DNA from: Xaviernesmea oryzae
GTDB taxonomy: Bacteria; Pseudomonadota; Alphaproteobacteria; Rhizobiales; Rhizobiaceae
Reading direction: 5' to 3'
Assembly (NCBI RefSeq): GCF_900177415.1
Contig: NZ_FXAF01000006.1
Location: forward strand, 129,001 to 193,000
DNA length: 64,000 bases
This document shows positions 1-64,000 of the stretch, piece by piece. Each line of letters starts with the position of its first letter. Position 1 is the stretch's first letter. The translations under genes and the position numbers were made by a program. Under the pieces are notes generated by a model. It searched no databases. It was not told where the DNA came from and saw nothing but the letters and a program-made list of their open reading frames with translations.

Positions 1-237
1 CAGATGCAGTTCGATATCCGGCGTTTCCGTTTTCAGCTCGGGCCATTTCGTCTGGCTCTCCTGCACACGGTTTTCACCGAAAACCCGCTGGCCGGCGGCA
101 ATCACAGGCCGTATGTACTCGGCATCGAAGGTCTTGGAAACGGCGACCAGGGTCACCGCCCCTTTCGGCCGCCTGGCCTGGCGCTCCGCCTTCTCGATCC
201 GTGCCTTCACATCCTGCAGCCGTTCTTCGACGCTCAT
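1..237 (-). CDS. yggS: YggS-family PLP-binding protein (3' end cut by window edge)
   Basis: The first 79 residues of a gene reading out of the window; the ATG is at 237. The peptide begins MSVEERLQDVKARIEKAE and carries the family's VTLVAVSKTF segment, whose lysine (residue 35) is the expected pyridoxal-phosphate lysine, followed by GQRVFGENRVQE. YggS/PLPBP proteins bind PLP and keep vitamin B6 and amino-acid pools balanced; no enzymatic reaction is firmly assigned. It is divergent from leuS with a 174-bp gap. The family call rests on the N-terminal third only, but these motifs are distinctive. Confidence 0.85.
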   Translation of the reverse strand, partial: MSVEERLQDVKARIEKAERQARRPKGAVTLVAVSKTFDAEYIRPVIAAGQRVFGENRVQESQTKWPELKTETPDIELHL

Positions 238-411
238 GACCGACCTTCCGTGTTTCTTGCGAAGTCAGCGCATAACTCTCATATAAGCCTCTGCCAAGGG
301 TGTTTGCCCGAAACTTGGCCCTTCCCGGCCCTGTAAAACTTGACGCTTGCGGGCTTTCGTGGTGAAGGTCTCGCCCGACTCTTGATCCTATTTTCCCGGA
401 ATATCATCGAA

Positions 412-3069
412 ATGGCGACTGAACGTTACAATCCGCGCGATGCCGAGCCCCGCTGGCAACAGACGTGGAGCCAGGCCAAGGTTTTCGAAACCGACAATGG
501 CGACCCGCGCGAGAAATATTACGTTCTTGAAATGTTTCCCTATCCCTCCGGCCGTATCCACATGGGACACGTCCGGAATTATGCGATGGGAGACGTCGTC
601 GCCCGCTACAAGCGCGCCCGCGGCTTCAACGTGCTTCATCCCATGGGCTGGGATGCCTTCGGCATGCCGGCGGAAAATGCCGCTCGCGACAACAAGGTGC
701 ATCCGAAAACCTGGACCTACCAGAACATCGAATCCATGAAGGCGCAGCTGAAGGCCATGGGCCTGTCGCTGGACTGGTCGCGCGAATTCGCCACCTGCGA
801 TGTCGAATATTATCAGCAGCAGCAGCACCTTTTCCTCGACATGATGGAAAAGGGACTGGTCTACCGCAAGCAGTCCAAGGTCAACTGGGATCCCGTCGAC
901 CAGACGGTTCTGGCCAACGAGCAGGTCATCGATGGCCGCGGCTGGCGTTCCGGCGCGCTGGTGGAGCAGCGCGAGCTGGTGCAGTGGTTCTTCAAGATCA
1001 CGGATTTCAGCCAGGATCTGCTCGATGCGCTGGATACGCTCGATCAGTGGCCGGAAAAGGTCCGGCTGATGCAGAAGAACTGGATCGGCCGTTCCGAAGG
1101 TCTGACGATCCGTTGGGAAATCTCCCCGAACAGTCAGGCGCTTCTTGCTGAACTGGCTGCCGACGACGTCGTCAAGAAGGAAATCGAGGTCTATACCACC
1201 CGTCCCGACACGCTGTTCGGCGCCTCCTTCCTGGCGATCGCCGCCGATCATCCGCTGGCCAGGGCGGTTGCCGAAACGAATCCGGCTATCGAAGCTTTCG
1301 CTGAGGAGTGCCGGCATCAGGGCACATCGCTCGCCGCGCTGGAAACGGCCGAGAAGAAGGGCATGGATACCGGTATTCGGGTGAAGCACCCGCTCGATCC
1401 CTCCTGGGAGCTGCCGGTCTATGTCGCCAATTTCGTGCTGATGGAATACGGCACGGGAGCCATTTTCGGCTGCCCGTCAGGAGACCAGCGCGACCTGGAT
1501 TTCGCCCGCAAATACGGCCTGCCCGTCGTTCCTGTCGTCATGCCGAAGGACGGCGATGCCGCGGCCTTCGCGATCGGCGATACCGCCTATACGGACGACG
1601 GCGTGATGATCAATTCGCGCTTTCTGGATGGCAAGAGCACGACCGAGGCTTTCGACATCGTCGCCGACAAACTGTCGAACACACCGCTCGGAAACCGCCC
1701 GCAGGCTGAACGGAAGGTCAATTTCCGTCTGCGCGACTGGGGCGTTTCCCGCCAGCGCTATTGGGGTTGCCCGATCCCGGTCATCCACTGCGACGACTGT
1801 GGCGTCGTGCCGGTGCCGAAGAAGGACCTGCCGGTGAAGCTGCCGGATGACGTTACCTTCGATCAGCCCGGCAATCCGCTCGACCGTCACCCGACCTGGC
1901 GCCACGTCGCCTGCCCGCAATGCGGCAAGGATGCACGCCGGGAAACGGATACGATGGACACGTTCGTGGATTCCAGCTGGTACTTCACCCGCTTCACCGC
2001 GCCGTGGGAAAGCGAACCGACCGACCCGGCCGTCGCCAATCGGTGGCTGCCGGTGGACCAGTATATCGGCGGCATCGAACACGCGATCCTGCACCTTCTC
2101 TATTCGCGTTTCTTCACCCGTGCCATGCGGGAAACGGGCCATGTCGATGTCAAGGAGCCCTTCAAGGGCCTCTTCACACAGGGTATGGTCGTCCATGAAA
2201 CCTATCGCCGCGGCTCCGGTCCGAACGGCGAGTGGGTTGCTCCTGCCGATATCCGTATCGAGGAAGCCGATGGCAAACGGCGTGCAGCGCTGCTGTCCAC
2301 CGGCGAGGAAGTGGCGATCGGCGCCATCGAAAAGATGTCGAAGTCGAAGAAGAATGTCGTCGATCCGGACGATATCATCGCCTCCTATGGCGCCGATACC
2401 GCCCGGTTCTTCGTGCTCTCCGATTCGCCGCCGGATCGCGACGTCATCTGGTCGGAAGCGGGTGTCGAGGGCGCCCACCGTTTCACGCAGCGCCTCTGGC
2501 GGCTGATTTCGGAAGCTTCCGGGAACCTGGCGAATGTCGATCCGACTCCGGCTAAGGAAGGTGAGGCCCTGGAGATTTCCCAGCTCGCTCACAAGACGCT
2601 GAAGGCGGTCCAGGGCGACTACGACAAGCTTTCCTTCAACAAGGCGGTGGCGCGGATCTATGAGCTCGTGAACGCGCTTGCCGCGCCGCTGGGCAGGGTT
2701 GCAGCCGGCGAGGGCGATGTCGCCTATCGCGCCGCTGTCCGCAACGCCGCCGAAATCCTGATCCAGATCGTCGCTCCCATGACGCCGCATCTGGCCGAGG
2801 AATGCTGGGCGACGCTCGGCAACAGGAAACTTCTCGCCGAGACGGCCTGGCCGCAATACGACGAGGCCCTGGTCGTCGAGAATGATGTCACACTGCCGGT
2901 CCAGATCAACGGCAAGAAGCGAGCCGAATTGACAATTGCGCGCGACGCGGATCAAAGTGCCGTCGAGGCTGCGGTTCTGGCGCTGGATGCGGTGAAGGCG
3001 GCTCTTGATGGCCGAGTGCCGAGGAAGATCATCGTCGTTCCACAAAGGATCGTGAACATTGTCGTCTGA
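412..3069 (+). CDS. leuS: Leucyl-tRNA synthetase
   Basis: Class I aminoacyl-tRNA synthetase that charges tRNA-Leu in the cytoplasm; 885 aa, normal for bacterial LeuRS. The HIGH-type motif is HMGH at residues 50-53 (preceded by FPYPSG) and the KMSKS loop is at 641-645. The segment between them holds the CP1 editing domain ([12 protein letters not shown]) and a zinc-ribbon-like CDDC...CPQC region. The ATG at 412 is chosen because [16 protein letters not shown] is the conserved N terminus; an in-frame ATG at 340 would add 24 residues unlike the family. It is followed, with an 11-bp overlap, by lptE, suggesting a leuS-lptE-holA operon. Confidence 0.97.
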
Positions 3070-3619
3070 CCGCTTTCTTCGCCGCATCGGGGTCGTTTCC
3101 GGCCTGGTCATGCTTGCATTTCTTGCCGGTTGCCAGGTGCGTCCGCTTTATTCCGAGGCGTCAGGCACCGGCGAACGTCTGGCAGCGGTCGGCTTTTCCC
3201 AGCCTCAGAACCGGATCGATCAGGTTGTCCGCAACCATCTGGTTTTCCTGACATCCGGCGGCGCGGGTGAATCCACTCGGCCCGCCTATGACGTGAAGCT
3301 GAGCGCCAAGAGCACAGCGACGAGCATCCTCGATGACGAGGACGAGGACAACGTATCTTCGACCGGCGTGCCGGTTCCGGGCCGTGTGCAGGTAGAGGCG
3401 ACCTACACGCTGACGCGCGTGAGCGACGGCCAGGTGCTGAAATCCGGCAAGCGCGATGTCGTGTCGCTGATCGACGTTTCGGGACAGGGCTTTGCAAAGC
3501 TGCGGGCCATTCGCGATGCGGAGAACCGTGCTGCGCGAGAACTCGCTGAATTCATCCGCGCCGAAATCGCCATCGCGCTGGCGCGCGAACCCCAGCCGCA
3601 GACGGTATGGCAGAAGTAA
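3059..3619 (+). CDS. lptE: LPS-assembly lipoprotein LptE
   Basis: 186-aa lipoprotein. It has a basic start, a hydrophobic segment and the lipobox LAGC with the acylated Cys at residue 25, followed by QVRPLYS, which is typical of alphaproteobacterial LptE. LptE partners LptD at the outer membrane to insert lipopolysaccharide. The start is a TTG at 3059 lying inside the last codons of leuS, because no ATG precedes the signal peptide; the overlap implies translational coupling. LptE sits between leuS and holA in many proteobacteria, which supports the call more than the weakly conserved mature sequence does. Confidence 0.88.
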
Positions 3620-4638
3620 AGTCCCACGAATTCGACCGCTTTGCCGGGAAGGGCGCCGAGCTCTACAGGATTTTCGTAATCTATGGCCCCGACCGGGGCC
3701 TCGTCTCGGAGCGCGCAGCGATTCTCGCCGGCAAGACCGGGGTTTCGCAGGACGATCCCTTTGCCATGCTGAAGCTCGACATATCGGATCTCCAGGGCGA
3801 TCCGGGACGACTGCTGGACGAGGTCAATTCGCTCGGCCTCTTCGGTGGTTCGAAGCTTGTCTGGCTGCGTGGCGCCGCCAACGAGAAGCCATTGCTGGAC
3901 GCGATGCAGGTACTGGCTGACGGACCTCCGCCCGCCAACATCCTCATCGTTGAAGCAGGCGACCTCAAGAAGGGCAGCGGCCTGCGCAAGATCGCCGAGC
4001 CGGCAAAGACGATTGCCGTTGTCCCGTGCTACGCCGACGACGTAAAAGCTCTGAACGGCCTCATCGATACCGAACTCGGCAGCGAAAACCTCGGAATAAC
4101 TCCTGCTGCCCGCCAGAGGCTCCTGGAGCTGCTCGGGGGAGACCGAGTGGCCTCCCGCAACGAGATCCGCAAGCTCGCTCTCTATTGCCGCGGCAAGGGG
4201 ATGGTGGAGGAAGAGAACGTCGACGAAATCATCGGGGATGCAAGCAGCGTCTCCGCAGACGAGGCGGTCGATGCGATCCTCAGCGGCGATCTACCTGCCT
4301 TGCAGCGGGCTATCCAGAAGGTTCTGTCTTCGAAAACGCCCGTTTTCCTGGTTCTGCAATCCTGTCTCAGGCAATTCCAGATGCTGGATCTGATGAAGGC
4401 GGAGATGGAGGAAAAGAAGCTGCAGACCGCCCAGGTCATGATGACGCTCGGCCGGCATATTCACTTCAAGCGGAAACCGATCGTCGAAAAGGCCCTGAGA
4501 ACCTGGAATTCGGCAGCACTTGCCCGTGAAACGGAAAGATTGCAGGCCGCCATTCTAATGTCGCGCCAGAAGCAGGCCCTGGAGCCCAGCATTGCTCTTC
4601 ACACGCTGATGGCTACAGCTCTCCAGTCGAGCCGCTAG
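3607..4638 (+). CDS. holA: DNA polymerase III delta subunit
   Basis: 343 aa. Delta opens the beta clamp within the clamp-loader complex. The N-terminal domain begins [12 protein letters not shown], followed by RIFVIYGPDRGLVSERA, the usual HolA opening. Mid-protein there is LLELLGGDRVASRNEIRKLALY, matching the family's domain II/III region where the protein chooses between clamp and loader contacts. The ATG overlaps the end of lptE by 13 bp, so it is the last gene of the leuS-lptE-holA unit. It converges on parB with only 6 bp between the stop codons and no obvious terminator hairpin there. Confidence 0.93.
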   Translation: MAEVKSHEFDRFAGKGAELYRIFVIYGPDRGLVSERAAILAGKTGVSQDDPFAMLKLDISDLQGDPGRLLDEVNSLGLFGGSKLVWLRGAANEKPLLDAMQVLADGPPPANILIVEAGDLKKGSGLRKIAEPAKTIAVVPCYADDVKALNGLIDTELGSENLGITPAARQRLLELLGGDRVASRNEIRKLALYCRGKGMVEEENVDEIIGDASSVSADEAVDAILSGDLPALQRAIQKVLSSKTPVFLVLQSCLRQFQMLDLMKAEMEEKKLQTAQVMMTLGRHIHFKRKPIVEKALRTWNSAALARETERLQAAILMSRQKQALEPSIALHTLMATALQSSR

Positions 4639-4644
4639 ACGATA

Positions 4645-5526
4645 CTACCGGCGCTCCAGAAGCCTGCAGATATCCTCGAGCTGCTCCAGCGTCCGGTATG
4701 CGATCCGGATGTGACCGCCGCCATTCTTGTGATTGATCCTGACTTCGAGACCCAGCGCGTCCGAGAGCGTTCGCTCCAGGGCAAGAGTATCCGAATCCTT
4801 TTGTTCCGGTTTCGAAACGGATGCCGGTTCCGACTGGGCCTTGATATCGTTCTGAGCCAGCCGCTCCGCATCGCGAACCGACATGCCTTTGGCGACGATC
4901 GTCCGGGCAAGCGCTGCAGGATCCGACGTGGTGATCAATGCCCGGGCATGTCCTGCCGAGAGGCTGCCGGATGCGAGCATCTCCCGAACCGGTTCCGGCA
5001 GCTTCAAAAGGCGAAGGCTGTTCGCCACATGGCTTCGGCTCTTGCCGATAATTTCGCCGAGGTCGTTCTGGGTATAGCCATGCTCCGCGATGAGCTGCTC
5101 GTAACCCAATGCCTCTTCCAAAGGATTGAGATCAGAGCGCTGAACGTTTTCCACGATCGCGATTTCGAGTGCGGTCCGGTCGTCCACGTCGCGAACGATG
5201 ACCGGAATCTCGATCAGGCCCGCAAGCTGCGCGGCCCGCCAGCGCCGTTCTCCGGCAATGATCTCATACTGATTGGAGCCCGTCGGGCGAACGACGACCG
5301 GTTGAACGATGCCGTGCTGGCGAATTGAACTCGCCAGATCCTGCAACTCGTTCTCATCGAAATGCCGGCGCGGATTCTTCGGATTGCGCGAAACATGCTC
5401 GATCGGCACCATGCGGTCCGGATTGACGCTTCGGGGAGCGCTATCCACCGGCAGCGGCTGATCCATTTCGCCGATAAGTGCTGCAAGGCCACGCCCAAGG
5501 CGGCGCTTCGAGAGATCGTCACTCAT
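4645..5526 (-). CDS. parB: Chromosome-partitioning protein ParB
   Basis: 293 aa. ParB loads on parS sites as a CTP-dependent clamp and spreads to form the segregation complex moved by ParA. The N-terminal ParB/Noc domain contains the GERRWRA box at residues 92-98, and the helix-turn-helix covers roughly 152-171 (TQNDLGEIIGKSRSHVANS). A C-terminal dimerisation domain follows a charged linker. It lies 28 bp downstream of parA. Several matches to the bacterial parS palindrome are present in this window (see the parS entries), so the protein and its probable sites are physically clustered. This is the chromosomal ParB type rather than plasmid RepB. Confidence 0.97.
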   Translation of the reverse strand: MSDDLSKRRLGRGLAALIGEMDQPLPVDSAPRSVNPDRMVPIEHVSRNPKNPRRHFDENELQDLASSIRQHGIVQPVVVRPTGSNQYEIIAGERRWRAAQLAGLIEIPVIVRDVDDRTALEIAIVENVQRSDLNPLEEALGYEQLIAEHGYTQNDLGEIIGKSRSHVANSLRLLKLPEPVREMLASGSLSAGHARALITTSDPAALARTIVAKGMSVRDAERLAQNDIKAQSEPASVSKPEQKDSDTLALERTLSDALGLEVRINHKNGGGHIRIAYRTLEQLEDICRLLERR

Positions 5527-5554
5527 TCTTCTTTACCCGTCTGTCTAAAGGCCG

Positions 5555-6346
5555 TCATGCGGCCTTGCGGCGGCGTTCCCGCTGAATCACTTCCGAAGCC
5601 AGCTGCAGATATGCTTGGCTGCCTGCACATTTGAGATCGTAGAGAATTGCGGGCTTTCCATAGGAAGGCGCTTCGGACACGCGAACGTTGCGCGGAATCA
5701 ACGTATGGTAGACTTTCTCACCCAGATAGGTTCGAACGTCGCTCACGACCTGTTGCGCGAGATTGTTGCGCGCATCGAACATGGTCAACACGATGCCCTG
5801 GATGTCGAGCGACGGGTTTACCGTGCGGCGCACCTGATCGACGGTTTCCAAAAGCTGGCTCAGGCCTTCGAGAGCGAAAAATTCGCATTGCAGCGGCACC
5901 AGCACTGAATGGGCGGCAGCCATGGCATTCATCGTCAGAAGGTTGAAGGAAGGCGGGCAATCGAGAAGGATGTAGGAATAGGCCATCGCCTCGTCGCTGC
6001 CGAGGGCGCGCCGCAGCTTGAAAGCGCGATCGGACGCCTGGGAGATTTCCATCTCGAAGCCCAAGAGGTCCATGGTCGAGGGGACGATGGAAAGGTTCGG
6101 AACCGCCGTCTCCAAAGCGATTTCCCCGATCCTGTTGTAACCCATGAGAAGATCATAGGATGATAGCTTGCGGTCCCTGCGCTCTATCCCCAACCCGGTA
6201 CTGGCATTGCCCTGAGGGTCCAGATCGACGATCAGCACACGCTCTCCGATGGCAGCGAGCGCGGTGGCGAGGTTGATGGCGGTCGTTGTCTTGCCAACGC
6301 CGCCTTTCTGGTTGGCTATGGTGATGATCCGGTTCTTCTCGAACAT
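5555..6346 (-). CDS. parA: Chromosome-partitioning ATPase ParA
   Basis: 263 aa deviant-Walker-A ATPase of the ParA/Soj/MinD family. It binds nucleoid DNA as an ATP dimer and pulls ParB-parS complexes apart during origin segregation. The Walker A box KGGVGKTT is at residues 14-21 with the signature lysine K14. The IVDLDPQGN and YILLDCPPSFN motifs follow. The short N terminus without an HTH indicates a chromosomal type Ia ParA. It starts 16 bp after rsmG and runs into parB. The order rsmG-parA-parB is conserved across most bacteria near the origin. Confidence 0.97.
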   Translation of the reverse strand: MFEKNRIITIANQKGGVGKTTTAINLATALAAIGERVLIVDLDPQGNASTGLGIERRDRKLSSYDLLMGYNRIGEIALETAVPNLSIVPSTMDLLGFEMEISQASDRAFKLRRALGSDEAMAYSYILLDCPPSFNLLTMNAMAAAHSVLVPLQCEFFALEGLSQLLETVDQVRRTVNPSLDIQGIVLTMFDARNNLAQQVVSDVRTYLGEKVYHTLIPRNVRVSEAPSYGKPAILYDLKCAGSQAYLQLASEVIQRERRRKAA

Positions 6347-6362
6347 GCCGCACCTAAGGAAT

Positions 6363-6980
6363 CTAGGGTTCTTTGTGCCTTAAATGACTTATTTCGAGAA
6401 TCACGGAATCCGGCTCGACGGCACTCTTGTGCTTTACCAGATCGAACGCCCAGCGGCCACGAGCTTTTTCGATTTCCGCAGAGTAATCCCGGCCTTTATG
6501 AAAAAATGCCTTTGCATTTGTCCCGATTATCCAGCCGGACGCATAAGAAAGCAGCTGATCGAGCTCAGCCAAGGCCCGAGCGGAGATCCGATCACAGTCG
6601 GGGAGAGCTTTGGGAGCTGCCTCGATTCGCAAAGGGTGAACAGAGCCTCGCGCGCCGGTCTCGTTTAGTGCAACCCGGAGAAACGCCGCTTTCTTCTGAT
6701 TGCTCTCCACCAGATGAACCCATCCATCCTGTGCCTCGGCCAGGAAGATCGCCGTGATGACACCTGGAAAGCCTCCGCCGGAACCCAGGTCTAACCACCG
6801 CTGCGGTTCCGGGGAGAGCTGAAAGATCTGCGCGCTATCGGCTATATGGCGTTGCCAGAGCTCGTCGATCGTGGACGGAGCCACGAGATTGATCGTCTTT
6901 GCCCATTTCTGGAAGAGTGCTGCAAAATGCTCCAGTTTCTGCTGCGTTTCACGTGAAACACTCTTGCCGTTCAACAGCAT
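6363..6980 (-). CDS. rsmG: 16S rRNA (guanine-527-N7)-methyltransferase RsmG
   Basis: 205 aa SAM-dependent methyltransferase (GidB). It modifies G527 of 16S rRNA; loss in many bacteria gives low-level streptomycin resistance. The SAM-binding motif [13 protein letters not shown] is at about residues 62-74, followed by [15 protein letters not shown]. The ATG shares one base with the mnmG stop (TAATG), so translation is coupled. Codons for V8-S-R-E-T12 form a near-perfect ParB-binding palindrome at 6945-6960. The protein reads normally through it, showing that the site is accommodated by the coding sequence. Confidence 0.96.
6945..6960. promoter_or_regulatory. parS-type ParB-binding site inside rsmG
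   Basis: CGTTTCACGTGAAACA matches 15 of 16 bases of the widely conserved bacterial chromosomal parS palindrome TGTTTCACGTGAAACA. It lies in codons 8-12 of rsmG, about 6.5 kb from the candidate origin and about 1.4 kb from parB. The assignment is by sequence match and context only. Confidence 0.88.
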
Positions 6981-8866
6981 TACGAGACTCGTTTAAGATG
7001 ATTGCCTGCAGCGTCTTCTTTTCGAAGGAATGCAAGGATAAGCGCAAGAGCCGCCGGCGTCATGCCATCCACCTTGGAGGCTTGTGCAAGATTTGCGGGA
7101 TTGGCAGCCGTCAGCTTCTGCTTCAACTCGTTGGAAAGGCCAGGAAGAGAAGCAAAATCAAAGGCTTGCGGAATTATTCGCGCCTCGTCACGGTAGGTTG
7201 CCTGGATATCCGCCGCCTGCCGATCCATGTAGACCGCATAGGAGGCTTCGATCTCCAGTGCCTCGCCGACCTTCGCCGGAAGCTGCGACAGCTCAGGCCA
7301 GATCGAGGCGAGAGAGCGCAGCGTTTGCTCCGGATAGGCCAACAATTCATAGGCCGTACGGCGCTGACCGTCCTGATTGAGCCTAAGACCATGACGAGAC
7401 GCTTCGTTCGGGGTAACGGCAAGGGAACGAAGCACCTGCCGTCCTTCATCCAACACCCGCCGATAATCTCCGAACCTGTCAGCGCGTTCCCGGCCCACGC
7501 ACCCAAGCGAAATCCCGCTCTCCGTCAGCCTGACATCGGCATTATCCGCCCGCAGCGAAAGGCGATACTCCGCGCGCGACGTAAACATGCGGTAAGGTTC
7601 GGTCACACCGCGGGATGTCAGGTCATCGATCATGACGCCGATATAGGACTCCGTCCGGCTGAAGTGATGAGCTTCGCCGCCAGCGGCGCGGCGGGCCGCA
7701 TTGAGGCCGGCCACCAACCCTTGCGCCGCCGCTTCTTCATATCCGGTCGTGCCATTGATCTGGCCGGCGAGGAACAATCCTGGAATCTTCTTCACTTCGA
7801 GACCCGCCGTCAATTCCCGCGGGTCCACATGATCGTATTCGATGGCGTAGCCGGGCTGAAGTATGGAAACCTTCTCGAGCCCGGGAATGGTCCGGATGAA
7901 GGCTTCCTGAACATCCGCGGGAAGGGATGTCGATATGCCGTTCGGATAGACCGTATCGTCATCAAGCCCCTCAGGCTCCAGAAAAATCTGGTGGCCGTCC
8001 CGCTCGCCGAACCGGACGATCTTGTCTTCGATGGAAGGGCAATACCGCGGGCCTACTCCCTCGATCTGACCGGAATACATGGCAGAGCGATGAATATTGT
8101 CGGAAATGATCTTATGGGCCGCATCCGTCGTCCGGGTCACACCGCAGGCAATCTGGGGCGTCGTGATTCGATCGGTCATGAAGGAGAAAGGCACCGGGTT
8201 CTCATCGGCCTCCTGACGGCCGATACTTTCCCAGTCGATCGTCTTTCCGTCCAGCCGCGCCGGCGTCCCGGTCTTGAGGCGGCCGAGCCGCAGGCCGAAG
8301 CGCATCAGGGTTTCCGAAAGACCGAGAGAAGGGGCTTCGCCAACACGTCCCGCCGGAATCTTCCGATCCCCGATATGGATAAGACCGCGCAGAAAAGTGC
8401 CCGTCGTCAAGACGATCGTTCCGCATGCGAATCGACGCCCGTCCTCAAGTTTCACGGCGGTCACTCGGCCATCCGCGATATCGATATCGTAAGCGTCACC
8501 TTCAATGACGGACAGATTCGGGTGTTCCGCAATCTCCTGCTGCATCGCCAGGCGATAAAGCTTCCGGTCCGCTTGTGTTCTGGGTCCGCGTACGGCGGGA
8601 CCCTTTTTTCTGTTGAGAAGGCGGAACTGAATGCCCGCAGCGTCGGCGATCCGACCCATCAGCCCGTCCAGCGCATCGACCTCGCGCACGAGGTGACCCT
8701 TGCCGAGCCCGCCAATGGCGGGATTGCAGGACATCACCCCGATCGTTTCTCGCTTGTGAGTGATCAGCGCGGTCTTCGCGCCCATGCGGGCGGCAGCGCT
8801 GGCGGCTTCGCAGCCGGCATGCCCCCCACCGATCACAACCACGTCGAATGCCATATCCATTTCCAT
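6980..8866 (-). CDS. mnmG: tRNA uridine-5-carboxymethylaminomethyl modification enzyme MnmG (GidA)
   Basis: About 628 aa FAD-dependent enzyme. With MnmE it installs the cmnm5 group at U34 of certain tRNAs, using methylene-THF and glycine. The FAD dinucleotide-binding motif GGGHAG is at residues 13-18, and the family signatures [15 protein letters not shown] and [13 protein letters not shown] are intact. The N terminus is ambiguous: a GTG at 8869 and ATGs at 8866, 8860 and 8854 are all in frame, and an AAGGTG ribosome-binding sequence best serves the ATG at 8860. It lies in the mnmE-mnmG-rsmG-parA-parB cluster and overlaps rsmG by one base. Confidence 0.97.
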
Positions 8867-8884
8867 CACCTTACGAGACAGCGA

Positions 8885-8900
8885 TGTTTCACGTGAATCA
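8885..8900. promoter_or_regulatory. parS-type ParB-binding site at the mnmE stop
   Basis: TGTTTCACGTGAATCA matches 15 of 16 bases of the parS palindrome. Its right edge includes the mnmE stop codon (TGA on the minus strand at 8898-8900), and the rest lies in the 31-bp mnmE-mnmG gap. It is about 4.5 kb from the candidate origin. Confidence 0.87.
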
Positions 8901-10202
8901 TTTGCCGATGCAAAACTGCGAAAAAATCACATCCAAAAGCTGCTCGACATCCACGCGGCCGGTAATACGACCCAAGGCTGAAGCAGCGGCACGAAGATTC
9001 TCGGCCCTGAGGTCCAGTTCGGTGCCGTTTAGCGCTTCCGAGAGGGAATTGGAAGCCTCCTTCAGATACTGAGTCTGCCGGAGACGGTTGGGAACCAGCG
9101 ATCCGGACCAGGTATTCTGCAATTCGGTGAGAATGCGGGCACGCAGCTGCTCCAGTCCTTCTCCCGTTTGGCTGGAAATGCAAAGGTCATAGCTCGCGGA
9201 TGGACCGTGCGTATCGAGCTTCGTTCCTATGCGCAACGCGTTCGGAGAGACGATATCGATCGTATGTTTCGATTCCGAATCGATCTCTTCAAGCTGCAGG
9301 ATCATATCCGCCTGCTCGATGGCTATCCTGGCGCGGCGAATCCCTTCCTGTTCCACCCGATCCACGCTTTCCCGAAGGCCGGCCGTATCGAAGAAGCGGA
9401 CAAGATAGCCGTCCATATCGATGTCGACATGCAATATATCGCGTGTGGTGCCGGCGATTTCCGTCACGATCGCCACGTCCCGCTTGGCCAAGGCATTGAG
9501 AAGACTGGATTTTCCGGAATTCGGAGGACCCGCGATGACGACCTTGTAACCGTCCCGGATGATCTCCGCGGCTTTTCCCGCCGCTATATGCTCTTCGATG
9601 TCCAGAAGGAGATCGGCCATATCGGTCCAGACCCGGTCCGACACCGCGCCGGGAACATCCTCCTCATCCGCAAAGTCGAGTTCCGCCTCGATAAGTGCTC
9701 TGGCCCGTGTAAGGCGCTCCGCCCATTCCATGTAGAGAGCGGACTGTCCGCCGAAGCTCTGCTCGATCGCAAGGCGTCTCTGCATCTCGGTCTCGGCTGC
9801 GATGAGATCCGCAAGCCCTTCGGCCTCGACGAGATCCAGCTTCCCGTTCTCGAAAGCGCGTCTCGAAAATTCTCCGGCTTCCGCCAGGCGCAACCCGGAA
9901 ATGGCGGCAAGCTCCGCATAGACCGCCGAAACCACGGCCCGGCTTCCATGCAGATGGAGCTCCACGCAATCTTCGCCCGTGAAGGAATTCGGCCCGGGAA
10001 AGCTGACAACCAGTCCCTCGTCGATGACGAGACCGTTCCGGCCTCGGATTGTGCGCAAGCCGGCTTTCCTCGCGGGCGGCAGATTGCCTGCTAGAGCCTT
10101 CGCCGCCTCGAAAGCTTGTGGGCCGCTCAGACGCACGACAGCCACGCCCGCCGGCAATGTGCCGCTGGAAAGCGCAAAAATCGTGTCGTCTAAGCGGGTC
10201 AT
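8898..10202 (-). CDS. mnmE: tRNA modification GTPase MnmE
   Basis: 434 aa. It partners MnmG in U34 tRNA modification; GTP hydrolysis drives the complex. It has an N-terminal tetrahydrofolate-binding domain (residues 1-120), a helical domain, and an inserted G domain with the P-loop GPPNSGKS at 225-232, the G3 motif DTAGLRE, and a TKLD segment as the G4 equivalent. The C-terminal CIGK, with the cysteine essential in this family, ends the protein at 431-434. It is 86 bp downstream of rho and separated from it by a terminator-like hairpin, so it probably begins its own transcript with mnmG, rsmG, parA and parB. Confidence 0.97.
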
Positions 10203-10234
10203 CGGAAAACTCTATCAAATCAGACCATAAACTC

Positions 10235-10259
10235 AAAAGCGCCCGGACCAGCCGAGCGC
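10235..10259 (-). terminator. Terminator after rho
   Basis: Read on the minus strand, GCGCTCGG and CCGGGCGC form an 8-bp stem (one G-T pair) around a 5-base loop, followed directly by TTTT. It lies 30 bp past the rho stop and ahead of mnmE. Confidence 0.6.
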
Positions 10260-10288
10260 CTGAGATAGGAAATGAATCCGGCTAAGTA

Positions 10289-11554
10289 TCAGGTATTCAT
10301 CGAGTCGAAGAAATCGCCGTTGTTCTTCGTCTGCTTCAGCTTGTCGATCAGGAATTCGATCGCGTCCGTCGTTCCCATTGGAGCGAGGATACGGCGCAGC
10401 ACGAAGATCTTCTGGAGATCCTGCCTCGGGACGAGCAGGTCTTCCTTGCGCGTGCCGGACTTCAGGATGTCCATGGCCGGGAAGATGCGCTTGTCCGCGA
10501 CCTTGCGGTCCAGCACGATTTCCGAGTTGCCGGTGCCCTTGAATTCTTCGAAGATGACTTCGTCCATGCGGCTGCCGGTGTCGATCAGCGCCGTCGCGAT
10601 GATCGTCAGCGAACCGCCTTCCTCGATATTGCGGGCGGCACCGAAGAAGCGCTTCGGCCGCTGCAGGGCATTGGCGTCCACGCCGCCCGTGAGGACCTTG
10701 CCGGAAGAGGGGACGACCGTGTTGTAGGCGCGGCCGAGGCGGGTGATCGAATCGAGCAGGATGACGACGTCGCGGCCGTGTTCGACGAGACGCTTAGCCT
10801 TCTCGATCACCATCTCAGCAACCTGGACGTGGCGCACGGCCGGTTCGTCGAAGGTGGAAGACACCACTTCGCCCCGCACGGAGCGCTGCATGTCCGTCAC
10901 TTCTTCGGGACGCTCGTCGATCAGGAGAACGATCAGATAGCATTCCGGATGGTTGGCGGTGATCGAATGGGCGATGTTCTGCAGGAGGACGGTCTTACCG
11001 GTGCGCGGCGGCGCCACGATCAGCCCGCGCTGGCCTTTGCCGAGCGGCGCCACGAGATCGATGACCCGCGCAGAAAGGTCCTTCGAGGTCGGAACCTCGA
11101 GTTCCATCTTGAACCGTTCGTTCGGATAGAGCGGTGTCAGGTTGTCGAAATGGACCTTGTGCCGGATCTTCTCCGGATCGTCGAAATTGATGGTGTTGAC
11201 CTTGAGGAGCGCGAAATAACGCTCGCCTTCCTTCGGGCCGCGGATTGGGCCCTCGACCGTATCGCCGGTCTTCAGCGAGAAACGGCGGATCTGGGAAGGA
11301 GAGATATAGATATCGTCGGGACCCGGCAGATAGTTGGCGTTCGCCGAACGCAGGAAGCCGAATCCGTCCTGCAAGACCTCGACCACGCCTTCGCCGATGA
11401 TCTCGACGTCCTGGCTCGCCAGAACCTTGAGGATCGCGAACATCAGCTCCTGCTTGCGCATCGTGCTGGCATTCTCGACCTCCAGCGATTCGGCGAAGGT
11501 CAGCAAATCGGTCGGAGATTTGCTCTTGAGTTCTTGAAGCTTCATTTCAGCCAT
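10289..11554 (-). CDS. rho: Transcription termination factor Rho
   Basis: 421 aa hexameric RNA-dependent ATPase/helicase that ends transcription at rut sites. The N-terminal Rho-N and cold-shock-like RNA-binding domains occupy about residues 1-120 ([28 protein letters not shown] region). The ATPase core carries the P-loop APPRTGKT around residue 180, and Walker B lies in [18 protein letters not shown]. Length and motifs match the standard rhizobial protein. Its 186-bp upstream gap holds no gene and is a candidate autoregulated leader. Rho next to mnmE, hemE and the origin is a common alphaproteobacterial arrangement. Confidence 0.98.
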
Positions 11555-11740
11555 GAAGAGGGGACCACGTTAGGAATTTTAGGGAGAATCTAGGCGTGTC
11601 GGTGAAATTCGCTACCGCGGAAGATGATCCGGGGACGACGGGAAATTACACGCATGCCACGAGATGAGATGGCGGTGAAAATAGCGATTCACGTGGTAGG
11701 CCGCAAGGGGCAACACGGAAATCTTGTCAAAGAAAGAAAG

Positions 11741-12286
11741 TCAGAAGGGTTTCACGATCACGAGAATGACGATGCCGATCATCAGAAGCGTGGGAATTTC
11801 GTTCATCATCCGCCAGTAGCGCGGTGACTTGCGCGGTCCGTCTGCGGCAAAGTTCCGCACGGCGCGGCTGAACAGGACATGCACCATGGTCAGCAGCACG
11901 ACCAGCCCGATCTTGGCATGCAGCCAGCCGCCCTGGAACTCGTATACATCCCAGGCAAGGAAAAGACCCAGCGCCCAGGTGATCATCATCGCCGGGTTCA
12001 TGATGATCTTCAAAAGCCGCTGTTCCATCATCTTGAAGGTTTCCGACTGCGCCGAGCCGGGTTCGGCATCGCTGTGATAGATGAAGAGCCGCGGCATGTA
12101 GAGAAGCCCTGCCATCCACGATATCACGGCGATGACGTGGAAAGCCTTGATATAGAGGACGAAATCGTCCGGCCGTGCGACATAGACCGCCACCAGGATG
12201 GCAGCGAATACCGCAAGCGCGACGACGGCCCGGATCGCGGATCGCCTTCCGGCCGCCCTGCCGGACTGCAATTCCGGGGCGCTCAT
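11741..12286 (-). CDS. hemJ: Protoporphyrinogen oxidase HemJ
   Basis: 181 aa inner-membrane protein of the UPF0093/HemJ family, which oxidises protoporphyrinogen IX in many Gram-negative bacteria lacking HemG and HemY. It has four or five hydrophobic segments. The conserved histidine region [19 protein letters not shown] (about residues 44-63) is followed by PRLFIYH. The ATG overlaps the hemE stop in an ATGA arrangement (12283-12286), so hemE and hemJ are translationally coupled steps of heme synthesis. The N-terminal 20 residues are variable and the exact start is less certain than the rest. Confidence 0.9.
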
Positions 12287-13317
12287 GCCTTCGCTCCCCG
12301 CACGCGTTCGACCAATGCCGTGACGTGATCCGGATCGGCCTCCGGCGTGATGCCATGGCCGAGGTTGAAGATCAGCGGCCCGTTGCCGAGCCTGTCGAGA
12401 ATGGCGTCGATGCCTTCCTCAAGAGACTTTCCGCCCGCCACGACCCGCATCGGGTCGAGATTGCCCTGGACCGGACCGTCCTTCTGCAGCTCCGCCGCAA
12501 AGGAAAGCGGCACAGACCAGTCGAGGCCGATCGCGTCGGCCTTGGTCTTCTGACGATAGGATTTCAGGTTGGGGCCGGCCCCCTTGGCAAAGGCGATGAT
12601 CTTCGCCTTCGGCCGGGCGCTTCGTACGAGCTCGATCATGCGCGCGACGGGTTTTGTCGCGTAAGCCTCGAACTCCCGCTCCCCGAGCACGCCTGCCCAG
12701 GAATCGAAGATCTGCACCGCGTCGGCGCCGGCATCGATCTGCGCGATCAGGTATTCCGCGGATATCTCGGCGAGAACCGAAAGCAGCCTCTCGAAGGCTT
12801 CGGGGTTACGATAGGCAAAGAGCCGGGCAGGGGCCTGATCGGGCGTGCCCTGGCCGGCGATCATATAGGTCGCGACCGTCCAGGGCGCGCCGCAGAAGCC
12901 GAGCAGTGTTGTTTCCTCGGGCAATACCCTTCTCAGCCGGCCCACGGTCTCGATCACCGGCGCCAGATGATCGAGAACCCCTTGGCTCCTCAGCCTCTCG
13001 ATACCAGAGACATCGATCGGGTCCATCCGTGGGCCTTCGCCCTGCGCGAAGCGCACATTCCTTTTCAAGGCATCGGGAATGACGAGGATGTCTGAAAACA
13101 GGATCGCCGCATCGAAACCGTAGCGACGGATCGGCTGGAGGGTCACCTCGACCGCCAGATCGGGCGTATAACAGAGATCGAGGAAAGTCCCGGCCCTGGC
13201 ACGGGTTTCCCGATATTCCGGCAGATAGCGTCCCGCCTGTCTCATGAGCCAGATCGGTGGCGGGGCAATGGTCTTGCCTTCCAGCACCTCGACGATCTTG
13301 CGGGTCACGCCGGTCAA
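12283..13317 (-). CDS. hemE: Uroporphyrinogen decarboxylase HemE
   Basis: 344 aa. It decarboxylates the four acetate side chains of uroporphyrinogen III to coproporphyrinogen III in heme synthesis. The family signature [18 protein letters not shown] lies near the N terminus with the substrate-binding arginines, and [12 protein letters not shown] lies mid-protein. I place the start at the TTG at 13317: a strong AGGGAGAA lies just upstream and [15 protein letters not shown] matches the family. A longer reading from a TTG at 13335 would translate through that ribosome-binding site. It borders the candidate replication origin, as hemE does in Caulobacter. Confidence 0.96.
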
Positions 13318-13536
13318 TGGGTTCTCCCTAAACAAAGAAAAGGATTTTAAAAGGGTTTCTATTTCTTAGAGTCGGTGAGTAGCAAGGATTAAAGTCAAAT
13401 CACAGCCGACGCGACGATCCGCCGCCCTCGGACCTGTCCGGGAACAATATTCGCCTCTGGCATCGGGATTTGTGGGATAAGCAGAATTCATCCAAGGCTT
13501 CCAAATAGATAGAACACATGGATTTTCTTCTCTGGC

Positions 13537-13545
13537 TGTGAATAA
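13537..13545 (-). promoter_or_regulatory. DnaA box candidate
   Basis: On the minus strand this reads TTATTCACA, a fit to the DnaA-box consensus TTWTNCACA. It lies in the middle of the hemE-ppsR gap. Confidence 0.6.
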
Positions 13546-13626
13546 GCTGGGGAGAAGGAAAGTGCTTGATGCAATTGTCCCCAGAGCGCACAAGCCTCTC
13601 TGTACCGTGTCCGATGAATTTGCGGA

Positions 13627-13635
13627 TGTGGAAAA
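13627..13635 (-). promoter_or_regulatory. DnaA box candidate
   Basis: On the minus strand this reads TTTTCCACA, a fit to TTWTNCACA. It lies 90 bp from the other candidate box and in the same orientation. Confidence 0.55.
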
Positions 13636-13719
13636 CGAGCCGGTTTTCCCGGAGGCGGAACGGGCCCCTTGATATGCCGATCGTCTCTCCCGAGTTGTCA
13701 ACAAAGGGTTAAGTTTAGC

Positions 13720-14541
13720 GTGGAGAACAGAAAAAACTTCTTCCATCTGCACCTGATATCTGACTCGACGGGCGAGACTCTCATCTCCGCCGGCCGGGCC
13801 GTGTCGGTGCAGTTCCAGTCGTCGCTGGCGATCGAGCATGTCTACCCGCTGATCCGGAACCGGAAGCAGCTCCTGGCGGTGCTCGATGCCGTCGACGAAG
13901 AGCCGGGGATCGTCCTTTATACCATTGTCGATCAGGAGCTCGCGGGGTTCATCGATCAGCGATGCCGCGAGATGGGCCTGCCTTGCGTCAACGTGCTCGA
14001 GCCGGTCATGGCGACATTCCAGGCCTATCTCGGTGCGCCGTCGCGCCGTCGTGTCGGAGCCCAGCATGCGCTGAATGCCGATTACTTCAAGCGCATCGAA
14101 GCGCTCAACTTCACCATGGATCATGATGACGGGCAGCTGCCCGAAGATTACGACGAGGCGGATGTCGTGCTGATCGGCATCAGCCGCACGTCGAAAACGC
14201 CGACCAGTATCTATCTCGCGAATCGCGGAATCAAGACGGCCAATATCCCGATCGTTCCGGGCGTCGATCTGCCGGAAAGCCTCTATCGGGCCACGCACCC
14301 GTTGATCGTCGGCCTGGTCGCGACGACGGACCGCATCAGCCAGGTGCGCGAACATCGCGAGCTGGGGGCGACGCAGGGCTTTGATCGTCGTCATTACACG
14401 GACCGCGCGACGATCAACGAGGAACTGAAATATGCCCGCGCGCTTTGTGCCCGGCACAATTGGCCGATCATCGATGTGACGCGGCGCTCGATCGAAGAGA
14501 CGGCGGCCGCGATCGTTGCGCTGCGCCCGAAGCTGCGTTAA
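13720..14541 (+). CDS. ppsR: Pyruvate phosphate dikinase regulatory protein (DUF299 kinase/pyrophosphorylase)
   Basis: 273 aa of the DUF299 family, bifunctional proteins that phosphorylate and dephosphorylate pyruvate phosphate dikinase or PEP synthetase. The nucleotide-binding GISRTSKT motif is at residues 153-160, and the N-terminal [13 protein letters not shown] is the family opening. I choose the GTG at 13720 because the protein then begins (M)[15 protein letters not shown]; upstream in-frame codons read into the origin region. It is the first gene rightward from the candidate origin, 33 bp before maf. The same gene flanks the Caulobacter origin. Which dikinase it controls cannot be read here. 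Confidence 0.93.
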
Positions 14542-14574
14542 GCGGGACTGCCATCGCCTCAGGGAGAATTTTTC

Positions 14575-15168
14575 GTGGCACTGCCCCTTGTCCTTGCCTC
14601 CTCCAGCCCATTCCGCCGGATGCTGATGGAAAATGCCGGCCTCACGTTTGAGAGCCGTGCTGCGGATATCGACGAGCGGAAGATCGAGGCTGGCCTCGAA
14701 GGCGCCTCTCCCGATGAGGTGGCCTTGTCGCTTGCCAAAGCCAAGGCTCTGGACGTTGGCAGCCATTTTCCGGGGGCATTGGTGATCGGCTCGGACCAGA
14801 CCATGTCGCTCGGCAGCCGCGTCTATCACAAGACGAAGTCTCTTGCGGAAGCGAAGGAAAGCCTGCTGTCGCTCTCCGGTAAGACCCACCGGCTGAACAG
14901 CGCGATCGCACTCGCCCGGAACAATGAGATCGTCTGGGAGCATGTCGCCCATGCGGATCTGACGGTTCGGACGCTGAGCGAAAGCTTCGTGGATCGCTAT
15001 CTGTCGCGGGTCGGCGAAAAGGCATTCGGCAGCGTCGGCGCCTATCAGCTGGAAGGCGAGGGCATCCAGCTCTTCTCGAGGATAGAGGGCGATTACTTCA
15101 CCATCCTCGGCCTGCCCATGCTGCCGCTCCTGGAGAAGCTGCGCGAACTCGGAGCCGTCGATGGCTGA
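14575..15168 (+). CDS. maf: Maf-like nucleoside triphosphate pyrophosphatase
   Basis: 197 aa Maf/Ham1-superfamily protein, probably a dTTP/UTP-type pyrophosphatase that removes modified or excess nucleotides. The N-terminal ASSSPFRR (residues 8-15) is the characteristic substrate loop, and [20 protein letters not shown] contains the conserved acidic and lysine residues. The start is a GTG at 14575 preceded by AGGGAGAA. The last 8 bp overlap aroE, and a parS-type palindrome straddles the overlap. It belongs to the ppsR-maf-aroE-coaE-dnaQ run. Exact substrate preference is inferred from the family. Confidence 0.93.
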
Positions 15169-16021
15169 TTCACGTGAAACATTCTTGGTTAACGCCTTCG
15201 TCACGGGCTGGCCGGTGAAGCATTCGCGATCGCCGCTGATTCACGGATATTGGCTGAAGCAGTTCGGCATCGCCGGCACCTATAGGGCCGAACCGGTCTC
15301 CAAAGAGGATTTTCCGGTCTTCATCCGGTCCTTGAAGAATGGCACATCCGGATATCGCGGCGGCAATGTCACGATCCCGCACAAGGAACTGGCCTTCAAG
15401 CTGTCCGACCGCCCGGATGCGCTGGTCGAGGAACTCGGAGCGTCGAACACGCTCTGGATGGAAGACGGCCTGCTCCACGCCACGAATACCGACGGCTACG
15501 GTTTCACGGCTAATCTGGACGAGCGCCATCCCGGCTGGGACCGGGCCCGGCATGCCGTGGTCTTCGGCGCCGGCGGCGCAAGCCGTGCGGTCATCCAGGC
15601 CATCCGCGATCGCGGCATCGGTGAGATCCATGTGGTCAACCGCACCGTTTCCCGCGCGCAGGAACTTGCCGATCGCTTCGGTCCGAAGGTGCATGCCCAC
15701 CCGATGGAAGCGCTGGGCGAGGTGATGTCGGGTGCCGGCCTGTTCGTGAACACGACCTCGCTCGGCATGGACGGCGGCGAGGCGCCCCGGATCGACTTCT
15801 CGCCGCTTCTGGATGGCGCCGTTGTCACCGATATCGTCTATGTGCCGCTGAAAACGCCCCTGCTGGCCCAAGCCGAAGAGCAGGGGTTTGCCACTTTCGA
15901 CGGGCTCGGCATGCTCCTGCACCAGGCCGTGCCGGGTTTCGAAAAATGGTTCGGCCGCCGACCGGTGGTCGACAAGGCGCTTCGCGATCTCGTCATCGCC
16001 GACATGGAAGGACATGGATGA
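15161..16021 (+). CDS. aroE: Shikimate dehydrogenase AroE
   Basis: 286 aa NADPH-dependent enzyme reducing 3-dehydroshikimate to shikimate in the aromatic pathway. The substrate-binding SRS motif is at residues 22-24, and the catalytic lysine is K75 in NVTIPHKE. The Rossmann loop GAGGASRAV and the C-terminal [10 protein letters not shown] are intact. The start overlaps maf by 8 bp. Codons S4-R-E-T7 are encoded by a parS-type palindrome. It is coupled to coaE by an ATGA overlap at 16018-16021. Confidence 0.96.
15166..15181. promoter_or_regulatory. parS-type ParB-binding site in the maf/aroE overlap
   Basis: TGATTCACGTGAAACA matches 15 of 16 bases of the parS palindrome. It covers the maf stop and aroE codons 2-7, about 1.5 kb from the candidate origin on the side opposite parAB, and is the closest site to it. 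Confidence 0.87.
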
Positions 16022-16626
16022 TCGTCATCGGCCTCACCGGCTCCATCGGCATGGGGAAATCCACGACCGCGAAAATGTTCGCGGACGAAGGCGTGCCGGT
16101 GAACGATTCCGATGCGGTGGTCCATGATCTCTACCGCACCGATGCGGTAGGGCCTGTCGGTGAAGCCTTCCCCGGCACCGTGAAGTATGGTGTCATCGAC
16201 CGGCAGGAATTGTCCCGCCAGCTCGCTGCCCAGCCGGAAAAATTTCCCGTTCTTGAAGCGATCGTGCATCCGCTTGTGCGCCGCCGTGAACTCGATTTCC
16301 TGACGCATCACCGGGAGGCCGGCGCCGATCTCGTGCTTCTCGATATCCCGCTGCTCTTCGAGGTGAAGGGCGAAGGCCGAGTCGATGTAATCGTCGTCGT
16401 GACCTGCGATCCACAGATCCAGCGTGAAAGAGTGCTTGCGCGACCGGGCATGACGGGGGAAAAATTGGCAATGATTCTCTCCCGCCAGATGCCCGATGCG
16501 GAAAAGCGGAAAAGAGCCGACTTCCTGATCGATACGGGGCTCGGGCTGGACGCGGCGAGGGAGAGGGTGCGGGAAGTCATCGCCTCCCTGAGAGCCGGAA
16601 AGACGAGCGAAAAGCCAGATGCGTGA
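16018..16626 (+). CDS. coaE: Dephospho-CoA kinase CoaE
   Basis: 202 aa P-loop kinase carrying out the last step of CoA synthesis (dephospho-CoA to CoA). The P-loop GSIGMGKS is at residues 8-15, and LLDIPLLFE plus the lid-region arginine in [10 protein letters not shown] are present. The start ATG overlaps the aroE stop (ATGA), and the end overlaps dnaQ by 8 bp. The aroE-coaE-dnaQ order is standard for rhizobia. The window also holds coaA at 55.3 kb, the first committed CoA step. Confidence 0.95.
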
Positions 16627-17335
16627 AATCATCTTCGATACGGAAACCACAGGTCTCGAAACGAAATCCGACCGGGTGATCGAGATCGGCGGCATCGAGC
16701 TGATCAACAATTTTCCGACCGGGAAGACGCTGCACCTCTACATCAATCCGGGCAATCGGAAGGTTCATCCGGATGCGCTCGCCGTTCACGGCATCACCGA
16801 CGAATTCCTGAAGGACAAGCCGAGCTTCGCCGACGTCGCCGGGCAGATCGTCGAATTCTTCGAAGGCGCCAAATGGATCGCCCATAACGCGACATTCGAT
16901 ATCGGCTTCATCAATGCGGAATTCGAACGGCTTGGGCTTCCGCCGGTGCAGATGGACCGGGTCGTCGATACGCTGGCCATGGCCCGCCGCAAGCATCCGA
17001 TGGGGCCGAATTCGCTCGATGCGCTCTGCCGCCGGTACGGCATCGACAATGCCCACCGCACCAAGCACGGGGCGCTTCTCGACTCCGAGCTTCTGGCCGA
17101 AGTCTACATCGAGATGACCGGTGGCCGGCAGGCTGCCCTCGGCTTGACGGGCGCCGAGCAGTCCACCGCGGTGATCGATGTCGAGGAAGTCGTGGTGAGC
17201 GTTACCGGCCGTCCAAGGGCTTTGCCGAATCGGCTGACGGAATTGGAGCTCGAAGCCCATGCAGCCATGGTCGCATCCATGAAGGGCAAGTCGATCTGGC
17301 TCAAATACGAGCCCGTCGAGCAGGCCGCCGAATAA
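16619..17335 (+). CDS. dnaQ: DNA polymerase III epsilon subunit (proofreading exonuclease)
   Basis: 238 aa DEDDh 3'-5' exonuclease of the replicative polymerase. The Exo I motif DTETTG is at residues 7-12, with catalytic D7 and E9. HNATFDIGF supplies Exo II, and the Exo III histidine and aspartate are in RTKHGALLDSELL. The C-terminal extension beyond about 180 is the expected linker that contacts the alpha subunit. It overlaps coaE by 8 bp and ends at a strong bidirectional terminator before convergent secB. Confidence 0.95.
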   Translation: MREIIFDTETTGLETKSDRVIEIGGIELINNFPTGKTLHLYINPGNRKVHPDALAVHGITDEFLKDKPSFADVAGQIVEFFEGAKWIAHNATFDIGFINAEFERLGLPPVQMDRVVDTLAMARRKHPMGPNSLDALCRRYGIDNAHRTKHGALLDSELLAEVYIEMTGGRQAALGLTGAEQSTAVIDVEEVVVSVTGRPRALPNRLTELELEAHAAMVASMKGKSIWLKYEPVEQAAE

Positions 17336-17337
17336 AA

Positions 17338-17361
17338 AAGCCCGGGGTCGTGCCCGGGCTT
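17338..17361. terminator. Bidirectional terminator between dnaQ and secB
   Basis: AAGCCCGGG and CCCGGGCTT form a perfect 9-bp stem around a 6-base loop. An A-run precedes it on the plus strand (17332-17339), supplying the T-tract for the minus strand, so it fits secB at least as well as dnaQ. Confidence 0.75.
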
Positions 17362-17387
17362 CCTGTCATGATCGGCTTTTGACCGGC

Positions 17388-17864
17388 TCAGCTGTTCAGC
17401 GCCTGCACCTTGGAGCGGGCCTGTTCTTCGGCCATGCGCTGCGTGAACATCTGCGCGAAATCGATCGGATCGATCATCAGCGGCGGGAAGCCGCCGTTGC
17501 GCGTGACGTCCGCGATGATCTGGCGGGCGAAGGGGAAGAGCAGCCGCGGGCATTCGATGAAGAGAAGCGGCAGCATGTGCTCCTGCGGGAAGCCGGTGAT
17601 GCGGAAGACGCCGCCATAGACCAGTTCAGCGGCGAAGACGACCTTGTCGCCGTCCTTGGCTTCCGCGTTCAGCGTCAGCACGACGTCGAAGTCCGCCTCG
17701 GAGAGGGGGTTGGCGTTGACGTTGACGTTGATCGTGATCGCCGGCGCCTTGTCGCGCGCCTGCAGCGAGCGGGGTGCGCCGGGGTTCTCGAAGGAGAGAT
17801 CCTTGGTGTATTGCGCCAGGATGTTGAGAGACGGCGTGGCCGCCTGGTTGTTTTCGTCTGCCAT
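17388..17864 (-). CDS. secB: Protein-export chaperone SecB
   Basis: 158 aa tetrameric cytosolic chaperone that keeps preproteins unfolded and delivers them to SecA. The N-terminal [17 protein letters not shown] segment and the central [20 protein letters not shown] and [13 protein letters not shown] blocks are the family core. Length matches other alphaproteobacterial SecB proteins. It is monocistronic: a terminator hairpin lies 27 bp past its stop and fxsA ends 125 bp upstream. Confidence 0.97.
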
Positions 17865-17973
17865 GGGACTTCCTCGAGGCTTTGAGCGTTGAGGCCCTCT
17901 AACATCTAGGGCCGGAACGTTTCAAGGCCAAATGGGGTGTTCCGGCTTATTGGCTTGGCAAACCCGGCCGGGC

Positions 17974-18001
17974 GCTCAAGGTTCCCCGCTCAAGGTTCCC
18001 C
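17974..18001. repeat. 14-bp tandem duplication at the 3' end of fxsA
   Basis: The unit GCTCAAGGTTCCCC occurs twice in direct succession (17974-17987 and 17988-18001). Each copy carries an in-frame-capable TGA on the minus strand. The fxsA stop comes from the second copy (17990-17992), so the first copy is noncoding. It looks like a recent slippage duplication. Confidence 0.85.
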
Positions 18002-18520
18002 GCTGCGTGGCCCGGCCCAGGGAGAAGAGGAATTGGGCGGGGGCGAATTGGGATTGCGATGAAAGTCCTGTTCGTCCAGATCGACCACCGGACCCGGCTT
18101 CCTTCCCTCCGGCGCAGGTCTTCCGCCATCGTAGCGATAGCTCGTGCTGCCCGGCGAACGTACCACCACGATGCGCCGGCCGATCAGCGACCAGAGGAGG
18201 CCGCGCACGAAGGGAATGAACAGCGCCAGCCCGATGATGTCCGTGATGAAGCCCGGCAGGAGAAGCAGAATGCCGGCAACGACAATCATCGCGGCATCGA
18301 TGAGGGTTCTCGCCGGCATGCGGCCTTCGCGGCCTTCGGTGGAGATCTGCCGCAGGATATGCATGCCCTGGCTGCGGAGCAGCACCGCGCCGAGCACCGC
18401 CGTGCCGATCACCAGGCCGAGCGTTGCCCAGAGCCCGAGCGCGCGCCCCACGAGCACGAAGCCCGCGATTTCCGCGAGCGGCCAACCGATGAGAATGAGG
18501 GGCACGAGAAAGAAACGCAT
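17990..18520 (-). CDS. fxsA: FxsA-family membrane protein
   Basis: 176 aa. FxsA proteins are small inner-membrane proteins; in E. coli, overexpression relieves exclusion of phage T7 by the F plasmid, but the native role is unclear. Hydrophobic segments lie near residues 3-22, 28-48 and 75-105 (AAMIVVAGILLLLPGFITD), with the conserved GxxLLRSQG-type stretch between. The C-terminal 50 residues are polar and proline-rich. I choose the ATG at 18520 (MRFFLVPLILIGWP); longer readings have no family support. It is divergent from the Tim44-like gene with a 124-bp gap. Confidence 0.88.
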   Translation of the reverse strand: MRFFLVPLILIGWPLAEIAGFVLVGRALGLWATLGLVIGTAVLGAVLLRSQGMHILRQISTEGREGRMPARTLIDAAMIVVAGILLLLPGFITDIIGLALFIPFVRGLLWSLIGRRIVVVRSPGSTSYRYDGGRPAPEGRKPGPVVDLDEQDFHRNPNSPPPNSSSPWAGPRSGEP

Positions 18521-18644
18521 GATGTTCCCAGTTCTTACAAGCCGGCGGCATCCCGGCGCTAACATCTTCGCCATTTGAATGATCGGCGGATGCGGACTAT
18601 ATGAGAAGGTGCACCGAACATTTAAACGGCAATTGCGGGTTAAG

Positions 18645-19343
18645 ATGGGCTCCAACGATTTTATAACACTCTTTTTTCTTGTCGCCGCTGTTCTGATCTT
18701 CCTGCAACTGCGCAGTGTGCTTGGCCGGCGGACGGGAAACGAGAAGCCGCCGTTCGATCCCTTCAGTTCCCGGGATGTCGCGAAGAATCCGAACGGCGAC
18801 GACGGAAAGGTCGTGACGTTGCCGCGCCGTGATTCGCAGGACGATGAGCAGCGCTATGCGGATATCGATGCCGTGGCGAAGCCTGACACGCCGCTGAATG
18901 CAGCCCTTCGCGAAATGGTCAAGGTCGATCCCTCCTTCCGCCCCCGCGATTTCCTGAATGGTGCCGGCATGGCCTACGAGATGATCGTCATGGCCTTTGC
19001 GGACGGCGACCGGAAGACGTTGAAAGGCCTTCTGTCCAAGGAAGTCTATGATGGGTTCGATGCGGCGATTTCCGAACGCGAAGCCAGGGGCGAGGTGGTG
19101 AAATCCACCTTCGTCGGCATAGACAAGGCCGATATCACCCAGGCGGTGATCAAGGATACCGAGGCGCAGATCACGGTCCGCATCGTCAGCCAGTTGATCT
19201 CCGCCACCTACGACAAGGCCGGCACGCTGATTGAGGGCGACCAGGAAACTGTCGCGGAGGTCACGGATATATGGACCTTTGCCCGCGATATCCGCTCGCG
19301 CGATCCGAACTGGAAGCTGGTCGCCACCGAATCCGAGCAATGA
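18645..19343 (+). CDS. Tim44/TimA-like domain protein
   Basis: 232 aa with one N-terminal membrane segment (NDFITLFFLVAAVLIFLQL), a variable charged linker, and a C-terminal Tim44-like domain from about residue 95 (FLNGAGMAYEMIVMAFADGD). The alphaproteobacterial homologue (TimA) is the bacterial relative of mitochondrial Tim44; its bacterial role is poorly defined, perhaps in envelope protein handling. The ATG at 18645 gives the membrane anchor directly at the N terminus. The stop overlaps the mltA start by ATGA, and the gene leads a Tim44-mltA-smr-HTH operon. Confidence 0.88.
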   Translation: MGSNDFITLFFLVAAVLIFLQLRSVLGRRTGNEKPPFDPFSSRDVAKNPNGDDGKVVTLPRRDSQDDEQRYADIDAVAKPDTPLNAALREMVKVDPSFRPRDFLNGAGMAYEMIVMAFADGDRKTLKGLLSKEVYDGFDAAISEREARGEVVKSTFVGIDKADITQAVIKDTEAQITVRIVSQLISATYDKAGTLIEGDQETVAEVTDIWTFARDIRSRDPNWKLVATESEQ

Positions 19344-20458
19344 CCGGCAGTTTCGCGGATTTCACGCTTCGGCCGGTTCCCTTTTCCGACCTTGCGGGGT
19401 GGGAGAACGACGACCCTGCTGCGCTCTTTGCCGGTCTGCGGGCCTGCCTGGAGCATATCCGCAAGGTCAAGCCTTACCGCATGGGCTCGCTCGGCCTGAC
19501 GGCGGACGAGCTTGCCGATTTCATAGAAGACGTTGGCGATGCGCCGGCGGATCCTGCGTCTGCCCGCGCCCTCTTCGAAGACCGTTGTACGCCGTTCCTC
19601 ATCTCCCGTGCTGACGGCCGGCGCGGCTTCGTCACTGCCTTCTACGAACCCGAGGTCGAGGTTTCGGAGACCCGCGACGCAGTCTGGGCCTACCCCTTCT
19701 ATTATCGCCCGGACGATCTCGTCGATCTCGATGAAACGAACCGGCCGGCCGGGATGGACTCCGGCTACATGTTCGCGCGCCTTACGCCTGATGGCATCGT
19801 GCCCTATCCGGATCGCGGCGAGATCGATCGCGGCTTTCTCGAGGGCAGGGGTCTGGAGATCGCCTATGCGAAATCGAAGATCGATGTCTTCTTCACTCAC
19901 GTGCAGGGCGCGGCGCGGCTGAAGTATCCCGACGGAAGAGTGCGGCGGATCACCTATGCGGCCAAGGCCGGCCATCCTTTCTCTCCGGTCGGCAAGCTCC
20001 TGATCGATCGCGGCGAGATCGATCCTGCGGAGATTTCCATGCAGAGCATCCGCGCCTGGCTCGCCCGGAATCCGGCTAAGGTCGATGAAGTTCTCTGGCA
20101 CAATCGATCCTACATCTTCTTTCGCGATGCGGACGTTTCCGATCCGTCGCTCGGGCCCGTCGCCGCCGCCAAGGTGCCGCTGATTGCCGGCCGGTCGCTT
20201 GCCGTCGACCGGCAGGTCCACACCTTCGGCTTTCCCTTCTTCATCCGCTCCGAAAGCCTCACCCATCTGGATGGCGGAAAGCCGTTCGGGCGGCTGATGC
20301 TGGCGCTCGACACCGGTTCGGCGATCGTCGGTCCGGCGCGCGGCGATATCTTCACCGGTTCCGGCTTCGAGGCCGGAGAGCTCGCGGGGACGGTGCGCAA
20401 CGACGCGGATTTCTATATCCTCATCCCCAAGGCGGCAGCCAGCAGGTACGGCGGATGA
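19340..20458 (+). CDS. mltA: Membrane-bound lytic murein transglycosylase A
   Basis: 372 aa. It cleaves peptidoglycan glycan strands to 1,6-anhydro-muropeptides. The MltA barrel domain spans roughly residues 100-270 (FVTAFYEPEVEVS; GRGLEIAYAKSKIDVFFTHVQG). It is followed by a C-terminal 3D domain with LALDTGSAI, the aspartate motif characteristic of these enzymes. No convincing signal peptide or lipobox is visible from the ATG at 19340, so export would need a cryptic signal or an alternative start. Coupled by ATGA overlaps on both sides. Its products would feed the AmgK/MurU-type recycling genes at 41.7-44 kb. Confidence 0.9.
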   Translation: MTGSFADFTLRPVPFSDLAGWENDDPAALFAGLRACLEHIRKVKPYRMGSLGLTADELADFIEDVGDAPADPASARALFEDRCTPFLISRADGRRGFVTAFYEPEVEVSETRDAVWAYPFYYRPDDLVDLDETNRPAGMDSGYMFARLTPDGIVPYPDRGEIDRGFLEGRGLEIAYAKSKIDVFFTHVQGAARLKYPDGRVRRITYAAKAGHPFSPVGKLLIDRGEIDPAEISMQSIRAWLARNPAKVDEVLWHNRSYIFFRDADVSDPSLGPVAAAKVPLIAGRSLAVDRQVHTFGFPFFIRSESLTHLDGGKPFGRLMLALDTGSAIVGPARGDIFTGSGFEAGELAGTVRNDADFYILIPKAAASRYGG

Positions 20459-21063
20459 AGAGCGGTCGCAAACTCGATCCGGAAGAACGCATCCTTTGGG
20501 GCAAGGTGGCGAAATCCACCCGTGCGCTGCCGGGCCGGATGAAGGAGATTCTCGAATTCGAGGAAGAGGAGGCGGCAAAGCTTGCCGCTGAGGAAGCGGC
20601 GAAGCCGAAACCTGCTCCGGCGCCGGAAAGCCAGCCTGCGGAGATTGCGGCTCCGAAGGCGAGGAAACCCGGCGGCTTTCACCATCCTCTCGAAAAGCCG
20701 GTGAAGAAAAAGCTCGCCAAGGGCCGCCTGCCGATCGAAGCGCGCCTTGATCTTCACGGCCTGTTCCAGTCGGAGGCACACGATCTCCTGCTCGATTTTC
20801 TGTTCAGGGCGCACGAGCGCGGGCTTCGCCACGTGCTTGTCATAACGGGCAAGGGCAGCTCGATGGGCAGTGAAGGCGCTCTCCGCCGGGCGGTTCCGCT
20901 CTGGTTCTCCAAGGCGGAGTTCCGCTTCCTGATCTCGTCTTATGAATGGGCCGCGCGGCATCACGGCGGCGAAGGCGCCATGTATGTGCGGCTCGCCCGC
21001 AGCCCCAGGGACAATCGGGGAGGTCGGGCCCGGGAAGATTGGGGTCGAGAGGAATGGGAATGA
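20455..21063 (+). CDS. Smr/MutS2-type domain protein
   Basis: 202 aa. The N-terminal half is charged and rich in Ala, Glu, Lys and Pro (residues 35-70). The C-terminal Smr domain carries LDLHG at 98-102 and VLVITGKGSS, the two hallmarks of the fold. Smr domains occur in nucleases acting on DNA or RNA; stand-alone bacterial forms such as SmrB act on collided ribosomes in E. coli. This protein is shorter and its target is unknown. It overlaps mltA and the following HTH gene through ATGA junctions. Confidence 0.88.
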   Translation: MKSGRKLDPEERILWGKVAKSTRALPGRMKEILEFEEEEAAKLAAEEAAKPKPAPAPESQPAEIAAPKARKPGGFHHPLEKPVKKKLAKGRLPIEARLDLHGLFQSEAHDLLLDFLFRAHERGLRHVLVITGKGSSMGSEGALRRAVPLWFSKAEFRFLISSYEWAARHHGGEGAMYVRLARSPRDNRGGRAREDWGREEWE

Positions 21064-21425
21064 CGCCTTTCGGTCAGGCACTCAGGGAGCTTCGCCGGCG
21101 CAAGGGCGTCACCCAGCGCAAGCTCGCGGAGGCGATCGGCGTCACGCCGGCCTATCTCTCCGCTTTGGAGCATGGCCGGCGCGGCAGGCCGACCTTCGAG
21201 CTTCTTCAGCGGATCGCCGGCTATTTCAACGTTATCTGGGATGAAGCAGAGGAATTGTTCCGCCTTGCGGATGCATCCCGGCCGAAAGTGGTGCTGGATA
21301 CGTCGGGTCTTCCGGCCGCATATACGGCCTTCGCCAATCGTCTCGCGCAAGGGATTCGCACTTTGCCGCCGGACGTGATAGAAGAAATGGACACGCTGCT
21401 GAAGAAAAGCCGTCTTTCCGGTTAA
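21060..21425 (+). CDS. Small XRE-family transcriptional regulator
   Basis: 121 aa. An N-terminal helix-turn-helix of the Cro/C1 type (residues 5-60) reads FGQALRELRRRKGVTQRKLA followed by VTPAYLSALEHGRRGRP. The C terminus lacks a recognised sensor domain. The ATG at 21060 overlaps the smr stop (ATGA) and is preceded by GAGAGG; an in-frame ATG at 21054 is also possible. It is the last gene of the Tim44-mltA-smr operon. The coupling suggests it senses or controls something tied to those genes, but the target is not evident. Confidence 0.87.
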   Translation: MTPFGQALRELRRRKGVTQRKLAEAIGVTPAYLSALEHGRRGRPTFELLQRIAGYFNVIWDEAEELFRLADASRPKVVLDTSGLPAAYTAFANRLAQGIRTLPPDVIEEMDTLLKKSRLSG

Positions 21426-21523
21426 ATTCGGCACGCATCCACGGCTTTCCTGCCGCTTTCACAGGGCTCAACCTTTAGAAACCGCCCCGATTTCCCTATA
21501 TCTAAGGGTGGAATGGCCGGTGA

Positions 21524-23998
<2,475 letters not shown>

Positions 23999-24022
23999 CG
24001 CCTTGAGCATTCCAGGCCGGAG

Positions 24023-24057
24023 AAAGCGGCGGCTCCCTGCGGACCGCCGCTTTTATT
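24023..24057 (+). terminator. Terminator after gyrB
   Basis: AAAGCGGCGG (24023-24032) pairs with CCGCCGCTTT (24044-24053), a 10-bp stem with an 11-base loop, followed by a T-rich tail TTATTTG. Confidence 0.8.
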
Positions 24058-24072
24058 TGTCCAGCCGAAAAA

Positions 24073-24088
24073 TGTTTCACGTGAATCT
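24073..24088. promoter_or_regulatory. parS-type ParB-binding site (pair, copy 1)
   Basis: TGTTTCACGTGAATCT matches 14 of 16 bases of parS. It lies between the gyrB terminator and the nitroreductase, 10.4 kb from the candidate origin. A second copy begins 29 bp further on. Confidence 0.85.
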
Positions 24089-24101
24089 TTCCTGTGGATA
24101 T

Positions 24102-24117
24102 GGATTCACGTGAAACA
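24102..24117. promoter_or_regulatory. parS-type ParB-binding site (pair, copy 2)
   Basis: GGATTCACGTGAAACA matches 14 of 16 bases of parS. Its centre is 29 bp from that of copy 1; this is the only pair in the window. Confidence 0.85.
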
Positions 24118-24140
24118 CTTTCGAAAGAACCGGCCGAACC

Positions 24141-24740
24141 TCAAGGTTCGCCGGTGAACTTCCCTTCGAAGGCGATCTCGGAAACCGGCTTCCGCTTGCT
24201 CGGCACTTCCCGTTCCCTGAGGGCGTCGGGCAGGGTGCTCTTGTCGGCGATCCGGCCGATCGCCGCCGCCGCCTCGACGCGATACCCTTCCGGAATGCCG
24301 AGCAACTCCACCGCCTTTTCCTTGTCGAACCCTTCCATGCCGTGCGCATGATAGCCGAGCTTCATCGCCTGGCAGATGACGGAGAACCAGGCCGCACCCG
24401 TATCGTAGGAATGGGTATAGGCGAGCTTCCGTTCGCCGTCCTTGGAAACCCGGTAGGTCTTCGAGACGACAAACATCAGCGCCGCCGCACTTTTCGCCCA
24501 GCGCTGGTTTCCGGGGCTCAGGATGTCGACGAGGACGGGAAAGGCAGGCGTTCCGCGCAGGGCATAGACGAAGCGCCAGGGCTGGTTATTGCCGGAGGAG
24601 GGCGCCCAATGGGCTGCATCCAGTATGGTCAGCATCGTCTCCGGGGTGATCGTCTCGTCGGTGAATGCGCGCGGCGACCAGCGGTCGAGGAAAAAGACGT
24701 CGATCGGGAATTCCGAGTCGCGGGTATTGCTGCTGGTCAT
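24141..24740 (-). CDS. Nitroreductase-family protein
   Basis: 199 aa FMN-dependent oxidoreductase. The N-terminal RWSPRAF and the AAHWAPSSGNNQPWRFVYA block form the flavin-binding part, and the C-terminal LGIPEGYRVEAAAAIG is the usual second flavin contact. Substrates in this broad family include nitroaromatics, quinones and flavins; none can be chosen from sequence. It stands alone, antisense to its neighbours, between the parS pair and the FAH-family gene. Confidence 0.9.
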   Translation of the reverse strand: MTSSNTRDSEFPIDVFFLDRWSPRAFTDETITPETMLTILDAAHWAPSSGNNQPWRFVYALRGTPAFPVLVDILSPGNQRWAKSAAALMFVVSKTYRVSKDGERKLAYTHSYDTGAAWFSVICQAMKLGYHAHGMEGFDKEKAVELLGIPEGYRVEAAAAIGRIADKSTLPDALREREVPSKRKPVSEIAFEGKFTGEP

Positions 24741-24897
24741 GGCATCCTCTTGAAATCACTGTTGCCGATCTGGCCGGAAGGAAAAGAATAGGCCGGTTTG
24801 TCCCATTGGCAACACGCTTCGTTCCCGATGCAAAACGGGGGTGACAAGCCGGGAGGCTTGCTCCATAAAACTCACCGACCAAGTGGAGGGATATCCT

Positions 24898-25740
24898 TTG
24901 AAATTGATGCGCGTTGGCGAGCCGGGCCATGAAAAGCCGGCAATTCTGGACGGCAAGGGCAAGATCCGCGATCTTTCGGGCCATGTGGCCGATATCGCCG
25001 GCACGGCCATTTCTTCGGAAGGCCTGGCGAAGATTGCCGCTCTCGATCCGGAAACCCTGCCTGAACTGCAGCCGGTCCGCATCGGCCCCTGCGTCGCCGG
25101 CACCGGCAAGTTCATCTGCATCGGTCTCAACTATTCCGATCACGCCGCCGAAACGGGCGCCACCGTTCCGCCGGAACCGATCATCTTCATGAAGGCGACG
25201 TCGGCCATCTGCGGCCCGAACGACGACGTGGTCATTCCGCGCGGCTCCGTGAAGACCGACTGGGAAGTCGAGCTCGGCGTCGTCATCGGCAAGACCGCGA
25301 AATATGTCTCCGAAGCCAATGCCCTGGACTATGTTGCCGGCTACTGCCTGACCAACGACGTTTCCGAACGCGCCTTCCAGGCGGAACGTTCCGGTCAGTG
25401 GACCAAGGGCAAGTCCTGCGATACGTTCGGCCCGATCGGTCCCTGGCTCGTCACGAAGGACGAGGTTGCCGACCCGCAGAACCTCGGCATGTGGCTCACC
25501 GTCAACGGCGAGAAGATGCAGAACGGCTCGTCCCGCACCATGGTCTACGGCGTCCGTTATCTCGTCTCCTATCTCAGCCAGTTCATGTCGCTGCATCCGG
25601 GCGACATCATCTCCACCGGCACCCCGCCGGGTGTCGGTCTCGGCATGAAGCCGCCCCGTTATCTCAAGGCCGGCGATGTCGTCGAACTCGGCATCGAAGG
25701 CCTCGGCACGCAGCGCCAGACTTTCGTCGCCGACGTCTGA
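24898..25740 (+). CDS. Fumarylacetoacetate hydrolase (FAH)-family protein
   Basis: 280 aa. FAH-fold metal-dependent hydrolase/decarboxylase closest in style to ureidoglycolate lyase and oxaloacetate-decarboxylase-like members. The metal-site block DWEVELGVVIGKTAKYV and CLTNDVSERAFQAER are present, and the C terminus has the STGTPPGVGLGMKPP loop. The start is a TTG at 24898, set by GGAGG eight bases upstream; the peptide then reads (M)KLMRVGEPGHEKPAILD, the usual rhizobial N terminus. Its substrate is unknown, with no catabolic neighbours to indicate it. Confidence 0.9.
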   Translation: MKLMRVGEPGHEKPAILDGKGKIRDLSGHVADIAGTAISSEGLAKIAALDPETLPELQPVRIGPCVAGTGKFICIGLNYSDHAAETGATVPPEPIIFMKATSAICGPNDDVVIPRGSVKTDWEVELGVVIGKTAKYVSEANALDYVAGYCLTNDVSERAFQAERSGQWTKGKSCDTFGPIGPWLVTKDEVADPQNLGMWLTVNGEKMQNGSSRTMVYGVRYLVSYLSQFMSLHPGDIISTGTPPGVGLGMKPPRYLKAGDVVELGIEGLGTQRQTFVADV

Positions 25741-25778
25741 ACCGGAAGCCGCCGACCACCAGTCATCAAAATGGTGAG

Positions 25779-25810
25779 AGGACCCGTGCCTGAGACGGAC
25801 ATGGGTCCTT
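25779..25810 (+). terminator. Terminator-like hairpin after the FAH-family gene
   Basis: AGGACCCGTG (25779-25788) pairs with CATGGGTCCT (25800-25809), a 10-bp stem with one G-T pair and an 11-base loop. There is no T-run, so intrinsic activity is doubtful. The rest of the 294-bp gap up to phaZ holds no gene; it has an AT-richer stretch at 25830-25960 likely to carry the phaZ promoter. Confidence 0.45.
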
Positions 25811-26034
25811 GACCACCCTTGGAAGACGGAACTTTAAGCCTTGAATGTCATTGTAAGGATACCAGATGAACTGGGCGTCCACCTGATTTCTTTCCTCGGC
25901 AAATCCGGCCGGTATTTCCTCATATGTTGCACCGCAGTAAAAAAGTGCTAGCTTATCCCGCAATTGCTGCTGAACCGATCGGTTCGATATCTCCGTCGAA
26001 CGCGCTGTCGGAAATCACGAGAGGTGGCACGTCG

Positions 26035-27318
26035 ATGTTCTATCAATTCTACGAGATGAATCACGCGGCCATGGCGCCGTTCCGCGCTGCGGCGGATGCG
26101 ATGCGCTTCTTCTACGCCAATCCGCTCAATCCCGTGTCGCAGACCGAATTCGGCCGCACGCTGTCGGCAAGCCTCGAAGTCTTCGAGCGCGTGACGCGCC
26201 GCTACGGCAAGCCGGAATTCGGTCTTCCCGAGACCGTAGTGGATGGCCGGACGGTGGCGGTCACGGAAGAGGTCGTCTGGAAAAAGCCCTTCTGCGATCT
26301 CCTGCATTTCCGCCGCGACCTGCCGGCCGGCCGGGCGGCGGACCAGAAGATCCTGATCGTGGCGCCGATGTCGGGCCATTATGCGACGCTGCTGCGCGGC
26401 ACGGTCGAGGCGCTTCTCCCCCATGCGGACGTCTACATCACGGATTGGATCGACGCCCGCATGGTGCCGGTCACCGACGGCCGTTTCGACCTCGACGACT
26501 ACATCGATTACGTCATCGAAATGCTGCATGTCATCGGCGCCGGCACCCATGTCATCGGCGTCTGTCAGCCCTCTGTTCCGGTTCTGGCCGCGGTGGCGGT
26601 GATGGAATCGCAGCGGGATTCGATGCTTCCGGCCTCGATGATCCTCATGGGCGGCCCGATCGACACCCGCATCAATCCGACGGCCGTCAATCGGCTCGCG
26701 GAGGAACACCCGCTCGAATGGTTCCGCGATAACGTCGTCATGAACGTGCCCTGGCCGCATCCGGGCTTCATGCGCCGCGTCTATCCGGGTTTCCTGCAAC
26801 TGTCCGGTTTCATGTCGATGAACCTCGACCGGCACCTGATCGCCCATAAGGAATTCTTCGAACACCTGGTCCAGAACGACGGCGAGTCCGCCGAAAAACA
26901 CCGCGACTTTTACGACGAATACCTGGCGGTCATGGACCTGACCGAGGAATTCTATCTCCAGACGGTCGATACGGTCTTCATCAGGCATTCCCTGCCGAAG
27001 GGCGAGATGATGCACCGGGTCACGCCGGTCGATACCAAGGCGATCCGCCATGTGGCGCTGCTGACGATCGAAGGCGAGAACGACGATATCTCCGGTCTCG
27101 GCCAGACCAGGGCGGCGCAGACCATCTGCCCGAACATCCCGGACGACATGCGCATGCATTACATGCAGCCCGATGTCGGCCATTACGGCGTCTTCAACGG
27201 CTCGCGTTTCCGCCGCGAGATCGCCCCGCGCATCGTTGCATTCACCCAAAAGCATGCCAAGGCGCCGGCCAGGAAAACCCCGGTCAAGCGGGTCATCAAG
27301 GGCGGCAAGGCGGGCTGA
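26035..27318 (+). CDS. phaZ: Intracellular polyhydroxybutyrate depolymerase
   Basis: 427 aa. It degrades stored poly-3-hydroxybutyrate granules in the cytoplasm. The lipase-like box is HVIGVCQPS with a cysteine nucleophile, C177, as in PhaZ1-type intracellular depolymerases that use Cys instead of Ser. ITDWIDARMVP and the C-terminal PDVGHYGVFNGSRFR supply the Asp and His region. The ATG at 26035 follows GAGAGGTGG and begins MFYQFYEMNHAAMAPFR, the conserved opening; an in-frame ATG at 25924 gives an unsupported extension. No phaC or phasin gene is in the window. Confidence 0.93.
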   Translation: MFYQFYEMNHAAMAPFRAAADAMRFFYANPLNPVSQTEFGRTLSASLEVFERVTRRYGKPEFGLPETVVDGRTVAVTEEVVWKKPFCDLLHFRRDLPAGRAADQKILIVAPMSGHYATLLRGTVEALLPHADVYITDWIDARMVPVTDGRFDLDDYIDYVIEMLHVIGAGTHVIGVCQPSVPVLAAVAVMESQRDSMLPASMILMGGPIDTRINPTAVNRLAEEHPLEWFRDNVVMNVPWPHPGFMRRVYPGFLQLSGFMSMNLDRHLIAHKEFFEHLVQNDGESAEKHRDFYDEYLAVMDLTEEFYLQTVDTVFIRHSLPKGEMMHRVTPVDTKAIRHVALLTIEGENDDISGLGQTRAAQTICPNIPDDMRMHYMQPDVGHYGVFNGSRFRREIAPRIVAFTQKHAKAPARKTPVKRVIKGGKAG

Positions 27319-27465
27319 GCCGGTCCGCATTGCGAATTCCGGCTTATATTTCAGCATTTTCCCCGATTTAATGTTCCGTCTTCTTGAAGGCGGATCATGG
27401 TCTCACCAAATCGGATTCAGTCGGGCTGGCACAAGGGCCACCCGCAGAAAACTAGGGTGTGACCT

Positions 27466-27888
27466 ATGAACCAGTCAGCATTGATTCGTCCGGATTGGAC
27501 GCCGGCCACCATCGCTCTCATGGTGCTCGGTTTCGTGGTCTTCTGGCCTCTGGGCCTGGCCATGCTCGCCTATATCCTCTTCGGAGAAAGGCTCCGCGGC
27601 TTCAAGCGCGATGCGAACGATCGCGCCGATCGCATGTTCGCCGGCTGCCGCCGTGCGGGCCGCCGCTACAACACGCATTTCTCCACCGGCAACGTCGCCT
27701 TCGACGACTGGCGCAAGGCCGAGCTTGAGCGCCTCGAAGAAGAGCGCCGCAAGCTCGACGAAATGCGCGAAGAGTTCGACAACTACGTCCGCGAGCTCCG
27801 CCGCGCCAAGGACCAGGAAGAATTCGACCGCTTCATGCGTGAGCGCAAGAACGGTTCCTCCGGGCAGAACCCGGTCGTGGACCTCTAA
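27466..27888 (+). CDS. DUF2852 membrane-anchored protein
   Basis: 140 aa of unknown function. An N-terminal WTPATIALMVLGFVVFWPLG hydrophobic segment (about residues 11-40) is followed by a long charged helix rich in Glu, Arg and Lys (about 80-130), probably coiled coil. DUF2852 proteins are widespread in alphaproteobacteria. It has its own promoter-sized upstream gap (147 bp) and ends at a parS-type site plus a strong terminator, so it is probably monocistronic. Confidence 0.87.
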   Translation: MNQSALIRPDWTPATIALMVLGFVVFWPLGLAMLAYILFGERLRGFKRDANDRADRMFAGCRRAGRRYNTHFSTGNVAFDDWRKAELERLEEERRKLDEMREEFDNYVRELRRAKDQEEFDRFMRERKNGSSGQNPVVDL

Positions 27889-27898
27889 CGGACGGCTT

Positions 27899-27914
27899 GG
27901 ATTCACGTGAAACG
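27899..27914. promoter_or_regulatory. parS-type ParB-binding site after the DUF2852 gene
   Basis: GGATTCACGTGAAACG has the full TTCACGTGAA core and matches 13 of 16 bases of parS. It sits between the stop codon and the terminator, 14.2 kb from the candidate origin. Confidence 0.78.
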
Positions 27915-27923
27915 TGGTCATGG

Positions 27924-27952
27924 GCCGGCGTCTTTCGGACGCCGGCTTTTTT
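27924..27952 (+). terminator. Terminator after the DUF2852 gene
   Basis: GCCGGCGTC (27924-27932) and GACGCCGGC (27938-27946) form a perfect 9-bp stem with a TTTCG loop, followed by six Ts. A textbook intrinsic terminator. Confidence 0.92.
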
Positions 27953-27980
27953 ATGCTCGGGAATCGGCTAGAAAGGGTTC

Positions 27981-28742
27981 ATGTTCGCGCTTCTGAAAAA
28001 GCCTGTCCGTTCGAAATCGAGACCGCTCGAAACGGTGAAGCGCACCCTTCATGTCGGCGATCGGGCGATGCCCCTGACGATCAGGGAAAACCGCCGCGCC
28101 ACTCGCATCACGCTCAGGATCGAGCCGGGCGGCCGGGCGCTCAACCTCACGGTGCCGGCGGGGCTGCGAAGCCGGGAGATCGACGATTTCCTCGACCGGC
28201 ATCAGGGCTGGCTGCTGACCAAGCTCGCTAAGTTCTCGACCGACAACCCGATCCGCCCCGATGGCCGCATCCCCTTCCGCGGCGTGCCTCATCGCATCGA
28301 GCATACCGGCACCCTGCGCGGGCTGACCGAGGCGGTGGTGATCGACGGCGAACCGGTATTGCGGGTCAGCGGCCTCGAGGACCACATGGGCCGGCGGCTC
28401 TCCGCTTTCCTCAAGAAGGAGGCGCGCAAGGATCTCGAGGTCCTGGTCGCCCGCCATGCTGCCGCCATCCGCAAGCCTGTCGCCTCCATCGCCATGAAGG
28501 ATACCCGCAGCCGCTGGGGTTCCTGCTCCTGGGATGGAAACCTGAGCTTTTCCTGGCGCATCGTCATGGCGCCGCCGCTGGTCATCGATTATCTCGCTGC
28601 CCACGAGGTGGCGCATCTCAGGGAGATGAACCACGGCCCGAAATTCTGGGCGCTCTGCCGGGAACTCTGCCCGCGCATGGAAGAAGCCCGCAAATGGCTC
28701 AGGCAGCACGGCTCGCAACTGCACGCGATCGACTTTGAGTGA
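27981..28742 (+). CDS. YgjP-type zinc metallopeptidase (DUF45/SprT-like)
   Basis: 253 aa. The zinc site HEVAHLREMNHGPKFW places His208, Glu209 and His212, with the third ligand probably His218, a WLM/SprT-like arrangement. The upstream DTRSRWGSCSWDGNLSFSWR block is the other DUF45 signature. Physiological substrates are unknown. No signal peptide, so it is cytoplasmic. The gene stands alone after a strong terminator and before a 636-bp gene-free stretch. Confidence 0.9.
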   Translation: MFALLKKPVRSKSRPLETVKRTLHVGDRAMPLTIRENRRATRITLRIEPGGRALNLTVPAGLRSREIDDFLDRHQGWLLTKLAKFSTDNPIRPDGRIPFRGVPHRIEHTGTLRGLTEAVVIDGEPVLRVSGLEDHMGRRLSAFLKKEARKDLEVLVARHAAAIRKPVASIAMKDTRSRWGSCSWDGNLSFSWRIVMAPPLVIDYLAAHEVAHLREMNHGPKFWALCRELCPRMEEARKWLRQHGSQLHAIDFE

Positions 28743-28817
28743 AGATCACAAGCGGCATGGCCTTCCCATCAAGGCAATGGCTCGCCGACCTGTACCGCAG
28801 TTGTTTGAGGAAGCCCG

Positions 28818-28874
28818 CGCCCCCATCCGATCTCCCCCCTTGTGGGGGAGATGCCCGGCAGGGCAGAGGGGGGT
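28818..28874. repeat. REP-like palindromic element
   Basis: TCTCCCCC (28831-28838) pairs with GGGGGAGA (28844-28851) around a CTTGT loop. A second small hairpin GCCC-GGCA-GGGC follows (28853-28864), and outer CCCCC / GGGGGG arms can close the structure. I recognise this C-rich/G-rich double hairpin as a common dispersed intergenic repeat in rhizobial genomes. Only one copy is in the window, so its repetitive nature here comes from prior knowledge. Confidence 0.7.
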
Positions 28875-29191
28875 ACCACAAGCCAAATCAATGCCTTGAA
28901 AAAAACCGCCAGAAAAAACTCCCTCCGTTCATCCCCGCCCCTCAAACCCGTGCCATCATTTCCCCGTTCCGTTTCGGCTACACCGGTTCAAGCATCGCCG
29001 GCGAGACGGGACCGGTGCCCTGGCGGTCTGCCGTTGATGCAGGCGGGCCATCAGGGGCTGCGCAGAAAATGGTCCCCTTCTCGCCTCAAGGCGGGGCGTG
29101 CGTGTGTCGCACACAACCCGGCTGGCATCCGCAAGGACGTAAGACCAGACCGCCGCAGAGGGACCGGAGTTGCGCGGAAAAACTGACCGAA

Positions 29192-29248
29192 CGGGACACG
29201 TCGCGTGTCACATATAAAAAATCAATACGAGGCACACGACGTGTCCCG
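29192..29248. repeat. Inverted repeat with AT-rich spacer upstream of trpF
   Basis: CGGGACACGTCGCGTG (29192-29207) and CACACGACGTGTCCCG (29233-29248) are complementary at 15 of 16 positions around a 25-base spacer containing ATATAAAAAAT. Each arm is itself a partial palindrome (ACACG...CGTGT). It could be a paired operator around a promoter or a large hairpin; no T-run follows on the plus strand. It ends 130 bp before trpF. Confidence 0.65.
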
Positions 29249-29378
29249 GCCGAAACAAGAAATACCGAGATCGCCAAGGGACGAGTCTGTGCGATCCCGC
29301 CATTAGTTTTTGGCTGAGTTCGTTTGGAAAAGAGGATTTGCCTCGACTCCGGCAAGATTTCGTGCCACTCCGCACGTC

Positions 29379-30035
29379 ATGAAACCTGACATCAAAATCT
29401 GCGGTTTGAAGACGCCGGAGGCTGTCGATCGCGCGGTGGCGCGGGGCGCCACGCATATCGGTTTCATCTTCTTCCCCAAGAGCCCGCGCAACATCCATCC
29501 GGATGTCGCCGGCGAGCTTGCCGACCGCGTTCGCGGCCGGGTGAAGATCGTCGCGGTGACCGTCGATGCCGATGACGAGGAACTCGACGACATCGTTTCT
29601 CTGCTGCGGCCGGATATCCTGCAGCTCCACGGCAATGAGAGCCCGGAACGGGTGCTGCATGTGAAGGCGCTTTACGGCCTGCCGGTCATGAAGGTGTTTT
29701 CGGTGCGGGAGGCCGGCGATCTCGGCCGCATCGACCCTTATATCGGCGTCGCTGACCGCTTCATGTTCGACGCCAAGGCGCCTAAAGGTTCGGAACTGCC
29801 CGGCGGCAATGGCGTTTCCTTCGACTGGAGTCTCATGGCTTCGCTTGACGAGAGCGTGGATTACATGCTTTCCGGAGGATTGAACAAGGATAATGTCGCT
29901 CTTGCGCTCGCGTCCACGAAGGCAAGGGGTATCGATACGTCGTCCGGCGTGGAAAGCGCGCCGGGCATCAAGGACCTTGGAATGATCGATGCGTTTTTCG
30001 ATGCCGTCGCAGCCGCGGGGCGCAAAAGCGTATGA
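29379..30035 (+). CDS. trpF: Phosphoribosylanthranilate isomerase
   Basis: 218 aa TIM barrel catalysing the Amadori rearrangement of phosphoribosylanthranilate to CdRP in tryptophan synthesis. It starts [16 protein letters not shown], with the catalytic cysteine in KICGL; the DILQLHGNE segment and a C-terminal LSGGL phosphate loop are intact. The ATG at 29379 is preferred to an in-frame ATG 69 bases upstream, which adds residues unlike the family. First gene of trpF-trpB-trpA-accD-folC; trpB starts 10 bp after its stop. The other trp genes are elsewhere, as usual in rhizobia. Confidence 0.95.
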
Positions 30036-30045
30036 GGAGTTGAGA

Positions 30046-31266
30046 GTGAACCAGACGCCAAAACCCAATTCGTTCCGATCCGGCCCCGATGAGGACGGCC
30101 GGTTCGGCATTTTCGGCGGGCGCTTCGTCGCCGAAACGCTGATGCCGCTGATCCTGGATCTCCAGGGCGAATGGGAAAAGGCGAAGAACGATCCGGCCTT
30201 CCAGAAGGAACTGGCCGATCTCGGCGCGCATTACATCGGCCGCCCGAGCCCGCTCTATTTCGCCGAACGCCTGACCGAGCATCTCGGCGGCGCGAAGATC
30301 TACTTCAAGCGCGAAGAGCTGAACCACACGGGTTCGCACAAGATCAACAATTGCGTCGGCCAGATCCTGCTGGCGAAGCGCATGGGCAAGACCCGCATCA
30401 TCGCGGAAACCGGGGCCGGCCAGCATGGCGTGGCCTCCGCCACCGTCTGTGCCCGTTTCGGCTTCCCCTGCGTCGTCTACATGGGCGCCACCGATGTCGA
30501 GCGCCAGGCGCCGAACGTCTTCCGCATGAAGCTCCTGGGCGCCGAAGTGAAGCCGGTCACGGCCGGCAGCGGCACGCTGAAGGACGCCATGAACGAGGCG
30601 CTGCGCGACTGGGTCACCAATGTCGAGAACACCTATTACCTGATCGGCACCGCCGCCGGCCCGCATCCCTATCCGGAGCTCGTCCGCGATTTCCAGTCCG
30701 TCATCGGCAAGGAAGCCCGCGAGCAGATCCTTGAAGCCGAAGGCCGGCTGCCCGATCTCGTCGTTGCCGCCGTCGGCGGCGGCTCGAACGCGATCGGCAT
30801 CTTCCATCCCTTCCTGGATGACGAAAGCGTGCAGATCGTCGGCGTCGAGGCGGGTGGCCGCGGCCTCGAAGGCGTCGAGCACTGCGCTTCGATCACCGCC
30901 GGCAGCCCCGGCGTTCTGCATGGCAACCGCACCTACCTCCTGCAGGATCGCGACGGCCAGATCCTCGAAGGCCATTCGATCTCGGCGGGCCTCGATTATC
31001 CGGGCATCGGCCCGGAACACAGCTGGCTGCATTCCACCGGCCGTGTCGAATACGTGCCGATCATGGACCAGGAAGCGCTCGATGCCTTCCAGACCCTGAC
31101 GCGCCTCGAAGGCATCATTCCGGCGCTGGAGGCGAGCCACGCGATCGCCGAAGTCATCAAGCGGGCGCCGAAGATGCGCAAGGACCAGATCATCGTGATG
31201 AACCTCTCCGGTCGCGGCGACAAGGACATCTTCACGGTCGGCAAGATACTCGGAGTGGAACTCTGA
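30046..31266 (+). CDS. trpB: Tryptophan synthase beta chain
   Basis: 406 aa PLP enzyme condensing indole with serine. The Schiff-base lysine is K99 in HTGSHKINN, and the phosphate-binding GGGSNAIG loop and the [11 protein letters not shown] activation segment are present. The start is a GTG at 30046 with GAGGAG 8 bases upstream; the protein begins (M)[20 protein letters not shown], the rhizobial norm. It forms an alpha2-beta2 complex with TrpA, whose gene follows after a single base. Confidence 0.97.
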
Positions 31267-31267
31267 T

Positions 31268-32107
31268 ATGACAGCTCGTATGGACAATCGTTTCGCGGCT
31301 CTCAAGTCCGAGGGCCGCCCCGCCCTGATCACCTATTTCATGGGCGGCGATCCGGATTTCGACACTTCGCTCGGCATCATGAAGGCGCTTCCTGCCGCCG
31401 GCGCCGACATCATCGAGCTCGGCATGCCCTTTTCCGATCCGATGGCGGATGGCCCGGCGATCCAGCTGGCCGGCCAGCGCGCCCTGAAGGGCGGCCAGAC
31501 GCTCGCCAGGACGCTCGAGCTCGCCCGCAAGTTCCGCGAGAGCGACGACGAGACGCCGATCGTCATGATGGGCTACTATAACCCGATCTATATTTACGGC
31601 GTCGACAGGTTCCTGGACGATGCGCTGGCAGTCGGCATCGATGGCCTGATCGTCGTCGACCTGCCGCCGGAAATGGACGACGAGCTTTGCATCCCGGCTC
31701 TGAAGAAGGGCATCAACTTCATCCGCCTCGCGACGCCGACCACCGACGACAAGCGCCTCCCGGCGGTTCTGAAGAACACCTCCGGCTTCGTCTATTACGT
31801 CTCGATGACCGGCATCACCGGGTCTGCGCTGCCGGACCCGTCATTGGTCTCCGGTGCGGTCAATCGCATCAAGGGCCATACCAGCCTTCCGGTCTGCGTC
31901 GGCTTCGGCGTCAAGACGGCCGACCATGCCAAGGCGATCGGCGCTGCGGCCGACGGCGTCGTCGTCGGCACGGCGATCGTCGCCCAGATCGCCGGCAGCC
32001 TGACGAAGGACGGAAAGGCAGGCCCCGATACGATCGCTTCCGTTGCGACTCTGGTAAGGGGGCTGGCGACCGGCGTGCGGGCCGCGCGCCTTGTTGCCGC
32101 CGAATAG
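31268..32107 (+). CDS. trpA: Tryptophan synthase alpha chain
   Basis: 279 aa TIM barrel cleaving indole-3-glycerol phosphate to indole, which is channelled to TrpB. The catalytic residues are E50 ([11 protein letters not shown]) and D61 (MADGPAIQ). VSMTGITGS and [14 protein letters not shown] form the phosphate site. It lies one base after trpB and 39 bp before accD. Linkage of trpFBA to accD and folC is common in alphaproteobacteria. Confidence 0.97.
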
Positions 32108-32146
32108 TTTCCCACATAAGGCAAAGTTTAAAGCGGAGTACGCCAA

Positions 32147-33037
32147 GTGAACTGGATCACCAACTACGTCCGGCCACGCATCAACTCCATGCTGGGCCGC
32201 AGGGAAGTCCCTGAGAATCTCTGGATCAAGTGCCCGGAAACCGGGGAGATGGTCTTCCACAAGGACCTGGAAGAGAACAAGTGGGTCATTCCCGCCTCCG
32301 GTTTCCACATGAAGATGCCGGCCAAGGCCAGGCTTGCCGATCTCTTCGATGGTGGCGTCTACGAATCGCTGCCGCAGCCGAAGGTCGTTCAGGATCCGCT
32401 GAAATTCCGCGATTCGAAGCGGTATATCGACCGCCTGAAGGACAGCCGCACCAAGACCGAGCAGGAAGACACGATCCTGGCCGGCATCGGCCAGGTCCAG
32501 GGCGTGAAGCTCGTCGCCGTCGTGCATGAATTCAATTTCATCGGCGGTTCGCTCGGCATGGCCGCCGGCGAGGCGATCGTGAAGGCCTGCGAGCGGGCGC
32601 TTGCGGAAAAATGCCCGCTGGTCATCTTCCCCGCTTCCGGCGGCGCCCGCATGCAGGAAGGCATCCTGTCGCTGATGCAGCTTCCGCGCACCACGGTGGC
32701 GGTCGACATGCTGAAAGAGGCGGGCCTGCCCTATATCGTCGTGCTGACCAATCCGACGACCGGCGGCGTCACCGCCTCCTATGCCATGCTCGGCGATGTC
32801 CATATCGCAGAGCCGGGTGCCGAGATCGGCTTTGCGGGAAAGCGCGTCATCGAACAGACGCTGCGCGAAAAGCTTCCCGAAGGCTTCCAGACTTCGGAAT
32901 ATCTGCTGGAGCATGGCATGGTCGATATGGTCGTGAAGCGCCACGATATTCCCTCGACGCTCGCCAGGCTTCTGAAGATGCTGATGAAACAGCCGGTCAG
33001 GCAGCCGGCTTCCGCGCCGGTCGCGATCAGCGCCTGA
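32147..33037 (+). CDS. accD: Acetyl-CoA carboxylase carboxyltransferase subunit beta
   Basis: 296 aa. With AccA it transfers the carboxyl group from biotin to acetyl-CoA, the first step of fatty-acid synthesis. The crotonase-like core is complete ([44 protein letters not shown]). The N-terminal zinc ribbon that in E. coli has four cysteines keeps only C29 ([14 protein letters not shown]); the other three positions are replaced, the last pair region reading PASGF. GTG start at 32147 after AAGCGGAG. It lies within the trp-folC unit. Confidence 0.95.
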
Positions 33038-33069
33038 TCATCAGGATCATTGAAAGCCGGAGCGGCGGG

Positions 33070-34422
33070 ATGACCACTATGAATGAAGCCGCGGCAAGCG
33101 AAGCCGAAAAGGAAATCGAGCATCTGATGACCCTTCATCCGAAGGGTTTCGATATGTCGCTCGAGCGGATTTCGCGGCTTCTGGAGGTTCTCGGCAATCC
33201 TCATCTGAAACTGCCTCCGGTCATCCATGTGGCCGGCACCAACGGCAAGGGCTCCGTGACCGCCTTCTGCCGCGCGCTTCTCGAAGCGGGCGGCTATTCG
33301 GTCCATGTCGATACCTCGCCGCACCTGGTCAACTGGCATGAGCGGTATCGGATTGGAGTGAAGGGTGGCCGGGGCCAGCTTGTCTCGGATGCGGATCTTG
33401 CCGATGCACTGCGCCGGGTCGGAGAAGCGAATGCCGGCCAGACGATCACCGTCTTCGAAATCCTGACCGCCGTCAGCTTTCTTCTCTTCTCCGAGAAACC
33501 GGCCGATGCCGTGATCCTGGAGGTCGGCATGGGCGGCCGATTCGATTCCACCAATGTCGTCCCGAACCCCGCAGTCTCGGTGATCATGCCGATCTCGCTC
33601 GATCACCAGGCCTATCTCGGCGATCGTGTTGAGCTGATCGCCGCCGAAAAGGCCGGCATCATGAAGCGGGGTTGCCCGGTTGTCATCGGCCAGCAGGAAT
33701 TCGAAGCCGCCCGCGAGGTGCTGGTTTCGACCGCCGAAAGGCTCGGCTGTCCGGTGGCCGTCTATGGCCAGGATTTCTCGGCGCATGAGGAGTTCGGACG
33801 GCTGCTCTATCAGGACGAATTCGGCCTTGCCGATCTTCCGCTGCCGCGGCTGCCCGGCCGGCATCAATATGCCAATGCGGCGGCGGCCATCCGCGCGGTC
33901 AAGGCCGCAGGCTTCACCGTTACCGAAGCCGTGATGGAAAAGGCGATGGCGATGGTCGAATGGCCCGCCCGCCTGCAGCGTCTGACGGAAGGCAAGCTGC
34001 TGCAACACGCGCCGGCGGGTGCAGAAATCTGGGTGGATGGCGGGCATAATCCCGGTGCCGGCGAGGTGATCGCCGAGGCCATGGTGGCTTTCGAGGAGCG
34101 CCAGCCGCGACCGCTCTACATCATTGCCGGCATGATCAACACGAAAGACCCCGTCGGTTATTTCCGCGCCTTCGCGGATATCGCCGAACATGTCTTCACC
34201 GTCAGGATCCGCGGCAGCGAGGCGGCGCTCGATCCGGTGGTTCTCGCCCATTCTGCCTTCGATGCGGGGCTTGTCGCCGAGCCGGCGGGCTCGATTGCAG
34301 AAGCGCTGCAAGAAATCACCCGCAGGCAGCTGCCGGGCAGCCCGCCGCCGCGCATCCTGATCGGCGGCTCGCTTTATTTTGCCGGCAATGCGCTCGCCGA
34401 CAACGGCACACCCCCGACGTGA
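33070..34422 (+). CDS. folC: Bifunctional folylpolyglutamate synthase/dihydrofolate synthase
   Basis: 450 aa Mur-ligase-family enzyme that adds glutamate to dihydropteroate and to folates. The ATP loop GTNGKGS is at residues 56-62, DTSPHLVNWHERYRI is the folate-binding signature, and VGMGGRFDSTN and DHQAYLGD follow. The C-terminal domain has DGGHNPGAGE. The ATG at 33070 has GGAG seven bases upstream. It lies 32 bp after accD, last in the operon, and ends at a long terminator shared with trxA. Confidence 0.95.
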   Translation: MTTMNEAAASEAEKEIEHLMTLHPKGFDMSLERISRLLEVLGNPHLKLPPVIHVAGTNGKGSVTAFCRALLEAGGYSVHVDTSPHLVNWHERYRIGVKGGRGQLVSDADLADALRRVGEANAGQTITVFEILTAVSFLLFSEKPADAVILEVGMGGRFDSTNVVPNPAVSVIMPISLDHQAYLGDRVELIAAEKAGIMKRGCPVVIGQQEFEAAREVLVSTAERLGCPVAVYGQDFSAHEEFGRLLYQDEFGLADLPLPRLPGRHQYANAAAAIRAVKAAGFTVTEAVMEKAMAMVEWPARLQRLTEGKLLQHAPAGAEIWVDGGHNPGAGEVIAEAMVAFEERQPRPLYIIAGMINTKDPVGYFRAFADIAEHVFTVRIRGSEAALDPVVLAHSAFDAGLVAEPAGSIAEALQEITRRQLPGSPPPRILIGGSLYFAGNALADNGTPPT

Positions 34423-34473
34423 CCGGATAATCCGGGAAAGATCCGGCGCGGTTTTTCCGCCGGTCAGGCAAAG

Positions 34474-34508
34474 AAAAAGCCCGGCTGCAGGGAGAAGCCG
34501 GGCTTTTT
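34474..34508. terminator. Bidirectional terminator between folC and trxA
   Basis: AAAAAGCCCGGCT (34474-34486) pairs perfectly with AGCCGGGCTTTTT (34496-34508), a 13-bp stem with a 9-base loop. The A and T runs are built into the stem and suit both strands. Confidence 0.92.
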
Positions 34509-34536
34509 CATGAGGTCACTGCACTGCACTTACAAG

Positions 34537-34857
34537 TTATGCCGCGCTGGAGATCCAGGCCGAAAGGGCGGTCTTCGGAGCGGCGCCGACCTTGATGTCG
34601 GCCACTTCACCGTCCTTGAACATGGCGAGCGTCGGGATCGAACGCACGCCGAACTGGGCGGCAAGTTCCGGGTTTTCGTCGATATTCAGCTTCGCGACCT
34701 TCACCTTGCCGGCGAGTTCGGTGGCGATTTCCTCGAGGCTCGGAGCGATCATCTTGCACGGACCGCACCATTCGGCCCAGAAATCCACGACAACCGGCTC
34801 GGCGGAGTTGAGGACTTCGGTCTGGAAATTGCTGTTATCGACCTTAACGGTAGCCAT
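34537..34857 (-). CDS. trxA: Thioredoxin 1
   Basis: 106 aa cytosolic dithiol-disulfide reductant. The active site WCGPC is at residues 30-34, and the cis-proline region is [11 protein letters not shown]. The ATG at 34857 is used because GAAGGAGA lies just before it; an in-frame GTG five codons earlier would overlap that ribosome-binding site. It is 72 bp downstream of addA and shares the terminator with folC. Confidence 0.97.
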
Positions 34858-34929
34858 AGGGCTCTCCTTCACGATTCTCTGTTGAGTTAAATGTGAGACG
34901 CGCGCTCAAAGTTTTCAATGGCCCTCATC

Positions 34930-37900
34930 TCACTTTGTTTTGAGTTCCGCAAGCGAACGTGACAGCAGGTCCGGCGGCAGCGTGATCACCCCGGCCGACT
35001 CGGTGTAGACGAGCACGCATTGGAAGGTCTTGCCGGGATAGAGCGGCTTCAGGATTTCCCGGTAGATGGCGAGCTGGGCACGATGCGCCGGCGGCACTTC
35101 CTCCGGTCCCTTCGGCGGCGCGCGGTTGGTCTTGTAGTCGAGGATGATGACTTCGGTCTCGGTCACCACCAGCCGGTCGATACGGCCGGAAATCGCGTAA
35201 TCCTTCCCTTCGAGCGCCAGCGTGCCCATGATCGAGACTTCCGGCTGGCTTCGCTCGGAAAAGACCGGCACGAGCTCCTCATGGGCAAGCACGGACATCA
35301 CGGAGGCCACGAGGTTGTCGCGCTCCGCAGCCGGCCAGAAGCGGGCGGCGCGCTCCGCATAGCGCCGAGCCGCTGCCTCCCGTTCGTGATTGGGAAACTC
35401 GGTCAGCATCTGCAGCATGCGGTGGACGAGCTTGCCCTTCTGGAGCGCAAGGCCGGCACTTTGCTTTTCCCCGAACAGCCGCGATGTGACGATCAGGTCG
35501 TCCGCCTCATCGTCGATCATCGTGCCGGCGCCGGAGGGCGAAAGCGGCCGCGGCAGCATCTTTTGAGCCGGCAGGGGCCGGAAAAGGGCGGAGGGCAGCG
35601 GCCGGTTCTCGTCCGGACCGGCCTGCTTGTGCTCCGCCTTGCCAATACGGGTGGAGGAGGCGGGCAGCCGCCATTGGAAGCCGGCCCATTCGCCGTCCGG
35701 CCCGTGGAATTGCGCCGGGCTGCAATGGTGTTCGTCGGCCGAAAGCGCCTTGGAGATCATCGCCTGCCAGGTGTCCGGATTTTCGCGGGCTCCCCTGTAG
35801 CCGCAGACGATCAGCCGGTCGGCGGCGCGGGTCATGCCGACATAGAGCAGCCGGCGATATTCCTCCTCGGTCGATTTCCTGATCCGCTCGTCATCGGCCG
35901 CGGTGACGGCATTGCTCAGCGTCTTGCCCGGAACCCAGGCCGGTACCTCCTCGTCGCCGATCCGGAGCAACCGGAATTTCGGCACATGCGAGGAGATGAA
36001 GGCTTTCGAGCCGCTGTCGACCAGGAAGACGACCGGCGCCTCCAGGCCCTTGGACGCATGCACGGTCATGATCCGCACTTCGTTGCGGCCGCCGTCCTGC
36101 TCGCGCTTCACCTCCGGCGATTCGAGTTCCAGCGTCGAAATGAAGGCCTGCAGGCCGGGCAGGCCGTTGGTTTCGTGGTCGAGCGCGAAAGTCAGGAACT
36201 CGTCGAGGATGTCGCCTGCCTCGGTGCCGAGCCGGCCGAGGAATTTCCGCCGTCCGCCGTGCTGGCCGAGAATCCGGGCGAAGAGATCGTGCGGGCTGAG
36301 CTGCCGGGACAGCAGGAGCAGATGCTGCAGCCGATCCGCGGCGTCGCGGAAACGCAGCGGCTGTTCGTCGGCTAACCGGTTGAGCTGCGCCCAGGCGCTC
36401 GCATTGTCCGCTCGCAAGGCTGCGACCTCGAAGACATCCTCTTCGGAAAGGTTGAAAAGCGGGCTTTTCAGCAATGCCGCCAGCGAAAGGTCGTCCTGCG
36501 GCAGCAGCAGGAAGCGGCCGAGCGCCAGAAGGTCCTGCACGGCGATATGGCTCGTCAGCCGCAGCCGGTCGGCGCCGGCGACGGGAATGTTGTCGCGGCG
36601 TTTGAGTGCCCGGGTCAGGGCATTGACGAAGGCATCGCGTTTGCGGACCAGGACGAGAATGTCGCCAGGCTCGATCGGCCGCCCAACAGGACCATTCGGG
36701 CCCTTTTCGATGATCGTTTCCTTGCCGATCATCTCGCCGATCCGGTTGGCGATCCGGCCTGCGAGAATGGCGGATGGGGCCTTGTCCGGCGTCGAATCGA
36801 AGGGCGCGGTCCAGTCCTCTTCCTGCTCCGAGATCTCCGGCACCACCACATCCCAGAGATCGACGGCGCCCGGATGGCCGATCCGGTTGGAACGGTGCTG
36901 CACCGGATCGCCGGTCGCGCTGAGGCCTTGCGCATTGTCGTCCAGCGAGAAGACCTGGTCGACGGCCGCAAGCACGTCGGCCGTCGAGCGGAAGGAGAGC
37001 GGCAGACGGATCGCATGGAACGGCTGGTCGCTGCCGCGTACCCGCTTTTCCGTCTCCCTGCGCTCCTCCGCGAACCGTTCCGGCCGCGCTCCCTGGAAGG
37101 AATAGATCGACTGCTTCTCGTCGCCCACGGCAAAGATGGTGCGGCGCGTCTCGCGGGCGCTGGTGCCGGAATAGAAATCCTCGGCGAGCGACTTGATCAC
37201 CGTCCACTGGATCGGGCTGGTATCCTGCGCTTCGTCGACGAGGATGTGGTCGATGCCTTGGTCGAGCTTGTAATGCACCCAGGCGCCGACGCCGTCGCGT
37301 GTCAGAAGATCGGCGGTGCGGGCGATCAGGTCCTCGAAGTCGAGCAGGCTTCGCTGCTTCTTCAGGTCCTCGTAATCGTCGTTGAGCCGCTGGGCGAGCG
37401 TCAGCGCCGCCTTGGTGGCGGCAAACATCCGCACGAGCCGCAGCCGGCCGCGGCTTTCCACGACATGGCTGCGGGCGGCATCGATCGCGCCGGCAAGTTC
37501 CGGTGCCGTGGTCACCATGGCCTTGGCGATGAGAGAGCTATCCGCCTTGGGCTTGCCTTCGCGGGTAAGAAAAATCTGGTCGAGATGCTGGGCGCGCTTG
37601 AAGACGTCTGGTTCCCTGGCGACCAGCCGCAGCCCATAGGCGACTTCGCCGGCCTTCGATCCGCCCTTCTGGTCGGCCAGCGCGAGATAGAGATCGAGCG
37701 TCAGGCCGGAAAGTCCCGGCAGGGGCCAGTAGCCGGCTGCAATGCTCTCTTCCGTATCGGCCGGATCGAGACCGAGGGCGCGCTTGAGTTCGACGCCGAT
37801 GCCGCCATGCCGTTCCGCTTGAGCGACGAAGCGGCGGATCGCCGTCCGGTTGGCAACGATGTCGGAAAGCAGGGTTTCCAGCCCGGATTCGTCGCCGAGA

Positions 37901-38496
37901 TCGAGCACATGCGCGAAGGCTTCGGCAAGCTCGGGATCGTCTTCCGCGGATGTCGCCGTCAGCAGCGAGCGCCGCGCCTCGGCAAGTAGGGCGGAAGCGG
38001 CCCGGTCGTCGAGCACGGAGAAATGCCCCGCGACATTGGCTTCCAGCGGAAACTGGTGCAGCAGCGCCTCGCAGAAGGCATGGATCGTCTGGATCTTCAA
38101 TCCGCCGGGCGTTTCCAGCGCCTTGGCGAACAGGCGCCGCGCTTCGGCGAGCTTGAAGGAATCCGGATCCGAACCCTCGATCGCAGCGATGTTTTTGCGA
38201 AGCTCGTCGTCCGAAAGCACCGTCCATTCGGACAGCCGCTGGAAGACGCGGTTCGACATTTCCGAGGCCGCCGCCTTGGTGTAGGTGAGGCAGAGGATGG
38301 AAGAGGGCCGGCAGCCGGAAAGCAGCAGCCGGATGACACGCTGGGTCAGCACATGCGTCTTGCCGGAGCCGGCATTGGCCGAAACCCAGGCGGAACTCAC
38401 CGGATCGGAGGCGAGCGATTGCTGTACCGTCGTCCAGTCGATCCATTTGATCGGATCGTCGCTCTCGGGGAGCTTAAGGGGAGAAAAGTCACTCAT
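34930..38496 (-). CDS. addA: Double-strand break repair helicase-nuclease AddA
   Basis: 1188 aa UvrD-like helicase with a C-terminal nuclease. AddAB processes double-strand ends for RecA loading, replacing RecBCD in this lineage. Walker A is SANAGSGKT at residues 39-47, motif II is LVDEAQDTSPIQW, and SFRST and VMTRAADR-like (YVGMTRAADRLI) motifs follow. The nuclease block GRIDRLVVTETE...ILDYKTNR is near the C terminus. The ATG at 38496 lies inside the last codons of addB (8-bp overlap). The order addB-addA-trxA is typical of rhizobia. Confidence 0.95.
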   Translation of the reverse strand: MSDFSPLKLPESDDPIKWIDWTTVQQSLASDPVSSAWVSANAGSGKTHVLTQRVIRLLLSGCRPSSILCLTYTKAAASEMSNRVFQRLSEWTVLSDDELRKNIAAIEGSDPDSFKLAEARRLFAKALETPGGLKIQTIHAFCEALLHQFPLEANVAGHFSVLDDRAASALLAEARRSLLTATSAEDDPELAEAFAHVLDLGDESGLETLLSDIVANRTAIRRFVAQAERHGGIGVELKRALGLDPADTEESIAAGYWPLPGLSGLTLDLYLALADQKGGSKAGEVAYGLRLVAREPDVFKRAQHLDQIFLTREGKPKADSSLIAKAMVTTAPELAGAIDAARSHVVESRGRLRLVRMFAATKAALTLAQRLNDDYEDLKKQRSLLDFEDLIARTADLLTRDGVGAWVHYKLDQGIDHILVDEAQDTSPIQWTVIKSLAEDFYSGTSARETRRTIFAVGDEKQSIYSFQGARPERFAEERRETEKRVRGSDQPFHAIRLPLSFRSTADVLAAVDQVFSLDDNAQGLSATGDPVQHRSNRIGHPGAVDLWDVVVPEISEQEEDWTAPFDSTPDKAPSAILAGRIANRIGEMIGKETIIEKGPNGPVGRPIEPGDILVLVRKRDAFVNALTRALKRRDNIPVAGADRLRLTSHIAVQDLLALGRFLLLPQDDLSLAALLKSPLFNLSEEDVFEVAALRADNASAWAQLNRLADEQPLRFRDAADRLQHLLLLSRQLSPHDLFARILGQHGGRRKFLGRLGTEAGDILDEFLTFALDHETNGLPGLQAFISTLELESPEVKREQDGGRNEVRIMTVHASKGLEAPVVFLVDSGSKAFISSHVPKFRLLRIGDEEVPAWVPGKTLSNAVTAADDERIRKSTEEEYRRLLYVGMTRAADRLIVCGYRGARENPDTWQAMISKALSADEHHCSPAQFHGPDGEWAGFQWRLPASSTRIGKAEHKQAGPDENRPLPSALFRPLPAQKMLPRPLSPSGAGTMIDDEADDLIVTSRLFGEKQSAGLALQKGKLVHRMLQMLTEFPNHEREAAARRYAERAARFWPAAERDNLVASVMSVLAHEELVPVFSERSQPEVSIMGTLALEGKDYAISGRIDRLVVTETEVIILDYKTNRAPPKGPEEVPPAHRAQLAIYREILKPLYPGKTFQCVLVYTESAGVITLPPDLLSRSLAELKTK

Positions 38497-41400
38497 CCGC
38501 TTCGGCCTCCCCGTCGTCGTCCGCCGTCGACCATTCCGCCACGCGGGCGAGATGGTCGTATTCGCCGCCGAAATCGCCTTGGCTGAACGGGATGAGCCGC
38601 GATGCGAAACCGGCTTCGCCATTGCGCAGCGTGATGACGAACCGCGTCAACTGTTCGAGCGATTCCTGCGCCAGGTCGAGCGCCGATTTCGGCTGGCGCT
38701 TTGCGGTGGCACCTGAACCCTCGTTGTTGACCTTCTCCGCCTTGAATCGATCGCCGGGTCGCAGTCTTACATAGAGGAGGTCGCCCGGCGTCAGGGAACC
38801 GACGTTCCGAAATGCTCCCGCCTGCAAGGCTGCAGCCTCCAGGGCAAGCTGCGGGTCGAGCAGCGCCCGCGCCTGGGAGACGGAGGGGCTGAGACCCGTC
38901 TTGTAGTCCACGAGGTCGGCGAGCCCCGACCCCTTGATGTCGATCCGGTCGGCAATGCCGGTGACGCGGATGCCGGCAGGCTCCACCTCCCAGCCGGCGC
39001 CGGCTTCGGTCAGCGTCCTGCGGATATCCGGCGCGCGCTCCGCCTCCCAATCGAGGAAGGCGCGGGCGACCTGCCGGAAGCGCGGCCGCCAGACGCGGTC
39101 GATATGCGGCGGCAGCTGTTCGGCATCGAACAGTTCTTCGGTGATCCGCCCCATCGCCTCAATCGCCGCCGGCGAACCGGGCTTGTGGCCCTCGCGCGTA
39201 TAGTGGTCGATGATCGCGTGATAGAGCGTGCCGCGCTCGGAGGCGCCGGGATCGCGGTTGAAGGGATCGAGCGGATCGAGCTTCAGGATGCGCCGGGCAT
39301 AGACGGAATAGGGGTCGCGGCGCAGCCGGCCTACCTCGCTGAACGAGTAGCTCCTGGGCTGCAGTTCCGCAGGCGGTTTCGGAGCAGGTCTTTTAGCCGG
39401 CTGCTGGTTCTCGCCCGCATCGACCGCCGAGGCCCATTGGCGATACTGTTCGCCGCGGGCTTTGAGCTCGTCTGCGAATGCCTTGCCGCCGAGCGCCAGC
39501 AATCTCTGCAGCCAGCGGGACGCGACGGTCGGCGTCGATCCCTGCCTCATCGAGCGGGAAAGGATAAGGTTGCGCGTGCCGCAGGCCATTTCGAAGTCAT
39601 GGGCGAGCTGGCCGATCCGCCGTTCGGGCGGTTCGAGGCCCATATCGGTCTTCATCGTCCGGGAGAGGAATGGGTTGTTGACGGTCTGGCCCGGCCAGGA
39701 ACCTTCGTTCAGACCTCCGAGGATCATCGTATCGACGCTCTGCAGCCGCGCTTCCAGCGTGCCGAAGATGAAGACGCGCGGATGGCTGAGCGAACGCGGC
39801 TTCACCGCCTCGCCGGTCGTCAGCGCCATGACGATGTCGATCCATTGCGGACCGTCCGCCTCCATCTGTCCTTCGGTCGCGATGACTTCCGAGAGCAATC
39901 CCGCCAGTCTTTCGCCGGCTTCGCCGGACCAGAGGCCGGCAAGATTGTCCCGCTCGTCGATGGTGACGGCTTCCAGCGCCCGGCCGGTGCGCTCCGCCCA
40001 ATCGGAAAGCGTGAGCTTCGTGGTCAGGCCGCGGCCGTCGGGCCGGCGGCGCACGAAAGCGGAGGCGAGCGGTTCGACGGCCTTTGCCAGCCGCCGGGCG
40101 AGATCGCGGACTCCGTCCGCGGCATCCTCCGGCAGCGACAGCCGCCAATGTGGCGGATGTCTGTCTTCGCGCTGCGCGGCAAGCTGTTCGTCGAGCAAAG
40201 GCTCCAGCGCCGAGATGTCCATGTCGCCGGTGCCGCCCCGCAGCGCCAGCACTTCCAGCGCTTCCACGGCCGAACGCAAATCGGGTGCCGGCAAGCCGAG
40301 GCGGACGAGGGGGTGCTTGAGCAATCCCACGATCGCCACGGGGTCGCCGGGCCTCAATGCCGCTTCGAGGAGGAGTTGAGTGAGCGTGCCCTGCAGCGTG
40401 CCGGAAAGGGCCGAACCGGCCGAATCGTCGGCGACGACGCCGAAGCGCGCAAGTTCGGCGGTGACGCGGCGGGCCAGCGCGCGGTCCGGAGTGATCAGCG
40501 CCGCCTGGGCCTCGCCGCCCTCTCTGCCGGGCTGCTCGAGCGCCAGACGCAACGCTATCGCGATGGCGACCGCCTCTTCGCGCTCGTTCGAGGCCTCGAT
40601 GAGCGAGACATCCGCGAAGGCCTGGCTGAGGAAGTGCGGATCGGCTGCCTCTCGCCAGGTGCTCCAGCGGTCGGTGGCCTTGGCCGGTACCAGCGCCTGG
40701 GAAATCGCTTCGGCCCGGAAAGCGAGGTCTGACGGCACGGCGCCCAGCACCTCGACGTCTTCCCGCGTCACCTCCAGCTTCCTGAGCAGCCGCGACAGGC
40801 CGAATTGCGGATGGCTCCGGCTCGCGGGCTCCAGCCTGCCGTCAGGAGTTTCTTCGCCGATCATCGCCCATTGTTCGGCCGGCATGGAAAGGTCGAGGCC
40901 TGGCAGCACGACGGTGCCGTTCGGCAGCCTGGAAATGGCGGCGATCAGGTCGGCGGCCGCCGGCACCGAACCGGTGGAGCCCGCGACGATGACCGGACCC
41001 TTGTGATCCCGGGAAGCGATCCGCCGGGCCTCGCCGCGCAGGATCGCCGCCTGGTGCTTTGCCGGCGAGGAACGGCGCAGTTCTTCGAGCCTTGCCGGCC
41101 AGAAGGCGCTGGCGATCGACAGGAATTCGGCGGTCAATTGCCACCAGAGCGCATGTTCGCCGGTATCGAGCTTCTTCAGATCGGTCCAGTCGCGCTCTTC
41201 AGTCTCGACGGCATCGATCAACTCGGCAAGCGCCCGGGCAAGCCAGATGGCATCGGCGGGGCTCGCCGGCGCCACGAGCGGCGATTGCGAATGCACGTCG
41301 AGCACGATCTTCGGGAGCTGGTTGCGCCAGGCGAGGATCAGCTGCCCGAGTTCCAGGAGCCTGGCCGTGCCGCCGATCGGCAGTGCCAGATCCATTTCCT

Positions 41401-41689
41401 CCGGCGCCACGAGATCGAAATAGCCGCTGTCGTCGTCCGTTTCGCCAAGGGGACGGATGACCGGCAATATGGCGGAGCGTCCGCCGAGCAGGTCGACGAA
41501 TTCCGAGCGCAGCACGCGGGCCGACCGGCGCGTCGGCACGAAGATCGTCACGTCGGCGAGAGAGAGCGGGTCGGAGGGATCGTAGCGGAAGGTTTCGTTG
41601 AGCCGGCCGTCGCATAGTGCCGTGGCGACGGTCTTCAGGAACGGCGCCCCGGCGGGAATGGAGAAGACCCGTTTCTGCCGGGCGGACAT
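38489..41689 (-). CDS. addB: Double-strand break repair protein AddB
   Basis: 1066 aa partner of AddA with a degenerate N-terminal helicase fold (VTIFVPTRRSARVLRSEF) and a C-terminal nuclease (GIADRIDIKGSGLADLVDYKTG). In Firmicutes AddB four cysteines around this nuclease bind a 4Fe-4S cluster. The final 300 residues here contain no cysteine, and the first ligand position region reads RLRRDPYSVYARR. The ATG at 41689 (MSARQKRVFSIPAG) is favoured over an in-frame ATG 81 bases upstream that would run into the neighbouring gene. It sits 5 bp after the nucleotidyltransferase gene. Confidence 0.93.
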   Translation of the reverse strand: MSARQKRVFSIPAGAPFLKTVATALCDGRLNETFRYDPSDPLSLADVTIFVPTRRSARVLRSEFVDLLGGRSAILPVIRPLGETDDDSGYFDLVAPEEMDLALPIGGTARLLELGQLILAWRNQLPKIVLDVHSQSPLVAPASPADAIWLARALAELIDAVETEERDWTDLKKLDTGEHALWWQLTAEFLSIASAFWPARLEELRRSSPAKHQAAILRGEARRIASRDHKGPVIVAGSTGSVPAAADLIAAISRLPNGTVVLPGLDLSMPAEQWAMIGEETPDGRLEPASRSHPQFGLSRLLRKLEVTREDVEVLGAVPSDLAFRAEAISQALVPAKATDRWSTWREAADPHFLSQAFADVSLIEASNEREEAVAIAIALRLALEQPGREGGEAQAALITPDRALARRVTAELARFGVVADDSAGSALSGTLQGTLTQLLLEAALRPGDPVAIVGLLKHPLVRLGLPAPDLRSAVEALEVLALRGGTGDMDISALEPLLDEQLAAQREDRHPPHWRLSLPEDAADGVRDLARRLAKAVEPLASAFVRRRPDGRGLTTKLTLSDWAERTGRALEAVTIDERDNLAGLWSGEAGERLAGLLSEVIATEGQMEADGPQWIDIVMALTTGEAVKPRSLSHPRVFIFGTLEARLQSVDTMILGGLNEGSWPGQTVNNPFLSRTMKTDMGLEPPERRIGQLAHDFEMACGTRNLILSRSMRQGSTPTVASRWLQRLLALGGKAFADELKARGEQYRQWASAVDAGENQQPAKRPAPKPPAELQPRSYSFSEVGRLRRDPYSVYARRILKLDPLDPFNRDPGASERGTLYHAIIDHYTREGHKPGSPAAIEAMGRITEELFDAEQLPPHIDRVWRPRFRQVARAFLDWEAERAPDIRRTLTEAGAGWEVEPAGIRVTGIADRIDIKGSGLADLVDYKTGLSPSVSQARALLDPQLALEAAALQAGAFRNVGSLTPGDLLYVRLRPGDRFKAEKVNNEGSGATAKRQPKSALDLAQESLEQLTRFVITLRNGEAGFASRLIPFSQGDFGGEYDHLARVAEWSTADDDGEAEADE

Positions 41690-41694
41690 GGGCC

Positions 41695-42429
41695 TCAGGC
41701 CTCCGCCATATGGCGTGCGATCACCGCTTCGGCTTCCGGCAGCGCCTCCGGCGTGCCGACGGTGATCCACTGCCCGTCCATCACAAGGCCGTAGAGCCGG
41801 CCACTTTCGATCGCCCTGTCGAAATAGACGTTGAGGTTGAAGGCATCCGCCGGTGCGTCGTCCAGGAGCGACGAGTGCATGACGATCGCGCCGGCATAGA
41901 CGACCGGATTGTCGCCGCCCTCCCTGTAGCGGAAAAGCCGTCCGTCCGGATCGAGCTGAAAATCCTTCTTGCCGTTATGGCCGGTGGTGCGGTCGAGCGG
42001 CACGCAGAGTAGCGCCATGTCCATCCTCGCCGGATCGAAGAATTCGGTAAGGCGTTTGAGATTGGTCTTTTCGCCGGGTCTTTCGCCGATCCAGAAAAGG
42101 TCGGCATTCATCACGTAGACGAGGCCGGGATCGAGAAGTTTCAATCCCCTGGCAAGTCCGCCGCCGGAATTCATCAGGGCGGCCCGCTCGTCGGAAACCA
42201 GGATCTCCATGCGGGGATAGGCTTTCAGATGCGTTTCCATCCGGTCCGCGAAATGGTGCACGTTGACCGCCGCGCGCGTGACGCCCGCATCGGCCAGTGC
42301 GTCGAGCGCATAGTCGATCATCGGCTTGCCGGCGACGGGCACCAGCGGCTTCGGCATCGTATCGGTGATCGGACGCAAACGGGTGCCGAGACCCGCAGCG
42401 AGCACCATGGCCTGATGAATGGTCGTCAT
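41695..42429 (-). CDS. MurU-like sugar-1-phosphate nucleotidyltransferase
   Basis: 244 aa. The N-terminal MVLAAGLGTRLRPITDTMPKPLVPVAGKP is the GlmU/MurU-type signature that binds nucleotide and metal. Overall length and the GQWITVGTPEAL ending resemble MurU, the N-acetylmuramate-alpha-1-phosphate uridylyltransferase of the peptidoglycan-recycling bypass. The next gene encodes a kinase domain resembling AmgK, the enzyme before MurU. That pairing is the main basis for the assignment; a different NDP-sugar product is possible. It lies 22 bp downstream of tsaE-amgK and 5 bp before addB. Confidence 0.85.
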   Translation of the reverse strand: MTTIHQAMVLAAGLGTRLRPITDTMPKPLVPVAGKPMIDYALDALADAGVTRAAVNVHHFADRMETHLKAYPRMEILVSDERAALMNSGGGLARGLKLLDPGLVYVMNADLFWIGERPGEKTNLKRLTEFFDPARMDMALLCVPLDRTTGHNGKKDFQLDPDGRLFRYREGGDNPVVYAGAIVMHSSLLDDAPADAFNLNVYFDRAIESGRLYGLVMDGQWITVGTPEALPEAEAVIARHMAEA

Positions 42430-42451
42430 GGCTTCCGTTTTAGAGCCCCGC

Positions 42452-43963
42452 TCACGATTCGGGTAGCTCTATTCCGGTTTTCAGGCACCATTCCCGCAAG
42501 GGAGCGAGCGCCTCGTGCTGCAATGCCGTGGACAGATAACGGAGCGTGCGCGGCATATGTTTCAGATAGCCCGGCTTTCCGTCGCGCTGCAGCAGCCGCA
42601 CCCAGAGGCCGGCGAGCTTGCAGTTTCGCTGCGCCGCCATGATCGCCCAGGCCTTCAGAAAAGCCTTTTCGTCGAAGGGGCCGAGCGAACGGCGCAGCGT
42701 CACGTAATCCACCATCATCTGGTCGGCGAGCGGTTTGGGGATGTCCACCCGCGCGTCCTGCACGATGGAGGCGAGGTCATAGGCCGTCGGACCGATCATC
42801 GCGTCCTGGAAGTCGATCAGCCCGACGCGTCTCACACCGGATTCCTGCGGCCGCCAGATGATGTTCGGCGAATGGAAATCGCGGAGCAGCAGGTTCTTCT
42901 CGGCGCTTTCGAGGTCACGGATCAGGCCGTCCCAGATGGCGAGATAGTCCTGGCGCTCCTCTTCGGTCGCCTGCGTGCCGCGTTTCCAGGGCAGGTACCA
43001 GTCGAGGAGCAGCCGCGCCTCCATCTTCATCGCCGTCGGATCGAAATCGGGGATGTGATGGACATGGGTCTTTCCGACCGGCAGATCCTGCTTCATCTCG
43101 TGGCTGTGCAGGAAAGCGAGGCAGACGACGCTTTCGCGGTAACGTTCCGGGATCGGTCGGCCCTCGGCGTCGAGAACGCCTTCTTCGCCGAGATTCTCGA
43201 TCAGCAGGATGCCCTGGCCGTAATCCACATGCAGGACCTCCGGCGCCGCAAGCCCCAGCTCGCGCAGATAACTGGCGATCGCCACGAAGGGGTAGGCATC
43301 TTCTGCGAGATGCGCGACTTTTGGGTAGGGTTTCCCGTCGAGGACTGGCGGGCCTTCCGGCGGCTTCGGCCAGTCCATCAGGATCAGCATTTCGCCGGCG
43401 GCCGTCCTGACCTTCTCATAGGCGCGCAACGAGGCATCGCCGGTCAGGAAGCGGCGGCGGGCGCCCCTGTAGCCGTGCTTGTCGAGAAATTCGCGGATCG
43501 CCAGCGTGCGGCGGATGCGCTTCATCCGGGCATCCGGTCCGGCAATCGTCGCCGTCCGGCCGCTGCCCTGGTGCTCGAACCTCAGCGAGATGCGCGTGTC
43601 AGGCAACAGGTCTTCCGCCATTTCCGGCCATTCCACCAGGCATATGCCATTGGAAAGCGCCTCGTCGAAACCGAGTTCATCGAGTTCGGAAGCGCCGCCG
43701 AGGCGGTAGAGATCGAAATGCGCGGCGGGAATCCTGAGGTCGTAGCTCTGCACAAGCGTGAAGGTCGGGCTCGGCACTTCGAGCTCGTCGTCATCGGCAA
43801 GCGCCCGGAGGAGGGCACGCGCCATGGTCGATTTGCCGGCGCCGAGATCGCCGGACAGGGCGAGGCAATCGCCCGTCTTCAGCGCAAGCGCCAGATCTTC
43901 GCCGAGAAGGACTGTTTCGGCTTCATCCGCGAGCGTCAGGGTAATGGTCGTATCGCCGTTCAT
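42452..43963 (-). CDS. Fusion of TsaE (t6A tRNA ATPase) with an AmgK-like sugar kinase
   Basis: 503 aa with two domains. Residues 1-150 are TsaE, the ATPase of the t6A37 tRNA-modification complex, with the P-loop SGDLGAGKST at 37-46, SPTFTLVQSY and HFDLYRL. Residues about 165-503 are an aminoglycoside-phosphotransferase-type kinase like AmgK (MurNAc/GlcNAc anomeric kinase): FLTGDASLRAYEKV, the catalytic LLLRDFHSPNIIW and the metal motif LIDFQDA. The start overlaps the divL stop by ATGA. The fusion reads continuously, with no sign of frameshift. TsaE-phosphotransferase fusions are known in rhizobia; a combined function is unproven. Confidence 0.92.
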   Translation of the reverse strand: MNGDTTITLTLADEAETVLLGEDLALALKTGDCLALSGDLGAGKSTMARALLRALADDDELEVPSPTFTLVQSYDLRIPAAHFDLYRLGGASELDELGFDEALSNGICLVEWPEMAEDLLPDTRISLRFEHQGSGRTATIAGPDARMKRIRRTLAIREFLDKHGYRGARRRFLTGDASLRAYEKVRTAAGEMLILMDWPKPPEGPPVLDGKPYPKVAHLAEDAYPFVAIASYLRELGLAAPEVLHVDYGQGILLIENLGEEGVLDAEGRPIPERYRESVVCLAFLHSHEMKQDLPVGKTHVHHIPDFDPTAMKMEARLLLDWYLPWKRGTQATEEERQDYLAIWDGLIRDLESAEKNLLLRDFHSPNIIWRPQESGVRRVGLIDFQDAMIGPTAYDLASIVQDARVDIPKPLADQMMVDYVTLRRSLGPFDEKAFLKAWAIMAAQRNCKLAGLWVRLLQRDGKPGYLKHMPRTLRYLSTALQHEALAPLREWCLKTGIELPES

Positions 43964-46539
43964 TCTGCGGCTACCGAGCGCGCCGTCGTCGCGCTCGGAA
44001 TGCGGCAGGTGACGGTCGTGCCAAAGCCCGGCCTGCTGTCGATCGTCACTTCGCCGTGGTGCAGGTTTACGAAGCTCTCGACGATCGAGAGGCCGAGGCC
44101 TGCGCCGCTGCGCTTGCCGCCCTTGGCGCTGGAGGAGAAGCGGTCGAACACGGTCTTCAGCACATCTTCCGGAATGCCCGGCCCCTTGTCCGTGACGGAG
44201 AAGAACACGTCGTCATGGGTGCGCCAGCAGGTGAGCGTGATAGCGGAACCTTCCGGCGCGAAATTGGCGGCATTCGTGAGCAGCTTGAGGAGGATCTGCT
44301 TCAGCCGCTGATGATCGGCGACGATCGTGCCAAGTCCGGCCGGCGCGGTGATCGCGAGCGTCACGCCGTTCTCGTGCAGGCGGTCGGCGATCTGCATCGC
44401 CACCTCGTCGAGCAGGTCGTCGATCGCGAGTTCCGAATAGTGGAGCTGCATGATGCCGGCGTCGACGGTCGCAAGATCGAGGATGTCGTTGACGATCGTC
44501 AGCAAGACGGAGGAAGAGGTGGAGATGTGATCCACATATTCCGCCTGCCGCTCGTTCAGCGGCCCGACGCCGGGAGTCTTCAGGAGATCGGTGAAGCCGA
44601 TGATGTTGGTAAGCGGCGAACGCAGTTCGTAGGAAACGTGCTGGACGAAATCGTTCTTGATCTCGTCGGCCTTCTGCAAGGCTTCGTTCTTTTCCTTGAG
44701 CGCCCGCTCCGCGCGCGCGCTTGCCGTCATGTCGACGAAGGTCAGCATGGTCTGGGCGTTCGGCAGCGGGGTCACGGCATAATCGAGGATCAGGCCGGAA
44801 TAAAGCTCGAACGTTCCCTGCAGCGAGGGCCGTTCGTCGTCGAAATTGGTGAGCATCTGGCCGAAACGGCGCCAGCCGTCCGCCTTGTCGTAGGACGGCG
44901 CGCAGGCCGTCTCGATGGCCTTGATATGGGTGCCCGGCTTCGCCTCCTCGGCGGTAATGCCCCAGAGCGCCCGGAAAGCCGGATTGGAGAGGCGGATGCG
45001 CCCGTCCGGGCCGAAGACGGCGACGCCTTCGGAAAGATGGTCGATCGTCTCGCCCTGTACTTTGACAAGCGTGTTGTAGCGGGTCTCGAGGTCCACCTGT
45101 TCGGTGAGGTTCTCGAACACCCAGGTGGCGCCGCCTTGCGGATGAGCGGTCGCGATCACGCGCAGCGTCTGGCCGTTCGGCAGGTGCCAGAGATTGGTCT
45201 GGGTATCCGGTGCCCGGTAGACGGAAAGGGCGGTTTCCTTCCAGCTCCGCCAGTTGAGCTGCTCCGGCAGCTTGCCCTCGCTGCGCAGCTTGTCGAGCAG
45301 CTCGCTGTTGTCGGGCTTGGATTCCAGGAAAGGAAGGGAGAGGTTCCAGAGCTGCACGAAGGCCTGGTTGTAGAATTGCAGCCGGCGCTCGCCGTCGAAA
45401 ATGGCGACCGGCGTCGCCAGATGGTCGAGGGTCTCGGCATGGCTCTTGAGCGTGCGCTTGAGTTCCTCGCGCACCGCCTCCGCTTCCGAAACATCGATCG
45501 CCATGCCGGCCGAACCGCCGGGCACCACGACATCGACGACATCGAACATGGTGCGATTGCCGTGAACCACCGTGGAAATGCGGTCATGGAACGGCGATGT
45601 GGAGGTCGCCGCCGCCTTGATCTTTTCGCGCGCGATCGTGCCGAGGAATTCGCGCTCCTCGTCGATTGCCTGAGCGGGCGCCGAAGCTTCCACCGCGTCG
45701 CCATAGGCATGGTTCACCCAGGCGAGCTTGCCTTGCGCATCGCGGCGCCAGACCGGCTGCTCGATCGCATCAAGCAGCGAATGGAAAAGCGCGATCGAAT
45801 GCGTCAGCCGTTCGCGTTCGATCTTCAGTTCGGCCAGCTCGGCGCGGAGATTGTTGAGCGCGATGAAGCGGATGAAGGCCTTGCCGCCGGAAACCCGGCC
45901 CTGGACCTCCAGAATCTCGTCGCGAAAGGTCTCGACCACCATGTCGAACGAGCGCGCCTGGCTCCGGAGCAATTCGATCGACTTTTCAAGCTCTCCGGCG
46001 GACGTGCCGCGCAGCCAGCGGCCGAAGGCGAGGAAATCGCGATCCTCCTGCGGGGCGCCGGTCTCGGGCGGAAGCTGGCCCAGGAATTCCGGCTTGGAGA
46101 AGCCGCTTTCCCAGACGACGATGCGCCGGTTCTTGTCGGCGATCAGGGCTTCGTATTTCGATATGCGCTGCTGCGCGTCGGAAAGCGCGCTGCGCATTTC
46201 CTGCGTCTCGGCTTCCATATTGCCGCGCTGGCGCACCAGCCAGACGGCGGACAGCAGGGCAGCGCCGAGGGCGCCCATCACCACCGACGACACGATCACT
46301 TCCGTGGAGGAAAAAAGCCGAGCGGCCGGATTGCCCGATGGCTGCGCGATTGCCGCCGTCGCGAGCCCGCAAATGGCTGTGCCCGAAAGAAAGGCGCTGC
46401 CGAAGCGCGCAAGACGGCCGAACCTTCCGGCTGTCGCATCGCCGCCCGGAGCCCCGGAAGCGGATCGCGAAACCGGAGTTCCAGCTCCGTCGCAAGAGGG
46501 GTCGGCCTGCTTGAACAGGCTCGTTTTTTTTACCGACAT
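43960..46539 (-). CDS. divL: DivL-type PAS pseudokinase with tyrosine in place of the phospho-acceptor histidine
   Basis: About 859 aa. Two N-terminal hydrophobic segments (near AFLSGTAICGLATAAIA and VIVSSVVMGALGAALLSAVW) precede about three PAS-like domains (roughly 250-370, 375-490, 500-610), a HisKA domain and an HATPase domain. In the HisKA motif, FVQHVSYELRSPLTNI has Tyr637 where kinases have His; its codon is at 44629-44631. The ATP-binding N, G1 and G2 boxes are intact. This combination defines DivL, which in Caulobacter reads DivK and controls CckA and CtrA. Start at the ATG 46539 is likely but not certain. Followed by tsaE-amgK (ATGA overlap). Confidence 0.9.
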   Translation of the reverse strand: MSVKKTSLFKQADPSCDGAGTPVSRSASGAPGGDATAGRFGRLARFGSAFLSGTAICGLATAAIAQPSGNPAARLFSSTEVIVSSVVMGALGAALLSAVWLVRQRGNMEAETQEMRSALSDAQQRISKYEALIADKNRRIVVWESGFSKPEFLGQLPPETGAPQEDRDFLAFGRWLRGTSAGELEKSIELLRSQARSFDMVVETFRDEILEVQGRVSGGKAFIRFIALNNLRAELAELKIERERLTHSIALFHSLLDAIEQPVWRRDAQGKLAWVNHAYGDAVEASAPAQAIDEEREFLGTIAREKIKAAATSTSPFHDRISTVVHGNRTMFDVVDVVVPGGSAGMAIDVSEAEAVREELKRTLKSHAETLDHLATPVAIFDGERRLQFYNQAFVQLWNLSLPFLESKPDNSELLDKLRSEGKLPEQLNWRSWKETALSVYRAPDTQTNLWHLPNGQTLRVIATAHPQGGATWVFENLTEQVDLETRYNTLVKVQGETIDHLSEGVAVFGPDGRIRLSNPAFRALWGITAEEAKPGTHIKAIETACAPSYDKADGWRRFGQMLTNFDDERPSLQGTFELYSGLILDYAVTPLPNAQTMLTFVDMTASARAERALKEKNEALQKADEIKNDFVQHVSYELRSPLTNIIGFTDLLKTPGVGPLNERQAEYVDHISTSSSVLLTIVNDILDLATVDAGIMQLHYSELAIDDLLDEVAMQIADRLHENGVTLAITAPAGLGTIVADHQRLKQILLKLLTNAANFAPEGSAITLTCWRTHDDVFFSVTDKGPGIPEDVLKTVFDRFSSSAKGGKRSGAGLGLSIVESFVNLHHGEVTIDSRPGFGTTVTCRIPSATTARSVAAE

Positions 46540-46678
46540 GCCCGGTCTGTCTCCGTCCAATTGCCGCTCATCGACAAGACATACCATTCCGCGCCTTGCC
46601 CGGAACCGACGCTCCGGCAGGCGCGAATCAACCTCAAAACAATACCTGCTGAGGGAATCGCCGGGAAGGGAGGCGCCC

Positions 46679-46714
46679 AAAAAAGAAGCCGCAGCCTTTT
46701 GTCAAGGCTGCGGC
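46679..46714 (-). terminator. Terminator after ahcY
   Basis: On the minus strand GCCGCAGCC and GGCTGCGGC form a perfect 9-bp stem with a 9-base loop, followed by TTCTTTTTT. It lies 31 bp past the ahcY stop and upstream of divL. Confidence 0.92.
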
Positions 46715-46745
46715 CACTATATCTTGTGGATTAACCGGCTAGCGA

Positions 46746-48146
46746 TTAGTACCGGTAGTGTTCCGCCTTGAACGGACCCTGCTGCGAGACGCCGATATAG
46801 GCAGCCTGTTCGTCGGACAGCTCCGTCAGCTTTACGCCGAGCTTGGCGAGATGCAGGCGCGCGACCTTTTCGTCGAGGTGCTTCGGCAGGATATAGACCT
46901 CGTTCTTGTACTGGCCCTGCTTGGTGAAGAGCTCGATCTGCGCCAGCGTCTGGTTGGTGAACGAGGCGGACATCACGAAGGACGGATGGCCGGTGGCGTT
47001 GCCGAGGTTGAGCAGACGGCCTTCGGACAGAAGGATGATGCGGTTGCCCTTCGGGAACTCGATCATGTCGACCTGCGGCTTGACGTTGGTCCACTTGAGG
47101 TTCCGGAGAGCCGCGACCTGGATCTCGTTGTCGAAGTGGCCGATATTGCCGACGATCGCCATGTCCTTCATCGCGCGCATGTGCTCGATGCGGATGACGT
47201 CCTTGTTGCCGGTCGTGGTGATGAAGATGTCGGCGGTCGAAACGACGTCCTCGAGAACGACGACTTCGAAACCGTCCATGGCGGCCTGCAGCGCGCAGAT
47301 CGGGTCGACTTCGGTGACCTTGACGCGGGCGCCGGCGCCGGCAAGCGAAGCAGCCGATCCCTTGCCCACGTCGCCGTAACCGCAGACGACCGCGACCTTG
47401 CCGGCCATCATCACGTCGGTGCCGCGGCGGATGCCGTCGACCAGCGATTCCTTGCAGCCGTACTTGTTGTCGAATTTCGACTTGGTGACCGAGTCGTTGA
47501 CGTTGATGGCCGGGAAGGGCAGCAGGCCCTTCTTGGAGAGTTCATAGAGGCGGTGGACGCCGGTCGTGGTTTCTTCGGTGACACCCTTGATCGCGTCGCG
47601 CTGCTTGGTGAACCAGCCCGGCGAAGCCTGGAGGCGCTTCTTGATCTGCGCGAAGAGGATTTCCTCTTCTTCCGAACCGGGATTGGACAGCACGTTCTCG
47701 CCGGCTTCGGCGCGGGCGCCGAGCAGGATGTACATCGTGGCGTCACCGCCGTCGTCGAGGATCATGTTGGAGAAGCCGCCATCGGCCCACTGGAAGATCT
47801 TGTCGGTATATTCCCAGTATTCGGTGAGCGACTCGCCCTTGACGGCGAAGACGGGGATGCCGGCAGCGGCGATCGCGGCGGCGGCATGGTCCTGCGTCGA
47901 GAAGATGTTGCACGAAGCCCAGCGGATTTCGGCGCCGAGCTCCCTGAGCGTCTCGATCAGCACGGCCGTCTGGATGGTCATGTGGAGCGAGCCCGAGATG
48001 CGGGCGCCCTTCAGCGGCTTCGATTCCCCGAATTCGCTGCGGCAGGACATCAGGCCCGGCATTTCGGTTTCGGCGATGTCGAGTTCCTTGCGGCCGTAGG
48101 CGGCAAGATTGATGTCCGCGACGACGTAATCCTTCTCAGTGCTCAT
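46746..48146 (-). CDS. ahcY: Adenosylhomocysteinase (SAH hydrolase)
   Basis: 466 aa NAD-dependent enzyme splitting S-adenosylhomocysteine to adenosine and homocysteine, clearing the inhibitor left by methyltransferases. The N terminus [15 protein letters not shown], the [16 protein letters not shown] segment and the NAD loop [11 protein letters not shown] are typical, as is the [10 protein letters not shown] block. The ATG at 48146 is chosen; upstream in-frame codons lack similarity. It has its own terminator and a 168-bp leader containing a perfect palindrome (48267-48288) that is a plausible operator. Confidence 0.97.
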
Positions 48147-48266
48147 AAAGCTCTCCAAGCGTTCGGTGGCGCCTTCTCCGCGGAAGACCGGCGGACGTGG
48201 CAAGGCCCGCCCTGACAGGCGGAAGCTGGCCAGCGGTTTAGCAGGCTTCCTGCAAGCTGGCAACGG

Positions 48267-48294
48267 GATATAAAGAAGTCTTTATATCTTTATG
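48267..48294. promoter_or_regulatory. Palindromic operator candidate upstream of ahcY
   Basis: GATATAAAGA (48267-48276) and TCTTTATATC (48279-48288) form a perfect 10+10 palindrome with a 2-base centre, followed by a further TTTATG half (48289-48294). It lies 121-142 bp upstream of the ahcY ATG and just after ptsH. ArsR-family SahR regulators control SAH-cycle genes in proteobacteria through AT-rich palindromes; assigning this site to SahR is inference. Confidence 0.6.
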
Positions 48295-48314
48295 TCCGTG
48301 GAAGGTTAAGGTGC

Positions 48315-48593
48315 TCAGGCCTCTTCGCCGAATTTGTTGGCGACGAGCTGTTCGAGCGCGTCCAGCGCTTCGGTGGCCTGGCTGCCGCTCGCGGAGACTT
48401 CGATCGTGCAGCCGGTGCTGGCCGCAAGCATCATGAGGCCCATGATCGAGTTGCCACCGACGGTCGTGCCGTCGCGGGAAACGGTGATCTGTGCGTCGAA
48501 ACCTTCGACCATCTGCACGAATTTGGCGGAGGCACGGGCGTGGAGACCGCGTTTGTTGACGATCAGGAATTCACGGGTGAGGGGGGATGACAT
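48315..48593 (-). CDS. ptsH: HPr-like phosphocarrier protein
   Basis: 92 aa. The phospho-accepting histidine is H18 in RGLHARASAKF, and the regulatory serine is S49 in GGNSIMGL, the target of HPr kinase. It receives phosphate from a PTS enzyme I and passes it to EIIA. It lies 13 bp after the EIIA-Man gene and in the same direction as hprK and chvGI. No sugar permease (EIIB/C) is nearby, so a regulatory PTS is likely. Confidence 0.95.
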   Translation of the reverse strand: MSSPLTREFLIVNKRGLHARASAKFVQMVEGFDAQITVSRDGTTVGGNSIMGLMMLAASTGCTIEVSASGSQATEALDALEQLVANKFGEEA

Positions 48594-48606
48594 CCGGTTC
48601 GGGTTC

Positions 48607-49008
48607 TCATTTGCCGCTTAATACGCGGCTTGCGACATTGATGTATTTCCGACCCGCTTCGGAAGCCTCGACAAGCGCCTTGTCCATATTGTTGTCGCTG
48701 CGCACGCCGGCCAGCTTGATCAGCATCGGCAGGTTCATGCCGGCGATGACCTCGGTCTTGCCGCTGTCCATGACGGAAATGGAAAGGTTGGAGGGAGTGC
48801 CGCCGAACATGTCGGTGAGGATGATGACGCCGCTGCCGTCGTCTGCCCGGGCAACGGCATCGACGATGTCCTGCCGCCGCTGATCCATGTCGTCTTCGGG
48901 GCCGATCGATACGGTCTCGATGAATTTCTGGGGCCCGACGACATGCTCCACGGCATGACGAAATTCCTCAGCCAGCTTGCCATGGGTGACAAGCACAAGT
49001 CCGATCAT
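48607..49008 (-). CDS. PTS EIIA-Man family protein
   Basis: 133 aa. The N terminus MIGLVLVTHGKLAEEF places the phospho-histidine at H9, and GVIILTDMFGGTPSN is the second family signature. In alphaproteobacteria this single-domain EIIA acts without a transporter, as a phosphorylated regulatory output of the PTS. It lies between hprK (125-bp gap) and ptsH. The interacting target is not visible here. Confidence 0.93.
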   Translation of the reverse strand: MIGLVLVTHGKLAEEFRHAVEHVVGPQKFIETVSIGPEDDMDQRRQDIVDAVARADDGSGVIILTDMFGGTPSNLSISVMDSGKTEVIAGMNLPMLIKLAGVRSDNNMDKALVEASEAGRKYINVASRVLSGK

Positions 49009-49133
49009 GAAAACTGCCCCCTGCTATGGAAACTCGCGGCCATTATCGCATTGCAACAAAGCCGTCCAGCGGTGGGAAGCCATCTTCTCCAAGTAGAATT
49101 GAAGTGCAAGTCAAAAAACAGGCTCCCGGATGA

Positions 49134-49598
49134 TCAAAAGGGCATCTCGCCGTGAAAACCGGGTGCCAAAGCGGCGAGAATGGCCAGGGGATCAGGTGCT
49201 CCTTGCCATATCCGCAGAAGGGGAAGCCCGCCGAGGCCGGAGACGGAAAACCGCTCGTCTTGGGGCGGGAGGCGATCGCTTTCGGGCAGCGAGACGACTT
49301 CGACCGCGAGGTCCAGCACCGCCGCCGGCACGCTTTCGACGGTCGCAATGCCGCTGCCGCGCAACTCGATCAGACCGGCGATGGATTCCGGCCGGCTGGC
49401 GAGGAGCCGGCCGCCGTGGCCGGAGATCAGGACCTGGTCGTCGGCGACAAGGGCGGCAAACGCTCCCTGCCGTTTCGCCGACGCGATGCAGGAGAAGGCA
49501 AGCATGGACTTGCCGCTGCCGGAAGGCCCGGTGAACAGGATGCCCCTGGTGCCGATGACGACCGCCGTGCCGTGGACATTGACGGCGTCCGGGCTCAT
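49134..49598 (-). CDS. hprK: Short HPr kinase/phosphorylase
   Basis: 154 aa, about half the length of Gram-positive HprK because the N-terminal domain is missing. The kinase core is intact: catalytic-site H9 in VNVHGTAVVI, Walker A GPSGSGKS at 24-31, VADDQVLI, and IELRGSGI, the HprK signature. It phosphorylates a serine on HPr, here probably S49 of the adjacent ptsH product. The start overlaps the chvG stop (ATGA), linking PTS output physically to the ChvGI system. The short form is normal for alphaproteobacteria. Confidence 0.93.
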   Translation of the reverse strand: MSPDAVNVHGTAVVIGTRGILFTGPSGSGKSMLAFSCIASAKRQGAFAALVADDQVLISGHGGRLLASRPESIAGLIELRGSGIATVESVPAAVLDLAVEVVSLPESDRLPPQDERFSVSGLGGLPLLRIWQGAPDPLAILAALAPGFHGEMPF

Positions 49599-51385
49599 GG
49601 GGTTTCGCCGCCGGGCAGCGACAGCGTGAAGCGGGCTCCGGCCAAGGCGCCGGTCTTCGGATCATGCAGGTTCTCGGCTCGGAGCGAACCGCCGTGTGCT
49701 TCGGCGATCTGCCGGCTGATCGACAGGCCGAGGCCGGAATTCTGCCCGAAACTCTCCCCTTCCGGCCGATCCGTATAGAAGCGCTCGAAGATGCGGTCGA
49801 TATCTTCCGCCTGAATGCCGGGGCCGTTGTCGTCCACCGTGATCGTGACGCGGTCCTTCACCCGCGAAAGCCGGATCGAGATGCGGCCGCCTTTTTCGGG
49901 CACGAAGGACCGGGCATTCTCGATGAGATTGGTGATGATCTGGCCGAGGCGCAGGTCGTGGCCGTTGACGAGATAGGCCGATTTGCTGCCGCCCTTGCCG
50001 TCGATCGCGAGCTCGATTTCCACCGGCTTGCGCCCGGTGCGGATCTGCCGGGAAATGTCGACGAGATTGCCGAGCAGGCTTTCCATGTCCACCGGCGAGG
50101 AGTCGGAGCGGGCGAGCTCCGCATCGAGCCGCGAGGCGTCGGAAATGTCGCTGATGAGGCGGTCGAGACGGCGCACATCATGGAAGATGATCTCCGTCAG
50201 CCGCCGTTTCGACTCGTCCGACCTGGCGAGCGGCAGGGTTTCGACCGCGCTGCGGAGCGATGTGAGCGGATTCTTGAGCTCGTGGCTCACATCGGCGGCG
50301 AAACTTTCGATCGCGTCGATCCGGTCGTAGAGCGCCGTGGTCATTTCGCGGAGCGCGATGGAGAGGTTGCCGATCTCGTCCTGGCGATAGGAGAAGTCCG
50401 GGATCTCCTCGCGCTGCTTGGCGCCGCGCCTGACCCGGATCGCCGCCGCTGCGAGACGCCGCAGCGGATTGGCGATCGTCGAGGACAAAAGCAGCGAAAG
50501 CAGGATGTTGACGAGCGTCGCCACGCCGAAGACGCGCATGATGGCGAGCCGCTCCGCATGCACGATCTTGTCGATATCGCCGGCCTGGGTCGACAGGAGA
50601 AGCACGCCGAGCACGGCGCGGAAACGCTGGATCGGCACGGCGACCGAGACGATCAGCTCGCCGCGCTCGGTCACGCGCACCAGGGCGCCGCGAACGCCGG
50701 TGAGCGCGTTCATGACTTCCGGATAGATGGAGCCGTCGCCGCCCGGCGCTTCCTTGTAGACCGGCAGGTTGCCGGGCTGCAGCAGGCGGTTGAAAAGCCC
50801 CGCGAACCAGTCGCTCCAGGTCTGGGATTCGTTTTCCACCGGGGGCAGATCGAAGCGCAGCACCTGGCCGCGCGAATAGAGATGGCGGGAATCCAGCAGC
50901 AGGTTGGCGTCGGCATCGAAGATGCGAGCGCGGGTGCGGGTGGGCGAGATGAGGCGACGCAGGACCGGCGCCACGCGCTCCGGATCGATCGGGAAATCGA
51001 GGTCCTCGTCGTTCGGCACCGGCGTGATGCTTTGGCCGGCCTGAAGTTCCAGAAGCTTCTGCGGATCGATGGTGATCGAATTGGTATCGACGGAGGCGGA
51101 GGCGGAGATCGCGCCTGCGATGATTTCACCCTGCGTCAGGAGGCTTTCGACGCGCGCGTCGATCAGTCCCTCGCGGAACTGGTTGAGGTAGAGAATGCCG
51201 GCGACGAGCACCACCGTCGCGGCGATGTTGAAGAACAGGATGCGGCGGGTGAGGCTCGAAAAGACCGCGTGGCCGAAGACCCTGCGGATGAGCGTGAAAG
51301 GCCGCGACCAGAACCGCCGCGGCGCGCGGCGGATCTCGGCCTTCTCGATTCCGGCCATTTCGCTGTCGAACGTCTGATCTGCCAC
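49595..51385 (-). CDS. chvG: Sensor histidine kinase ChvG (ExoS)
   Basis: 596 aa inner-membrane kinase of the ChvG-ChvI pair that controls envelope, exopolysaccharide and acid/host responses in rhizobia and agrobacteria. Membrane segments lie near residues 45-68 and 270-295 around a periplasmic sensor domain, then HAMP and HisKA with the phospho-histidine H368 in DVSHELKNPLTSL. The HATPase has NLIENARSF, DNGPGI and GLGLSISRQIAEAHGG. GTG start at 51385 with GGAAGGA upstream. It lies 73 bp after chvI and overlaps hprK. Confidence 0.95.
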   Translation of the reverse strand: MADQTFDSEMAGIEKAEIRRAPRRFWSRPFTLIRRVFGHAVFSSLTRRILFFNIAATVVLVAGILYLNQFREGLIDARVESLLTQGEIIAGAISASASVDTNSITIDPQKLLELQAGQSITPVPNDEDLDFPIDPERVAPVLRRLISPTRTRARIFDADANLLLDSRHLYSRGQVLRFDLPPVENESQTWSDWFAGLFNRLLQPGNLPVYKEAPGGDGSIYPEVMNALTGVRGALVRVTERGELIVSVAVPIQRFRAVLGVLLLSTQAGDIDKIVHAERLAIMRVFGVATLVNILLSLLLSSTIANPLRRLAAAAIRVRRGAKQREEIPDFSYRQDEIGNLSIALREMTTALYDRIDAIESFAADVSHELKNPLTSLRSAVETLPLARSDESKRRLTEIIFHDVRRLDRLISDISDASRLDAELARSDSSPVDMESLLGNLVDISRQIRTGRKPVEIELAIDGKGGSKSAYLVNGHDLRLGQIITNLIENARSFVPEKGGRISIRLSRVKDRVTITVDDNGPGIQAEDIDRIFERFYTDRPEGESFGQNSGLGLSISRQIAEAHGGSLRAENLHDPKTGALAGARFTLSLPGGETP

Positions 51386-51458
51386 TGCGGTCCTTCCACC
51401 GGATCAGTTTATCCCCGATCCGGCCGTGGCCTCAAGTTAAGCTTTCGCAAGGAGCCGG

Positions 51459-52178
51459 TCAGGCAGCCTCGCGGAAGCGATAGCCAACGCCGTAGAGCGT
51501 TTCGATCATGTCGAAGTCGCCGTCAACCATTTTGAACTTCTTGCGCAGCCGCTTGATGTGGCTGTCGATCGTACGGTCGTCCACATAGACCTGCTCGTCG
51601 TAAGCCGCATCCATCAACGCGTCGCGGCTTTTGACCACGCCCGGCCGCTGCGCCAGCGAATGCAGGATCAGGAACTCGGTCACCGTCAGCGTCACGGGCT
51701 CACCCTTCCAGGTGCAGGTATGACGCTCCTGATCCATGAGGAGCTGGCCGCGCTCCAATGTGCGGGCCGCCTGTTGGTCCGGCACCGTCTTCGCGCCGCC
51801 GACTTGCGCATCGCGGCTGCCCGCGCGGCGCAGGATCGCCTTCACCCGTTCCACCAGCAGTCGCTGGGAGAAAGGCTTGGTGATGAAATCATCCGCACCC
51901 ATCTTCAGCCCGAACAGCTCGTCGATTTCCTCATCCTTGGAGGTGAGGAAGATCACCGGCAGGTCGGATTTCTGCCGCAGCCGGCGCAGCAGCTCCATTC
52001 CGTCCATACGCGGCATCTTGATATCGAAGATCGCCAGTTGCGGGGGACGGGCAACCAGCCCGTCGAGGGCGGAGGCGCCGTCCGTATAGGTTTCGACCTT
52101 GTATCCTTCCGCTTCCAGTGCGATCGACACCGACGTCAGGATGTTGCGGTCGTCATCTACGAGCGCGATTGTCTGCAT
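51459..52178 (-). CDS. chvI: Response regulator ChvI
   Basis: 239 aa OmpR-family regulator. The receiver domain starts [14 protein letters not shown], with the phospho-aspartate D52 in [13 protein letters not shown] and the conserved lysine in [10 protein letters not shown] winged-helix DNA-binding domain lies at the C terminus ([16 protein letters not shown]). The ATG at 52178 is the usual rhizobial start and follows GGAGA; an upstream ATG at 52199 is possible. It is phosphorylated by ChvG and divergent from pckA. Confidence 0.96.
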
Positions 52179-52506
52179 ACTCTCCGTCTCCGTCACCATT
52201 TATGCGCATCTCCTGGAATCACCCCAGCCCAGGCGCCATAAGCCGACGCGCTTCTTGAGTATAAAGGTGGAACAAATTGTGGCAAAGTTAAAGGGGCGGC
52301 CTACGGTCGCATCATTTAGGCCTTCATATTGCACCATCCCGGATGAGGATCAAAAAAGTTCCTAAACCGATTTAAAGAGGAATAAAGTTTTTTAAATCGA
52401 TTAATTAATTGATATTATTAAACAATTCCACGCCTCCCTCTTGCCCTTTCAGAATTCTGTCATTAATTTCGCAGCACGTTCAACGGTTAGCGGAAGGAAT
52501 GCGCGC
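52179..52506. promoter_or_regulatory. chvI-pckA divergent promoter region
   Basis: 328 bp without a gene, carrying both promoters. The pckA side (52350-52430) is strikingly AT-rich compared with the rest of the window. It contains two similar palindromes: TAAACCGATTTA (52363-52374) and TTAAATCGATTAA (52392-52404), centres 30 bp apart. The chvI side shows TTGAGTATAAAGG-type sequence (near 52255) but no firm promoter. Confidence 0.7.
52363..52404. promoter_or_regulatory. Paired LacI-like operator candidates upstream of pckA
   Basis: Two AT-rich palindromes centred on CG, TAAACCGATTTA and TTAAATCGATTAA, lie 30 bp apart centre to centre, about three helical turns. They are 103-144 bp upstream of the pckA ATG. 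In S. meliloti a LacI/GalR-family protein, PckR, controls pckA; that these are its sites is my inference. Confidence 0.55.
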
Positions 52507-54117
52507 ATGGAGGAGTTTGGACTTCACAACCCGTCCAATGGGTTAGCGGCGATCGGTCTCGGCGGGGTGTCGCGCGTCAATTACAACCTTTCCGAGGTCG
52601 AGCTTTACGAGGAAGCCATTCGCCGCGGTGAAGCCGATGTCACTGCCGACGGCGCGCTGCGGGCGATCACCGGCCAGCATACGGGCCGTTCTCCGAAGGA
52701 CAAATTCGTCGTCCGGGACGCCGATACCGAAAACCGGATCTGGTGGGACAACAACAAGCCCATGTCGCCGGAACATTTCGAAGTGCTGCGGAAGGACATG
52801 CTGGCGCATGCGGCCGGCAAGACGCTCTATGTGCAGGACCTGATCGGCGGCGCCGACGAGGAAAACGCCCTGCCGACCCGGGTCGTCACGGAGCTTGCCT
52901 GGCACGCGCTCTTCATCCGCAACCTTCTGATCCGCCCGAACCGCGACACGCTGACGGACTTCCGGCAGAAGCTGACGATCATCAACCTGCCGAGCTTCAA
53001 GGCCGATCCCGCCCGCCACGGCTGCCGCACCGAGACGGTGATCGCCTGCGACCTGACGAACGGTCTGGTCCTGATCGGCGGCACGTCCTATGCGGGCGAG
53101 AACAAGAAGTCCGTCTTCACCGTTCTCAACTATCTCCTGCCGGCCAAGGGCGTCATGCCGATGCATTGCTCGGCCAACCTCGGCAAGGACGGAGATTCGG
53201 CCGTCTTCTTCGGCCTTTCGGGCACCGGCAAGACGACGCTTTCGGCCGACCCGAACCGCACGCTGATCGGCGACGACGAGCACGGCTGGGGCGAAAACGG
53301 CATCTTCAACTTCGAGGGTGGCTGCTACGCCAAGGCGATCAAGCTTTCGGCCGAGGCCGAGCCGGAAATCTATGCCGCAACCCGCCGTTTCGGCACCGTG
53401 CTCGAAAACGTCGTGCTCGATGAAAACCGCGTGCCGGATTTCAACGACGGCTCGCTGACGGAAAACACCCGCAGCGCCTATCCGCTGCACTTCATTCCGA
53501 ACGCGTCTGATACCGGCCTTGCGCCGCATCCGAAGACGATCATCATGCTGACCGCAGATGCCTTCGGCGTCATGCCGCCGATCGCCAAGCTGACGCCGGA
53601 ACAGGCCATGTACCACTTCCTTTCCGGTTATACCGCCAAGGTCGCCGGCACGGAAAAGGGCGTGACCGAACCGGAAGCCACGTTCTCGACCTGCTTCGGC
53701 GCCCCGTTCATGCCGCGCCATCCGGCCGAATACGGGAACCTGCTCAAGGAGCTGATCGCCCGTCACGGCGTCGATTGCTGGCTGGTCAACACCGGCTGGA
53801 CCGGCGGCGCCTACGGCATCGGCCGCCGCATGCCGATCAAGGCGACCCGCGCTCTTTTGGCGGCCGCGCTGAACGGCAGCCTCAACAACGCGGAATTCCG
53901 CATCGATCCGAATTTCGGCTTCGCAGTGCCGGTCGCCGTCGAGGGCGTCGACAATTCCATCCTCGACCCGCGCTCGACCTGGGCGGACGGTGCCGCCTAC
54001 GACGCCCAGGCCCGGAAGCTGGTGTCGATGTTCATCGCGAATTTCGAGAAGTTCGAAAATCACGTCGACAGCAAGGTCCGCGACGCCGCCCCGGGCCTGC
54101 TCGTCGCCGCCGAATAG
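52507..54117 (+). CDS. pckA: Phosphoenolpyruvate carboxykinase (ATP)
   Basis: 536 aa. It converts oxaloacetate and ATP to PEP, the first committed step of gluconeogenesis, needed for growth on dicarboxylates. The ATP loop GLSGTGKTT is at residues 236-244, followed by [11 protein letters not shown]-type [12 protein letters not shown] and the [14 protein letters not shown] signature are intact. The ATG at 52507 has GGAAGGAA upstream; an in-frame ATG at 52441 adds an unsupported extension. It ends at a terminator that overlaps a parS-type palindrome. Confidence 0.97.
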
Positions 54118-54127
54118 TTCGCATTAA

Positions 54128-54143
54128 GGATTCACGTGAAACC
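54128..54143. promoter_or_regulatory. parS-type ParB-binding site after pckA
   Basis: GGATTCACGTGAAACC carries the full TTCACGTGAA core and matches 13 of 16 bases of parS. Its right end overlaps the first bases of the pckA terminator stem. It is 40 kb from the candidate origin, the most distant site in the window. Confidence 0.72.
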
Positions 54144-54172
54144 GCCGGCCCTCGCGCCGGCGGTTTTCTTTT
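54139..54172 (+). terminator. Terminator after pckA
   Basis: AAACCGCCGGC (54139-54149) pairs with GCCGGCGGTTT (54156-54166), an 11-bp stem with a 6-base loop, followed by TCTTTT. Confidence 0.88.
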
Positions 54173-54269
54173 GGGCGGCTTTGTGGGAAAAGATGCGGCC
54201 TACCGTTACCGCTCGAATATGGATGCGAGTTTCGGGCGGCATGCGCCTCAGGAAAACGATCAGACCGCC

Positions 54270-54704
54270 ATGGCCAGCAATCCCCTCGTCATCAACAGCC
54301 GCATTACCATTGCAGGATGGGAACTGACCGAGCAATTCGTGCTGACGGGCGGCCCGGGCGGCCAGAACGTCAACAAGGTGTCGACCGCCGTCCAGCTTTT
54401 CTTCGATATCGCCGGTTCTCCGTCGCTGCCCGATCGCGTCAAGCAGAATGCCATCAGGCTCGCCGGAAAACGGGTGTCGAAGGAAGGCGTGCTGATGATA
54501 GAGGCGAACCGTTCCCGCAGCCAGGAGCGCAACCGCGAGGAAGCGCGCGAGCGGCTGAAGGAACTGATCCTCGAAGCCGCCAAGCCGCCACCGCCGCCGC
54601 GCAAGGCCACCAAGCCGACGAAAGGTTCGGTCGAGCGCCGGCTGAAGGAGAAATCCGGCCGCTCGGAGGTGAAGAAGATGCGCGGGCGCCCGACGGGAGA
54701 GTGA
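54270..54704 (+). CDS. arfB: Peptidyl-tRNA hydrolase ArfB (ribosome rescue factor)
   Basis: 144 aa. It releases peptides from ribosomes stalled without a stop codon. The catalytic GGQ is at residues 30-32 in TGGPGGQNVNKV, and the basic C-terminal tail (KPTKGSVERRLKEK, then GRSEVKKMRGRP) that enters the empty mRNA channel is present. The ATG at 54270 is chosen; upstream in-frame ATGs lack similarity. It is one base before alkB and probably co-transcribed with it. Confidence 0.94.
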   Translation: MASNPLVINSRITIAGWELTEQFVLTGGPGGQNVNKVSTAVQLFFDIAGSPSLPDRVKQNAIRLAGKRVSKEGVLMIEANRSRSQERNREEARERLKELILEAAKPPPPPRKATKPTKGSVERRLKEKSGRSEVKKMRGRPTGE

Positions 54705-54705
54705 A

Positions 54706-55317
54706 TTGGCGACGCTTGCGAATGGCATCCGGCATCTGCCCGGCTATCTCGATCGCGCGGCGCAGGAGCGGCTGGTCGAGCTGATCCGCGGCATCGTCGC
54801 GGAAGCGCCCCTGTACGTGCCCGAGATGCCCGGCACCGGCAAACCCATGTCGGTGCGCATGACCAATTGCGGTCCGCTCGGCTGGGTGACCGACAAGGAG
54901 AAGGGCTATCGCTATCAATCCTTCCATCCGGCGACGAAGAAACCCTGGCCGGCCATGCCGGAAGAACTGCTTGATCTCTGGCAAAAGCTTGCCGGCTATA
55001 CGAAGCCGCCGGAGGCCTGTCTGATCAATTTCTATTCCGACGATGCGAAGATGGGCCTGCACCAGGACAGGGACGAGACCGACCTCGCAGCGCCCGTACT
55101 ATCCATCTCGCTCGGCAACAGCTGCCTTTTCCGGGTGGGCGGGCTCGACCGCAAGGGTCCGACCGGTTCGTTCCGGCTGTCGAGCGGGGATATCGTCATT
55201 CTAGGCGGAGACGGGCGCCTGGCTTTTCACGGCGTCGACCGCATCTATCCCGGCACATCGACGCTTCTCAGGAACGGCGGCCGCATCAACCTGACGCTGC
55301 GCCGGGTCAACGGCTGA
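54706..55317 (+). CDS. alkB: AlkB-family DNA repair dioxygenase
   Basis: 203 aa Fe(II)/2-oxoglutarate oxygenase that removes alkyl lesions such as 1-methyladenine and 3-methylcytosine by oxidative demethylation. The iron ligands are H119 and D121 (LHQDRDE) and H175 (AFHGVDR). The 2-oxoglutarate arginine is in RINLTLRRV, and the NFYSDDAKMG loop is typical. The start is a TTG at 54706 with GGGAGAG upstream. It is paired with arfB and converges on coaA. Confidence 0.95.
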   Translation: MATLANGIRHLPGYLDRAAQERLVELIRGIVAEAPLYVPEMPGTGKPMSVRMTNCGPLGWVTDKEKGYRYQSFHPATKKPWPAMPEELLDLWQKLAGYTKPPEACLINFYSDDAKMGLHQDRDETDLAAPVLSISLGNSCLFRVGGLDRKGPTGSFRLSSGDIVILGGDGRLAFHGVDRIYPGTSTLLRNGGRINLTLRRVNG

Positions 55318-55347
55318 GCCGAACCCCGATAGCCGGTTATGGATCGT

Positions 55348-56340
55348 CTACAGTTTTCGCAGCGAAACGGTTTCGACCAGATGGTTGCGGCCCTTGCGCA
55401 GGATGAGATCGGCGCGCGGCCTGGTCGGAACGATATTCTGCCGGAGATTCTTGAGGTTGATGTTTTCCCAGAGCCCCTCGGCGACGGCGCGCGCCGCGTC
55501 CGCATCGATCGCGGCATATTTCTTGAAGTAGGAGGTCGGATCGCGGAAAGCGGTTTGGCGGAGCTTCATGAAGCGCTGGACGTACCAGTTGTGGATCTGC
55601 TCCTCGTCGGCATCGATATAGATCGAGAAATCGAAGAAATCAGAGACGATCGGCACGATCTTGCCGTCCGCGGGCAGCGCCCGCGACTGCAGCACGTTGA
55701 TGCCTTCGAAAATCAGGATGTCCGGCCGGTCGACCAGCGTGAACTCGTCCGGCAGCACGTCGTAGGTGAGGTGCGAATAGCGCGGCGCCTTGACGTTCGG
55801 TTCCCCGGCCTTGATGGCGGAGAGGAAGCGTAAAATGGCGCCGACGTCGTAGCTTTCCGGAAAACCCTTCCGCTCCATGAGGTTTTCGCGATGGAGCACG
55901 GCATTCGGATAGAGAAACCCGTCGGTGGTGATGAGATCGACCTTCGGGCTGGAAGGCCAGCGGGCAAGCAGTTCTTTCAGGATGCGGGCGGTCGTCGATT
56001 TGCCGACCGCGACCGAACCGGCGATGCCGATGATGAAAGGCGTCTTTGCGACGTTCGAAAGGCTGAGGAAACGGTTCCTCTGCTGAAAGAGCAGCTGGGA
56101 TGCCTCCACATGCGAGGAAAGCAGGCGCGAAAGCGAAAGATAGATCCGCCGCACCTCTTCCAGATCGATCGGGTCGTCCAGGGAACGCAGCCGCGCGACC
56201 TCGTCGGCGGTGAGCGTCAGCGGCGTATCGGCACGGAACTTGGCCCACTCTTCTGCGGTGAAGTGATGGTAGGGGGAATAATATTCCGTACTGCTGCCCA
56301 CGGTGTCCGGCATCTCTGCAGGTTGAGTTACGACGTTCAT
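55348..56340 (-). CDS. coaA: Type I pantothenate kinase
   Basis: 330 aa. It phosphorylates pantothenate, the controlled first step of CoA synthesis. The P-loop GSVAVGKS is at residues 108-115, and the N-terminal [16 protein letters not shown] and the [11 protein letters not shown] segment are family signatures. The ATG overlaps the hisE stop (ATGA at 56337-56340), so it is the last gene of the his cluster, an arrangement seen in other rhizobia. Confidence 0.96.
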
Positions 56341-56660
56341 GATGTCTGCCGGCTCGCCTTTTCCTGAAGACCGGACTGGCCGGTTCTCCTCTGGAGTTCA
56401 TCCAGTACATCCTGTAGCGGCACGGCCGCGATATTCAAGACGACCAAAAGATGATAGAGCAGGTCCGCGCTCTCCGCCGTCAGATTCCGGCGATCCTGCT
56501 TGATGGCCGCGATGACGGTTTCGGTTGCTTCTTCGCCGAGTTTCTTGGCCGCCTTTTCCTGGCCGGCGGCAACAAGCTTGGCCGTCCAGGATTCCTCCGG
56601 CGAAGCCTGGGCTCTCGTCGCGACGATCCGCTCCAGGTCGTTCAAGGAAAATTCACTCAT
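56337..56660 (-). CDS. hisE: Phosphoribosyl-ATP pyrophosphatase
   Basis: 107 aa. It hydrolyses phosphoribosyl-ATP to phosphoribosyl-AMP, the second step of histidine synthesis. The MazG-like core [20 protein letters not shown] and [11 protein letters not shown] hold the acidic metal-binding residues. It is a separate gene, not fused to HisI, as is usual in alphaproteobacteria. It lies 18 bp after hisF and overlaps coaA. Confidence 0.95.
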
Positions 56661-56678
56661 AACGCTCTTCCCGCTCGT

Positions 56679-57455
56679 TCAGTCGAGCCGCATGGCGATC
56701 CCGCGTTCCGCCATATAATGCTTTGCCTGGCCCACCGTATAGGTGCCGAAGTGGAAAATCGAGGCGGCGAGAACGGCAGTCGCATGGCCTTCCGTGATGC
56801 CCGCGACCATATCGTCCAGCGTGCCGACGCCGCCGGACGCGATCACCGGCGCCCGGACGCTGTCGGCGATCGCCCGCGTGAGGCCGAGATCGTAGCCGTT
56901 CTTCGTGCCGTCGCGGTCCATCGAAGTGACGAGCAGCTCGCCGGCGCCGCGTTCGACCATCTTCACCGCGAATTCGACCGCGTCGATTCCCGTGGGGGTG
57001 CGTCCGCCATGGGTGAATATCTCCCAGCGGTCCGTCTCGCCGGAAGCCGAGACCTTCTTGGCGTCGATCGACACGACGATGCACTGGTTGCCGAACTTGT
57101 CGGCGGCTTCGGCCACGAAATCCGGATTGCTGACCGCCGCCGAATTGATCGAGACCTTGTCGGCACCGGCAAGCAGCAGCTTGCGGATATCGGCGATGGT
57201 GCGCACCCCGCCGCCGACGGTGAGCGGCATGAAGCAGTGCTCGGCGGTGCGGGCGACGACATCGAAAATCGTCTCGCGATTGTCGGAGGAGGCGGTGATA
57301 TCGAGGAAGCAGAGTTCGTCGGCACCGGCGGCGTCATAGGCTTTCGCGGCCTCTACGGGGTCACCGGCATCGATGAGATCGACGAAATTGACGCCCTTGA
57401 CGACGCGGCCGTCTTTCACGTCCAGGCAGGGGATAACACGGGCTTTGAGGGTCAT
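56679..57455 (-). CDS. hisF: Imidazole glycerol phosphate synthase subunit HisF
   Basis: 258 aa cyclase subunit. It forms imidazole glycerol phosphate and AICAR using ammonia from HisH. Catalytic D12 is in [15 protein letters not shown], and the second aspartate is in [18 protein letters not shown] and SGGVG phosphate loops are both present, showing the half-barrel symmetry shared with HisA. The start overlaps the hisA stop by 4 bp. Confidence 0.97.
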
Positions 57456-58195
57456 GCTGCACGTCCTTGCCTGCTGCGGATCAGCGCCAGCGCTTCCTGG
57501 GGGTCGATGCGGCCGTCATAGAGCGCGCGGCCGGAAATCGCGCCTTCCAGCCGTGCCGCGTCGGGTTCCAGCATGCGGCGGATGTCGTCCAGGGAGGCGA
57601 GCCCGCCGGATGCGATGACGGGAATGGAGACGGCATTGGCGAGCTCCAGCGTCGATGCCCAGTTGATGCCGGCAAGAATGCCGTCGCGGTCGATATCCGT
57701 ATAGATGATCGCCGAAATCCCGGCGCCTTCGAACTTCCTGGCGAGCTCGATGACGCCGAGTTCGGAAGCTTCCGCCCAGCCCTCGACCGCCACCTTGCCG
57801 CCCTTGGCGTCGATGCCGACGGCGACCTTGCCCGGAAACTTCCTGCAGGCCTCGACGACCAGCGCCGGATCGCGGACGGCCACGGTGCCGAGGATGACGC
57901 GGGCAAGGCCGCGCGCCAGCCAGTTTTCGATGTGATCAAGCGTACGGATGCCGCCGCCGAGCTGTACCGGGTTCTTCGTGGCTTTCAGGATGGCGTCGAC
58001 GGCAGCGCCGTTGACACTCTCGCCGGCGAAGGCGCCATTGAGATCGACCACATGCAGCCATTCGAAGCCCTGGTCCTCGAAGGCTTTTGCCTGGGCAGCG
58101 GGATCGGGATTGTAGACGGTCGCCTGGTCCATGTCGCCGAGCTTCAGGCGAACGCATTGCCCGTCTTTGAGGTCGATTGCAGGAAATAGGATCAT
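57452..58195 (-). CDS. hisA: ProFAR isomerase HisA
   Basis: 247 aa TIM barrel isomerising the ProFAR ring to the open ribulose form in histidine synthesis. D8 in [14 protein letters not shown] is catalytic; the second aspartate is in [10 protein letters not shown], and GGGIRT is the phosphate loop. The ATG at 58195 is the conserved start; longer in-frame readings lack similarity. It lies 46 bp downstream of hisH and overlaps hisF. Confidence 0.97.
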
Positions 58196-58241
58196 TCTGT
58201 TTTCGAGTCCTTGGCAGTCTGCGCGAGCCGGGTTTTCTTCC

Positions 58242-58892
58242 TCAGGGCTTCCAGCGCAGGAAATTGGAGATGAGTGCAAGACCTAATGCCTGGCTTTTCT
58301 CAGGGTGAAATTGCGAGCCGGCCATGTTGTCGCGCCCGACGAAGGCGGTCATCGCTCCGCCGTATTCGGTGGTGGCGATCACGTCGTGCCGGTGTTTTGC
58401 GGCAAGATGGTAGGAATGCACGAAATAGGCGTGCAGACCGTCGGGTCCCGTCGGGATGCCGTCGAAGAGCGGGTGCGGGTGGTGCAGGTCGAGCGTGTTC
58501 CAGCCGATCTGCGGGATCTTCAGGTCCGGATCGTTCGGCGTCATTTCAACGACATCGCCCTCGATCCAGCCGAACCCTTCGGTGACCGTCTTTTCGAGCC
58601 CGCGCGACGACATGAGCTGCATGCCGACGCAAATGCCGAGGAAAGGGCGGCCCTTGTGCTCGACGACGTCGATGACGGCCTCCCGCATGCCGGGCACGGC
58701 ATCGAGGCCGGCGCGGCAATCGGCATAGGCACCGACGCCGGGCAGCACGATCCGGTCGGCGGTCGCCACGGCATCCGCCTTGTCGGTGAGATCGATCACG
58801 GCGTCGATGCCGGATTCGCGGGCGGCCCGTTCGAAGGCCTTGGTCGCGGATCTGAGGTTGCCGGATCCGTAGTCGATGATTGCGACGCGCAT
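58242..58892 (-). CDS. hisH: Imidazole glycerol phosphate synthase subunit HisH
   Basis: 216 aa class I glutamine amidotransferase feeding ammonia to HisF. The nucleophile is C88 in [10 protein letters not shown]; the His-Glu pair is in [10 protein letters not shown], and [10 protein letters not shown] forms the oxyanion side. The ATG shares one base with the upstream DUF2628 stop (TGATG), indicating coupled translation in the hisB-DUF2628-hisH-hisA-hisF-hisE-coaA operon. Confidence 0.97.
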
Positions 58893-59398
58893 CAGCGTCC
58901 TCCTTGATGGTCGAAAAGGCCGAGATGCGGCTCATTCCAGCTCCTGGGCAAGCCGGCGGCGGGCGGCTTTGCCTGCTTTGCCCAATCGGCTGAAGCCGGC
59001 AGCTGTTGTTTTTCCGGCTGCGGCAGGCCGGAGAAGTAAATCTCCTCCGCCGTATCGAGGTTCGGTGCGAAAATCACCGTTTCCAGGGTCCATCCGCGGC
59101 GAACCAGCGCTTCGGAGCGATAATGTCGGCCTTCGAATGCGACGAGCAGACCGACCGCCAGCCCCAGAAGGATACCAGCAATCTCGAATTCCGGCATGCG
59201 CACCAGGAAACCGCTTAGCCCCTGCAGGAGAAATACGACGAACCCGGCGAGCCAGAGCCGGTTCCAGAGGAGCCAGACCCAGGGAAAGAAGAACGCCGTC
59301 CACGAAAACCCGTCCGGCAGGACGAGTGTCGAGCGGTGATCCCTGTCCGGGGCCCGTGTCGGATCGTCGGGAGGCGTCAGAACGAGATAGCTTCTCAA
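58892..59398 (-). CDS. DUF2628 small membrane protein within the his operon
   Basis: 168 aa of unknown function. [21 protein letters not shown] is the DUF2628 signature, and two or three hydrophobic segments span about residues 30-85. The C-terminal half is polar and ends with a Gln/Pro-rich stretch. The start is a TTG at 59398, set by GGGAGAA six bases before; the protein begins (M)[11 protein letters not shown]. It lies 20 bp after hisB and overlaps hisH by one base. It is a regular passenger in rhizobial his operons with no assigned role in histidine synthesis. Confidence 0.87.
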
Positions 59399-59418
59399 GG
59401 AATTTCTCCCGGAAGCGG

Positions 59419-60027
59419 TTAGACCAGCATTCCCTTCGTGGAGGGGACGCGATTGGCCTGCCGCGGATCGATTTCGGTTGCCGTGCGCAAGGTCCGCGCC
59501 ACGGCTTTGAAGCAGGTCTCGGCGATATGATGGTTGTTGGCGCCGTAATGGTTCAGCACATGCAGCGTGATGCCGGCATTCTGGGCGAAGGCCTGGAAGA
59601 ACTCGCGCACCAGTTCGGTGTCGAACGTACCGATCTTCGGCGCGCTGAAAGCGACGTTCCAGACGAGGAAGGGCCGGCCGGAAACGTCGATCGCCGCCTT
59701 GGTCATGGTCTCGTCCATGGCAAGATCGAGCGAGGCGTAGCGAGTGATGCCGCGGCGGTCGCCGAGCGCCTTGGAAATCGCCTGGCCGAGCGCAATGCCG
59801 GTGTCCTCCACCGTGTGGTGGTCGTCGATATGCAGATCGCCCTTCACGGCGATATCCATGTCGATGAGCGAATGCCGCGAAAGCTGGTCCAGCATATGGT
59901 CGAAGAAGCCGACGCCCGTCGAAATCTTGGCCGTGCCGGTGCCGTCGAGGTTGACGGAAACGGAGACGGAGGTTTCGTTGGTCTTGCGGGAAATGCTTCC
60001 CGTGCGCGCGACTGTCGTTTCGCCCAT
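59419..60027 (-). CDS. hisB: Imidazoleglycerol-phosphate dehydratase
   Basis: 202 aa manganese enzyme dehydrating imidazole glycerol phosphate. The metal-site motifs [15 protein letters not shown] and [14 protein letters not shown] are both present, as is GFFDHMLDQ. It is monofunctional, lacking the phosphatase half fused in E. coli. The ATG at 60027 fits related proteins; ATGs at 60042 and 60072 are in frame upstream. It is the first gene of the his operon and divergent from hslV. Confidence 0.96.
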
Positions 60028-60234
60028 AAGGGTCTGCTCCATGCTGAGGACCGGGTTCCGGCCCTGGATCACGGCTCCTTATCAGGGGCCAAGCCAAATA
60101 TCCAGCAAAAGCCGGGCATTTTGTCCGGCGGCGTATCGCAAGATTGCATTCGGCCAAGCTCCTCTTACATAGGGCTCAACGAGGCCGGCAAGTGCCTCCA
60201 ACCCATGCCCCCGATGGGGCCAGACAGGTGCCGA
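60028..60234. promoter_or_regulatory. hisB-hslV divergent promoter region
   Basis: 207 bp without a gene. Toward hslV, TTGCAT (60144-60149) and TACATA (60166-60171), 16 bp apart, are a weak sigma70-like pair. I do not see a convincing heat-shock (RpoH) CTTGAA-type element. Toward hisB nothing clear is visible. Confidence 0.35.
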
Positions 60235-60759
60235 ATGACAACGATTATTACTGTTCGCAAGGGCGGCAAGGTGATCATGGCCGGAGATGGCCAGGTGAGC
60301 CTCGGCCAGACCGTGATGAAGGGCAATGCCCGAAAGGTGCGCCGGATCGGCAAGGGCGAGGTGGTCGCCGGGTTCGCCGGCGCGACGGCGGACGCCTTCA
60401 CGCTGCTCGACAGGCTCGAAAAGAAACTCGAACAATATCCGGGCCAGCTCATGCGCGCGGCCGTCGAGCTCGCCAAGGACTGGCGCACGGACAAATATCT
60501 CCGCAACCTCGAAGCGATGATGCTGGTCGCCGACAGGTCGATCACGCTTGCGGTCACCGGCAACGGCGACGTTCTCGAGCCGGAACACGGAACCATGGCG
60601 ATCGGCTCCGGCGGCAATTTCGCCTATGCGGCAGCGCGCGCCATGATGGACACCGACAAATCGGCCGAGGAGATCGCAAGGCAGGCACTCGATATCGCCG
60701 CCGACATCTGCGTCTACACAAATCATAATCTCGTGGTGGAAGAGCTTGACGCCGATTGA
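60235..60759 (+). CDS. hslV: ATP-dependent protease subunit HslV (ClpQ)
   Basis: 174 aa proteasome-like peptidase working with the HslU ATPase. The nucleophile is the threonine exposed after Met removal (M-T-T-I); [19 protein letters not shown] and the [13 protein letters not shown] segment are conserved. The ATG at 60235 is required to place this threonine; the frame stays open far upstream, antisense to hisB, and that part is not coding. hslV and hslU are separated by a GNAT gene. Confidence 0.97.
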
Positions 60760-61287
60760 TCCCGCCCGAATTGGTTTCAAGCCGGTGGAGCCGGCCCATT
60801 ACCCGCTGCTTCTCCGGTGGCTGAACGAGCCGCACATGCTGGAATGGTGGGGTGATCCGGACGAAGAGCTTGGCTTCATCAAGGACATGGTGGAGGGGAA
60901 GGATACGACGCGACCCTTTATCTTCACGCTCGATGCCGAGCCGGTCGGTTACATCCAGTACTGGTTCCTGGGCCATCACCAGAACGACGAATGGACACGG
61001 GACAATCCCTGGCTGCTCGAACTGCCGTCCGACGCGATCGGCGTCGATCTTTCGATTGGCGATGCCGGCAAGCTCTCGGCGGGGATCGGTTCTGCGGCTT
61101 TGAACGCCTTTGCCGCCATTCTTCGCAACCTCGGCCACGAGACCATTGTCATAGACCCTGATCCTGCCAATGTTCGTGCGGTTCGCGCTTATTCCAAGGC
61201 CGGGTTCCGGACTGTTCCCGAACTCGAAGGCCGAACCGGCGACGACGTGCTGATCATGCAATACGATCCGAAAGCGAACGAGATATC

Positions 61288-61291
<4 letters not shown>
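60746..61291 (+). CDS. GNAT acetyltransferase between hslV and hslU
   Basis: 181 aa resembling AAC(6')-type aminoglycoside acetyltransferases and siderophore/peptide acetylases. The N-terminal [19 protein letters not shown] and the acetyl-CoA region [20 protein letters not shown] are typical. The start is a TTG at 60746 inside the end of hslV (14-bp overlap); no ATG occurs before residue 30. It overlaps hslU by ATGA, so all three are translationally coupled. Substrate is unknown; resistance should not be inferred from the family name. Confidence 0.88.
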
Positions 61292-62595
<1,304 letters not shown>

Positions 62596-62605
62596 GGACG
62601 AACGT

Positions 62606-62633
62606 GGCAGCCGGGCAACGTCCGGCTGCCGTT
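62606..62633 (+). terminator. Terminator-like hairpin after hslU
   Basis: GGCAGCCGG (62606-62614) pairs with CCGGCTGCC (62622-62630), a perfect 9-bp stem with a 7-base loop. Only a poor T-tail (GTTCATTGG) follows. Confidence 0.6.
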
Positions 62634-62805
62634 CATTGGAATCTGACGGGATTTTGAATATCGTCGTCTCGACACGGAGCTTATGCTTCACGTAAGGGAG
62701 ACGCGTTTTCATGGAAATGGCCGCCTCCCAAGACCTGAGTCGGTCGGAATGGCTGCAAGCATCTCCTGCCGGCGATCGGCATACGAAATCCTGGACACGC
62801 AAATC

Positions 62806-63741
62806 TTGAAACGCCTTCTTCTCGCATTTCTTCTTGTCGTTGCGACATCCGCGGCCTCTTCCGCTTTCGCGGGCGGCCTCGTCATGGTGCCGGAAGGCAA
62901 CCGGCACGCGGAACAGCCGAAAGTGCCCGGCGCCTCGATGCGCCGCACGCGCGCGGCGCGTTCGACGTTCGACGACAAATATGAGAAGATCCGCGACCTG
63001 CTTGCGGGCGACAGGAGGCTGATCGCCAAGATCAAGGCGACGGCGGCCGATTACGGCATCGATCCGATCCACATGATCGGTGCGATCGTCGGCGAGCATA
63101 CCTACAATGTGGATGCCTACGACCGGCTGCAGACCTACTACGTCAAGGCGGCCGCCTATGCGGGCAACAGCTTCCGTTTCGGCTATGGGGACGAAACCAT
63201 CGGAGATTTCCTCGCCCGGCCGGAATTTGACCGATGCGGCGATCTTTCCGACTCCTACAGGCTCTGGACCTGCCGCGAAAACGTCTGGGAAAAGAGCTTC
63301 AGGGGCCGCGCCGTCGGCGGAAAATCCTTCCCCGACAACCGTTTCAGCGCCGTTTTCTTCCAGCCCTTCTACGCCGGCCAGACCTTCGGCCTCGGCCAGG
63401 TCAATCCACTGACGGCGCTCATGCTGTCCGACATGGTGGCGAAAACCTCGGGCTATCCCAAGCTCGACGAGAACAAGGCCGCGGCGGTCTACGACGCGAT
63501 CATGGACCCGGACAAGTCGCTCGCCTATATGGCGGCCAATATCCGCCGAGCGATCGACGACTACAAGACCATTGCGGGCATGGATATCTCCCACAATCCG
63601 GGCGTCACGGCGACGCTTTACAACACCGGCGGCTCGGCTGCCCGCGCCGCGGCTCTCAAGGCGAGAGGCGGTCTGCCGGAGGAAAATTATTACGGCTGGC
63701 TGGTAAACGACAAGATTGCCGAGTTGAAATCCCTTCTTTGA
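62806..63741 (+). CDS. DUF1402 secreted protein
   Basis: 311 aa with a signal peptide: (M)KRLLLAFLLVVATSAASSAFA, cleaved about residue 22-23. The mature protein contains DPIHMIGAIVGEHTYNVDAYDRLQ and FFQPFYAGQTFGLGQVNPLTAL. The GEHTYN glutamate and the GLGQVNP loop recall lytic-transglycosylase-like folds, but that is only a resemblance. DUF1402 is common in rhizobia and of unknown function. The TTG at 62806 puts the signal peptide first but has no clear ribosome-binding site; in-frame ATGs at 62683 and 62749 are alternatives. Confidence 0.85.
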   Translation: MKRLLLAFLLVVATSAASSAFAGGLVMVPEGNRHAEQPKVPGASMRRTRAARSTFDDKYEKIRDLLAGDRRLIAKIKATAADYGIDPIHMIGAIVGEHTYNVDAYDRLQTYYVKAAAYAGNSFRFGYGDETIGDFLARPEFDRCGDLSDSYRLWTCRENVWEKSFRGRAVGGKSFPDNRFSAVFFQPFYAGQTFGLGQVNPLTALMLSDMVAKTSGYPKLDENKAAAVYDAIMDPDKSLAYMAANIRRAIDDYKTIAGMDISHNPGVTATLYNTGGSAARAAALKARGGLPEENYYGWLVNDKIAELKSLL

Positions 63742-63786
63742 AGGCTGATATTCGTCCCGTAGGAAACCTCCTGAGGAGGGTTGTCG

Positions 63787-64000
63787 ATGGACATGCGCCC
63801 CGAACCCTTCACTCCGCCGGCCCCCGTGCCGCGGAACCGGCTTCTCACCCCGATCGAGGTGATCTGGATCGCGCTGCGCAACCCCTTGGAGCTTTGGGGA
63901 AAACCCTCCTATACATTGCCCTGGATCCAGACGAAGTTCTTCAAGGAACGCACGCTCATCGTCAACCATCCGGGTCTCATCCGGCATGTGCTGGTGGACA
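63787..64000 (+). CDS. Cytochrome P450 (5' end only)
   Basis: The first 71 residues of a gene leaving the window. ATG at 63787 with GAGGAGGG upstream, 45 bp after the DUF1402 gene. The peptide has a proline-rich start (PEPFTPPAPVPRNRLL), then IEVIWIALRNPLELWG and TLIVNHPGLIRHVLVD, matching the N terminus of rhizobial P450s. The haem-binding cysteine lies beyond the window, so the call rests on the N terminus only. Confidence 0.7.
   Translation, partial: MDMRPEPFTPPAPVPRNRLLTPIEVIWIALRNPLELWGKPSYTLPWIQTKFFKERTLIVNHPGLIRHVLVD

Follow-up and report, generated by a model that had tools for sequence, protein, structure and literature searches.

A 64,000-nucleotide stretch of DNA (hereafter the window) carries seven sites that are very probably the ParB loading sites (parS) of a primary-chromosome ParABS system in a two-tier layout, in a member of the Rhizobiaceae near Neorhizobium. 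This layout is better stated as two tiers tied to parAB, with full palindromes adjoining these genes and half-changed sites lying farther out.

The original prediction placed seven copies of the 10-mer TTCACGTGAA in the window and held this number to be far above chance. We found all seven where they had been predicted (Table 1), and in 100 shuffles of the window the 10-mer occurred 0.02 times on average, with no shuffle reaching seven. A genome-wide count, which had been set as a test, revealed an uneven distribution: TTCACGTGAA occurs 10 times in 6,065,255 bases, with seven copies in the window, two elsewhere on the same contig (C5:23023 and C5:50054), and one on another contig (C10:89914), and the backward control pattern occurs once. 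The longer 14-mer GWTTCACGTGAAWC has seven copies in the genome (6.07 Mb), every one of them in the window beside parA-parB; the whole-genome count returned no copy elsewhere and none of its control pattern. The consensus of the approximately 16-bp parS palindrome is TGTTTCACGTGAAACA; the seven sites match it at 13-15 of 16 positions, and the individual match counts given beforehand (15, 15, 15, 14, 14, 13 and 13) were all correct.

Table 1. Partition genes, candidate origin and parS sites of the window (window coordinates; the core is the start of the 10-mer).
Feature	Position	Core	Strand	Remarks
parB	4645..5526		-	Pfam ParB_N, HTH_ParB, ParB_C; Caulobacter ParB (6t1f), E 6e-70
parA	5555..6346		-	Pfam AAA_31 and CbiA
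rsmG (gidB)	6363..6980		-	Pfam GidB; carries parS 1
parS 1	6945..6960	6948		The window's only full 14-bp palindrome; within the 5' end of rsmG, codons V-S-R-E-T
parS 2	8885..8900	8888	-	One-half variant GATTCACGTGAAAC; mnmG/mnmE junction, overlaps the end of the mnmE ORF (8898)
Candidate oriC	13336..13740			hemE/ppsR gap; gene order and two weak DnaA boxes
parS 3	15166..15181	15169	+	One-half variant; end of maf / start of aroE, codons D-S-R-E-T
parS 4	24073..24088	24076	-	One-half variant; left member of the inverted twin after gyrB
parS 5	24102..24117	24105	+	One-half variant; right member of the gyrB twin
parS 6	27899..27914	27902	+	One-half variant; 11 bp past the DUF2852 gene
parS 7	54128..54143	54131	+	One-half variant; 11 bp past a PEP carboxykinase gene

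As predicted, parA and parB lie in the same window as the sites. They share their strand with rsmG, mnmG, mnmE, rho and hemE; on the other side are ppsR, maf, aroE, coaE, an exonuclease gene (labelled dnaQ) and gyrB (the names dnaQ, hemJ and ppsR are labels given in this analysis). This gene order recurs in the fetched loci that have marker matches. We take the hemE/ppsR gap (contig 142.3-142.7 kb), which has two one-mismatch DnaA boxes, as the candidate oriC from the gene order of Caulobacter and Sinorhizobium. The cumulative GC-skew minimum (C5:1-413000) falls at contig position 160,890, which is at about 31.9 kb of the window and about 18 kb from this gap, and the curve is almost level between about 1 and 41 kb of the window (contig ~130 to 170 kb). 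The claim that the sites lie around the origin therefore holds at a resolution of some 20-30 kb. Residues 7-251 of the window ParB align with Caulobacter ParB, and eight of eight parS-contacting residues listed in an excerpt of PMC7383237 are kept in it (Q162, G170, K171, S172, R173, N178, G201 and R204; alignment read by eye). Neorhizobium galegae is among the closest named relatives, and its ParB is 92 percent identical. The sequence evidence supports the assignment of the seven sites as parS of the main-chromosome ParABS, grouped next to parAB in the region of the origin.

Over the 14-bp core, the window sites score 14, 13, 13, 13, 13, 13 and 13, and the six non-palindromic sites share the same change, T-to-A in one half, so that the intact half reads GTTTCAC and the changed half GATTCAC. 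The perfect site at 6945 is third nearest to the candidate oriC and nearest to parAB. We tallied palindromes against one-half variants by gene context in the first 30 kb of the window and in 37 loci with marker genes, setting two C sites aside. The rsmG context held 36 palindromes versus 3 one-half variants, the mnmG/mnmE contexts 19 versus 31, and all remaining contexts 3 versus 42 (core contexts versus the rest, Fisher p ~2e-10). Since the sites share common descent, this and the other p values given here overstate their independence. Neither the rsmG nor the mnm positions are uniformly palindromic.

The 14-mer is present in each of 19 relatives as well as in the window genome, with 4-7 copies per genome within the genus. 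Across 80 named loci, which were chosen by ParB and in which sites were mapped by their offset from parB, the rsmG position was palindromic in 80, and 69 had a one-half site roughly 10 kb from parB, at the location of maf/aroE. The mnmG/mnmE region of the same 80 loci carried a variant together with a palindrome in 38, a variant alone in 32, a palindrome alone in 2, and neither in 8. Among 37 loci in which rsmG could be matched, 36 carried the 14-mer in frame, with differing adjacent codons; 34 of these 36 in-frame sites were full palindromes and 2 had the last half changed (V-S-R-E-S). Likewise, of 33 loci with an aroE match, 14, drawn from 8 genera, kept the 14-mer of the aroE-start site (D-S-R-E-T). 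Both in-frame counts come from loci picked for having parS and queried with the 14-mer itself; the lack of synonymous change in these sites is therefore partly by construction and was set aside as evidence, the 80 loci picked by ParB being the fairer test. It looks as though selection on the rsmG and aroE sites acts on DNA and not on protein.

Of 795 sites counted in 190 genomes of the family, 368 were palindromes, 425 were one-half A variants and 2 had A in both halves, a form of which about 58 would be expected if the halves varied independently; none of the 260 sites in the 80 named loci had it. Single-half changes at the variant base in the family genomes were A in 425 cases, C in 23 and G in 7. 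Family sites changed in both halves numbered 23 (A/A 2, A/C 14, A/G 2, C/C 2, G/G 2 and G/C 1), several of which are expected by chance from base composition. By our own estimate, the 14 A/C double variants are close to the number expected from chance plus independent halves, and they contradict an absolute rule that one half must be intact. Tolerance by ParB of one imperfect half would be the best account of the A/A depletion, because Pseudomonas ParB binds better to sites that retain one arm unchanged (excerpt of PMC4368675). Among 240 genomes of the class, 195 had the palindrome, 8 (window genome counted) the one-half variant and 2 the form with A in both halves; since the variant is this rare, it is a habit of this family together with some related members of its order. 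Class genome G398 lacks the palindrome and carries one half-changed site, close to parB. The GATTC of the A half and the A/A depletion are possibly new observations. GATTCACGTGAAAC had no match in the literature searched, and excerpts of PMC11514494, PMC5172544, PMC9040568 and PMC3973325 contained no statement on chromosomal parS halves containing GANTC; we do not claim the asymmetry or its GANTC as unpublished.

If only the rsmG and mnmG sites function, the outlying one-half sites would be decaying relics. Consistent with this, the 54-kb site (parS 7) is found in few congeners among the matches listed (a counterpart lies at the matching distance in two relatives), and the two farther core sites seem poorly conserved: when six relatives were tried, the orthologous core at C5:23023 was intact in the one that aligned and that at C5:50054 in one of three. 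However, the aroE-start 14-mer is retained across genera, one-half sites exceed palindromes in the family genomes, and G398 has a lone one-half site and no palindrome; we consider decay an unlikely explanation of the outlying tier.

CcrM methylates GANTC, and the variant half, reading GATTC, fits this target in six of the seven window sites. The outlying parS of the Rhizobiaceae might then be composite ParB/CcrM elements, methylatable in one half, in which the need for a CcrM target preserves GATTC and the switch from full to hemimethylated DNA on fork passage transiently alters ParB loading. The preference for A among single-half changes in the family genomes would suit such a role, as would a CcrM-type RAMA domain in 20 of 20 genomes of relatives searched; among 14 control genomes, Caulobacter alone had this domain. 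Most Alphaproteobacteria are said to conserve CcrM (excerpt of PMC3973325), but the variant occurs in only 8 of the 240 class genomes, a count that refutes CcrM as a class-wide rule for the variant. Moreover, three genomes with a RAMA domain have palindromes only, six family members have GCTTC without any GATTC site, and in Caulobacter GANTC methylation at the parS locus was unchanged under constitutive methylase expression, according to an excerpt of PMC5172544. We hold the composite ParB/CcrM reading to be unlikely.

The original prediction also held that site quality falls with distance from the origin, suggesting a graded centromere. This stood for the 16-mer, whose score is correlated with distance from the candidate oriC at a rank correlation of -0.94 over seven sites (one-sided permutation p ~0.005), and of -0.72 (p ~0.016) after adding the two further core sites of C5, each scoring 14/16. 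It did not stand for the 14-bp core, where one perfect site is followed by six equal ones. Scores below 15 among the seven sites all stem from the outermost positions 1 and 16, on which the 16-mer gradient below 15 rests. Relatives keep these two positions only loosely (palindromic sites: T at position 1 in 27/58, A at position 16 in 33/58; one-half sites: 53/83 and 59/83, respectively). A smooth gradient set by origin distance is further at odds with the site nearest the candidate oriC (15166) being a one-half variant and with the palindromes of relatives clustering at rsmG and mnmG, which makes it improbable. That the sites are terminator hairpins, or operators bound by some ordinary transcription factor, is very improbable: five of seven fall in intergenic gaps or at their borders, and the gyrB twin (15-nt spacer TTTCCTGTGGATATG) forms a perfect 14-bp inverted repeat flanked by convergent genes, but two sites lie inside the starts of coding sequences that are unrelated to each other, no 14-mer occurs outside the origin region, and every named locus has a palindrome at the rsmG position.

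Two further rules were tried and rejected. The A half faces the candidate oriC in 5 of 6 asymmetric window sites, but when the window was pooled with the 37 fetched loci that carry marker genes (the other 3 of 40 had none), the opposite orientation was found in the contexts hemE (4/4), hemJ (3/3), rho|hemJ (3/4) and mnmE|rho (2/3), which argues against a general rule; site orientation instead looks conserved per gene context. As for ParB itself, lysine at Caulobacter position 184 is described as permissive (excerpt of PMC7383237), and lysine stood at the equivalent position in 31 of the 33 loci that had both a one-half variant and a readable ParB (ParB readable in 35 of 40) versus 2 of 19 loci without the variant, the 20th locus of that set having both lysine and the variant. 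A further set of 20 loci (15 with a readable ParB) had lysine in 0 of 4 loci with the variant and 3 of 11 without it, and lysine 184 is therefore a clade marker and not a requirement for tolerance.

We return to the reading that we prefer, a two-tier set of ParB loading sites. ParB dimers would bind parS by placing one helix-turn-helix on each half site, shut into CTP-bound clamps, move onto the flanking DNA by sliding, and form a partition complex, which ParA would move poleward right after the origin region is copied and at which SMC is probably also loaded. The full palindromes beside parAB (at rsmG and, for many relatives, at mnmG/mnmE as well) would be the strongest and least dispensable loaders, and the outlying one-half sites may be weaker auxiliary loaders widening the ParB-covered domain over about 47 kb. 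While ParB loading is established elsewhere, as are strong and weak parS hierarchies in Pseudomonas and Caulobacter, we infer ParB binding in the window's species and the strengths of both tiers.

A hierarchy of strong near sites and weak far sites is already known and is not new here. Excerpts of PMC4368675 describe parS1-parS10 of Pseudomonas aeruginosa, among which perfect or near-perfect sites are nearest oriC and bound best, and, of the imperfect sites, those that keep an arm intact are bound better by ParB than those altered in both. The window set resembles these in having several parS, with better sites near and imperfect outliers. In contrast to the window, the P. aeruginosa core is TGTTCCAC (here TGTTTCAC), and its outliers are spread round the chromosome with varying changes, whereas here six share one change within 47 kb. 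The parS1-7 of Caulobacter crescentus, about 8 kb from ori, likewise form an alphaproteobacterial cluster of strong and weak sites in which the half GTGAAA is better conserved than the other half, as here, but the five strongest lie within 5 kb, unlike here (excerpt of PMC5815017; compared by description). In Agrobacterium tumefaciens, of the same family, ParB1 is enriched at parS1 by ChIP-seq, and the parS1 consensus is stated to equal that of B. subtilis parS (excerpt of PMC9239152). The parS of repABC replicons are also alphaproteobacterial centromere sites, some near GANTC clusters, but these are bound by RepB on secondary replicons, unlike the chromosomal ParB sites (excerpt of PMC9040568).

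The cluster is thus an ordinary, well-conserved chromosomal parS set, with all of the genome's full 14-mers in one window and with two tiers tied to parAB in place of a smooth gradient. Were the unlikely composite ParB/CcrM reading true, the methylation-blind rsmG palindrome would keep the centromere working while the outlying tier changes, and centromere size would be tied to the cell cycle; the change to GATTC creates a CcrM target, so that a link between methylation and partition is directly testable. For rhizobial centromeres, the data offer a testable rule, namely that one half of a site is nearly always intact and the other usually carries one particular change.

Site positions were examined in 12 congeners: 11 have the inverted twin formed by parS 4 and parS 5, the exception being genome G007. 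The spacer between the two sites contains a DnaA-like TGTGGAT, a motif that is found in the twin spacer of 8 of the 11 twin-bearing congeners. The twin could additionally fold into a hairpin.

Predicted parS twin and candidate further sites in and beside the window
Feature	Position	Location	Description
parS 4 + parS 5 twin	24073-24117	3' of gyrB	perfect 14-bp inverted repeat
GATTCACGTGGTAG	~11684-11700	upstream of rho	resembles degraded one-half parS
GGTTTCCCGTGAAACA	C5:126811	~2.2 kb left of window	14/16 parS positions matched, core changed

The sequence near rho looks like what remains of a one-half parS (GATTCAC in one half, intact GTTTCAC in the other), and the rho-hemJ interval carries a one-half parS in four loci of relatives (L085, L097, L105 and L109). 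The sequence on the contig beyond the window is possibly a further weak site.

Full parS palindromes, with both halves intact, were unusually numerous in genomes G547 (79), G107 (19) and G528 (18). Just two sites in the family have A in both halves; one of them, G190:C10:61109, has a one-half member of the parS cluster ~3.5 kb away. Locus L085 is part of G016, a genome from a different family in the same order, in which 10 of the 11 parS 14-mers are one-half variants; the one-half habit is therefore strong beyond the Rhizobiaceae too.
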